From assembly GCA_964019135.1 (NCBI GenBank), contig CAXHSH010001423.1:88650-152649 (forward strand): a stretch of DNA of 64,000 bases, read 5' to 3'. Each line of letters begins with the position of its first letter. Position 1 is the first letter of the stretch. Origin of the DNA: Arenicola marina. Taxonomy: Eukaryota; Annelida; Polychaeta; Arenicolidae. Below the pieces are notes generated by a model, which worked only from the letters and a program-made list of their open reading frames with translations, did no database searches and was not told the origin of the DNA. The translations under genes were made by a program, and so were the position numbers. Positions 1 through 64,000 of this stretch are shown one piece after another.

Positions 1-3000
1 TCAGTCAGTCTCTCCAGTAGCAGTAACACCCCCGCCTCTGTATCCTGGATCAGTCAGTCTCTCCAGTAGCAGTAAGGCTCGGCCCCTGTATCCAAGATCA
101 GTTAGTCTCTCCAGTAGCAGTAACGCCCCCATCCCTGTATCTAGTATCAGTCAGTCTATCTAGTAGCAGAAACGCCCCTGCCCCTGTATCCAGGATCATT
201 CAGTCTATGGAGTAGGAGTAACGCCCCCGCCCCTGTATCCAGGATCATTCAGTCTCTCCAGTAGCAGTAACGCCCCTGCCCCTGTATGCAGGCCGGAGCA
301 GTCCGGCTATACAGTGGCAGTAAGGCCACGCCCCTGTATCCATGATCAGTCAGTCTCTCCAGTAGCAGTAACGATCAAGCCCCTGTATCCAGGATCATTC
401 CGTCTCTCCATCAGGAGTAACGCCCCCGCTCCTGCATCAAGGATCAGTCAGTCTCTCCAGTAGCAGTAACGCCTCCGCCTCTGTATCCAAGATCAGTCAG
501 TCTCTCCAGTAGCAGTAACGACCCCGCCGCTATATCCAGAATCAGTCAGTCTCTGCAGTAGCAGTAACGACCCCGTCCATGCATCCAGTATCAGTCAGTC
601 TATCCAGTAGCAGTAAGGCCCCGCCCCGGCATCAAGGATCAGTCAGTCTCTCCAGTAGGAGTAACGCCCCCGCCCCTGTATCCAAGATCAGTTAGTCTCT
701 CCAGTAGCAGTAACGCCCCCGCCAGTGTATCCAGGATCAGTCAGTCTCTACAGTAGCACTAACGCTCGGCCCCTGTATCCAGCATCAGTTAGTCTATCCA
801 GTAGCAGTAACGCCCCCGCCCATGTATCCAGGATCAGTCAGTCTCTCCAGAAGCAGGAACGACCCCGCCCATATATCCAGGATCAGTCCGTCTCTCCAGA
901 AGCAGTAACGACCCCGCCCCTGTATCCCGAGTCAGTCAGTCTCTCCAGTAGCAGTAACGCCCCCGCCCCTGCATCCAGGATCAGTCCGTCTCTCCAGAAG
1001 CAGTAACGCCCCTGCCCCTGTATCCAGAATCATTCAGTCTATGGAGTAGGAGTAACGCCCCCGCCCCTGTATCCAGGATCAGTCAGTCTCTCCAGAAGCA
1101 GTAACGCCCCCGTCCCGGTATCCAGGATCATTCAGTCTATGGAGTAGGAGAAACGCCCCCGCCCCTGTATCCAGAATCAGTCAGTCTCTCCAGTAGGAGT
1201 AACGCCCACGCCCCTGTATCCAGGATCAGTCATTCTATCCAGTAGCAGTAACGACCCCGCCCCTGTATCAAGGATCAGTCAGTCTCGCCAGTATCAGTGA
1301 CGCCCCCGCCAGTGTATCCAGGATCAGTCAGTCTCTCCATCAGGAGTAACGCTCCCGCCCCTGTATCCAGGATCAGTCAGTCTCTCCAGTAGCAGTAAGG
1401 CTCGGCCCCTGTATCCAGGATCACTCAGTCTCGCCATCAGGAGTAACGCCCCCGCCCCTGTATCCAGGATCAGGCAGTCTCTCCAGTAGCAGTAAAGCCC
1501 CCGCCCCTGTATCTAGGATCGGTCCGTCTCTCCAGAAGCAGTAACGCTCCCGCCCCTGTATCCAGGATCATTCAGTCTATGGAGTAGGAGTAACGCCCCC
1601 GCCCCTGTATCCAGGATCAGTCAGTCTCTCCAGTAGCAGTAACGATCAAGCCCCTGTATCCAGGATCGGTCAGTCTATCCAGTAGCAGTAACGACCCCGC
1701 CTCTGTATCAAGGATCAGTCAGTCTCGCCAGTGTCAGTGACGCCCCCGCCAGTGTATCCAGGATCAGTCAGTCTCTCCAGCAGCAGTAACGCCCCCGCCC
1801 CTGTATCCAGGATCAGTCCGTCTCTCCATCAGGAGTAACGCCCCCGCCCCTGTATCCAGGATCAGTCAGACTCTCCAGTAGCAGTAACGACCCCGCCCAT
1901 GTTTCCAGGTTCAGTCAGTCTCTCCAGTAGAAGTAACGACCCTGCCCCTGTATCCAGGATCAGTCAGTCTCTAGAGTAGCAGTAACGACCCCGCCAATGT
2001 ATCCAGGATCAGTCCGTCTATGGAGTAGCAGTAACGCCCCCGCCCCTGTATCCAGGATCAGTCAGTCCTTCCAGTAGCAGTAACGATCAAGCCCCTGTAT
2101 CCAGGATCGGTCAGTCTATCCAGTAGCAGTAACGACCCCGCCTCTGTATCAAGGATCAGTCAGTCTCGCCAGTATCAGTGACGCCCCCGCCAGTGTATCC
2201 AGGATCAGTCAGTCTCTCCAGCAGCAGTAACGCCCCCGCCCCTGTATCCAGGATCAGTCCGTCTCTCCATCAGGAGTAACGCCCCCGCCCCTGTATCCAG
2301 GATCAGTCAGACTCTCCAGTAGCAGTAACGACCCCGCCCATGTTTCCAGGTTCAGTCAGTCTCTCCAGTAGCAGTAACGACCCTGCCCCTGTATCCAGGA
2401 TCAGTCAGTCTCTAGAGTAGCAGTAACGACCCCGCCAATGTATCCAGGATCAGTCCGTCTATGGAGTAGCAGTAACGCCCCCGCCCCTGTATCCAGGATC
2501 AGTCAGTCTTTCCAGTATCAGTAACGCCCCCGCCCCTGTATCCAGGATCAGTCAGTCTCTCCAGTAGCAGTAACGCCCTCGCCCCTTTATCGAGGATCAG
2601 TCAGTCTGTCCAGTAGCAGTAACGACCCCGCCCCTGTATCCAGAATCAGTCAGTCTATCTAGTAGCAGTAACGCCCCCATCCCTGTATTTAGGATCAGTC
2701 AGTCTATCTAGTAGCAGTATGCCCCTGCCCCTATATCCAGAATCAATCAGTCTCTAGAGTAGCAGTAACGACCCCGCCAATGTATCCAGGATCAATCAGT
2801 CTCTCGAGTAGCAGTAACGCCACTGCCCCTGTATCCAGGATCAGTCAGTCTGTCCAGTAGCAGTAACGCCCCCGCCCCTGTATCCAGGATCAGTCAGTCT
2901 CTCCAGTAGCAGTAACGGCCCCGCCAATGTATCCAGGATCAATCAGTCTCTGCAGTAGCAGTAACGATCAAGCCCCTGTATCCAGGATCAGTCAGTCTGT

Positions 3001-5575
3001 CCAGTAGCAGTAACGCCCCCGGCCCTGTATCTAGGATCAGTCAGTCTATCCAGTAGCAGTAACGCCCCCGCCCATGTATCCAGGATCAGTCACTCTCCAG
3101 TAGCAGTAACGCCCCCGCCCATGTATCCAGGATCAGTCAGTCTCTCCAGTAGCAGTAACGCCCCCGCATACAGGATCAGTCAGTCTCTCCAGTAGCAGTA
3201 ACGCCCCTGCCCCTGTATCCAGGATCAGTCAGTCTTTCTAGTAGCAGTAACGACCCCGCCCCTGGATCCAGGATCAGTCAGTCTATCCAGTAGCAGTAAG
3301 GCCCCGCCCCTGTATCCAGGATCAGTCAGTCTCTCCAGTAGCAGTAACGATGAAGCCCCTGTATCCAGGATCAGTCATCCTCTACAGTAGCAGTAACGAC
3401 CCCGTCCCTGGATCCAGGATCAGTCAGTCTATCCAGTAGCAGTAAGGCCCCGCCCGTGTATCCAGGATCAGTCAGTATCTCCAGTAGCAGTAACGCCCCC
3501 GCCCCTGTATCCAGGATCAGTCATTCTCTACAGTAGCAGTAACGCCCCCGCCCCTGTAACCAGGATCAGTCAGTCTATCCAGTAGCAGTAAGGCCCGGCC
3601 CCTGTATCCAGGATCAGTCAGTCTCTCCAGTAGCAGTAACGCCCTCGCCCCTGTATCCAGGATCAGTCAGTCTCTCCAGTAGCAGTAACGCCCCCGCCCC
3701 TGTAACCAGGATCAGTCAGTCTATCCAGTAGCAGTAAGGCCCGGCCCCTGTATCCAGGATCAGTCAGTCTCTCCAGTAGCAGTAACGATGAAGCCCCTGT
3801 ATCCAGGATCAGTCATTCTCTACAGTAGCAGTAACGCCCCCGCCCCTGTATCCAGGATCTGTCAGTCTATCTAGTAGCAGTAACGCCCCCATCGCTGTAT
3901 CTAGGATCAGTCAGTCTATCTAGTAGCAGTATGCCCCTGCCCCTGTTTCCAGAATCAATCAGTCTCTCCAGTAGCAGTAACGACCCCGCCAATGTATCCA
4001 GGATCAATCACTCTCTCCAGTAGCAGTAACGATCAAGCCCCTGTATCTAGGATCAGTCAGTCTGTCCAGTAGCAGTAACGACCCCGCCCCTGTATCCAGA
4101 ATCAGTCAGTCTATCTAGTAGCAGTAACGCCCCCATCCCTGTATTTAGGATGAGTCAGTCTATCTAGTAGCAGTATGCCCCTGCCCCTGTATCCAGAATC
4201 AATTAGTCTTTCCAGTAGCAGTAACGACCCCGCCAATGTATCCAGGATCAGTCAGTCTGTCCAGTAGCAGTAACGACCCCGCCCCTGTATCCAGGATCAG
4301 TCAGTCTCTCCAGTAGCAGTAACGCCCCGCCCCTGTAACCAGGATCAGTCAGTCTATCCAGTAGCAGTAAGGCCCCGCCCCTGTATCCAGGATCAGTCAT
4401 TCTCACCAGTAGCAGTAACGATCAAACCCCTGTATCCAGGATCAGTCAGTCTCTCCAGTAGCAGTAACGCCCCCGCCCCTGTATCCAGGATCAGTCATTC
4501 TCTACAGTAGCAGTAACGACCCCGCCAATGTATCCAGGATCAGTCAGTCTCTCCAGTAGCGGTAACGACCCCGCCCCTGTATCCAGGATCAGTCATTCTC
4601 TACAGTAGCAGTAACGACCCCGCCCCTGTATCCAGGATCAGTCAGTCTCTCCAGTAGCAGTAACGCCCCCGCCCCTGTAACCAGGATCAGTCAGTCTATC
4701 CAGTAGCAGCAAGGCCCGACCGCTATATCCAGGATCAGTCAGTCTCTCCAGTAGCAGTAACGACCCCGCCCCTGTAACCAGGATCAGTCAGTCTCTCCAG
4801 TAGCCGTAACGACCCCGCCAATGTATCCAGGATCAGTCAGTCTCTCCAGTAGCAGTGACGCCCCCGCCCATGAATCCAGGATCAGTCAGTCTCTCCAGTA
4901 GCAGTAACGATGAAGCCCCTGTATCCAGGATCAGTCATTCTCTACAGTAGCAGTAACGACCCCGCCCCTGTATCCAGGATCAGTCATTCTCTACAGTAGC
5001 AGTAACGACCCCGCCCCTGTATCCAGGATCAGTCATTCTCTACAGTAGCAGTAACGACCCCGCCCCTGTATCCAGGATCAGTCATTCTCTCCAGTAGCAG
5101 TAACGACCCCGCCCCTGTAACCAGGATCAGTCAGTCTCTCCAGTAGCCGTAACGGCCCCGCCAATGTATCCAGGATCAATCAGTCTCTGCAGTAGCAGTA
5201 ACGATCAAGCCCCTGTATCTAGGATCAGTCATTCTATCCAGTAGCAGTAACGCCCCCGCCCATTTATCCAGGATCAGTCAGTCTATCCAGTAGCAGTAAC
5301 GCCCCCGCATACAGGATCAGTCAGTCTCTCCAGTAGCAGTAACGACCCCGCCCATGTATCCAGGATCAGTCACTCTCCAGTAGCAGTAACGCCCCCGCCC
5401 ATGTATCCAGGATCAGTCAGTCTCTCCTGTAGCAGTAACGCCCCCGCATACAGGATCAGTCAGTCTCTCCAGTAGCAGTAACGCCCCCGCCCCTGTATCC
5501 AGGATCAGTCAGTCTTTCTAGTAGCAGTAACGACCCCGCCCCTGGATCCAGGATCAGTCAGTCTCTCCAGTAGCG
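1..5575. repeat. 49-bp minisatellite array, left end outside the window
   Basis: About 114 tandem copies of a unit of about 49 bp built around GGATCAGTCAGTCTCTCC, then AGTAGCAGTAACG and a C-rich CCCCGCCCCTGTATCC block. Copies differ by substitutions (GGATCATTCAG, GATCAAGCC, TCTATGGAGTAGGAG) and a few are shortened, as at 3087-3100 and 3167-3180. The unit is not a multiple of three, so no frame persists; the longest open stretch (725-1006, plus) is repeat sequence. The array starts before base 1 and ends inside a unit at about 5575, next to a G-rich tract. In the direction of the minus-strand gene it lies 47 bp beyond the donor of the 5623-5722 exon, so it is probably intronic. Confidence 0.95.
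1641..2522. repeat. 441-bp higher-order repeat, two copies
   Basis: Nine 49-bp monomers (441 bp) are repeated in the same order: 1641-2081 and 2082-2522. The marker AACGATCAAGCCCC begins both at 1641 and 2082. It is followed by the same succession of variant monomers (CTCGCCAGT, CAGCAGCAG, CATCAGGAGTAACG, TGTTTCCAGGTTC, CTAGAGTAGC, CTATGGAGTAGC). Only scattered single-base differences separate the copies. This is a recent block duplication inside the older array. Confidence 0.85.
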
Positions 5576-5622
5576 GCAGAGGGGGTGGGTGGCAGAGGAA
5601 GGGGGGTAGTATGAGGTCTTAC

Positions 5623-5722
5623 CTGGGTGCTGTGTTACCATGTTGGCCGGAGGGCCCGTTGTGTAAACGGGACAGGTAGACGTAGCTATAGACTATGTGG
5701 ACCACGCTGTAGCGGACGGTGG
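5623..5722 (-). CDS. ZNHIT2: ZNHIT2-like exon D, VRY...YSY...RLHNG segment
   Basis: The acceptor GGCCCCCTCAG ends at 5723 and a near-perfect donor (CCCAG|GTAAGACC) starts at 5622. The 100 bases enter in phase 1 and leave in phase 2. They read TVRYSVVHIVYSYVYL, then SRLHNG, then PSGQHGNTAP. The pattern V-R-[FY]-x(4)-N/H-[VI]-x-[FY]-x-Y-x(3)-x-x-L-[YH]-[NH]-G is the conserved core helix region of ZNHIT2 after the PWW segment. The plus-strand open frame 5627-5812 over the same bases is its antisense shadow. The next exon should begin by supplying one base. The DNA to the left is entirely the 49-bp array, so it must lie outside the window. Confidence 0.65.
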
Positions 5723-8598
5723 CTGAGGGGGCCTTGGAATGGAAGGGCAAGCACCCTGGCTCACACATTCTCTTCTAATCTTCAAAGAAACAATATAATT
5801 AAAATATGTTGACTACAGATCAGACAATTGACGAGATAAGCAGTAGACGAAGCCAAATCACGACAAAAATGTACCATAGCGTATAACTTTTTAGGCTATA
5901 GTTTTCACCGGTAATCCCAGGGGCATATTGTGGTAACATGGTTGCATAAAGCCATTCGGGCCATGAGCCAAATGGCACTATGACAGGTGAATTAATACCT
6001 GTTCAGTTCAGTGCAGAATAAAAAAATCAGTTTTAGAAATATTGTTTCCCCAGTTTTCCATGGTCGCTATTGTCCATGTATCTGGTTTGAGAGCACTGAC
6101 CTCTTGCCGGCTGTTAGAGCATTGGCCACCTGTCGGCTGTGAATTAATACCTGTTCAGTTCAGTGCAGAATAAAAAAATCAGTTTTAGAAATATTTTTTC
6201 CCCAGTTTTCCATGGTCGCTATTGTCCATGTATCTGGTTTGAGAGCACTGACCTCTTGTCGGCTGTTAGAGCATTGACCACCTGTCGGCTGTGAGAGTAC
6301 TGACCACTTGCTGCTGTGAGAGCACTTACCACTTGTCTGCTGTGAGAGCACTGATCACTTGCTGCCGTGAGAGCACTGACCACTTGTCTGCTGTGAGAGC
6401 ACTGACCACGTGTCTGCTGTGAGAGCACTGACCACTTGCATGTACTCCGCATGTTCTCCGCGGCACGCAGTTAGAGTTCAGTTCTATTGACTGGCTTGGG
6501 AGAACAAACAACTCACGCAGAGCTGCTTGTAATTCGGAATATCTTGCATGACAGCGGGGGAGGTGTCGACCGGCCCTATTCCTGACTCGAAGCGTTATCT
6601 TTATTCTCTTTTACAAGTCTCTTATTCTGTGACAGACAAATTAAATCGCGCCTGAATTATGGTTGATAATACTCATGTTTAATCTTCAATTACGCATCAC
6701 TCCGTATTGCTTTTAATTCCCCGTATTATCTGGACTGAAATGGCATTACTCTATACATAAATAAGTAGGCATCGAGATTGCGTCCCCCGTAGGGTGAGAA
6801 TGACGTAAAATGTCAAATCCGGATTATGTCTTCGGCCCACTACAATGACCTTGACCTTAACAATTGACTGTGACTTTATTTGTGACATATTTGGCCCCTC
6901 AGATCCAGATCTGACACCTTAGATCCACATTGACCCCTCAGATCTATATTTGATACCTCATATCCATATTGACCCTTCAGATCCTGCAGCTCTAAAACTG
7001 TCGCTATAGTGAGCATCCTCTCAATTGTTGGTCCCATCCCAAAAGTAAAAGTCACTCTTTAGTTTCGCCCCCGGGCTCAACGATCTCGCTCGGTGGACAG
7101 CTAAAACCAAACTGCCCGTTTTTTTAGTTTCGGTCTACATTTCTGGTTTCTACATCACTACCATGCGCATTTGCATAGCAACCAACTGAATCATCCCACC
7201 ACCCTAGCTTCAACCACCCCTCCCCCGCCCCGCCCCCCACAACAGTATGCCTACACTGACACCACGGTACCGCTCGCGACAGTGAAGATAATCGCTGTAA
7301 TGTTGTTATGATAAGTAAGATTAGCGAGTCGCGCTGTGTTGACATCTCGATAAGCCAAGCGACGAGTCTCCGGCGACACATCATGGATGTCGACCAGCTG
7401 TTTTTAACAGTTAATAACTCTCGTAGGGTCCTATGTTAAAGTTTAGCATTTTTTTAGCAGACAAACTACTTAGGTCATTTGCAAAATTCAAAGACGTGAC
7501 ACAAGTTACCTACGGGCTCAATACGTGAAATAATGTACAGCGTCATTAAATGAAACTGTGAACGTTATTAATAGCGACTTTCCCGATTTTTGGTCCTATC
7601 TATCAATGGTTAAAGAAGAAACAAAAAAATCCTGTGTCCTTGACCTTTGACCTACATACTCCGCTGACGAACTTGACGAGCCATGTCGGATATCGATGGG
7701 TAAAGTTACAGATTGAAATGTTGCGTTTTGCGACCTACAGAGCGCGTACACACACACACACAGACAGACGAACAAATTGATAGATGCCGTAAAATCTTTA
7801 TTATAAACCACAAATCACGGACACACTAAAGAATTTGTACACTTGCGCAAAGGTTGGACCTTCAGTAAGAGAGGATGACATCATAGCTAGCATCGTGTCT
7901 CAGTACCTTCCACCAAGGCTGCCACGAATCCACCATATTGCCAAGGCGACCATTCCCCGGCATCGTTTCAAACTGCTTCTTGTCCTTCCTCCACAGGATG
8001 TCGGTGTCGCCATCTGACGGGAGAACGGAACGGCCATCGGCATTTGTAGTACATAAAGTGATAAAATGAGATACATGTGGAACGGATTTGTAAACTTTGC
8101 CCCAGTGTGTGGTTTTCTTTAAGGAATGACCCATACACCACGATGTCTTCCTGGAAGCAATGGCTAGTCATTTCGCAGAGAATAAATGTTTATTGTGGGC
8201 GCCGGTGGGCAGTGAATGTTTGCCGATGCGCACTAAAAGGTGTGAATTGCCATGAAAGCCTTTCTCTTTCATTATCCTTGCTTTTTTCCCTCGGCGGGTG
8301 CAGAGCATGTTTTGAGCTTTCCATCGGTCGATGAAACATCCATGGTCAAAACAAAACGCCGAGTGCAGAGTAACGGCCATACATGGTGCTTCTCGAATAA
8401 CTACAAACAGCAACGCTGATAAACCGGACTCCTGTCTAGCTGTCTGAATGGACCCCTCAACACGCCGTCCCGCGAACGCCCTCAAATTCTATATTGTTTT
8501 ACAAGAACAGAAATGATCAAAGGCTATAGCATTGCATGCTAAGGTCGACTTACCAAGATCAAGTCCCTCGAGTCGCGCAGACAGATCAGGAGAGTCAT
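5623..8598 (-). CDS. ZNHIT2: Partial ZNHIT2-like gene, four internal exons
   Basis: Gene-level entry. Reading the minus strand, the exons are 8598-8554, 8013-7907, 7294-7261 and 5722-5623, separated by introns of 540, 612 and 1,538 bp. Phases chain without conflict: 1-1, 1-0, 0-1, 1-2. The joined product shows, in order, DSPDLSARLEGLDL, then D-GDTDILWRK, GNGRLGNMVDSWQPWWK, RLSSLSRAVPW, and VRYSVVHIVYSYVYL followed by SRLHNG. In ZNHIT2 a D-L-x-x-R-L acidic motif, an LW...F..G..W.PWW segment, an SLSR segment and a V-R-F/Y...Y-A-Y...L-Y/H-N-G segment occur in this order after the N-terminal HIT zinc finger. The spacing from SLSR to VR (six residues) equals what I recall for the human protein. 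ZNHIT2 is an RUVBL1/2 (R2TP) partner in U5 snRNP assembly. The zinc-finger and C-terminal exons are not visible here. The gene could be intact with giant introns, or a remnant. Confidence 0.65.
5988..6291. repeat. 152-bp tandem duplication
   Basis: The segment starting TGAATTAATACCTGTTCAG at 5988 is repeated from 6140 with an exact offset of 152 bases. Copies 5988-6139 and 6140-6291 differ at a few sites, for example ATTGTTTCC versus ATTTTTTCC. Each copy ends with two 26-bp minisatellite units, so the duplication probably arose by unequal exchange at the edge of that minisatellite. Confidence 0.9.
6241..6439. repeat. 26-bp minisatellite, about 8 units
   Basis: Tandem units built on GAGAGCACTGACCACTTG followed by TCTGCTGT; some units are one or two bases short. 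The first two units (CTCTTGTCGG and CACCTGTCGG variants) are also part of the 152-bp duplication, where they recur at 6090-6140. Confidence 0.85.
6891..6986. repeat. About 19-bp degenerate tandem repeat, 5 units
   Basis: Five imperfect units of TGACCCCTCAGATCCATAT type, starting near 6891, 6911, 6930, 6949 and 6969. No coding signal. Confidence 0.75.
7261..7294 (-). CDS. ZNHIT2: ZNHIT2-like exon C (34-bp microexon)
   Basis: The acceptor ATAACAACATTACAG ends at 7295 and the donor GTCAGTGT starts at 7260. The 34 bases read RLSSLSRAVPW in phase 0 and leave one T that joins CC of the next exon (Ser). SLSR followed six residues later by VR matches the ZNHIT2 core spacing. The exon is very short and was chosen because it is the only stretch found between exons B and D whose phases (0 in, 1 out) and residues both fit. 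It lies inside a longer minus-strand open frame (7124-7384) whose remainder looks non-coding. A further in-phase exon between B and C is possible. Confidence 0.55.
7641..7653 (-). promoter_or_regulatory. Perfect DR1-type nuclear receptor element
   Basis: The minus strand reads AGGTCAAAGGTCA, two AGGTCA half-sites one base apart, followed by a third partial half-site (AGGACA). DR1 is the classic HNF4/RXR-type target. It sits inside an intron. Such motifs also occur by chance and in repeats, so function is unproven. Confidence 0.3.
7748..7762. repeat. Short (AC)n microsatellite
   Basis: A run of AC dinucleotides followed by CAGACAGACG. It lies in the intron between exons B and C. Confidence 0.9.
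7797..7802 (-). terminator. Minus-strand AATAAA polyadenylation signal
   Basis: AATAAA on the minus strand lies 60 bases beyond the TGA at 7862-7864 that ends the read-through form of exon B. It could serve an intronic polyadenylation event giving a truncated protein ending ...VILSY. A lone hexamer in AT-rich DNA is weak evidence, but its placement just after an in-frame stop of a real exon is notable. Confidence 0.4.
7907..8013 (-). CDS. ZNHIT2: ZNHIT2-like exon B, LW...WQPWW segment
   Basis: The acceptor GTTCCGTTCTCCCGTCAG ends at 8014. The exon opens with AT, completing a GAT (Asp) codon from exon A, and then reads 35 codons: GDTDILWRKDKKQFETM, PGNGRLGNMVDSW and QPWWK. The W-x-P-W-W ending preceded by a G-x-L/A-G stretch is the most recognisable part of ZNHIT2. 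The donor used here (AAG|GTACTGAG at 7906) is only fair. If it is skipped, the frame runs 14 codons further (VLRHDASYDVILSY) to a TGA at 7862-7864, giving a terminal exon. From LW to the F is about four residues shorter than in the human protein as I remember it, a possible in-frame deletion. Confidence 0.65.
8014..8553 (-). other. Intron between exons A and B
   Basis: 540 bp with a good donor (GTAAGT) and acceptor (CCCGTCAG). Open frames inside it (8168-8485 minus, 8077-8334 plus) have no recognisable domain and no splice or phase support, so I treat them as chance. Confidence 0.5.
8554..8598 (-). CDS. ZNHIT2: ZNHIT2-like exon A (45-bp microexon)
   Basis: On the minus strand a textbook acceptor (TTTTTTATTTCCAG) ends at 8599 and a strong donor (GTAAGTCG) starts at 8553. 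The 45 bases between them enter and leave in phase 1. They read (N)AT then DSPDLSARLEGLDL, with the last G completed by the next exon to give D. The acidic DSPDL plus R-L-x-G-L-D-L is the ZNHIT2 motif just before its LW...PWW segment. Other frames hit an early stop or read MTLLICLRDSRDLIL, which matches nothing I know. The exon is 276 bp from the edge of the 36-bp array, so that array lies in its upstream intron. Confidence 0.7.
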
Positions 8599-8874
8599 CT
8601 GGAAATAAAAAATTATCAACTAACACAAGTAAACGACTGCTGCATAAATTTACAGAAGATATACGAAGGGTTTTTCATTCCACAATATAATAGATCCTAA
8701 TGGTGCCAATATTTAGATTCGTTTTATTATGTCATTTTTTTGGTTTTTGTTGTTTGTATTTGCAACATTTTTGTGCAATAAATGTTAAAAACAAAATGAC
8801 TCATTTGCCAAATTTACACTTCATGTCACCACGAAACAAGAAATGAGATCAAGAATAGTAATATCAGATTCCAT
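8599..8874 (-). other. Intron start between exon A and the 36-bp array
   Basis: 276 bp of AT-rich unique DNA containing the exon A acceptor at its left end and T-rich stretches (8704-8775). No gene or RNA feature seen. The join to the array is abrupt, with no inverted repeats or target-site duplication that I can see. Confidence 0.5.
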
Positions 8875-11800
8875 GCCTGTGGCACCGCCTGTCCCAATGG
8901 CAACCGCAGGGACTTTGGCACCACCGGTCCCAATGCCAACCGCAGGGACTTTGGCACCGCCTGTCCCAATGCCAACCGTAGGGTCTGTGGCATCGCCGGT
9001 CCCAATGCCACCCACAGGGACTGTGGCACCACCGGTCCCAATGCCAACCGCAGGGACTGTGGTACCGCCGGTCCCAATACCAACCGCAGGGCCTGTGGCA
9101 TCGCCGGTCCCAATGCCAACCGCAGTGCCTGTGGCACCGCCTGTCCAAATGCCAACCGCAGGGACTGTGGCATCGCCGGTCCCAATGCCAACCGCTGGGC
9201 CTGTGGCATCGCCGGCCCCAATGCCAACCGCAGGGCCTGTGGCATCGCCGATCCCAATGCCAACCGAAGGGCCTGTTGCACCGCCGGTCCCAATGCCAAA
9301 CGCAGGGCCTGTGGCACCGCCTGTCCCAATGCCAAATGCAGGGCCTGTGGCACCGCCGGTCCCAATGCCAAACGCAGGGCCTGTGGCATCGCCGGTCCCA
9401 ATACCAACCGCAGGGCCTGTGGCATCGCCGGTCCCAATGCCAACCGCAGTGCCTGTGGCACCGCCTGTCCAAATGCCAACCGCAGGGACTGTGGCATCGC
9501 CGGTCCCAATGCCAACCGCAGGGCCTGTGGCACCGCCGGTCCCAATGCCAACCGCAGGGCCTGTGGCATCGCCGGTCCCAATGCCAACCACAGGGCCTGT
9601 CGCACCGCCTGTCCCAATGCCAACCGCAGGGACTGTGGTACCGCCGGTCCCAATACCAACCGCTGGGCCTGTGGCATCGCCGGTCCCAACGCCAACCGCA
9701 GGGCCTGTGGCACCGCCTGTCCGAATGCCAACCGCAGGGACTGTGGCATCGCCGGTCCGAATGCCAACCGCAGGGCCTGTAACACCGCCGGTAGCAATTC
9801 CAACCGCAGGGCCTGTGACACCGCCGGTCCCTATGCCAACCGCAGGGCCTGTGGCATCGCCGGTCCCAATGCCAACCGCAGGGCTTGTGGCATCGCCGGT
9901 CCCAATGCCAACCGCAGGGCCTGTGGCACCGCGGGGCCGAATGTCACCCGCAGGGACTGTCGTACCGCCGGTCCCAATACCAACCGCAGGGCCCGTGGCA
10001 TCGCCGGTCCCAATACCAACCGGAGGGCCTGTGGCATCGCCGGTCCCAATGCCAACCGCAGTGCCTGTGGCACCACCTGTCCAAATGCCAACCGCAGGGA
10101 CTGTGGCATCGCCGGTCCCAATGCCAACCGCTGGGCCTGTGGCATCGCCGGTCCCAATGCCAACCGCAGTGCCTGTGGCACCGCCTGTCAAAATGCCAAC
10201 CGCAGGGACTGTGGTACCGCCGGTCCCAATGCCAACCGCAGGGCCTGTGGCACCGCCGGTCAGAAGGCCAACCGCAGGGCCTGTGGCACCGCCGGTCCCA
10301 ATGCCAACCGCAGGGCCTGTGGCATCGCCGATCCCAATGCCAACCACAGGGCCTGTCGCACCGCCTGTCCCAATGCCAACCGCAGGGACTGTGGTACCGC
10401 CGGTCCCAATACCAACCGCAGGGCCTGTGGCATCGCCGGTCCCAACGCCAACCGCAGGGCCTGTGGCACCGCCTGTCCGAATGCCAACCGCAGGGACTGT
10501 GGCACCGCCGGTCCCAATGCCATCCGCAGGGCCTGTGGCACCGCTGGTCCCAATACCAACCGGAGGGCCTGTGGCATCGCCGGTCCCAATGCCAACCGCA
10601 GTGCCTGTGGCACCACCTGTCCAAATGCCAACCGCAGGGACTGTGGCATCGCCGGTCCCAATGCCAACCGCTGGGCCTGTGGCATCGCCGGTCCCAATGC
10701 CAACCGCAGTGCCTGTGGCACCGCCTGTCCAAATGCCAACCGCAGGGGCTGTGGTACCGCCGGTCCCAATGCCAACCGCAGGGCCTGTGGCACCGCCGGT
10801 CAGAATGCCAACCGCAGGGCCTGTGGCACCGCCGGTCCCAATGCCAACCGCAGGGCCTGTGGCATCGCCGATCCCAATGCCAACCACAGGGCCTGTCGCA
10901 CCGCCTGTCCCAATGCCAACCGCAGGGACTGTGGTACCGCCGGTCCCAATACCAACCGCAGGGCCTGTGGCATCGCCGGTCCCAACGCCAACCGCAGGGC
11001 CTGTGGCACCGCCTGTCCGAATGCCAACCACAGGGACTGTGGCACCGCCGGTCCCAATGCCATCCGCAGGGCCTGTGGCACCGCTGGTCCCAATGCCAAC
11101 CGCAGGGCGTGTGGCATCGGCGTTCCCAATGCCAAACGCAGCCTGTGGCACCGCCGGTCCCAATACCAACCGCAGGGCCTGTGGCATCGCCGGTCCCAAT
11201 GCCAACCGCAGTGCTTGTGGCACCGCCTGTCCGAATGCCAACCGCAGGGCCTGTGGCACCGCCGGTAGCAATTCCAACCGCAGGGCCTGTGACACCGCCG
11301 GTCCCAATGCCAACCGCAGAGCCTGTGGCATCGCCGGTCCCAATGCCAACCGCAGGGCCTGTGACACAGCCGGTCCCAATGCCAACCGCAGGGCCTGTGG
11401 CATCGCCGGTCCCAAAGCCAACTGCAGGGACTTTGGCACCGCCGGTCCCAATGCCAACCGCAGGGCCTGTGGCACCGCCTGTCGAAATACCAACCGCAGG
11501 GCCTGTGGCATCGCCGGTCCCAATGCCAACCACAGGGCCTGTCGCACCGCCTGACCCAATGCCAACCGCCGGGATTGTGGTACCGCCGGTCCCAATACCA
11601 ACCGCAGGGCCTGTGGCATCGCCGGTCCCAACGCCAACCGCAGGGCCTGTGGCACCGCCGGTCCCAAAGCCAACTGCAGGGACTTTGGCACCGCCGGTCC
11701 CAATGCTAACCGCAGGGCCTGTGGCACCGCTGGTCCGAATGCCAACCGTCGGGTCTGTGGCACCGGCGTTCCCACTGCCAACCGCTGGGCCTGTGGCATC

Positions 11801-12693
11801 GCCGGCCCCAATGCCAACCGCAAGGCCTGTGGCATCGCCGATCCCAATGCCAATCGCATGGCCTGTTGCACCGCCTGTCCCAATGCCAACCGTAGAGCCT
11901 GTGGCACCCCTGGTCCCAATGCCAACCACAGGGCCTGTGGCATCGGCGGTCCCAATGCCAACCGCAGGGACTGTGGCACCGCCGGTCCGAATGCCAACCG
12001 CAGGGCCTGTGGCACCGCCGGTAGCAATTCCAACCGCAGGGACTGTGGTACCGCCGGTCCCAATACCAACCGCAGGGCCTGTGGCATCGCCTGTCCCAAT
12101 ACCAACCGCAGGGCCTGTGGCATCGCCGGTCCCAATGCCAAACGCAGTGCCTGTGGCACCGCCGGTCCAAATGTCAACCGCAGGGACTGTGGCATCGCCG
12201 GTCCCAATGCCAACCGCAGGGCCTGTGGCATCGCCAGCCCCAATGCAAACCGCAGGGCCTTTGGCATCGCCGATCCCAATGCCAACCACAGGGCCTGTTG
12301 CACCGCCGGTCCCAATGCCAACCGCAGGGCCTGTTGCACCGCCTGTCCCAATGCCAACTGCAGGGCATGTGGCACCGCCGGTCCCAATGCCAATCACAGG
12401 GCCTGTCGCACCGCCTGTCCCAATCCCAACCGCAGGGACAGTGGTACCGCCGGTCCCAAAACCAACCGCAGGGCCTGTGGCCTCGCCGGTCCCAACGCCA
12501 ACCGCAGGGCCTGTGGCACCGCCTGTCCGAATGCCAACCGCAGGGACTGTGGCACCGCCGGTCCCAATGCCAACCCCAGGGCCTGTGGCACCGCTGGTCC
12601 CAATGCCAACCGCAGGGCGTGTGGCATCGGCGTTCCCAATGCCAACCCCAGGGACTGTGGCACCGCCGGTCCCAATGCCAACCGTAGGGGCCT

Positions 12694-15141
12694 GTGGCAC
12701 CACCGGTCCCAATGCCAACCGCAGGGCCTGTGGCACCGCCGGTCCCAATGCCAACCGGAGGGGCTGTGGCACCGCCTGTCCCAATGCCAACCGTAGGGCC
12801 TGTGGCACCGCTGGTCCCAATGCCAACCACAGGGCCTGTGGCATCGTCGGTCCCAATGCCAACCGCAGGGACTGTGGCACCCCCGGTCCGAATGCCAATC
12901 GCAGGGCCTGTGGCACCGCCGGTAGCAATTCCAACCGCAGGGCCTGTGACACCGCCGGTCCCAATGCCAACCGCAGGGCCTGTGGCATCGCCGGTCCCAA
13001 TGCCAACCGAAAGGCCTGTGACACCGCCGATCCCAATGCCAACCGCAGGGCCTGTGGCATCGCCGGTCCCAAAGCCAACTGCAGGGACTTTGGCACCGCC
13101 GGTCCCAATGCTAACCGCAGGGCCTGTGGCACCGCCTGTCCCAATGCCAACCGTCGGGTCTGTGGCATCTCCGGTCTCAATACCAACCGCTGGGCCTGTG
13201 GCATCGCCGGCCCCAATGCCAACCGCAAGGCCTGTGGCATCGCCGATCCCAATGCCAATCGCATGGCCTGTTGCACCGCCGGTCCCAATGCCAGTCGCAG
13301 GGCCTGTGGCACCGTCTGTCCCAATGCCAACTGCAGGGCCTGTGGCACCGCCGGTCCCAATGCCAAACGCAGGGCCTGTGGCACCACCGGTCCCATACCA
13401 ACCGCAGGGTCTGTGGCATCGCCGGTCGCAATGCCAACCGCAGTGCCTGTGGCACCGCCTGTCCAAATGCCAACCGCAGGGACTGTGGCACCGCCGGTCC
13501 AAATGCCAACCGCAGGGCCTGTGGCACCGCCTGTCCCAATGCCAACCGCAGGGCCTGTGGCACCGCCGCTCCCAATGCCAACCACAGGGCCTGTGGCATC
13601 GCCGGTCCCAATGCCAACCACAGGGCCAGTCGCACCGCCCGTTCTAATGCCAACCGCAGGGACTGTGGTACCGCCGGTCCCAATACCAACCGCAGGGCCT
13701 GTGGCATCGCCGGTCCCAACGCCAACCGCAGGGCCTTTGGCACCGCCTGTCCGAATGCCAACCGCAGGGACTGTGGCACCGCCGGTCCCAATGCCAACCG
13801 CAGGGCCTGTGGCACCGCTGGTCCCAATACTAACCAAAGGGCGTGTGGCATCGGCGTTCCCAATGCCAACCGCAGGGACTGTGGCACCGCCGGTCCCAAT
13901 GCCAACGGTAGGGGCCTATGGCACCACCGGTCCCAATGCCAACCGCAGGGCCTGTGGCACCGCCGGTCCCAATGCCAACCGGAGGGGCTGTGGCACCGCC
14001 TGTCCCAATGCCAACCGTAGGGCCTGTGGCACCGCTGGTCCCAATGCCGACCACAGGGCCTGTGGCATCGTCGGTCCCAATGCCAACCGCAGGGACTGTG
14101 GCACCCCCGGTCCGAATGCCAATCGCAGGGCCTGTGGCACCGCCGGTAGCAATTCCAACCGCAGGGCCTGTGACACCGCCGGTCCCAATGCCAACCGCAG
14201 GGCCTGTGGCATCGCCGGTCCCAATGCCAACCGAAAGGCCTGTGACACCGCCGATCCCAATGCCAACCGCAGGGCCTGTGGCATCGCCGGTCCCAAAGCC
14301 AACTGCAGGGACTTTGGCACCGCCGGTCCCAATGCTAACCGCAGGGCCTGTGGCACCGCCTGTCCCAATGCCAACCGTCGGGTCTGTGGCATCTCCGGTC
14401 TCAATACCAACCGCTGGGCCTGTGGCATCGCCGGCCCCAATGCCAACCGCAAGGCCTGTGGCATCGCCGATCCCAATGCCAATCGCATGGCCTGTTGCAC
14501 CGCCGGTCCCAATGCCAGTCGCAGGGCCTGTGGCACCGTCTGTCCCAATGCCAACTGCAGGGCCTGTGGCACCGCCGGTCCCAATGCCAAACGCAGGGCC
14601 TGTGGCACCACCGGTCCCATACCAACCGCAGGGTCTGTGGCATCGCCGGTCGCAATGCCAACCGCAGTGCCTGTGGCACCGCCTGTCCAAATGCCAACCG
14701 CAGGGACTGTGGCACCGCCGGTCCAAATGCCAACCGCAGGGCCTGTGGCACCGCCTGTCCCAATGCCAACCGCAGGGCCTGTGGCACCGCCGCTCCCAAT
14801 GCCAACCACAGGGCCTGTGGCATCGCCGGTCCCAATGCCAACCACAGGGCCAGTCGCACCGCCCGTTCTAATGCCAACCGCAGGGACTGTGGTACCGCCG
14901 GTCCCAATACCAACCGCAGGGCCTGTGGCATCGCCGGTCCCAACGCCAACCGCAGGGCCTTTGGCACCGCCTGTCCGAATGCCAACCGCAGGGACTGTGG
15001 CACCGCCGGTCCCAATGCCAACCGCAGGGCCTGTGGCACCGCTGGTCCCAATACTAACCAAAGGGCGTGTGGCATCGGCGTTCCCAATGCCAACCGCAGG
15101 GACTGTGGCACCGCCGGTCCCAATGCCAACGGTAGGGGCCT
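12694..15141. repeat. 1,224-bp tandem higher-order repeat, two copies
   Basis: Blocks 12694-13917 and 13918-15141 (34 monomers each) are almost identical, with an exact offset of 1,224 bases. They share the marker unit CCGTAGGGGCC or CGGTAGGGGCC, the GTCCCATACCAACC one-base deletion (13393 and 14617) and the GGTAGCAATTCC units. A third block start at 15142 keeps the same spacing before diverging. Confidence 0.85.
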
Positions 15142-17120
15142 ATGGCACCACCGGTCCCAATGCCAACCGCAGGGCCTGTGGCACCGCCGGTCCCAATGCC
15201 AACCGGAGGGGCTGTGGCACCGCCTGTCCCAATGCCAACCGTAGGGCCTGTGGCACCGCTGGTCACAATGCCAACCACAGGGCCTGTGGCATCGGCGGTC
15301 CCAATGCCAACCGCAGGGACTGTGGCACCGCCGGTCCGAATGCCAACCGCAGGGCCTGTGGCACCGCCGATAGCAATTCCAAACGCAGGGCCTGTGACAC
15401 CGCCGGTCCCAATGTCAACCGCAGGGCCTGTGGCATCGCCGGTCCCAATGCCAACCGCAGGGCCTGTGACACCGCCGGTCCCAATGCCAACCGCAGGGCC
15501 TGTGGCATCGCCGGTCCCAAAGCCAACTGCAGGGCCTGTGGCACCGCCTGTCCCAACACCAACCGCCGGGTCTGTGGCATCGCCGGTCCCAATGCCAAAC
15601 GCAGGGACTGTGGCACCGCCGATCCCAATGCCAACCGCAGGGCCTGTGGCACCGCCGGTCCCAATGCCAACGTCAGGGCCTGTGGCACCGCCGGTCCGAA
15701 TGCCAACCACAAGGCCTGTGGCACCGCCGGTCCCAATTCTAAACACAGGGCCTGTGACACCGCCGGTCCCAATGCCAACCGCAGGGCTTGTGGCATCGCC
15801 GGTCCCAAAGCCAACCGCAGGGCCTGTGGCACCGCCGGTCCCAATGCCAACCGCAGGGCCTGTGGCACCGCCTGTCCCAATGCCAACCGCAGGGTCTGTG
15901 GCATCGCCGGTCCCAATGCGAACCGCACGGACTGTGGCACCGCCGGTCCCAATGCCAACCGCAGGGCATGTTACATCGCCGGTCCCAATGCCAACCGCAG
16001 GGCCTGTGGCCCCGCCGGTCCCAATGCCAAACGCAGGGCCTGTGGCACCGCCGGTCCCAATGCCAACCGCAGGGCATGTGCCATCGTCGGTCCCAATGGC
16101 AAATGCAAGGACTGTGGCACCGCCGGTCCCAATACCAACCGCAGGGCGTGTGGCATCGGCGTTCCCAATGCCAACCGCAGGGACTGTAGCTCCGCCGGTC
16201 CCAATGCCAACCGTAGGGGCCTATGGCACCACCGGTCCCAATGCCAACCGCAGGGCCTGTGGCACCGCCGGTCCCAATGCCAACCGGAGGGGCTGTGGCA
16301 CCGCCTGTCCCAATGCCAACCGTAGGGCCTGTGGCACCGCTGGTCCCAATGCCATCCACAGGGCCTGTGGCATCGGCGGTCCCAATGCCAACCGCAGGGA
16401 CTGTGGCACCGCCGGTCCGAATGCCAACCGCAGGGCCTGTGGCCCCGCCGGTAGCAATTCCAACCGCAGGGCCTGTGGCACCGCCTGCCCAATGCCAACC
16501 GCAGGAACTGTGGCACCGCCGGCCCCAATGCCAACCGCAGGGCCTGTGGCACCGCCGGTCCCAATGCCAACCGCAGGGCCTGTGGCATCGGCGGTCCCAA
16601 TGCCAACCGCAGGGCCTGTCGCATCGCCGGTCCCAATGCCAACCGCAGCGCCTGTGACACCACCGGTCCCAATGCCAACCGCAGGGCTTGTGGCATCGCC
16701 GGCCCCAAAGCCAACCGCAGGGCCTGTGGCACCGCCTGTCCCAATGCCAACCGCAGGGCCTGCGGCCCCGCCGGTCCCAATGCAAATCACAGGGCCTGTC
16801 GCACCGCCTGTCCGAATGCCAACCGCAGGGACTGTGGCACCGCCGGTCCCAATGCCAACCCCAGGGCCTGTGGCACCGCTGGTCCCAATGCCAACCGCAG
16901 GGTGTGTGGCATCGGCGTTCCCAATGCCAACCGCAGGGATTGTGGCACCGCCGGTCCCAATGCCAACCGTAGGGGCCTGTGGCACCACCGGTCCCAATGC
17001 CAACCGCAGGGCCTGTGGCACCGCCGGTCCCAATGCCAACCGGAGGGGCTGTGGCACCGCCTGTCCCAATGCCAACCGTAGGGCCTGTGTCACCGCTGGT
17101 CCCAATGCCAACCACAGGGC

Positions 17121-20100
17121 CTATGGCAGCGCCGGTCCCAATGCCAACAGCAGGGACTGTGGCACCGCCGGCCCCAATGCCAACCGCAGGGCCTGTGGCA
17201 CCGCCGGTCCCAATGCCAACCGCAGGGCCTGTGGCATCGGCGGTCCCAATGCCAACCGCAGGGCCTGTCGCAACGCCGGTCCGAATGCCAACCACAAGGC
17301 CTGTGGCACCGCCGGTCCCAATTCCAACCACAGGGCCTGTGACACCGCCGGTCCCAATGCCAACCGCAGGGCCTGTGGCATCGCCGGTCCCAATGTCAAC
17401 CGCAGGGCCTGTGACACCACCGGTCCCAATGCCAACCGCAGGGCTTGTGGCATCGCCGGCCCCAAAGCCAACCGCAGGGCCTGTGGCACCGCCTGTCCCA
17501 ATGCCAACCGCAGGGCCTGCGGCCCCGCCGGTCCCAATGCAAATCACAGGGCCTGTCGCACCGCCTGTCCGAATGCCAACCGCAGGGACTGTGGCACCGC
17601 CGGTCCCAATGCCAACCCCAGGGCCTGTGGCACCGCTGGTCCCAATGCCAACCGCAGGGTGTGTGGCATCGGCGTTCCCAATGCCAACCGCAGGGATTGT
17701 GGCACCGCCGGTCCCAATGCCAACCGTAGGGGCCTGTGGCACCACCGGTCCCAATGCCAACCGCAGGGCCTGTGGCACCGCCGGTCCCAATGCCAACCGG
17801 AGGGGCTGTGGCACCGCCTGTCCCAATGCCAACCGTAGGGCCTGTGGCACCGCTGGTCCCAATGCCAACCACAGGGCCTGTGGCATCGTCGGTCCCAATG
17901 CCAACCGCAGGGACTGTGCCACCGCCGGTCCGAATGCCAACCGCAGGGTCTGTGGCACCGCCGGTCCCAATGCCAACCGGAGGGGCTGTGGCACCGCCTG
18001 TCCCAATGCCAACCGCAGGGCCTGTTGCACCGCTGGTCCCAATGCCAACCACAGGGCCTGTGGCATCGGCGGTCCCAATGCCAGCCGCAGGGACTGTGGC
18101 ACCGCCGGTCCGAATGCCAACCGCAGGGCCTGTGGCACCGCCGCTCCCAATGCCAACCGCAGGGCCTGTGGCACCGCCGCTCCCAATGCCAACCGCAGGG
18201 CCTGTGGCATCGGCGGTCCCAATGCCAACCACAGGGCCTGTCGCACCGCCTGTCCTAATGCCAACCGCAGGGACTGTGGTACCGCCGGTCCCAATACCAA
18301 CCGCCGGGCCTGTGGCATCGCCGGTCCCAACGCCAACCGCAGGGCCTGTGGCACCGCCTGTCCGAATGCCAACCGCAGGGACTGTGGCACCGCCGGTCCC
18401 AATGCCAACCGCAGGGCTTGTGTCACCGCTGGTCCCAATGCCAACCGCAGGGCGTGTGACATCGGCGTTCCCAATGCCAACCGCAGGGAATGTGGCACCG
18501 CCGGTCCCAGTGCCAACCGTAGGGGCCTATGGCACCACCGGTCCCAATGCCAACCGCAGGGCCTGTGGCACCGCCGGTCCCAATGCCAACCAGAGGGGCT
18601 GTGGCACCGCCTGTCCCAATGCCAACCGTAGGGCCTGTTGCACCGCTGGTCCCAATGCCAACCACAGGGCCTGTGGCATCGTCGGTCCCAATGCCAGCCG
18701 CAGGGACTGTGGCACCGCCGGTCCGAATGCCAACCGCAGGGCCTGTGGCACCGCCGGTAGCAATTCCAACCGCAGGGCCTGTGACACCTCCGGTCCCAAT
18801 GCCAACCGCAGGGCCTGTGGCATCGCCGGTCCCAATGCCAACCGCAGGGCCTGTGACACCGCCGGTCCCAATGCCAACCGCAGGGCCTGTGACACCGCCG
18901 GTCCCAATGCCAACCCCAGGGCCTGTGGCACCGCCTGTCCCAACGCCAACCGCCGGGTCTGTGGCATCGCCGGTCCCAATGCCAACCGCAGGGCCTGTGG
19001 CTGGCCGGTCCCAATGCCAACCGCAGGGCCTGTGGCACCGCCTGTCCAAATGCCAATCGCAGGGACTGTGGTGCCGTTGGTCCCAATGCCAACCGCAGGG
19101 CCTGTGGCACCGCTGGTCCCAATGCCAACCGCAGGGCCTGTGGCACCGCCGGTCCCAATGCCAACCGGAGGGGCTGTGGCACCGCTGTCCCAATGCCAAC
19201 CGTAGGGCCTGTGGCACCGCTGGTCCCAATGCCAACCACAGGGCCTGTGGCATCGGCGGTCCCAATGCCAACCGCAGGGACTGGGGCACCGCCGGTCCGA
19301 ATGCCAACCGCAGGGCCTGTAACACCGCCGGTAGCAATTCCAACCGCAGGGCCTGTGACACCGCCGGTCCCTATGCCAACCGCAGGGCCTGTGGCATCGC
19401 CGGTCCCAATGCCAACCGCAGGGCTTGTGGCATCGCCGGTCCCAATGCCAACCGCTGGGCCTGTGACACCGCCGGGCCGAATGTCAACCGCAGGGACTGT
19501 GGTACCGCCGGTCCCAATACCAACCGCAGGGCCTGTGGCATCGCCGGTCCCAATACCAACCGGAGGGCCTGTGGCATCGCCGGTCCCAATGCCAACCGCA
19601 GTGCCTGTGGCACCACCTGTCCAAATGCCAACCGCAGGGACTGTGGCATCGCCGGTCCCAATGCCAACCGCTGGGCCTGTGGCATCGCCGGTCCCAATGC
19701 CAACCGCAGTGCCTGTGGCACCGCCTGTCCAAATGCCAACCGCAGGGACTGTGGTACCGCCGGTCCCAATGCCAACCGCAGGGCCTGTGGCACCGCCGGT
19801 CAGAAGGCCAACCGCAGGGCCTGTGGCACCGCCGGTCCCAATGCCAACCGCAGGGCCTGTGGCATCGCCGATCCCAATGCCAACCACAGGGCCTGTCGCA
19901 CCGCCTGTCCCAATGCCAACCGCAGGGACTGTGGTACCGCCGGTCCCAATACCAACCGCAGGGCCTGTGGCATCGCCGGTCCCAACGCCAACCGCAGGGC
20001 CTGTGGCACCGCCTGTCCGAATGCCAACCGCAGGGACTGTGGCACCGCCGGTCCCAATGCCATCCGCAGGGCCTGTGGCACCGCTGGTCCCAATACCAAC

Positions 20101-23100
20101 CGGAGGGCCTGTGGCATCGCCGGTCCCAATGCCAACCGCAGTGCCTGTGGCACCACCTGTCCAAATGCCAACCGCAGGGACTGTGGCATCGCCGGTCCCA
20201 ATGCCAACCGCTGGGCCTGTGGCATCGCCGGTCCCAATGCCAACCGCAGTGCCTGTGGCACAGCCTGTCCAAATGCCAACCGCAGGGGCTGTGGTACCGC
20301 CGGTCCCAATGCCAACCGCAGGGCCTGTGGCACCGCCGGTCAGAATGCCAACCACAGGGCCTGTGGCACCGCCGGTCCCAATGCCAACCGCAGGGCCTGT
20401 GGCATCGCCGATCCCAATGCCAACCACAGGGCCTGTCGCATCGCCTGTCCCAATGCCAACCGCAGGGACTGTGGTACCGCCGGTCCCAATACCAACCGCA
20501 GGGCCTGTAACACCGCCGGTAGCAATTCCAACCGCAGGGCCTGTGGCACCGCCGGTCCCAATGCCAACCGCAGGGCCTGTGGCATCGCCGATCCCAATGC
20601 CAACCACAGGGCCTGTCGCATCGCCTGTCCCAATGCCAACCGCAGGGACTGTGGTACCGCCGGTCCCAATACCAACCGCAGGGCCTGTAACACCGCCGGT
20701 AGCAATTCCAACCGCAGGGCCTGTGACACCGCCGGTCCCTATGCCAACCGCAGGGCCTGTGGCATCGCCGGTCCCAATGCCAACCGCAGGGCTTGTGGCA
20801 TCGCCGGTCCCAATGCCAACCCCAGGGCCTGTGGCACCGCCGGGCCGAATGTCAACCGCAGGGACTGTGGTACCGCCGGTCCCAATACCAACCGCAGGGC
20901 CTGTGGCACCGCCTGTCCGAATGCCAACCGCAGGGACTGTGGCACCGCCGGTCCCAATGCCAACCCCAGGGCCTGTGGCACCGCTGGTCCCAATGCCAAC
21001 CGCAGGGCGTGTGGCATCGGCGTTCCCAATGCCAACCCCAGGGACTGTGGCACCGCCGGTCCCAATGCCAACCGTAGGGGCCTGTGGCACCACCGGTCCC
21101 AATGCCAACCGCAGGGCCTGTGGCACCGCCGGTCCCAATGCCAACCGGAGGGGCTGTGGCACCGCCTGTCCCAATGCCAACCGTAGGGCCTGTGGCACCG
21201 CTGGTCCCAATGCCAACCACAGGGCCTGTGGCATCGTCGGTCCCAATGCCAACCGCAGGGACTGTGGCACCCCCGGTCCGAATGCCAACCGCAGGGCCTG
21301 TGGCACCGCCGGTAGCAATTCCAACCGCAGGGCCTGTGACACCGCCGGTCCCAATGCCAACCGCAGGGCCTGTGGCATCGTCGGTCCCAATGCCAACCGA
21401 AAGGCCTGTGACACCGCCGATCCCAATGCCAACCGCAGGGCCTGTGGCATCGCCGGTCCCAAAGCCAACTGCAGGGACTTTGGCACCGCCGGTCCCAATG
21501 CTAACCGCAGGGCCTGTGGCACCGCCTGTCCCAATGCCAACCGTCGGGTCTGTGGCATCTCCGGTCTCAATACCAACCGCTGGGCCTGTGGCATCGCCGG
21601 CCCCAATGCCAACCGCAAGGCCTGTGGCATCGCCGATCCCAATGCCAATCGCATGGCCTGTTGCACCGCCGGTCCCAATGCCAGTCGCAGGGCCTGTGGC
21701 ACCGTCTGTCCCAATGCCAACTGCAGGGCCTGTGGCAACGCCGGTCCCAATGCCAACCGCAGTGCCTGTGGCACCGCCTGTCCAAATGCCAATCGCAGGG
21801 ACTGTGGTACCGCCGGTCCCAATGCCAACCGCAGGGCCTGTGGCACCGCCGGTCCCAATGCCAACCGCAGGGCCTGTGGCACCGCCGGTCCCAATGCCAA
21901 CCGGAGGGGCTGTGGCACCGCTGTCCCAATGCCAACCGTAGGGCCTGTGGCACCGCTGGTCCCAATGCCAACCACAGGGCCTGTGGCATCGGCGGTCCCA
22001 ATGCCAACCGCAGGGACTGGGGCACCGCCGGTCCGAATGCCAACCGCAGGGCCTGTAACACCGCCGGTAGCAATTCCAACCGCAGGGCCTGTGACACCGC
22101 CGGTCCCTATGCCAACCGCAGGGCCTGTGGCATCGCCGGTCCCAATGCCAACCGCAGGGCTTGTGGCATCGCCGGTCCCAATGCCAACCGCAGGGCCTGT
22201 GGCACCGCCGGGCCGAATGTCAACCGCAGGGACTGTGGTACCGCCGGTCCCAATACCAACCGCAGGGCCTGTGGCATCGCCGGTCCCAATGCCAAACGCA
22301 GGGCCTGTGGCCCCGCCGGTCCAAATGCCAAACGCAGGGCCTGTGGCACCGCCGGTCCCAATGCCAACCGCAGGGCATGTGCCATCGCCGGTCCCAATGG
22401 CAAATGCAAGGACTGTGGCACCGCCGGTCCCAATACCAACCGCAGGGCGTGTGGCATCGGCGTTCCCAATGCCAACCGCAGGGACTGTAGCTCCGCCGGT
22501 CCCAATGCCAACCGTAGGGGCCTATGGCACCACCGGTCCCAATGCCAACCGCTGGGCCTGTGGCACCGCCGGTCCCAATGCCAACCGGAGGGGCTGTGGC
22601 ACCGCCGGTCCCAATGCCAACCGTAGGGCCTGTGGCACCGCTGGTCCCAATGCCATCCACAGGGCCTGTGGCATCGGCGGTCCCAATGCCAACCGCAGGG
22701 ACTGTGGCACCGCCGGTCCGAATGCCAACCGCAGGGCCTGTGGCCCCGCCGGTAGCAAATCCAACCGCAGGGCCTGTGGCACCGCCTGTCCCAATGCCAA
22801 CCGCAGGGCCTGTGGCACCGCCTGTCCCAATGCCAACCGCTGGGTCTATGGCAGCGCCGGTCCCAATGCCAACAGCAGGGACTGTGGCACCGCCGGCCCC
22901 AATGCCAACCGCAGGGCCTGTGGCACCGCCGGTCCCAATGCCAACCGCAGGGCCTGTGGCATCGGCGGTCCCAATGCCAACCGCAGGGCCTGTCGCAACG
23001 CCGGTCCGAATGCCAACCACAAGGCCTGTGGCACCGCCGGTCCCAATTCCAACCACAGGGCCTGTGACACCGCCGGTCCCAATGCCAACCGCAGGGCCTG

Positions 23101-26100
23101 TGGCATCGCCGGTCCCAATGTCAACCGCAGGGCCTGTGACACCACCGGTCCCAATGCCAACCGCAGGGCTTGTGGCATCGCCGGCCCCAAAGCCAACCGC
23201 AGGGCCTGTGGCACCGCCTGTCCCAATGCCAACCGCAGGGCCTGCGGCCCCGCCGGTCCCAATGCAAATCACAGGGCCTGTCGCACCGCCTGTCCGAATG
23301 CCAACCGCAGGGACTGTGGCACCGCCGGTCCCAATGCCAACCCCAGGGCCTGTGGCACCGCTGGTCCCAATGCCAACCGCAGGGTGTGTGGCATCGGCGT
23401 TCCCAATGCCAACCGCAGGGATTGTGGCACCGCCGGTCCCAATGCCAACCGTAGGGGCCTGTGGCACCACCGGTCCCAATGCCAACCGCAGGGCCTGTGG
23501 CACCGCCGGTCCCAATGCCAACCGGAGGGGCTGTGGCACCGCCTGTCCCAATGCCAACCGTAGGGCCTGTGGCACCGCTGGTCCCAATGCCAACCACAGG
23601 GCCTGTGGCATCGTCGGTCCCAATGCCAACCGCAGGGACTGTGCCACCGCCGGTCCGAATGCCAACCGCAGGGTCTGTGGCACCGCCGGTCCCAATGCCA
23701 ACCGGAGGGGCTGTGGCACCGCCTGTCCCAATGCCAACCGCAGGGCCTGTTGCACCGCTGGTCCCAATGCCAACCACAGGGCCTGTGGCATCGGCGGTCC
23801 CAATGCCAGCCGCAGGGACTGTGGCACCGCCGGTCCGAATGCCAACCGCAGGGCCTGTGGCACCGCCGCTCCCAATGCCAACCGCAGGGCCTGTGGCACC
23901 GCCGCTCCCAATGCCAACCGCAGGGCCTGTGGCATCGGCGGTCCCAATGCCAACCACAGGGCCTGTCGCACCGCCTGTCCTAATGCCAACCGCAGGGACT
24001 GTGGTACCGCCGGTCCCAATACCAACCGCCGGGCCTGTGGCATCGCCGGTCCCAACGCCAACCGCAGGGCCTGTGGCACCGCCTGTCCGAATGCCAACCG
24101 CAGGGACTGTGGCACCGCCGGTCCCAATGCCAACCGCAGGGCTTGTGTCACCGCTGGTCCCAATGCCAACCGCAGGGCGTGTGACATCGGCGTTCCCAAT
24201 GCCAACCGCAGGGAATGTGGCACCGCCGGTCCCAGTGCCAACCGTAGGGGCCTATGGCACCACCGGTCCCAATGCCAACCGCAGGGCCTGTGGCACCGCC
24301 GGTCCCAATGCCAACCAGAGGGGCTGTGGCACCGCCTGTCCCAATGCCAACCGTAGGGCCTGTTGCACCGCTGGTCCCAATGCCAACCACAGGGCCTGTG
24401 GCATCGTCGGTCCCAATGCCAGCCGCAGGGACTGTGGCACCGCCGGTCCGAATGCCAACCGCAGGGCCTGTGGCACCGCCGGTAGCAATTCCAACCGCAG
24501 GGCCTGTGACACCTCCGGTCCCAATGCCAACCGCAGGGCCTGTGGCATCGCCGGTCCCAATGCCAACCGCAGGGCCTGTGACACCGCCGGTCCCAATGCC
24601 AACCGCAGGGCCTGTGGCATCGCCGGTCCCAAAGCCAACTGCAGGGACTTTTTCACCGCCGGTCCCAATGCCAACCCCAGGGCCTGTGGCACCGCCTGTC
24701 CCAACGCCAACCGCCGGGTCTGTGGCATCGCCGGTCCCAATGCCAACCGCAGGGCCTGTGGCTGGCCGGTCCCAATGCCAACCGCAGGGCCTGTGGCACC
24801 GCCTGTCCAAATGCCAATCGCAGGGACTGTGGTGCCGTTGGTCCCAATGCCAACCGCAGGGCCTGTGGCACCGCTGGTCCCAATGCCAACCGCAGGGCCT
24901 GTGGCACCGCCGGTCCCAATGCCAACCGGAGGGGCTGTGGCACCGCTGTCCCAATGCCAACCGTAGGGCCTGTGGCACCGCTGGTCCCAATGCCAACCAC
25001 AGGGCCTGTGGCATCGGCGGTCCCAATGCCAACCGCAGGGACTGGGGCACCGCCGGTCCGAATGCCAACCGCAGGGCCTGTAACACCGCCGGTAGCAATT
25101 CCAACCGCAGGGCCTGTGACACCGCCGGTCCCTATGCCAACCGCAGGGCCTGTGGCATCGCCGGTCCCAATGCCAACCGCAGGGCTTGTGGCATCGCCGG
25201 TCCCAATGCCAACCGCTGGGCCTGTGACACCGCCGGGCCGAATGTCAACCGCAGGGACTGTGGTACCGCCGGTCCCAATACCAACCGCAGGGCCTGTGGC
25301 ATCGCCGGTCCCAATACCAACCGGAGGGCCTGTGGCATCGCCGGTCCCAATGCCAACCGCAGTGCCTGTGGCACCACCTGTCCAAATGCCAACCGCAGGG
25401 ACTGTGGCATCGCCGGTCCCAATGCCAACCGCTGGGCCTGTGGCATCGCCGGTCCCAATGCCAACCGCAGTGCCTGTGGCACCGCCTGTCCAAATGCCAA
25501 CCGCAGGGACTGTGGTACCGCCGGTCCCAATGCCAACCGCAGGGCCTGTGGCACCGCCGGTCAGAAGGCCAACCGCAGGGCCTGTGGCACCGCCGGTCCC
25601 AATGCCAACCGCAGGGCCTGTGGCATCGCCGATCCCAATGCCAACCACAGGGCCTGTCGCACCGCCTGTCCCAATGCCAACCGCAGGGACTGTGGTACCG
25701 CCGGTCCCAATACCAACCGCAGGGCCTGTGGCATCGCCGGTCCCAACGCCAACCGCAGGGCCTGTGGCACCGCCTGTCCGAATGCCAACCGCAGGGACTG
25801 TGGCACCGCCGGTCCCAATGCCATCCGCAGGGCCTGTGGCACCGCTGGTCCCAATACCAACCGGAGGGCCTGTGGCATCGCCGGTCCCAATGCCAACCGC
25901 AGTGCCTGTGGCACCACCTGTCCAAATGCCAACCGCAGGGACTGTGGCATCGCCGGTCCCAATGCCAACCGCTGGGCCTGTGGCATCGCCGGTCCCAATG
26001 CCAACCGCAGTGCCTGTGGCACAGCCTGTCCAAATGCCAACCGCAGGGGCTGTGGTACCGCCGGTCCCAATGCCAACCGCAGGGCCTGTGGCACCGCCGG

Positions 26101-27516
26101 TCAGAATGCCAACCACAGGGCCTGTGGCACCGCCGGTCCCAATGCCAACCGCAGGGCCTGTGGCATCGCCGATCCCAATGCCAACCACAGGGCCTGTCGC
26201 ATCGCCTGTCCCAATGCCAACCGCAGGGACTGTGGTACCGCCGGTCCCAATACCAACCGCAGGGCCTGTAACACCGCCGGTAGCAATTCCAACCGCAGGG
26301 CCTGTGGCACCGCCGGTCCCAATGCCAACCGCAGGGCCTGTGGCATCGCCGATCCCAATGCCAACCACAGGGCCTGTCGCATCGCCTGTCCCAATGCCAA
26401 CCGCAGGGACTGTGGTACCGCCGGTCCCAATACCAACCGCAGGGCCTGTAACACCGCCGGTAGCAATTCCAACCGCAGGGCCTGTGACACCGCCGGTCCC
26501 TATGCCAACCGCAGGGCCTGTGGCATCGCCGGTCCCAATGCCAACCGCAGGGCTTGTGGCATCGCCGGTCCCAATGCCAACCCCAGGGCCTGTGGCACCG
26601 CCGGGCCGAATGTCAACCGCAGGGACTGTGGTACCGCCGGTCCCAATACCAACCGCAGGGCCTGTGGCACCGCCTGTCCGAATGCCAACCGCAGGGACTG
26701 TGGCACCGCCGGTCCCAATGCCAACCCCAGGGCCTGTGGCACCGCTGGTCCCAATGCCAACCGCAGGGCGTGTGGCATCGGCGTTCCCAATGCCAACCCC
26801 AGGGACTGTGGCACCGCCGGTCCCAATGCCAACCGTAGGGGCCTGTGGCACCACCGGTCCCAATGCCAACCGCAGGGCCTGTGGCACCGCCGGTCCCAAT
26901 GCCAACCGGAGGGGCTGTGGCACCGCCTGTCCCAATGCCAACCGTAGGGCCTGTGGCACCGCTGGTCCCAATGCCAACCACAGGGCCTGTGGCATCGTCG
27001 GTCCCAATGCCAACCGCAGGGACTGTGGCACCCCCGGTCCGAATGCCAACCGCAGGGCCTGTGGCACCGCCGGTAGCAATTCCAACCGCAGGGCCTGTGA
27101 CACCGCCGGTCCCAATGCCAACCGCAGGGCCTGTGGCATCGTCGGTCCCAATGCCAACCGAAAGGCCTGTGACACCGCCGATCCCAATGCCAACCGCAGG
27201 GCCTGTGGCATCGCCGGTCCCAAAGCCAACTGCAGGGACTTTGGCACCGCCGGTCCCAATGCTAACCGCAGGGCCTGTGGCACCGCCTGTCCCAATGCCA
27301 ACCGTCGGGTCTGTGGCATCTCCGGTCTCAATACCAACCGCTGGGCCTGTGGCATCGCCGGCCCCAATGCCAACCGCAAGGCCTGTGGCATCGCCGATCC
27401 CAATGCCAATCGCATGGCCTGTTGCACCGCCGGTCCCAATGCCAGTCGCAGGGCCTGTGGCACCGTCTGTCCCAATGCCAACTGCAGGGCCTGTGGCAAC
27501 GCCGGTCCCAATGCCA
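17121..27516. repeat. About 4.65-kb block present twice (offset 5,725-5,761)
   Basis: 17121-21755 recurs at 22846-27516. The offset is 5,725 bases at the start and 5,761 after one extra 36-bp unit (carrying CAGGGACTTTTTCACC) in the second copy near 24640. Long stretches are base-identical. Related partial copies of its first part recur near 29795, 33433 and 39409. The offset is not a multiple of 36 (159 x 36 + 1), so the copies sit in different reading frames. Confidence 0.85.
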
Positions 27517-28068
27517 AACGCAGGGCCTGTGGCACCACCGGTCCCATACCAACCGCAGGGTCTGTGGCATCGCCGGTCGCAATGCCAACCGCAGTGCCTG
27601 TGGCACCGCCTGTCCAAATGCCAACCGCAGGGACTGTGGCACCGCCGGTCCAAATGCCAACCGCAGGGCCTGTGGCACCGCCTGTCCCAATGCCAACCGC
27701 AGGGCCTGTGGCACCGCCGCTCCCAATGCCAACCACAGGGCCTGTGGCATCGCCGGTCCCAATGCCAACCACAGGGCCAGTCGCACCGCCCGTCCTAATG
27801 CCAACCGCAGGGACTGTGGTACCGCCGGTCCCAATACCAACCGCAGGGCCTGTGGCATCGCCGGTCCCAACGCCAACCGCAGGGCCTTTGGCACCGCCTG
27901 TCCGAATGCCAACCGCAGGGACTGTGGCACCGCCGGTCCCAATGCCAACCGCAGGGCCTGTGGCACCGCTGGTCCCAATACTAACCAAAGAGCGTGTGGC
28001 ATCGGCGTTCCCAATGCCAACCGCAGGGACTGTGGCACCGCCGGTCCCAATGCCAACGGTAGGGGCCT

Positions 28069-29400
28069 ATGGCACCACCGGTCCCAATGCCAACCGCAGG
28101 GCCTGTGGCACCGCCGGTCCCAATGCCAACCGGAGGGGCTGTGGCACCGCCTGTCCCAATGCCAACCGTAGGGCCTGTGGCACCGCTGGTCCCAATGCCA
28201 ACCACAGGGCCTGTGGCATCGGCGGTCCCAATGCCAACCGCAGGGACTGTGGCACCGCCGGTCCGAATGCCAACCGCAGGGCCTGTGGCACCGCCGGTAG
28301 CAATTCCAACCGCAGGGCCTGTGACACCGCCGGTCCCAATGTCAACCGCAGGGCCTGTGGCATCGCCGGTCCCAATGCCAACCGCAGGGCCTGTGACACC
28401 GCCGGTCCCAATGCCAACCGCAGGGCCTGTGGCATCGCCGGTCCCAAAGCCAACTGCAGGGCCTGTGGCACCGCCTGTCCCAACACCAACCGCCGGGTCT
28501 GTGGCATCGCCGGTCCCAATGCCAAACGCAGGGACTGTGGCACCGCCGATCCCAATGCCAACCGCAGGGCCTGTGGCACCGCCGGTCCCAATGCCAACGT
28601 CAGGGCCTGTGGCACCGCCGGTCCGAATGCCAACCACAAGGCCTGTGGCACCGCCGGTCCCAATTCTAAACACAGGGCCTGTGACACCGCCGGTCCCAAT
28701 GCCAACCGCAGGGCTTGTGGCATCGCCGGTCCCAAAGCCAACCGCAGGGCCTGTGGCACCGCCGGTCCCAATGCCAACCGCAGGGCCTGTGGCACCGCCT
28801 GTCCCAATGCCAACCGCAGGGTCTGTGGCATCGCCGGTCCCAATGCGAACCGCACGGACTGTGGCACCGCCGGTCCCAATGCCAACCGCAGGGCATGTTA
28901 CATCGCCGGTCCCAATGCCAACCGCAGGGCCTGTGGCCCCGCCGGTCCCAATGCCAAACGCAGGGCCTGTGGCACCGCCGGTCCCAATGCCAACCGCAGG
29001 GCATGTGCCATCGCCGGTCCCAATGGCAAATGCAAGGACTGTGGCACCGCCGGTCCCAATACCAACCGCAGGGCGTGTGGCATCGGCGTTCCCAATGCCA
29101 ACCGCAGGGACTGTAGCTCCGCCGGTCCCAATGCCAACCGTAGGGGCCTATGGCACCACCGGTCCCAATGCCAACCGCAGGGCCTGTGGCACCGCCGGTC
29201 CCAATGCCAACCGGAGGGGCTGTGGCACCGCCTGTCCCAATGCCAACCGTAGGGCCTGTGGCACCGCTGGTCCCAATGCCATCCACAGGGCCTGTGGCAT
29301 CGGCGGTCCCAATGCCAACCGCAGGGACTGTGGCACCGCCGGTCCGAATGCCAACCGCAGGGCCTGTGGCCCCGCCGGTAGCAATTCCAACCGCAGGGCC
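28069..29400. repeat. Second copy of the 15142-16475 block
   Basis: 28069-29400 matches 15142-16475 with an offset of 12,927 bases. Shared unusual units include AACGTCAGG, AATTCTAAACAC, the ATGGCAAATGCAAGG unit and GACTGTAGCTCC. This shows block-scale shuffling over 13 kb within the array. Confidence 0.75.
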
Positions 29401-32400
29401 TGTGGCACCGCCTGCCCAATGCCAACCGCAGGGCCTGTGGCACCGCCTGTCCCAATGCCAACCGCCGGGTCTGTGGCAGCGCCGGTCCCAATGCCAACCG
29501 CAGGGACTGTGGCACCGCCGGCCCCAATGCCAACCGCAGGGCCTGTGGCACCGCCGGTCCCAATGCCAACCGCAGGGCCTGTGGCATCGGCGGTCCCAAT
29601 GCCAACCGCAGGGCCTGTCGCAGCGCCGGTCCGAATGCCAACCACAAGGCCTGTGGCACCGCCGGTCCCAATTCCAACCACAGGGCCTGTGACACCGCCG
29701 GTCCCAATGCCAACCGCAGGGCCTGTGGCATCGCCGGTCCCAATGCCAACCGCAGGGCCTGTGACACCACCGGACCCAATGCCAACCGCAGGGCTTGTGG
29801 CATCGCCGGCCCCAAAGCCAACCGCAGGGCCTGTGGCACCGCCTGTCCCAATGCCAACCGCAGGGCCTGCGGCCCCGCCGGTCCCAATGCAAATCACAGG
29901 GCCTGTCGCACCGCCTGTCCGAATGCCAACCGCAGGGACTGTGGCACCGCCGGTCCCAATGCCAACCCCAGGGCCTGTGGCACCGCTGGTCCCAATGCCA
30001 ACCGCAGGGTGTGTGGCATCGGCGTTCCCAATGCCAACCGCAGGGATTGTGGCACCGCCGGTCCCAATGCCAACCGTAGGGGCCTGTGGCACCACCGGTC
30101 CCAATGCCAACCGCAGGGCCTGTGGCACCGCCGGTCCCAATGCCAACCGGAGGGGCTGTGGCACCGCCTGTCCCAATGCCAACCGTAGGGCCTGTGGCAC
30201 CGCTGGTCCCAATGCCAACCACAGGGCCTGTGGCATCGTCGGTCCCAATGCCAACCGCAGGGAGTGTGCCACCGCCGGTCCGAATGCCAACCGCAGGGTC
30301 TGTGGCACCGCCGGTCCCAATGCCAACCGGAGGGGCTGTGGCACCGCCTGTGCCAATGCCAACCGTAGGGCCTGTTGCACCGCTGGTCCCAATGACAACC
30401 ACAGGGCCTGTGGCATCGGCGGTCCCAATGCCAGCCGCAGGGACTGTGGCACCGCCGGTCCGAATGCCAACCGCAGGGCCTGTGGCACCGCCGCTCCCAA
30501 TGCCAACCGCCGGGCCTGTGGTACCGCCGCTCCCAATGCCAACCGCAGGGCCTGTGGCATCGGCGGTCCCAATGCCAACCACAGGGCCTGTCGCACCGCC
30601 TGTCCTAATGCCAACCGCAGGGACTGTGGTACCGCCGGTCCCAATACCAACCGCCGGGCCTGTGGCATCGCCGGTCACAACGCCAACCGCAGGGCCTGTG
30701 GCACCGCCTGTCCGAATGCCAACCGCAGGGACTGTGGCACCGCCGGCCCCAATGCCAACCGCAGAGCTTGTGGCACCGCTGGTCCCAATGCCAACCGCAG
30801 GGCGTGTGACATCGGCGTTCCCAATGCCAACCGCAGGGACTGTGGCACCGCCGGTCCCAGTGCCAACCGTAGGGGCCTATGGCACCACCGGTTCCAATGC
30901 CAACCGCAGGGCCTGTGGCACCGCCGGTCCCAATGCCAACCAGAGGGGCTGTGGCACCGCCTGTCCCAATGCCAACCGTAGGGCCTGTTGCACCGCTGGT
31001 CCCAATGCGAACCACAGGGCCTGTGGCATCGTCGGTCCCAATGCCAGCCGCAGGGACTGTGGCACCGCCGGTCCGAATGCCAATCGCAGGGCCTGTGGCA
31101 CCGCCGGTAGCAATTCCAACCGCAGGGCCTGTGACACCGCCGGTTCCAATGCCAACCGCAGGGCCTGTGGCACCGCTGGTCCCAATGCCAACCGCAGGGC
31201 TTGTGGCATCGGCGTTCCCAATGCCAACCGCAGGGACTGTGGCATCGCCGGTCCCAATGCCAACCGTAGGGGCCTGTGGCACCACCGGTCCCAATGCCAA
31301 CCGCAGGGCCTGTGGCACCGCCTGTCCCAATGCCAACCGCAGGGACTGTGGTACCGCCGGTCCCAATACCAACCGCAGGGCCTGTGGCATCGCCGGTCCC
31401 AACGCCAACCGCAGGGCCTGTGGCACCGCCTGTCCGAATGCCAACCGCAGGGACTGTGACACCACCGGTCCCAATGCCAACCGCAGGGCCTGTGGCACCG
31501 CCGGTCCCAATGCCAACCGGAGGGGCTGTGGCACCGATGTCCCAATGCCAACCGTAGGGCCTGTGGCACCGCTGGTCCCAATGCCAACCACAGGGCCTGT
31601 GGCATCGGCGGTCCGAATGCCAACCGCAGGGCCTGTAACACCGCCGGTAGCAATTCCAAACGCAGGGCCTGTGACACCGCCGGTCCCTATGCCAACCGCA
31701 GGGCCTGTGGCATCGCCGGTCCCAATGCCAACCGCAGGGCCTGTGGCATCGCCGGTCCCAATGCCAACCGCAGGGCCTGTAACACCGCCGGTAGCAATTC
31801 CAACCGCAGGGCCTGTGACACCGCCGGTCCCTATGCCAACCGCAGGGCCTGTGGCATCGCCGGTCCCAATGCCAACCGCAGGGCTTGTGGCATCGCCGGT
31901 CCCAATGCCAACCCCAGGGCCTGTGGCACCGCCGGGCCGAATGTCAACCGCAGGGACTGTGGTACCGCCGGTCCCAATACCAACCGCAGGGCCTGTGGCA
32001 TCGCCGGTCCCAATGCCAAACGCAGGGCCTGTAACACCGCCGGTAGCAATTCCAACCGCAGGGCCTGTGACACCGCCGGTCCCTATGCCAACCGCAGGGC
32101 CTGTGGCATCGCCGGTCCCAATGCCAACGGCAGGGCCTGTGGCATCGCCGGTCCCAATGCCAACGGCAGGGCCTGTGGCACCGCCGGGCCGAATGTCAAC
32201 CGCAGGGACTGCGGTACCGCCGGTCCCAATACCAACCGCAGGGCCTGTGGCATCGCCGGTCCCAATACCAACCGGAGGGCCTGTGGCATCGCCGGTCCCA
32301 ATGCCAACCGCAGTGCCTGTGGCACCACCTGTCCAAATGCCAACCACAGGGACTGTGGCATTGCCGGTCCCAATGCCAACCGCTGGGCCTGTGGCATCGC

Positions 32401-35400
32401 CGGTCCCAATGCCAACCGCAGTGCCTGTGGCACCGCCTGTCCAAATGCCAATCGCAGGGACTGTGGTACCGCCGGTCCCAATGCCAACCGCAGGGCCTGT
32501 GGCACCGCCGGTCCCAATGCCAACCGCAGGGCCTGTGGCACCGCCGGTCCCAATGCCAACCGGAGGGGCTGTGGCACCGCTGTCCCAATGCCAACCGTAG
32601 GGCCTGTGGCACCGCTGGTCCCAATGCCAACCACAGGGCCTGTGGCATCGGCGGTCCCAATGCCAACCGCAGGGACTGGGGCACCGCCGGTCCGAATGCC
32701 AACCGCAGGGCCTGTAACACCGCCGGTAGCAATTCCAACCGCAGGGCCTGTGACACCGCCGGTCCCTATGCCAACCGCAGGGCCTGTGGCATCGCCGGTC
32801 CCAATGCCAACCGCAGGGCTTGTGGAATCGCCGGTCCCAATGCCAACCGCAGGGCCTGTGGCACCGCCGGGCCGAATGTCAACCGCAGGGACTGTGGTAC
32901 CGCCGGTCCCAATACCAACCGCAGGGCCTGTGGCATCGCCGGTCCCAATGCCAAACGCAGGGCCTGTGGCCCCGCCGGTCCCAATGCCAAACGCAGGGCC
33001 TGTGGCACCGCCGGTCCCAATGCCAACCGCAGGGCATGTGCCATCGCCGGTCCCAATGGCAAATGCAAGGACTGTGGCACCGCCGGTCCCAATACCAACC
33101 GCAGGGCGTGTGGCATCGGCGTTCCCAATGCCAACCGCAGGGACTGTAGCTCCGCCGGTCCCAATGCCAACCGTAGGGGCCTATGGCACCACCGGTCCCA
33201 ATGCCAACCGCTGGGCCTGTGGCACCGCCGGTCCCAATGCCAACCGGAGGGGCTGTGGCACCGCCGGTCCCAATGCCAACCGTAGGGCCTGTGGCACCGC
33301 TGGTCCCAATGCCATGCACAGGGCCTGTGGCATCGGCGGTCCCAATGCCAACCGCAGGGACTGTGGCACCGCCGGTCCCAATGCCAACCCCAGGGCCTGT
33401 GGCACCGCTGGTCCCAATGCCAACCGCAGGGCTTGTGGCATCGCCGGCCCCAAAGCCAACCGCAGGGCCTGTGGCACCGCCTGTCCCAATGCCAACCGAA
33501 GGGCCTGCGGCCCCGCCGGTCCCAATGCAAATCACAGGGCCTGTCGCACCGCCTGTCCGAATGCCAACCGCAGGGACTGTGGCACCGCCGGTCCCAATGC
33601 CAACCCCAGGGCCTGTGGCACCGCTGGTCCCAATGCCAACCGCAGGGTGTGTGGCATCGGCGTTCCCAATGCCAACCGCAGGGATTGTGGCACCGCCGGT
33701 CCCAATGCCAACCGTAGGGGCCTGTGGCACCACCGGTCCCAATGCCAACCGTAGGGCCTGTGGCATCGCCGGTCCCAATGCCAACCGGAGGGGCTGTGGC
33801 ACCGCCTGTCCCAATGCCAACCGTAGGGCCTGTGGCACCGCTGGTCCCAATGCCAACCACAGGGCCTGTGGCATCGTCGGTCCCAATGCCAACCGCAGGG
33901 ACTGTGCCACCGCCGGTCCGAATGCCAACCGCAGGGTCTGTGGCACCGCCGGTCCCAATGCCAACCGGAGGGGCTGTGGCACCGCCTGTCCCAATGCCAA
34001 CCGTAGGGCCTGTTGCACCGCTGGTCCCAATGCCAACCACAGGGCCTGTGGCATCGGCGGTCCCAATGCCAGCCGCAGGGACTGTGGCACCGCCGGTCCG
34101 AATGCCAACCGCAGGGCCTGTGGCACCGCCGGTAGCAATTCCAACCGCAGGGCCTGTGACACCTCCGGTCCCAATGCCAACCGCAGGGCCTGTGGCATCG
34201 CCGTTCCCAATGCCAACCGCAGGGCCTGTGACACCGCCGGTCCCAATGCCAACCGCAGGGCCTGTGGCATCGCCGGTCCCAAAGCCAACTGCAGGGACTT
34301 TTTCACCGCCGGTCCCAATGCCAACCCCAGGGCCTGTGGCACCGCCTGTCCCAACGCCAACCGCCGGGTCTGTGGCATCGCCGGTCCCAATGCCAACCGC
34401 AGGGCCTGTGGCTGGCCGGTCCCAATGCCAACCGCAGGGCCTGCGGCACCGCCTGTCCAAATGCCAATCGCAGGGACTGTGGTACCGCCGGTCCCAATGC
34501 CAACCGCAGTGCCTGTGGCACCGCTGGTCCCAATGCCAACCGCAGGGCCTGTGGCACCGCCGGTCCCAATGCCAACCGGAGGGGCTGTGGCACCGCTGTC
34601 CCAATGCCAACCGTAGGGCCTGTGGCACCGCTGGTCCCAATGCCAACCACAGGGCCTGTGGCATCGGCGGTCCCAATGCCAACCGCAGGGACTGGGGCAC
34701 CGCCGGTCCGAATGCCAACCGCAGGGCCTGTAACACCGCCGGTAGCAATTCCAACCGCAGGGCCTGTGACACCGCCGGTCCCTATGCCAACCGCAGGGCC
34801 TGTGGCATCGCCGGTCCCAATGCCAACCGCAGGGCTTGTGGCATCGCCGGTCCCAATGCCAACCGCTGGGCCTATGACACCGCCGGGCCGAATGTCAACC
34901 GCAGGGACTGTGGTACCGCCGGTCCCAATACCAACCGCAGGGCCTGTGGCATCGCCGGTCCCAATACCAACCGGAGGGCCTGTGGCATCGCCGGTCCCAA
35001 TGCCAACCGCAGTGCCTGTGGCACCACCTGTCCAAATGCCAACCGCAGGGACTGTGGCATCGCCGGTCCCAATGCCAACCGCTGGGCCTGTGGCATCGCC
35101 GGTCCCAATGCCAACCGCAGGGACTGTGGTACCGCCGGTCCCAATACCAACCGCAGGGCCTGTGGCATCGCCGGTCCCAACGCCAACCGCAGGGCCTGTG
35201 GCACCGCCTGTCCGAATGCCAACCGCAGGGACTGTGGCACCGCCGGTCCCAATGCCATCCGCAGGGCCTGTGGCACCGCTGGTCCCAATACCAACCGGAG
35301 GGCCTGTGGCATCGCCGGTCCCAATGCCAACCGCAGTGCCTGTGGCACCACCTGTCCAAATGCCAACCGCAGGGACTGTGGCATCGCCGGTCCCAATGCC

Positions 35401-38400
35401 AACCGCTGGGCCTGTGGCATCGCCGGTCCCAATGCCAACCGCAGTGCCTGTGGCACAGCCTGTCCAAATGCCAACCGCAGGGGCTGTGGTACCGCCGGTC
35501 CCAATGCCAACCGCAGGGCCTGTGGCACCGCCGGTCAGAATGCCAACCACAGGGCCTGTGGCACCGCCGGTCCCAATGCCAACCGCAGGGCCTGTGGCAT
35601 CGCCGATCCCAATGCCAACCACAGGGCCTGTCGCATCGCCGGTCCCAACGCCAACCGCAGGGCCTGTGGCACCGCCTGTCCGAATGCCAACCACAGGGAC
35701 TGTGGCACCGCCGGTCCCAATGCCATCCGCAGTGCCTGTCGCACCGCCTGTCCGAATGTCAACCGCAGGGCCTGTGGCACCGCCGGTAGCAATTCCAACC
35801 GCAGGGCCTGTGACACCGCCGGTCCCAATGCCAACCGCAGAGCCTGTGGCATCGCCGGTCCCAATGCCAACCGCAGGGCCTGTGACACAGCCGGTCCCAA
35901 TGCCAACCGCAGGGCCTGCGGCATCGCCGGTCCCAAAGCCAACTGCAGGGACTTTGGCACCGCCGGTCCCAATGCCAACCGCAGGGCCTGTGGCACCGCC
36001 TGTCGAAATACCAACCGCAGGGCCTGTTCCATCGCCGGTCCCAATGCCAACCACAAGGCCTGTCGCACCGCCTGACCCAATGCCAACCGCAGGGACTGTG
36101 GTACCGCCGGTCCCAATACCAACCGCAGGGCCTGTGGCATCGCCGGTCCCAACGCCAACCGCACGGCCTGTGGCACCGCCTGTCCGAATGCCAACCGCAG
36201 GGACTGTGGCACCGCCGGTCCCAATGCCAACCGCAGGGCCTGTGGCACCGCTGGTCCGAATGCCAACCGCAGGGCCTATGGCAGCGGCGTTCCCACTGCC
36301 AACCGCAGGGACTGTGGCACGGCCGGTCCCAATGCGAACCGTAGGGGCCTGTGGTACCGCCGGTCCCAATACCAACCGCAGGGCCTGTGGCATCGCCTGT
36401 CCCAATACCAACCGCAGGGCCTGTGGCATCGCCGGTCCCAATGCCAAACGCAGTACCTGTGGCACCGCCGGTCCAAATGCCAACCGCAGGGACTGTGGCA
36501 TCGCCGGTCCCAATGCCAACCGCTGGGCCTGTGGCATCGCCAGCCCCAATGCAAACCGCAGGGCCTTTGGCATCGCCGATCCCAATGCCAACCACAGGGC
36601 CTGTTGCACCGCCGGTCCCAATGCCAACCGCAGGGCCTGTGGCACCGCCTGTCCCAATGCCAACTGCAGGGCATGTGGCACCGCCGGTCCCAATGCCAAT
36701 CACAGGGCCTGTCGCACCGCCTGTCCCAATCCAAACCGCAGGGACAGTGGTACCGCCGGTCCCAAAACCAACCGCAGGGCCTGTGGCCTCGCCGGTCCCA
36801 ACGCCAACCGCAGGGCCTGTGGCACCGCCTGTCCGAATGCCAACCGCAGGGACTGTGGCACCGCCGGTCCCAATGCCAACCCCAGGGCCTGTGGCACCGC
36901 TGGTCCCAATGCCAACCGCAGGGCCTGTGGCACCGCCGGTCCCAATGTCAACCGGAGGGGCTGTGGCACCGCCTGTCCCAACGCCAACCGTAGGGCCTGT
37001 GGCACCGCTGGTCCCAATGCCATCCACAGGGCCTGTGGCATCGGCGGTCCCAATGCCAACCGCAGGGACTGTGGCACCGCCGATCCGAATGCCAACCGCA
37101 GGGCCTGTGGCCCCGCCGGTAGCAATTCCAACCGCAGGGCCTGTGGCACCGCCTGTCCCAATGCCAACCGCAGGGCCTGTGGCACCGCCTGTCCCAATGC
37201 CAACCGCCGGGTCTGTGGCACCGCCGGTAGCAATTCCAACCGCAGGGCCTGTGACACCGCCGGTCCCAATGCCAACCGCAGGGCCTGTGGCATCGCCGGT
37301 CCCAATGCCAACCGCAAGGCCTGTGACACCGCCGGTCCCAATGCCAACCGCAGGGCCTGTGGCATCGCCGGTCCCAAAGCCAACTGCAGGGACTTTGGCA
37401 CCGCCGGTCCCAATGCTAACCGCAGGGCCTGTGGCACCGCCTGTCCCAATGCCAACCGTCGGGTCTGTGGCATCTCCGGTCTCAATACCAACCGCTGGGC
37501 CTGTGGCATCGCCGGCCCCAATGCCAACCGCAAGGCCTGTGGCATCGCCGATCCCAATGCCAATCGCATGGCCTGTTGCACCGCCGGTCCCAATGCCAGC
37601 CGCAGGGCCTGTGGCACCGCCTGTCCCAATGCCAACCGCAGGGCCTTTGGCATCGCCGATCCCAATGCCAACCACAGGGCCTGTTGCACCGCCGGTCCCA
37701 ATGCCAACCGCAGGGACTTTGGCACCGCCGGTCCCAATGCTAACCGCAGGGCCTGTGGCACCGCCTGTCCCAATGCCAACCGTCGGGTCTTTGGCATCGC
37801 CGGTCTCAATACCAACCGCTGGGCCTGTGGCATCGCCGGCCCCAATGCCAACCGCAAGGCCTGTGGCATCGCCGATCCCAATGCCAATCGCATGGCCTGT
37901 TGCACCGCCGGTCCCAATGCCAGCCGCAGGGCTTGTGGCACCGTCTGTCCCAATGCCAACTGCAGGGCCTGTGGCACCGCCGGTCCCAATGCCAAACGCA
38001 GGGCCTGTGGCACCACCGGTCCCATACCAACCGCAGGGTCTGCGGCATCGGCGGTACCAATGCCAACCGCAGTGCCTGTGGCACCGCCCGTCCAAATGCC
38101 AACCGCAGGGACTGTGGCACCGCCGGTCCAAATGCCAACCGCAGGGCCTTTGGCACAGCCTGTCCCAATGCCAACCGCAGGGCCTGTGGCACCGCCGCTC
38201 CCAATGCCAACCACAGGGCCTGTGGCATCGCCGGTCCCAATGCCAACCACAGGGCCAGTCGCACCGCCCGTCCTAATGCCAACCGCAGGGACTGTGGTAC
38301 CGCCGGTCCCAATACCAACCGCAGGGCCTGCGGCATCGCCGGTCCCAACGCCAACCGCAGGGCCTGTGGCACCGCCTGTCCGAATGCCAACCGCAGGGAC

Positions 38401-41400
38401 TGTGGCACCGCCGGTCCCAATGCCAACCGCAGGGCCTGTGGCACCGCCTGTCCCAATGCCAACCGCAGGGTCTGTGGCATCGCCGGTCCCAATGCGAACC
38501 GCACGGACTGTGGCAGCGCCGGTCCCAATGCCAACCGCAGGGCATGTGGCATCGCCGGTCCCAATGCCAACCGCAGGGCCTGTGGCCCCGCCGGTCCCAA
38601 TGCCAAACGCAGGGCCTGTGGCACCGCCGGTCCCAATGCCTACCGCAGGGCATGTGCCATCGCCGGTCCCAATGGCAAATGCAAGGACTGTGGCACCGCC
38701 GGTCCCAATACCAACCGCAGGGCGTGTGGCATCGGCGTTCCCAATGCCAACCGCAGGGACTGTAGCTCCGCCGGTCCCAATGCCAACCGTAGGGGCCTAT
38801 GACACCACCGGTCCCAATGCCAACCGCAGGGCCTGTGGCACCGCCTGTCCCAACGCCAACCGTAGGGCCTGTGGCACCGCTGGTCCCAATGCCATCCACA
38901 GGGCCTGTGGCATCGGCGGTCCCAATGCCAACCGCAGGGACTGTGGCACCGCCGATCCGAATGCCAACCGCAGGGCCTGTGGCCCCGCCGGTAGCAATTC
39001 CAACCGCAGGGCCTGTGGCACCGCCTGTCCCAATGCCAACCGCAGGGCCTGTGGCACCGCCTGTCCCAATGCCAACCGCCGGGTCTGTGGCAGCGCCGGT
39101 CCCAATGCCAACCGCAGGGACTATGGCACCGCCGGCCCCAATGCCAACCGCAGGGCCTGTGGCACCGCCGGTCCCAATGCCAACCGCAGGGCCTGTGGCA
39201 TCGGCGGTCCCAATGCCAACCCCAGGGCCTGTCGCAGCGCCGGTCCGAATGCCAACCACAAGGCCTGTGGCACCGCCGGTCCCAATTCCAACCACAGGGC
39301 CTGTGACACCGCCGGTCCCAATGCCAACCGCAGGGCCTGTGGCATCGCCGGTCCCAATGCCAACCGCAGGGCCTGTGACACCACCGGTCCCAATGCCAAC
39401 CGCAGGGCTTGTGGCATCGCCGGCCCCAAAGCCAACCGCAGGGCCTGTGGCACCGCCTGTCCCAATGCCAACCGCAGGGCGTGCGGCCCCGCCGGTCCCA
39501 ATGCAAATCACAGGGCCTGTCGCACCGCCGGTCCGAATGCCAACCGCAGGGACTGTGGCACCGCCGGTCCCAATGCCAACCCCAGGGCCTGTGGCACCGT
39601 TGGTCCCAATGCCAACCGCAGGGTGTGTGGCATCGGCGTTCCCAATGCCAACCGCAGGGATTGTGGCACCGCCGGTCCCAATGCCAACCGTAGGGGCCTG
39701 TGGCACCACCGGTCCCAATGCCAACCGCAGGGCCTGTGGCACCGCCGGTCCCAATGCCAACCGGAGGGGCTGTGGCACCGCCTGTCCCAATGCCAACCGT
39801 AGGGCCTGTGGCACCGCTGGTCCCAATGCCAACCACAGGGCCTGTGGCATCGTCGGTCCCAATGCCAACCGCAGGGACTGTGCCACCGCCGGTCCGAATG
39901 CCAACCGCAGGGTCTGTGGCACCGCCGGTCCCAATGCCAACCGGAGGGGCTGTGGCACCGCCTGTGCCAATGCCAACCGTAGGGCCTGTTGCACCGCTGG
40001 TCCCAATGCCAACCACAGGGCCTGTGGCATCGGCGGTCCCAATGCCAGCCGCAGGGACTGTGGCACCGCCGGTCCGAATGCCAACCGCAGGGCCTGTGGC
40101 ACCGCCGCTCCCAATGCCAACCGCAGGGCCTGTGGCACCGCCGCTCCCAATGCCAACCGCAGGGCCTGTGGCATCGGCGGTCCCAATGCCAACCGCAGGG
40201 CCTGTCGCACCGCCTGTCCTAATGCCAACCGCAGGGACTGTGGTACCGCCGGTCCCAATACCAACCGCCGGGCCTGTGGCATCGCCGGTCCCAACGCCAA
40301 CCGCAGGGCCTGTGGCACCGCCAGTCCGAATGCCAACCGCAGGGACTGTGGCACCGCCGGTCCCAATGCCAACCGCAGGGCTTGTGGCAGCGCTGGTCCC
40401 AATGCCAACCGCAGGGCGTGTGACATCGGCGTTCCCAATGCCAACCGCAGGGACTGTGGCACCGCCGGTCCCAGTGCCAACCGTAGGGGCCTATGGCACC
40501 ACCGGTCCCAATGCCAACCGCAGGGCCTGTGGCACCGCCGGTCCCAATGCCAACCAGAGGGGCTGTGGCACCGCCTGTCCCAATGCCAACCGTAGGGCCT
40601 GTTGCACCGCTGGTCCCAATGCCAACCACAGGGCCTGTGGCATCGTCGGTCCCAATGCCAGCCGCAGGGACTGTGGCACCGCCGGTCCGAATGCCAACCG
40701 CAGGGCCTGTGGCACCGCCGGTAGCAATTCCAACCGCAGGGCCTGTGACACCGCCGGTCCCAATGCCAACCGCAGGGCCTGTGGCATCGCCGGTCCCAAT
40801 GCCAACCACAGGGCCTGTGACACCGCCGGTCCCAATGCCAACCGCAGGGCCTGTGGCATCGCCGGTCCCAAAGCCAACTGCAGGGACTTTTTCACCGCCG
40901 GTCCCAATGCCAACCGCAGGGCCTGTGGCACCGCCTGTCCCAATGCCAACCGCAGGGCCTATGGCAGCGGCGTTCCCACTGCCAACCGCAGGGACTGTGG
41001 CACGGCCGGTCCCAATGCGAACCGTAGGGGCCTGTGGTACCGCCGGTCCCAATACCAACCGCAGGGCCTGTGGCATCGCCTGTCCCAATACCAACCGCTG
41101 GGCCTGTGGCATCGCCGGTCCCAACGCCAACCGCAGGGCCTGTGGCACCGCCTGTCCGAATGCCAACCGTAGGGACTGTGGCACCCCCGGTCCCAATGCC
41201 AACCGCAGGGCGTGTGGCATCGGCGTTCCCAATGCCAACTGCAAGGACTGTGGCACCGCCGGTCCTAATGCCAACCGTAGGGGCCGATGGCACCACCGGT
41301 CCCAATGCCAACCGCAGGGACTGTGGCACCGCCGGTCCTAATGCCAACCGTAGGGGCCTGTGGCACCGCCGGTCCCAATGCCAACCGGAGGGGCTGTGGC

Positions 41401-42419
41401 ACCGCCTGTCCCAATGCCAACCGTAGGGCCTGTGGCACCGCTGGTCCCAATGCCATCCACAGGGCCTGTGGCATCGGCGGTCCCAATGCCAACCGCAGGG
41501 CCTGTGGCCCCGCCGGTACCAAATGCCAAATTCAGGGCTTGTGGCACCGCCTGTCCCAATGCCAACCGCAGGGCCTGTGGCCCCGCCGGTCCCAATGCCA
41601 ATCACAGGGCCTGTCGCACCGTCTGTCCCAATGCCAACCGCAGGGACAGTGGTACCGCCGGTCCCAAAACCAACCGCAGAGCCTGTGGCCTCGCCGGTCC
41701 CAACGCCAACCGCAGGGCCTGTGGCACCGCCTGTCCGAATGCCAACCGCAGAGACTGTGGCACCGCCGGTCCCAATGCCAACCCCAGGGCCTGTGGCACC
41801 GCTGGTCCCAATGCCAACCGCAGGGCGTGTGACATCGGCGTTCCCAATGCCAACCGCAGGGACTGTGGCACCGCCGGTCCCAATGCCAACCGTAGAGGCC
41901 TGTGGCACCACCGGTCCCAATGCCAACCGCAGGGCCTGTCTCGCCGCCGGGCCCAATGCCAACCGGAGGGGCTGTGGCACCGCCTGTCCCAATGCCAACC
42001 GTAGGGCCTGTGGCACCGCTGGTCCCAATGCCAACCACAGGGCCTGTGGCATCGTCGGTCCCAATGCCAACCGCAGGGACTGTGGCACCGCCGGTCCGAA
42101 TGCCAACCGCAGGGCCTGTGGCACCGCCAGTAGCAATTCCAACCGCAGGGCCTGTGACACCGCCGGTCCCAATGCCAACCGCAGGGCCTGTGGCATCGCA
42201 GGTCCCAATGCCAACCGCAAGGCCTGTGACACCGCCGGTCCCAATGCCAACCGCAGGGCCTGTGGCATCGCCGGTCCCAAAGCCAACTGCAGGGACTTTG
42301 GCACCGCCGGTCCCAATGCCAACGGCAGGGCCTGTGGCATCGCCGGTCCCAATGCCAACCGCTGGGCCTGTGGTATCGCCGGCCCCAATGCCAACCGCAA
42401 GGCCTGTGGCATCGCCGAT

Positions 42420-45400
42420 CCCAATGCCAACCGCAGGGCCTGTGGCACCGCTGGTCCCAATGCCATCCACAGGGCCTGTGGCATCGGCGGTCCCAATGCC
42501 AACCGCAGGGCCTGTGACACCACCGGTCCCAATGCCAACCGCAGGGCTTGTGGCATCGCCGGTCCCAAAGCCAACCGCAGGGCCTGTGGCACCGCCTGTC
42601 CCAATGCCAACCGCAGGGCCTGTGGCCCCGCCGGTCCCAATGCCAAACTCAGGGCTTGTGGCACCGCCTGTCCCAATGCCAACCGCAGGGCCTGTGGCCC
42701 CGCCGGTCCCAATGCCAATCACAGGGCCTGTCGCACCGCCTGTCCCAATGCCAACCGCAGGGACAGTGGTACCGCCGGTCCCAAAACCAACCGCAGGGCC
42801 TGTGGCTTCGCCGGTCCCAACGCCAACCGCAGGGCCTGTGGCACCGCCTGTCCGAATGCCAACCGCAGAGACTGTGGCACCGCCGGTCCCAATGCCAACC
42901 CCAGGGCCTGTGGCACCGCTGGTCCCAATGCCAACCGCAGGGCGTGTGGCACCGCCGGTCCCAATGCCAACCGTAGGGGCCTGTGGCACCACCGGTCCCA
43001 ATGCCAACCGCAGGGCCTGTGGCACCGCCGGTCCCAATGCCAACCGGAGGGCCTGTGGCACCGCTGGTCCCAATGCCAACCACAGGGCCTGTGGCATCGT
43101 CGGTCCCAATGCCAACCGCAGGGACTGTGGCACCGCCGGTCCGAATGCCAACCGCAGGGCCTGTGGCACCGCCGGTAGCAATTCCAACCGCAGGGCCTGT
43201 GACACCGCCGGTCCCAATGCCAACCGCAGGGCCTGTGGCATCGCCGGTCCCAATGCCAACCGCAAGGCCTGTGACACCGCCGGTCCCAATGCCAACCGCA
43301 GGGCCTGTGGCATCGCCGGTCACAAAGCCAACTGCAGGGACTTTGGCACCGCCTGTCCCAATGCCAACCGCCGGGTCTTTGGCATCGCCGGTCCCAATGC
43401 CAACCGCTGGGCCTGTGGCATCGCCGGCCCCAATGCCAACCGCAAGGCCTGTGGCATCGCCGGTCCCAATGCCAACCGCAGGGCCTGTTGCACCGCCGGT
43501 CCCAATGCCAACCGCAGGGCCTGTGGCACCGTCTGTCCCAATGCCAACTGCAGGGCCTGTGGCACCGCCGGTCCCAATGCCAACCGCAGGGCATGTGGCA
43601 TCGCCGGTCCCAATGGCAACCGCAGGGACTGTGGCACCGCCGGTCCCAATACCAACCGCAGGGCCTGTGGCACCGCTTGTCCCAATGCCAACAGCAGGGC
43701 CTGTGGCACCGCCTGTCCTAATGCCAACCGCAGAGCCTGTGGCATCGCCGGTCCCAACGCCAACCGCAGGGCCTGTGGCACCGCCTGTCGGAATGCCAAC
43801 CGTAGGGACTGTGGCACCCCCGGTCCCAATGCCAACCGCAGGGCCTGTGGCACCGCTGGTCCCAATGCCAACCGCAGAGCGTGTGGCATCGGCGTTCCCA
43901 ATGCCAACCGCAGGGACTGTGGCACCGCCGGTCCCAATGCCAAACGTAGGGGCCTATGGCACCACCAGTCCCAATGCCAACCGCAGGGCCTGTGGCACCG
44001 CCTGTCCCAATGCCAACCGGAGGGGCTGTGGCACCGCCTGTCCCAATGCCAACTGTAGGGCCTGTGGCATCGCTGGTCCGAATGCCAACCGCAGGGCCTG
44101 TGGCACCGCCGGTCCGAATGCCAACCGCAGGGCCTGTGGCACCGCCGGTAGCAAGTCCAACCGCAGGGCCTGTGACACCCTCGGTCCCAATGCCAACCGC
44201 AGGGCCTGTGGCACCGCCTGTCCCAATGCCAACAGCATGGCCTGTGGCATCGCCGGTCCCAAAGCCAACCGCAGGGACTTTGGCACCGCCGGTCCCAAGG
44301 CCAACCGCAGGGCAAGTGGCATCGGCGGTCCCAATGCCAACCGCAGGGCCTGTCGCACCGCCGGTCCAAATGCCAACCACAGGGCCTGTGGCACCGCTGG
44401 TCCCAATGCCATCCACAGGGCCTGTGGCATCGGCGGTCCCAATGCCAACCGCAGGGCCTGTGACACCACCGGTCCCAATGCCAACCGCAGGGCTTGTGGC
44501 ATCGCCGGTCCCAAAGCCAACCGCAGGGCCTGTGGCACCGCCTGTCCCAATGCCAACCGCAGGGCCTGTGGCCCCGCCGGTCCCAATGCCAAACTCAGGG
44601 CTTGTGGCACCGCCTGTCCCAATGCCAACCGCAGGGCCTGTGGCCCCGCCGGTCCCAATGCCAATCACAGGGCCTGTCGCACCGCCTGTCCCAATGCCAA
44701 CCGCAGGGACAGTGGTACCGCCGGTCCCAAAACCAACCGCAGGCCCTGTGGCTTCGCCGGTCCCAACGCCAACCGCAGGGCCTGTGGCACCGCCTGTCCG
44801 AATGCCAACCGCAGAGACTGTGGCACCGCCGGTCCCAATGCCAACCCCAGGGCCTGTGGCACCGCTGGTCCCAATGCCAACCGCAGGGCGTGTGGCACCG
44901 CCGGTCCCAATGCCAACCGTAGGGGCCTGTGGCACCACCGGTCCCAATGCCAACCGCAGGGCCTGTGGCACCGCCGGTCCCAATGCCAACCGGAGGGCCT
45001 GTGGCACCGCTGGTCCCAATGCCAACCACAGGGCCTGTGGCATCGTCGGTCCCAATGCCAACCGCAGGGACTGTGGCACCGCCGGTCCGAATGCCAACCG
45101 CAGGGCCTGTGGCACCGCCGGTAGCAATTCCAACCGCAGGGCCTGTGACACCGCCGGTCCCAATGCCAACCGCAGGGCCTGTGGCATCGCCGGTCCCAAT
45201 GCCAACCGCAAGGCCTGTGACACCGCCGGTCCCAATGCCAACCGCAGGGCCTGTGGCATCGCCGGTCACAAAGCCAACTGCAGGGACTTTGGCACCGCCT
45301 GTCCCAATGCCAACCGCCGGGTCTTTGGCATCGCCGGTCCCAATGCCAACCGCTGGGCCTGTGGCATCGCCGGCCCCAATGCCAACCGCAAGGCCTGTGG

Positions 45401-46020
45401 CATCGCCGATCCCAATGCCAACCGCAGGGCCTGTTGCACCGCCGGTCCCAATGCCAACCGCAGGGCCTGTGGCACCGTCTGTCCCAATGCCAACTGCAGG
45501 GCCTGTGGCACCGCCGGTCCCAATGCCAACCGCAGGGCATGTGGCATCGCCGGTCCCAATGGCAACCGCAGGGACTGTGGCACCGCCGGTCCCAATACCA
45601 ACCGCAGGGCCTGTGGCACCGCTTGTCCCAATGCCAACAGCAGGGCCTGTGGCACCGCCTGTCCTAATGCCAACCGCAGAGCCTGTGGCATCGCCGGTCC
45701 CAACGCCAACAGCAGGGCCTGTGGCACCGCCTGTCGGAATGCCAACCGTAGGGACTGTGGCACCCCCGGTCCCAATGCCAACCGCAGGGCCTGGGGCACC
45801 GCTGGTCCCAATGCCAACCGCAGAGCGTGTGGCATCGGCGTTCCCAATGCCAACCGCAGGGACTGTGGCACCGCCGGTCCCAATGCCAACCGTAGGGGCC
45901 TATGGCACCACCGGTCCCAATGCCAACCGCAGGGCCTGTGGCACCGCCTGTCCCAATGCCAACCGGAGGGGCTGTGGCACCGCCTGTCCCAATGCCAACC
46001 GTAGGGCCTGTGGCACCGCT
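42420..46020. repeat. About 1.95-kb tandem higher-order repeat
   Basis: Segments starting near 42420 and 44366 match with an offset of 1,946 bases (54 units plus 2 bases), including the AAACTCAGGGCTTG unit and the GGTCACAAAGCC unit. The first copy ends near 44060-44365, where unrelated variants appear. Confidence 0.75.
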
Positions 46021-49000
46021 GGTCCCAATGCCAACCCCAGGGCCTGTGGCACCGCTGGTCCCAATGCCAACCGCAGGGCGTGTGACATCGGCGTTCCCAA
46101 TGCCAACCGCAGGGACTGTGGCACCGCCGGTCCCAATGCCAACCGTAGGGGCCTGTGGCACCACCGGTCCCAATGCCAACCCTAGGGCCTGTGGCACCGC
46201 CGGTCCGAATGCCAACCGCAGGGCCTGTGGCACCGCCGGTAGCAAGTCCAACCGCAGGGCCTGTGACACCCTCGATCCCAATGCCAACCGCCGGGCCTGT
46301 GGCATCGCCGGTCCCAATGCCAACCGCAAGGCCTGTGACACCGCCGGTCCCAGTGCCAACCGCAGGGCCTGTGGCATCGCAGGTCCCAAAGCCAACTGCA
46401 GGGACTTTGTCACCGCCGGTCCGAATGCCAACCGCAGGGCCTGTGGCACCGCCTGTCCTAATGCCAACCGCAGGGACTGTGGCATCGCCGGTCCCAATCC
46501 AACCGCAGGCCCTGTGACACCGCCGGTCCCAATGCCAACAGCATGGCCTGTGGCATCGCCGGTCCCAAAGCCAACCGCAGGGACTTTGGCACCGCCGGTC
46601 CCAATGCCAACCGCAGGGCAAGTGGCATCGGCGGTCCCAATGCCAACCGCAGGGCCTGTCGCACCGCCGGTCCAAATGCCAACCACAGGGCCTGTGTCAC
46701 CGCCGGTCCGAATTCCAACCACGGGGCCTGTGACACCGCCGGTCCCAATGCCAACCGCAGGGCCTGTGGCATCGCCGGTCCCAATGCCAACCGCAGGGCC
46801 TGTGACACCACCGGTCCCAATGCCAACCGCAGGGCCTGTGGCATAGCCGGTCCCAAAGCCAACCGCAGGGCCTGTGGCACCGCCGGTCCCAATGCCAACC
46901 GCAGGGCCAGTGGCACCGCCTGTCCCAATGCCAACCGCAGGGTCTGTGGCATCGCCGGTCCCAATGCCAACCGGAGGGCCTGTGGCACCGCCTGTCCTAA
47001 TGCCAACCGCAGGGTCTGTGGCATCGCCGCCCCCAATGCCAACCGCAGGGTGTGTGACACCGCCTGCCCCAATGCCAACCGCAGGGACTGTGGCACCGCC
47101 TGTCCTAATGCCAACCGCAGGGCCTGTGGCATCGCCGCCCCCAATGCCAACCGCAGGGCCTGTGGCACCGCCGGTCCCAATGTCAACGACATTGCCTGTG
47201 GCACCGCCTGTCCCAATGCCAACCGCATGGCCTGTGGCATCGCTGGTCCCAATGCCAACTGCAGGGCCTGTGGCACCGCCGGTCCCAATTCCAACCACAG
47301 GGCCTGTGACACCGCCGGGCCCAATGCCAACCGCAGGGACTGTGGCACCGCCGGTCCCGATACCAACCGCAGGGCCTGTGGCATCGCCGGTCTCAATGCC
47401 AAACGCATTGCCTGTGGCACCGCCTGTCCAAATGCCAACCGCAGGGACTGTGGCACCGCCGGTCCCAATACCAACCGCAGGGCCTGTGGCACCGCTGGTC
47501 CCAATGCCAACCGCAGGGCCTGTGGCACCGCCTGTCCTAATGCCAACCGCAGGGCCTGTGGCATCGCCGCTCCCAATGCCAACCGCAGGGCCTGTGGCAC
47601 CGCCGGTCCCAATGCCAACCGCCGGTCTCAATGCCAACCCGCAGGGCCTGTGGCACCGCCAGTCCCAATGCCAACCGCAGGGCCTGTGGCATCGGCGGTC
47701 CCAATGCCAACCGTAGGGCCTGTCGCACCGCCGGTCCCAATTCCAACCGCAGGGCCTTTGGCACCGCCGGTCCCAATTCCAACCGCAGGGCCTGTCGCAC
47801 CGCCGGTCCCAATTCCAACCTCAGGGCCTGTGGCACCGCCGGTCCCAATGCCAATCGCAGGGCCTGTGACATCGCCTGTCCCAATGTCAACCGCAGGGAC
47901 TGTGGCGTCGCCGGTCCCAATGCCAACCGCAGGGCCTGTGGCACCGCCGGTCCCAGTGCCAACCGCAAGGCCTTTGGCATCGCCGGTCCCAATGCCAACC
48001 GCGGGGCCTGTGGCATCGCCGGTCCCAATGCCAACCGCAGGGACTGTGGCATCGCCGGTCCCAAGCCAACCGCAGGCCTTGTGACACCGCCGGTCCCAAT
48101 GCCAACCGGAGGGCCTGTGGCACCGCCTGTCCTAATGCCAACCGCAGTCTCTGTGGCACCGCCGCCCCCAATGCCAACCGCAGGGCCTGTGACACCGGCT
48201 GCCCCAATGCCAACCGCAGGGACTGTGGCACCGCCTGCCCTAATGCCAACCGCAGGGCCTGTGGCATCGCCGCCCCCAATGCCAACCGCAGGGCCTGTGG
48301 CACCGCCGGTCCCAATGTCAACGACATTGCCTGTGGCACCGCCTGTCCCAATGCCAACCGCATGGCCTGTGGCATCGCTGGTCCCAATGCCAACTGCAGG
48401 GCCTGTGGCACCGCCGGTCCCAATTCCAACCACAGCGCCTGTGACACCGCCGGGCCCAATGCCAACCGCTGGGACTGTGGCACCGCCGGTCCCGATACCA
48501 ACCGCAGGGCCTGTGGCATCGCCGGTCTCAATGCCAACCGCATTGCCTGTGGCACCGCCTGTCCAAATGCCAACCGCAGGGACTGTGGCACCGCCGGTCC
48601 CAATACCAACCGCAGGGCCTGTGGCACCGCTGGTCCCAATGCCAACCGCAGGGCCTGTGGCACCGCCTGTCCTAATGCCAACCGCCGGTCCCAATGCCAA
48701 CCCGCAGGGCCTCTGGCACCGCCAGTCCCAATGCCAACCGCAGGGCCTGTGGCATCGGCGGTCCCAATGCCAACCGCAGGGCCTGTCGCACCGCCGGTCC
48801 CAATTCCAACCGCAGGGCCTTTGGCACCGCCGGTCCCAATTCCAACCGCAGGGCCGGTCGCACCGCCGGTCCCAATTCCAACCGCAGGGCCTGTGGCACC
48901 GCCGGTCCCAATGCCAATCGCAGGGCCTGTGACATCGCCCGTCCCAATGTCAACCGCAGGGACTGTGGCGTCGCCGGTCCCAATGCCAATCGCACGTCCT

Positions 49001-52000
49001 GTGGCACCGCCGGTCCCAATGCCAATGGCAGGGCCTGTGACATCGCCTGTCCCAATGTCAACCGCAGGGACTGTGGCGTCGCCGGTCCCAATGCCAACCG
49101 CAGGGCCTGTGGCACCGCCGGTCCCAGTGCCAACCGCAAGGCCTTTGGCATCGCCGGTCCCAATGCCAACCGCGGGGCCTGTGGCATCGCCGGTCCCAAT
49201 GCCAACCGCAGGGACAGTGGTACCGCCGGTCCCAAAACCAACCGCAGGCCCTGTGGCTTCGCCGGTCCCAACGCCAACCGCAGGGCCTGTGGCACCGCCT
49301 GTCCGAATGCCAACCGCAGAGACTGTGGCACCGCCGGTCCCAATGCCAACCCCAGGGCCTGTGGCACCGCTGGTCCCAATGCCAACCGCAGGGCGTGTGG
49401 CACCGCCGGTCCCAATGCCAACCGTAGGGGCCTGTGGCACCACCGGTCCCAATGCCAACCGCAGGGCCTGTGGCACCGCCGGTCCCAATGCCAAGCGGAG
49501 GGCCTGTGGCACCGCTGGTCCCAATGCCAACCACAGGGCCTGTGGCATCGTCGGTCCCAATGCCAACCGCAGGGACTGTGGCACCGCCGGTCCGAATGCC
49601 AACCGCAGGGCCTGTGGCACCGCCGGTAGCAATTCCAACCGCAGGGCCTGTGACACCGCCGGTCCCAATGCCAACCGCAGGGCCTGTGGCATCGCCGGTC
49701 CCAATGCCAACCGCAAGGCCTGTGACACCGCCGGTCCCAATGCCAACCGCAGGGCCTGTGGCATCGCCGGTCACAAAGCCAACTGCAGGGACTTTGGCAC
49801 CGCCTGTCCCAATGCCAACCGCCGGGTCTTTGGCATCGCCGGTCCCAATGCCAACCGCTGGGCCTGTGGCATCGCCGGCCCCAATGCCAACCGCAAGGCC
49901 TGTGGCATCGCCGATCCCAATGCCAACCGCAGGGCCTGTTGCACCGCCGGTCCCAATGCCAACCGCAGGGCCTGTGGCACCGTCTGTCCCAATGCCAACT
50001 GCAGGGCCTGTGGCACGGCCGGTCCCAATGCCAACCGCAGGGCATGTGGCATCGCCGGTCCCAATGGCAACCGCAGGGACTGTGGCACCGCCGGTCCCAA
50101 TACCAACCGCAGGGCCTGTGGCACCGCTTGTCCCAATGCCAACAGCAGGGCCTGTGGCACCGCCTGTCCTAATGCCAACCGCAGAGCCTGTGGCATCGCC
50201 GGTCCCAACGCCAACCGCAGGGCCTGTGGCACCGCCTGTCGGAATGCCAACCGTAGGGACTGTGGCACCCCCGGTCCCAATGCCAACCGCAGGGCCTGGG
50301 GCACCGCTGGTCCCAATGCCAACCGCAGAGCGTGTGGCATCGGCGTTCCCAATGCCAACCGCAGGGACTGTGGCACCGCCGGTCCCAATGCCAACCGTAG
50401 GGGCCTATGGCACCACCGGTCCCAATGCCAACCGCAGGGCCTGTGGCACCGCCTGTCCCAATGCCAACCGGAGGGGCTGTGGCACCGCCTGTCCCAATGC
50501 CAACCGTAGGGCCTGTGGCACCGCTGGTCCCAATGCCAACCCCAGGGCCTGTGGCACCGCTGGTCCCAATGCCAACCGCAGGGCGTGTGACATCGGCGTT
50601 CCCAATGCCAACCGCAGGGACTGTGGCACCGCCGGTCCCAATGCCAACCGTAGGGGCCTGTGGCACCACCGGTCCCAATGCCAACCCCAGGGCCTGTGGC
50701 ACCGACGGTCCCAATGCCAACCGGAGGGGCTGTGGCACCGCCTGTCCCAATGCCAACCGTAGGGCCTGTGGCATCGCTGGTCCGAATGCCAACCGCAGGG
50801 CCTGTGGCACCGCCGGTCCGAATGCCAACCGCAGGGCCTGTGGCACCGCCGGTAGCAAGTCCAACCGCAGGGCCTGTGACACCCTCGGTCCCAATGCCAA
50901 CCGCCGGGCCTGTGGCATCGCCGGTCCCAATGCCAACCGCAAGGCCTGTGACACCGCCGGTCCCAGTGCCAACCGCAGGGCCTGTGGCATCGCAGGTCCC
51001 AAAGCCAACTGCAGGGACTTTGTCACCGCCGGTCCCAATGCCAACCGCAGGGCCTGTGGCACCGCCTGTCCTAATGCCAACCGCAGGGACTGTGGCATCG
51101 CCGGTCCCAATCCAACCGCAGGCCCTGTGACACCGCCGGTCCCAATGCCAACAGCATGGCCTGTGGCATCGCCGGTCCCAAAGCCAACCGCAGGGACTTT
51201 GGCACCGCCGGTCCCAATGCCAACCGCAGGGCAAGTGGCATCGGCGGTCCCAATGCCAACCGCAGGGCCTGTCGCACCGCCGGTCCAAATGCCAACCACA
51301 GGGCCTGTGTCACCGCCGGTCCGAATTCCAACCACGGGGCCTGTGACACCGCCGGTCCCAATGCCAACCGCAGGGCCTGTGGCATCGCCGGTCCCAATGC
51401 CAACCGCAGGGCCTGTGACACCACCGGTCCCAATGCCAACCGCAGGGCCTGTGGCATAGCCGGTCCCAAAGCCAACCGCAGGGCCTGTGGCACCGCCGGT
51501 CCCAATGCCAACCGCAGGGCCAGTGGCACCGCCTGTCCCAATGCCAACCGCAGGGTCTGTGGCATCGCCGGTCCCAATGCCAACCGGAGGGCCTGTGGCA
51601 CCGCCTGTCCTAATGCCAACCGCAGGGTCTGTGGCATCGCCGCCCCCAATGCCAACCGCAGGGTGTGTGACACCGCCTGCCCCAATGCCAACCGCAGGGA
51701 CTGTGGCACCGCCTGTCCTAATGCCAACCGCAGGGCCTGTGGCATCGCCGCCCCCAATGCCAACCGCAGGGCCTGTGGCACCGCCGGTCCCAATGTCAAC
51801 GACATTGCCTGTGGCACCGCCTGTCCCAATGCCAACCGCATGGCCTGTGGCATCGCTGGTCCCAATGCCAACTGCAGGGCCTGTGGCACCGCCGGTCCCA
51901 ATTCCAACCACAGGGCCTGTGACACCGCCGGGCCCAATGCCAACCGCAGGGACTGTGGCACCGCCGGTCCCGATACCAACCGCAGGGCCTGTGGCATCGC

Positions 52001-53710
52001 CGGTCTCAATGCCAAACGCATTGCCTGTGGCACCGCCTGTCCAAATGCCAACCGCAGGGACTGTGGCACCGCCGGTCCCAATACCAACCGCAGGGCCTGT
52101 GGCACCGCTGGTCCCAATGCCAACCGCAGGGCCTGTGGCACCGCCTGCCCTAATGCCAACCGCAGGGCCTGTGGCATCGCCGCTCCCAATGCCAACCGCA
52201 GGGCCTGTGGCACCGCCGGTCCCAATGCCAACCGCCGGTCTCAATGCCAACCCGCAGGGCCTGTGGCACCGCCAGTCCCAATGCCAACCGCAGGGCCTGT
52301 GGCATCGGCGGTCCCAATGCCAACCGTAGGGCCTGTCGCACCGCCGGTCCCAATTCCAACCGCAGGGCCTTTGGCACCGCCGGTCCCAATTCCAACCGCA
52401 GGGCCTGTCGCACCGCCGGTCCCAATTCCAACCTCAGGGCCTGTGGCACCGCCGGTCCCAATGCCAATCGCAGGGCCTGTGACATCGCCTGTCCCAATGT
52501 CAACCGCAGGGACTGTGGCGTCGCCGGTCCCAATGCCAACCGCAGGGCCTGTGGCACCGCCGGTCCCAGTGCCAACCGCAAGGCCTTTGGCATCGCCGGT
52601 CCCAATGCCAACCGCGGGGCCTGTGGCATCGCCGGTCCCAATGCCAACCGCAGGGACTGTGGCATCGCCGGTCCCAAGCCAACCGCAGGCCTTGTGACAC
52701 CGCCGGTCCCAATGCCAACCGGAGGGCCTGTGGCACCGCCTGTCCTAATGCCAACCGCAGTCTCTGTGGCACCGCCGCCCCCAATGCCAACCGCAGGGCC
52801 TGTGACACCGCCTGCCCCAATGCCAACCGCAGGGACTGTGGCACCGCCTGCCCTAATGCCAACCGCAGGGCCTGTGGCATCGCCGCCCCCAATGCCAACC
52901 GCAGGGCCTGTGGCACCGCCGGTCCCAATGTCAACGACATTGCCTGTGGCACCGCCTGTCCCAATGCCAACCGCATGGCCTGTGGCATCGCTGGTCCCAA
53001 TGCCAACTGCAGGGCCTGTGGCACCGCCGGTCCCAATTCCAACCACAGCGCCTGTGACACCGCCGGGCCCAATGCCAACCGCTGGGACTGTGGCACCGCC
53101 GGTCCCGATACCAACCGCAGGGCCTGTGGCATCGCCGGTCTCAATGCCAACCGCAGGGCCTGTGGCACCGCCTGTCCTAATGCCAACCGCCGGTCCCAAT
53201 GCCAACCCGCAGGGCCTTTGGCACCGCCAGTCCCAATGCCAACCGCAGGGCCTGTGGCATCGGCGGTCCCAATGCCAACCGCAGGGCCTGTCGCACCGCC
53301 GGTCCCAATTCCAACCGCAGGGCCTTTGGCACCGCCGGTCCCAATTCCAACCGCAGGGCCGGTCGCACCGCCGGTCCCAATTCCAACCGCAGGGCCTGTG
53401 GCACCGCCGGTCCCAATGCCAATCGCAGGGCCTGTGACATCGCCCGTCCCAATGTCAACCGCAGGGACTGTGGCGTCGCCGGTCCCAATGCCAATCGCAG
53501 GTCCTGTGGCACCGCCGGTCCCAATGCCAATCGCAGGGCCTGTGACATCGCCTGTCCCAATGTCAACCGCAGGGACTGTGGCGTCGCCGGTCCCAATGCC
53601 AACCGCAGGGCCTGTGGCACCGCCGGTCCCAGTGCCAACCGCAAGGCCTTTGGCATCGCCGGTCCCAATGCCAACCGCGGGGCCTGTGGCATCGCCGGTC
53701 CCAATGCCAA
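44700..53710. repeat. 4.5-kb tandem duplication inside the array
   Basis: 44700-49204 is repeated directly at 49205-53710. The offset is 4,505 bases at both ends and 4,613 in the middle, so three units were gained and later lost relative to each other. Both copies carry the same rare frame-breaking forms: CCCAATCCAACCGCAGGCCC (46494 and 51107), GTCCCAAGCCAACC (48058 and 52671) and AACCCGCAGG (47635 and 52248). Confidence 0.85.
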
Positions 53711-54120
53711 CCGCAGGGACTGTGGCATCGCCGGTCCCAAGCCAACCGCAGGCCTTGTGACACCGCCGGTCCCAATGCCAACCGCAGGGCCTGTGGCATC
53801 GCCGGTCCCAAAGCCAACCGCAAGGACTTTGGCACCGTCGGTCCCAATGCCAACCGCAGGGCCTGTGGCACCGCCTGTCCCAATGCCAACCGCAGGGTCT
53901 GTGGCATCGCCGGGCCCAATGCCAACCGCAGGTTATGTGGCACCGCTGGTCCCAATGCCAACCGCAGGGCCTGTGGCACCGCTGGTCCCAATGCCAACCC
54001 GCAGGGCCTGTGGCATCGGCGGTCCCAATGCCAACCGCAGGGCCTGTCGCACCGCCGGTCCGAATGCCAACCACAGGGCCGGTGGCACCGCCGGTCCCAA
54101 TTCCAACCGCAGGGCCTGTG

Positions 54121-55776
54121 GCACCGCCGGTCCCAATGCCAACCGCAGGGCCTGTGACACCGCCTGTCCCAATGCCAACCGCAGGGTCTGTGGCATGGCC
54201 GGTCCCAATGCCAACCGCAGGGACTGTGGCACCGCCGGTCCCAATGCCAACCGCAAGGCCTGTGGCACCGCCGGTCCCAATGCCAACCGCAGGGTCTGTG
54301 GCATCGCCGGTCCCAATGCCAACCGGAGGGCCTGTGGCACCGCCTGTCCCGATGCCAACCGCAGGGCCTGTGGCCCCGCCGGTCCCAATGCCAACCGCAG
54401 GGCCTGTGGCACCGCCGGTCCCAATGCCAACCGGAGGGCATGTGGCATCGCCGGTCCCAATGGCAACCGCAGGGACTGTGGCACCGCTGGTCCCAATACC
54501 AACCGCAGGGCCTGTGGCACCGCTTGTCCCAATGCCAACAGCAGGGCCTGTGGCACCGCCTGTCCTAATGCCAACCGCAGGGCCTGTGGCATCGCCGCCC
54601 CCAATGCCAACCGCAGGGCCTGTGACACCGCCTGGCCCAATGCCAACCGCAGGGACTGTGGCACCGCCGGTCCCAATGCCAACCGTAGGGCCTGTGACAC
54701 CGCCTGTCCCAATGCCAACCGCAGGGTCTGTGGCATGGCCGGTCCCAATGCCAACCGCAGGGACTGTGGCACCGCCGGTCCCAATGCCAACCGCAGGGCC
54801 TGTGGCACCGCCGGTCCCAATGCCAACCGCAGGGTCTGTGGCATCGCCGGTCCCAATGCCAACCGGAGGGCCTGTGGCACCGCCTGTCCCGATGCCAACC
54901 GCAGGGCCTGTGGCCCCGCCGGTCCCAATGCCAACCGCAGGGCCTGTGGCACCGCCGGTCCCAATGCCAACCGGAGGGCATGTGGCATCGCCGGTCCCAA
55001 TGGCAACCGCAGGGACTGTGGCACCGCTGGTCCCAATACCAACCGCAGGGCCTGTGGCACCGCTTGTCCCAATGCCAACAGCAGGGCCTGTGGCACCGCC
55101 TGTCCTAATGCCAACCGCAGGGCCTGTGGCATCGCCGCCCCCAATGCCAACCGCAGGGCCTGTGACACCGCCTGGCCCAATGCCAACCGCAGGGACTGTG
55201 GCACCGCCGGTCCCAATGCCAACCGTAGGGCCTGTGACACCGCCTGTCCCAATGCCAACCGCAGGGTCTGTGGCATGGCCGGTCCCAATGCCAACCGCAG
55301 GGACTGTGGCACCGCCGGTCCCAATGCCAACCGCAGGGACTGTGGCACCGCCGGTCCCAATGCCAACCGCAGGGTCTGTGGCATCGCCGGTCCCAATGCC
55401 AACCGGAGGGCCTGTGGCACCGCCTGTCCCAATGCCAACCGCAGGGCCTGTGGCCCCGCCGGTCCCAATGCCAACCGCAGGGCCTGTGGCACCGCCTGTC
55501 CCAATGCCAACCGCAGGGCCTGTGGCCCCGCCGGTCCCAATGCCAACCGGAGGGCATGTGGCATCGCCGGTCCCAATGGCAACCGCAGGGACTGTGGCAC
55601 CGCCGGTCCCAATACCAACCGCAGGGCCTGTGGCACCGCTTGTCCCAATGCCAACAGCAGGGCCTGTGGCACCGCCTGTCCTAATGCCAAAAGCAGGGCC
55701 TGTGGCATTGCCGCCCCCAATGCCAACCGCAGGGCCTGTGACACCGCCTGCCCCAATGCCAACCGCAGGGACTGTG
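54121..55776. repeat. 540-bp higher-order repeat, three copies
   Basis: Fifteen-monomer blocks start at 54121, 54661 and 55201, each with the rare GTGGCATGGCC unit (54190, 54730, 55270) and the ATGGCAACCGCAGG unit. The third block is 576 bp, having gained one monomer. Confidence 0.85.
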
Positions 55777-55849
55777 GCATTGCCGCCCCCAATGCCAACC
55801 GCAGGGCCTGTGACACCGCCTGCCCCAATGCCAACCGCAGGGCCTGTGG

Positions 55850-57220
55850 CATCGCCGCCCCCAATGCCAACCGCAGGGCCTGTGGCACCGGCGGTCCCAA
55901 TGCCAACCGTAGGGCCTGTGGCACCGCCGGTAGCAATTCCAACCGCAGGGCCTGTGACACCGCCGGTCCCAATGCCAACCGCAGGGCCTGTCGCACCGCC
56001 GGTCCGAATGCCAACCACAAGGCCTGTGGCGCCGCCGGTCCCAATTCCAACCACAAGGCCTGTGGCACCGCCTGTCCCAATGCCAACCGCAGGGTCTGTG
56101 GCATCGCCGGTCCCAATGCCAACCGCAGGGACTGTGGCACCGCCGGTCCCAAGGCCAACCGCAGGGCCTGTGGCACCGCCTGTCCCAATGCCAACCACAG
56201 GGCCTGTGGCATCGCCGGTCCCAATGCCAACCGGAGGGCCTGTGGCACCGCCGGTCCCAATGCCAACCGCAGGGCCTGTGGCCCCGCCGGTCCCAATGCC
56301 AACCGCACGGCCTGTGGCACCGCCTGTCCCAATGCCAACCGCAGGGCCTGTGGCCCCGCCGGTCCCAATGCCAAACGCAGGGCCTGTGGCACCGCCGGTC
56401 CCAATGCCAACCGCAGGGCATGTGGCATCGCCGGTCCCAATGGCAACCGCAGGGACTGTGGCACCGCCGGTCCCAATACCAACCGCAGGGCCTGTGGCAC
56501 CGCTTGTCCCAATGCCAACAGCAGGGCCTGTGGCACCGCCTGTCCTAATGCCAACCGCAGGGCCTGTGGCATCGCCGCCCCCAATGCCAACCGCAGGGCC
56601 TGTGGCACCGGCGGTCCCAATGCCAACCGTAGGGCCTGTGGCACCGCCGGTAGCAATTCCAACCGCAGGGCCTGTGACACCGCCGGTCCCAATGCCAATC
56701 GCAGGGCCTGTCGCACCGCCGGTCCGAATGCCAACCACAAGGCCTGTGGCGCCGCCGGTCCCAATTCCAACCACAAGGCCTGTGGCACCGCCTGTCCCAA
56801 TGCCAACCGCAGGGTCTGTGGCATCGCCGGTCCCAATGCCAACCGCAGGGACTGTGGCACCGCCGGTCCCAAGGCCAACCGCAGGGCCTGTGGCACCGCC
56901 TGTCCCAATGCCAACCACAGGGCCTGTGGCATGGCCGGTCCCAATGCCAACCGGAGGGCCTGTGGCACCGCCGGTCCCAATGCCAACCGCAGGGCCTGTG
57001 GCCCCGCCGGTCCCAATGCCAACCGCAGGGCCTGTGGCACCGCCTGCCCCAATGCCAACCGCAGGGACTGTGGCACCGCCGGTCCTAATGCCAACCGCCG
57101 GGCCTGTGGCATCGCCGCCCTCAATGCCAACCGCAGGGCCTGTGGCACCGCCGGTCCAAATGTCAACGACAGGGCCTGTGGCACCGCCTGTCCCAATGAC
57201 AACCGCATGGCCTGTGGCAT
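55850..57220. repeat. 720-bp higher-order repeat, two copies
   Basis: The block beginning near 55850 (CACCGGCGGTCCC, then GGTAGCAATTCC, then GGCGCCGCCGG) recurs from about 56570 with an offset of 720 bases, 20 monomers. Confidence 0.75.
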
Positions 57221-60200
57221 CGCTGGTCCCAATGGCAACTGGCGGGCCTGTTGCACCGCTTGTCCCAATGCCAACCGCAGGGCCTGTGGCACCGCCGGTC
57301 CCAGTGCCAACCGCATGGCCTGTGGCATCGCTGGTCCCAATGCCAACTGCAGGGCTTGTTGCACCGCCGGTCCCAATGCCAACCGCAGGGCCTGTGGCAC
57401 CGCCGGTCCCAATGCCAACCGGAGGGCCTGTGGCACCGACTCTCCCAATGCCAACCGCAGGGCCTGTGGCCCCGCCGGTCCCAATGCCAAACGCAGGGCC
57501 TGTGGCACCGCCGGTCCGAATGCCAACCGCAGGGCATGTGGCATCGGCGGTCCCAATGCCAACCGCAGGGCCTGTCGCACCGCCGGTCCGAATACCAACC
57601 ACAGGGCCTGTGGCACCGCCGGTCCGAATTCCAACCACAGGGCCTGTGACACCGCCGGTCCCAATGCCAACCGCAGGGCCTGTGGCATCGCCGGTCCCAA
57701 TGCCAACCGCAGGGCGTTTGACACCACCGATCCCAATGCCAACCGCAGGGCCTGTGGCACCGCCGGTCCCAATGCCAACCGGAGGGGCAGTGGCACCGCC
57801 GGTCCCAATGCCAACCGTAGGGCCTGTGGCACCGCTGGTCCCAATGCCAACCACAGGGCCTGTGGCATCGTCGGACCCAATGCCAACCGCAGGGACTGTG
57901 GCATCGCCGGTCCCAATGCCAACCGCAGGGCCTGTGGCATCGCCGGTCCCAAAGCCGACTGCAGGGACTTTGGCACCGCCGGTCCCAATGCCAACCGCAG
58001 GGCCTGTGGCACCGCCTGTCCCAATGCCAACCGCCGGGTCTTTGGCATCGCCGGTCCCAATGCCAACCGCTGGGCCTGTGGCATCGCCGGCCCCAATGCC
58101 AACCGCAAGGCCTGTCGCATCGCCGGTCCCAATGCCAACCGCAGGGCCTGTGGCATCGCCGGTCCCAAAGCCAACTGCAGGGACTTTGGCACCGCCGGTC
58201 CCAATGCCAACCGCAGGGCCTGTGGCACCGCCTGTCTTAATGCCAACCGCAGGGACTGTGGCACCGCCTGTCCTAATGCCAACCGCAGGGCCTGTGGCAC
58301 CGCCTGTCCCAATGCCAACCGCAGGGCCTGTGACACCACCGGTCCCAATGCCAACCACAGGGCCTGTGGCATCGCCGGTCCCAAAGCCAACCGCAGGGCC
58401 TGTGGCACCGCCGGTCCGAATGCCAACCACAAGGCCTGTGGCGCCGCCGGTCCCAATTCCAACCACAGGGCCTGTGGCACCGCCTGTCCCAATGCCAACC
58501 GCAGGGTCTGTGGCATCGCCGGTCCCAATGCCAACCGCAGGGACTGTGGCACCGCCGGTCCCAATGCCAACCGCAGGGCCTGTGGCACCGCCTGTCCCAA
58601 TGCCAACCGCAGGGCCTGTGGCATCGCCGGTCCCAATGCCAACCGGAGGGCCTGTGGCACCGCCTGTCCCAATGCCAACCGCAGGGCCTGTGGCCCCGCC
58701 GGTCCCAATGCCAACCGCAGGGCCTGTGGCACCGCCTGTCCCAATGCCAACCGCAGGGCCTGTGGCCCCGCCGGTCCCAATGCCAAACGCAGGGCCTGTG
58801 GCACCGCCGGTCCCAATGCCAACCGCAGGGCATGTGGCATCGCCGGTCCCAATGGCAACCGCAGGGACTGTGGCACCGCCGGTCCCAATACCAACCGCAG
58901 GGCCTGTGGCACCGCTTGTCCCAATGCCAACAGCAGGGCCTGTGGCACCGCCTGTCCTAATGCCAACCGCAGGGCCTGTGGCATCGCCGCCCCCAATGCC
59001 AACGGCAGGGCCTGTGACACCGCCTGCCCCAATGCCAACCGCAGGGACTGTGGCACCGCCTGTCCTAATGCCAACCGTGGGGCCTGTGGCATCGCCGCCC
59101 CCAATGCCAACCGCAGGGCCTGTGGCACCGCCGGTCCCAATGTCAACGACAGGGCCTGTGGCACCGCCTGTCCCAATGACAACCGCATGGCCTGTGGCAT
59201 CGCTGGTCCCAATGGCAACTGGAGGGACTGTTGCACCGCCTGTCCTAATGCCAACCGCAGGGCCTGTGGCATGGCCGCCCCCAATGCCAACGGCATGGCC
59301 TGTGACACCGCCTGCCCCAATGCCAACCGCAGGGACTGTGGCACCGCCGGTCCTAATGCCAACCGCAGGGCCTGTGGCATCGCTGCCCTCAATGCCAACC
59401 GCAGGGCCTGTGGCACCGCCGGTCCCAATGTCAACGACAGGGCCTGTGGCACCGCCTGTCCCAATGACAACCGCATGGCCTGTGGCGTCGCTGGTCCCAA
59501 TGGCAACTGGCGGGCCTGTTGCACCGCCTGTCCCAATGCCAACCGCAGGGCCTGTGGCACCGCCGGTCCCAGTGCCAACCGCATGGCCTGCGGCATCGCT
59601 GGTCCCAATGCCAACTGCAGGGCTTGTTGCACCGCCGGTCCCAATGCCAACCGCAGGGCCTGTGGCACCGCCGGTCCCAATGCCAACCAGAGGGTCTGTG
59701 GCACCGACTCTCCCAATGCCAACCGCAGGGCCTGTGGCCCCGCCGGTCCCAATGCCAAACGCAGGGCCTGTGGCACCGCCTGTCCCAATGCCAACCGCAG
59801 GGCCTGTGGCCCCGCCGGTCCCAATGCCAACCGCAGGGCCTGTGGCACCGCCTGTCCCAATGCCAACCGCAGGGCCTGTGGCCCCGCCGGTCCCAATGCC
59901 AAACGCAGGGCCTGTGGCACCGCCGGTCCCAATGCCAACCGCAGGGCATGTGGCATCGCCGGTCCCAATGGCAACCGCAGGGACTGTGGCACCGCCGGTC
60001 CCAATACCAACCGCAGGGCCTGTGGCACCGCTTGTCCCAATGCCAACAGCAGGGCCTGTGGCACCGCCTGTCCTAATGCCAACCGCAGGGCCTGTGGCAT
60101 CGCCGCCCCCAATGCCAACGGCAGGGCCTGTGACACCGCCTGCCCCAATGCCAACCGCAGGGACTGTGGCACCGCCTGTCCTAATGCCAACCGTAGGGCC

Positions 60201-61060
60201 TGTGGCATCGCCGCCCCCAATGCCAACCGCAGGGCCTGTGGCACCGCCGGTCCCAATGTCAACGACAGGGCCTGTGGCACCGCCTGTCCCAATGACAACC
60301 GCATGGCCTGTGGCATCGCTGGTCCCAATGGCAACTGGAGGGCCTGTTGCACCGCCTGTCCTAATGCCAACCGCAGGGCCTGTGGCATGGCCGCCCCCAA
60401 TGCCAACGGCATGGCCTGTGACACCGCCTGCCCCAATGCCAACCGCAGGGACTGTGGCACCGCCGGTCCTAATGCCAACCGCAGGGCCTGTGGCATCGCT
60501 GCCCTCAATGCCAACCGCAAGGCCTGTGGCACCGCCGGTCCCAATGTCAACGACAGGGCCTGTGGCACCGCCTGTCCCAATGACAACCGCATGGCCTGTG
60601 GCATCGCTGGTCCCAATGGCAACTGGCGGGCCTGTTGCACCGCCTGTCCCAATGCCAACCGCAGGGCCTGTGGCACCGCCGGTCCCAGTGCCAACCGCAT
60701 GGCCTGCGGCATCGCTGGTCCCAATGCCAACTGCAGGGCTTGTTGCACCGCCGGTCCCAATGCCAACCGCAGGGCCTGTGGCACCGCCGGTCCCAATGCC
60801 AACCGGAGGGCCTGTGGCACCGACTCTCCCAATGCCAACCGCAGGGCCTGTGGCCCCGCCGGTCCCAATGCCAAACGCAGGGCCTGTGGTACCGCCGGTC
60901 CCAATGCCAACCGCAGGGCATGTGGCATCGGCGGTTCCAATGCCAACCGCAGGGCCTGTCGCACCGCCGGTCCGAATACCAACCACAGGGCCTGTGGCAC
61001 CGCCGGTCCGAATTCCAACCACAGGGCCTGTGACACCGCCGGTCCCAATGCCAACCGCAG
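57060..61060. repeat. Higher-order repeat with 2,268- and 1,116-bp periods
   Basis: The marker monomers GTCAACGACAGG, AATGACAACCGCATGG and GGCAACTGGCGG occur together at about 57160-57250, 59420-59520 and 60540-60640. Offsets are 2,268 and 1,116 bases (63 and 31 monomers). A related partial set lies at 59130-59230 and 60250-60345. Confidence 0.75.
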
Positions 61061-62256
61061 GGCCTGTGGCATCGCCGGTCCCAATGCCAACCGCAGGGCG
61101 TTTGACACCACCGATCCCAATGCCAACCGCAGGGCCTGTGGCACCGCCGGTCCCAATGCCAACCGGAGGGGCAGTGGCACCGCCTGTCCCAATGCCAACC
61201 GTAGGGCCTGTGGCACCGCCGGTCCCAATGCCAACCGCAGGGCCTGTGGCACCGCCTGTCCCAATGCCAACCGCCTGGTCTTTGGCATCGCCGGTCCCAA
61301 TGCCAACCGCTGGGCCTGTGGCATCGCCGGCCCCAATGCCAACCGCAAGGCCTGTCGCATCGCCGATCCCAATGCCAACCGCAGGGCCTGTGGCATCGCC
61401 GGTCCCAAAGCCAACTGCAGGGACTTTGGCACCGCCGGTCCCAATGCCAACCGCAGGGCCTGTGGCACCGCCTGTCTTAATGCCAACCGCAGGGACTGTG
61501 GCACCGCCTGTCCTAATGCCAACCGCAGGGCCTGTGGCACCGCCTGTCCAAATGCTAACCGCTTGGCCTGTGGCATCGCTGGTCCCAATGCCAACTGCAG
61601 GGCCTGTTGCACCGCCGGTCCCAATGCCAACCGCAGGGTCTGTGGCACCGCCGGTCCCAATGCCAACCGGAGGGCCAGTGGCACCGACTGTCCCAATGCC
61701 AACCGCAGGGCCTGTGGCCCCGCCGGTCCCAATGCCAAACGCAGGGCCTGTGGCACCGCCGATCCCAATGCCAACCGCCGGGCCTGTGGCATCGCCGGTC
61801 CCAATGCCAACCGCAGGGCCTGTGACACCACCGGTCCCAATGCCAACCACAGGGCCTGTGGCATCGCCGGTCCCAAAGCCAACCGCAGGGCCTGTGACAC
61901 CGCCTGTCCCAATGCCAACCGCAGGGCCTGTGGCACCGCTGGGCCTGTGGCAACGCCGGTCCCAATGCCAACAGCAGGGCCTGTGGCACCGCCTGTCCCA
62001 ATGCCAACCGCATGGACTGTGGCACCGCCGGTCCCAATGCCAACCGCAGCGCATGTGGCACCGCCGGTCCCAATGCCAACCGCATGGACTGTGGCACCGC
62101 CGGTCCCAATGTCAACGGCAGGGCTATGGCTCCGCCGGTCCCAATGCCAACCGCATGGACTGTGGCACCGCCGGTCCCGGTCCTGGTCGCCACCAAGCCA
62201 GAAGTTTGTATGCAGCGGTAAATGATCTGTAAAGGATGTAACCAACGTAACGTGAA

Positions 62257-62835
62257 CAATAATAAATAAATAAAAATAACAATAATACTATCAATAACAA
62301 GAATAGATAAATAATAATAACAATAATAATAATAACCATAATGAATAAATAATAATGATGAATAAATTATAATGATTAATAAATAATAATGATGAATAAA
62401 TACTAATACCAATAATAAATAAATATTAAAACAATAATGAATAAATGATAATGATGAATAAATAATAATAACAATGATAATAATAATACTACTAATACCA
62501 ATAATAAATAAGTAATAATAGCCATAATAATAAATAATAATAACAATAATGAATAAATAATAATAACAATAATACTACTTATACCAGTAATGAATAAATA
62601 ATAAGAGCAATAATAATAATAATAACAATAATGAATAAATAATAATAACTATAATAATAATAATGCTAATACCAATAATACATCAATATTATTAACAATA
62701 ATAATACTAATAATAAATAAATGATACAACAATAATAATAATGACAATAATGAATAAATAATACTAACAATGATGATACTTATGAAAATAATACATGAGT
62801 AATGATAACAATGATAATAATAACAATAAATAATC
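62257..62835. repeat. AT-rich AAT/AATAAC/AATGAATAAAT microsatellite
   Basis: About 580 bp made almost only of AATAAT, AATAAC, AATGAATAAAT and ACTAATACC blocks. It lies just beyond the 36-bp array. Stop codons are frequent and the open frames here are chance. Confidence 0.95.
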
Positions 62836-63700
62836 AACTAACTGCATGGTCTGTAATGATTAGTTTTAACTGCCATGACATAAAATATGTTTTTGTACCT
62901 GAGCAAAATGAAAGAGATACCCTCCGTCTCGGTCCCCGGGGAGAGCCTACCGCACCGCCATCCACATCGCCGCCTCAACGTGGGGCACTGGTGGTGTATA
63001 TTGCAATAACGGTTACATCATGCAACCATACAGACGCACCTTATGACGTGATGTTTTGAAACAAACGGTCCATATGAAATTAAAAGTTATAAAAATCCCA
63101 ACGGTCAAGATACGCAGAATAGCAGTATGTAATGGAGTAACGTCACTTAAATGCTAACCAATCCCGGCTGTAGGTGCATTTCCTCTCGTTTCACGAGAGC
63201 TGCGTCAACTGCCTTTCCTGCCCTGGTACATGCCTCTCTGACCACGCCCGTAAATGGAGCAAGGGTGAGATCGAACCATGCCGTTCACCAGGCTTGACAA
63301 AGGTTAAGCAGGTAAAGGTCAATAACTTCCTGTTCAAGCTATCTAGACATCTTATTGGCTGTAGAAAAAATGCATGAGGTCAGCTGACTTGGACAGGTTG
63401 TAAAGAAGTCAAATGTCAGCTGACCAAATGTCCACCCTCCACTTTCATTGGGTCCATATATGTCACTTATATGCACGTCCTGATGAGTACTTCTCACTTG
63501 TACCTACCATCAGCTATGGTTGTCAATTTCATACTCACGACTGAAGAAAAAGGGCTCAAGTGTGGGCGGGGCTTAGTGTCGGAGTGTGGATCGGTCTATT
63601 GAAGCCAGTGACTGCGCGATCTGCTCCATGTCACTCCTTTGTTGGTGTAGGGCTGTCGCTCGAGTCGTCGATATTTGGTCATATATCGCTCATACACGCT
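62836..63700. other. Unique DNA, no recognised gene
   Basis: No gene I can name. A plus-strand open stretch 62915-63046 (RYPPSRSPGRAYRTAIHI..., ending TGA) looks protein-like but has no splice support or known match. The plus-strand frame 63174-63377 is unremarkable. The sequence GGTTCGATCTC on the minus strand at 63267-63277 resembles a tRNA-type B box, but there is no matching A box or cloverleaf. A GC box (GGGCGGGGC) is at 63564-63572. Confidence 0.5.
63508..63540 (-). CDS. Candidate 33-bp exon upstream of the 53-kb array
   Basis: On the minus strand an excellent acceptor (CCCTTTTTCTTCAG) ends at 63541 and a good donor (GATG|GTAGGT) starts at 63507. The open frame is (xTC) VSMKLTTIAD (G). 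It leaves in phase 1 with a G, which would join AT of exon A to give Asp. Phase and splice signals fit the ZNHIT2-like gene, but the ten residues are in a variable region and prove nothing. If real, the 36-bp array lies in a 54.9-kb intron. Confidence 0.15.
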
Positions 63701-64000
63701 TATCGCTCCAATCCCCAATCACCCTCCTCCGCCATGCACTCCAAACCCACAGCCACCTCTTCCTTCATGCACTACCCCCCCCCCAACCACCCTCCCCCGC
63801 AATGCACCTTAACCCCCCAACCATCCTATTCGGGTACTCACCCCTTCTCCACAACCACCCACCTCCTTCATGCACCCCCCCCCAAACCACCCTCATCCTT
63901 CATGCACCGCCCCCCCCCCAACCACCCTCATCCTTCATGCACCGCCCCCCCTCTCCGCCCCCAGCCACCCTGTTCCGATACGCACCCCCACCCCGCAACC
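63701..64000. repeat. C-rich minisatellite of about 35 bp, right end outside the window
   Basis: Units of AACCACCCTCATCCTTCATG followed by CACCG and a variable C run, roughly 35-45 bp each, become more regular toward the right edge (63890-63965). The C homopolymers vary from 7 to 11 bases. The array continues past base 64000. Confidence 0.85.

Follow-up and report, generated by a model that had tools for sequence, protein, structure and literature searches.

A lesion-bearing ZNHIT2 fragment hemmed by minisatellite arrays on an unplaced contig of Arenicola marina

Introduction

ZNHIT2 is described, in an excerpt of PMC5460035, as a zf-HIT protein that binds RUVBL2 and is linked to U5 snRNP assembly, the zf-HIT motif having the form CCCC-CCHC. 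The locus reported here, a window of 64,000 nucleotides from the lugworm Arenicola marina (C760:88650-152649; assembly of 867 Mb in 762 contigs), resembles this gene in that it holds exons 4-7 alignable, with identical intron positions, to a complete ZNHIT2 elsewhere in the assembly, and differs from it in that its contig carries neither the HIT finger nor any N- or C-terminal exon and in that the copy bears four lesions. Its affinity is closer to unprocessed (duplicated) pseudogenes, with which it shares the presence of introns, its partial extent, a broken reading frame and exons that diverge like alignable intron; unlike these, the window copy and a sister fragment at C3:42.897 Mb are hemmed by tandem arrays on both sides. 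The larger of the neighbouring arrays in the window is akin to minisatellites and satellites with large internal duplications, its 36-bp units lying head-to-tail with identity declining with distance and with kilobase-scale exact internal repeats, but differs in that its unit was found at a single locus, in an array of 53 kb. A search of titles and abstract openings found no paper on the locus. We conclude that the window very probably holds an old unprocessed pseudogene fragment (exons 4-7) of ZNHIT2 on an unplaced contig composed mostly of tandem repeat.

Results

A complete ZNHIT2 on C3. A genome search with the peptide of the joined window exons was used to locate ZNHIT2 copies. The complete gene lies at C3:39.29 Mb (within C3:39,288,000-39,297,999, hereafter L035) and comprises ten exons and nine GT-AG introns, the exon borders being those that we chose without transcript support; its frame is intact over 376 codons from ATG to stop. 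Its HIT finger exceeds the Pfam cut-off (PF04438, 32.1 bits vs 24.7), and an approximate 326-residue version of the protein found as its first PDB match 1x4s ('Zinc finger HIT domain containing protein 2', E 4.6e-7), with HIT1, Box C/D snoRNA protein 1 and ZNHIT3 ranking behind it. Alignment to this gene bears out the ZNHIT2 identity that the first-pass annotation had given to four minus-strand exons of the window; the same annotation had allowed that a complete gene elsewhere, together with a lack of transcripts from the window, would make them a remnant, and the first half of this is borne out at C3:39.29 Mb. We note that intron 7 of the complete gene harbors a 53-bp minisatellite (L035:6922-7233 and 7849-8421) whose unit takes in the acceptor of exon 8 together with that exon's first codons; the gene thereby contains its own intron-exon border many times over.

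The fragment in the window. All four exon remnants lie on the minus strand and were delimited by alignment to the complete gene. Exon 4 (8554-8598) and exon 5 (7907-8013) retain both AG and GT, the latter with an in-frame deletion of 12 bp; exon 6 (6517-6626) contains a TAG in frame as well as a 1-bp deletion, and exon 7 (5623-5738) has lost its acceptor (AG to AT) and likewise has a 1-bp deletion. About 87% of ungapped sites in the four exons are identical to the complete gene. The homology expected of the middle part of ZNHIT2 is therefore present, exons 4-7 being alignable, and the open frame and correct splicing expected of a functional copy are absent on account of the four disabling lesions in exons 6 and 7. 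Of the earlier description of four GT-AG exons in consistent phase, what stands is that three of the four keep AG and GT at their homology-defined borders; the AT of exon 7, the TAG of exon 6 and the two 1-bp deletions do not fit it. None of six open reading frames of the window exceeded the Pfam threshold (the single match below it being FeeM, E 0.086), peptides of the window found no match in the PDB, and no Rfam family was detected in the window at gathering scores.

The fragment also retains parts of introns 4-6 and, next to the arrays, short pieces of introns 3 and 7. The end of intron 3 (8604-8740, minus strand, 80% identical to the complete gene) is part of a dispersed repeat that is present at the same place in the complete gene. 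Since the remnants of introns 3 and 7 end beside the arrays, the arrays do lie where introns once lay, as had been proposed. Former intron 5 received an insertion of about 1 kb (6773-7796), identified by genome search as a dispersed repeat found at more than 30 other places among the matches listed (85-93% identity; 40 of 3530 candidates scored) and absent from the complete ZNHIT2; when the whole 3.3-kb piece was used as a genome query, only copies of this inserted repeat appeared among the 40 of 3530 candidates scored. Former intron 6 contains two copies, 98% alike, of a 152-bp tandem duplication (5987-6294) overlapped by eight copies of a 26-bp repeat (6233-6438); at the corresponding place the complete gene has 2.6 copies of a 26-bp repeat.

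A contig of tandem arrays. Both minisatellites reported on either side of the fragment are real by TRF, with tandem units of 49 and 36 bp: the 49-bp array occupies 1-5574 of the window (114 copies) and C760:86811-94223 at its full extent (152 copies, 7.4 kb), and the 36-bp array occupies 8875-62178. From left to right, contig C760 (152,649 bp) consists of a 139-bp array of about 21 kb, a 42-bp array of 1.8 kb, an 18-bp array, the 49-bp array, the 3.3-kb ZNHIT2-like piece, the 36-bp array of 53 kb, an AAT-rich array (62258-62834 of the window) on its far side and a 34-bp array. The 18-bp array, to the left of the window, measures 50.7 kb (C760:36146-86810) and directly adjoins the 49-bp array. 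Together, the tandem arrays amount to about 135 of the 152.6 kb. Such arrays are not rare in this genome: TRF found one in 4 of 17 stretches of 401 bp taken at round-number chromosome positions.

A sister fragment and the placement of the contig. A second, shorter fragment at C3:42,896,883-42,897,230 consists of exons 4 and 5, most of intron 4 being gone, and has GC for GT as its exon 5 donor. It is 95% identical to the window fragment over 75 bases and 90% over 271, shares with it the in-frame 12-bp deletion of exon 5, and like it is free of an insertion of about 260 bp found beside exon 5 in the complete gene. It runs into the 49-bp repeat in the same orientation as in the window. In the assembly, a pattern search for the 49-bp unit gave 56 matches in forward orientation, confined to C760, and 714 in reverse orientation, those listed being all on C3; all eight samples taken at C3:42.905-42.940 Mb are 49-bp array. 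On its other flank the sister fragment has, instead of the 36-bp array, a 21-bp array and 200 N. Because the sister fragment borders the 49-bp repeat, a single joint duplication of fragment and repeat is probable, and the two fragments are probably one old partial duplicate that already bore this repeat. In the region around the sister fragment (C3:42.875-42.980 Mb), a 49-bp array spans at least 43 kb, and there are additional minisatellites with units of 28, 65 and 27 bp.

The shared orientation into the 49-bp repeat and the shared 12-bp deletion would also be expected if C760 were the unmerged other haplotype of C3:42.9 Mb, a reading that would leave the pseudogene interpretation unchanged. 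We consider it rather unlikely: the two fragments are just 90-95% identical, on the side away from the 49-bp repeat they adjoin different arrays (21-bp on C3, 36-bp on C760), and 12 samples from around the C3 array and eight from inside it match C760 solely in the 49-bp repeat. Moreover, a non-array part of 6.6 kb (C760:23400-30000) matches C6:14.99 and C7:27.13 Mb at 98-99%, and not C3. Given that no ZNHIT2 exon is among the matches listed at these C6 and C7 positions, C760 stays unplaced; the right flank of the contig, to which only dispersed pieces of at most 288 bases match, gives no placement either. Part of C760:23400-30000 recurs on many chromosomes, and also near dispersed ZNHIT2 copies at C2:51.85, C5:19.68 and C7:37.28 Mb.

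Divergence of exons and introns. Window and complete gene differ at 49 of 378 exon sites (13.0%) and at 125 of 926 sites of alignable intron (13.5%; Fisher p = 0.86), the intron value being taken from nine blastn-aligned stretches with unaligned parts left out, so that the true one may be higher. Over 321 readable bases dN is 0.10 and dS 0.20, a ratio of 0.51, which is compatible with, but not decisive for, one constrained and one free lineage, since by itself it could also reflect weak constraint on both. The copy thus combines what characterizes an unprocessed pseudogene: retained introns (parts of introns 3-7 align) with an intact parent in the genome, and disabling lesions with no constraint on the exons. 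The same lack of constraint relative to alignable intron makes it quite improbable that the fragment is transcribed as a functional non-coding or truncated RNA.

The missing exons. The first-pass annotation had placed the missing ends of the gene across the arrays, and thereby proposed either that ZNHIT2 carries an intron exceeding 53 kb or that the arrays have broken it. The right end of the window is the end of the contig, which stops 1.8 kb past the 36-bp array, and a tblastn search of C760 with nine of the ten exon peptides of the complete gene (exon 6 left out) found exons 4, 5 and 7 and nothing above noise for exons 1-3 and 8-10, so that neither the zinc-finger nor the C-terminal exons sought in the flanking contig turned up. 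The best match at noise level, to exon 10 (26 residues, 38%, E 0.010, C760:29151-29228), is on the other strand, 65 kb away from the fragment, and is taken as chance. A zf-HIT profile found no match on C760, whose sequence thus lacks the CCCC-CCHC finger of a functional ZNHIT2. With all 60 candidates scored and E up to 0.001, the profile found four places in the assembly. Two are the ZNHIT2 copies at C3:39.29 and C5:19.65 Mb (40 of 82 candidates scored); the other two, on C11 and C19, have no ZNHIT2 exon among the nearby matches listed. The assembly thus offers no further finger exon that could belong to the window copy. Exons 1-3 of this copy could lie beyond the contig end, in unassembled sequence.

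A working ZNHIT2 with minisatellite introns of more than 53 kb and more than 5 kb would agree with the intact frame and splice sites of exons 4 and 5, with the location of the arrays at intron positions and with a contig that ends so soon after the 36-bp array that its far side is unreadable. We rule it out as extremely improbable because of the lesions (a stop, two 1-bp deletions and a lost acceptor), the exon conservation that is no higher than that of alignable intron and the absence of the missing exons from the contig; the complete gene at C3:39.29 Mb further speaks against it. As to breakage by the arrays, the copy is indeed broken, but its lesions lie within or beside exons and the exons it lacks are not on the contig.

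The 36-bp array. The roughly 1480 copies of the 36-bp unit comprise a core (8875-61939, 1473 copies) and a tail to 62178 (7 copies). The unit was found on C760 alone: a 41-base pattern, allowing up to three mismatches, gave 993 matches both in the whole assembly and in the window. Ungapped identity is 84% between adjacent units and drops to 50% across 36 units; of the 80-mers, 68% are present at least twice, and the longest exact repeat measures 2,864 bp at a spacing of 5,761; TRF together with repeat and pattern counts thus reveals kilobase-scale internal duplications. We give next to no credence to the idea that the array encodes a repetitive protein, one frame of which reads PVAPPVPMPTAG, since, for all that 36 is a multiple of 3, the unit is stop-poor and stop-free runs reach 3,203 codons, the longest runs fall in the same final 9 kb, where they occupy both strands and several frames, and internal duplications are spaced by distances not divisible by 3 (5,761 and 4,613, for example), which rules out one reading frame.

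Dispersed copies of the 3' part. Besides the complete gene, the window and C3:42.897 Mb, the ZNHIT2 3' part occurs at 15 further places, mostly 95-99.8% alike and, where examined, adjoined by a virus-like element; 12 of them have exon 5 and three exon 7 only, a count that leaves out six further matches at E 0.39 and above. Eleven of the 12 exon 5 copies share mutual identities of 95.0-99.8% over about 3 kb, introns included, and the twelfth, on C1, is 88-89% alike. Counted among the 15 is a second ZNHIT2 copy at C5:19.649-19.673 Mb, whose intron 4 is interrupted by about 23.6 kb (C5:19,649,386-19,672,968) with inverted ends (about 580 bp, 90% identity) and flanked by a 6-bp target duplication. 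At C2:52.760-52.783 Mb the 3' part likewise stands beside the element; the copy at C2:52.78 Mb has one stop in exon 5 and one in exon 7, and its ZNHIT2 homology begins abruptly in intron 4 (about position 9182 of this locus, L037), at the very place of the C5 insertion point. The window copy has an empty site there.

Element sequence from C2:52.78 Mb (L037:1-2196) was also found at 14 places with no ZNHIT2 exon listed nearby, and in 11 of them homology at the right end breaks off at L037:9176-9180 (23 of 1458 candidates scored), which indicates that the element ends there. Its reading frames contain C2H2 fingers over the family cut-off and an ATPase below it (ATPase_2 E 7e-4, Pox_A32 E 0.1); it may also have a family-B polymerase motif and may resemble Polinton/Maverick elements. 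On C9 and at C2:51.9 Mb, another piece of the ZNHIT2 tail reappears on the same strand at a distance of about 44 kb.

Discussion

The order of events that we infer begins with duplication at the DNA level of part of ZNHIT2 together with its introns, after which function would have been lost and the duplicate of exons 4-7 would have decayed as an unprocessed pseudogene. Tandem repeats would have grown beside the leftovers of introns 3 and 7. Following the probable joint duplication of fragment and 49-bp repeat, the arrays on C3 and C760 would have grown apart, and the 36-bp array may have expanded via kilobase-scale duplications within itself, presumably through unequal exchange or replication slippage.

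Tentatively, and with rather low confidence, we suggest a broader scenario in which ZNHIT2 was repeatedly copied: an old wave would have moved the fragment and the 49-bp repeat as a unit (C3, C760), and an independent, younger wave would have spread the 3' part of the element-interrupted second copy, on a large repeat beside the virus-like element, to 15 places. If this is true, minisatellite-borne gene fragments would be a recurrent mobile form and not a single accident. The locus also illustrates that a convincing chain of exons beside a giant array can be a dead copy, for which a search for the parent gene in the same genome offers a quick test. For the genome of Arenicola marina, it documents a 53-kb minisatellite found at a single locus and the repeated copying of fragments of one gene.
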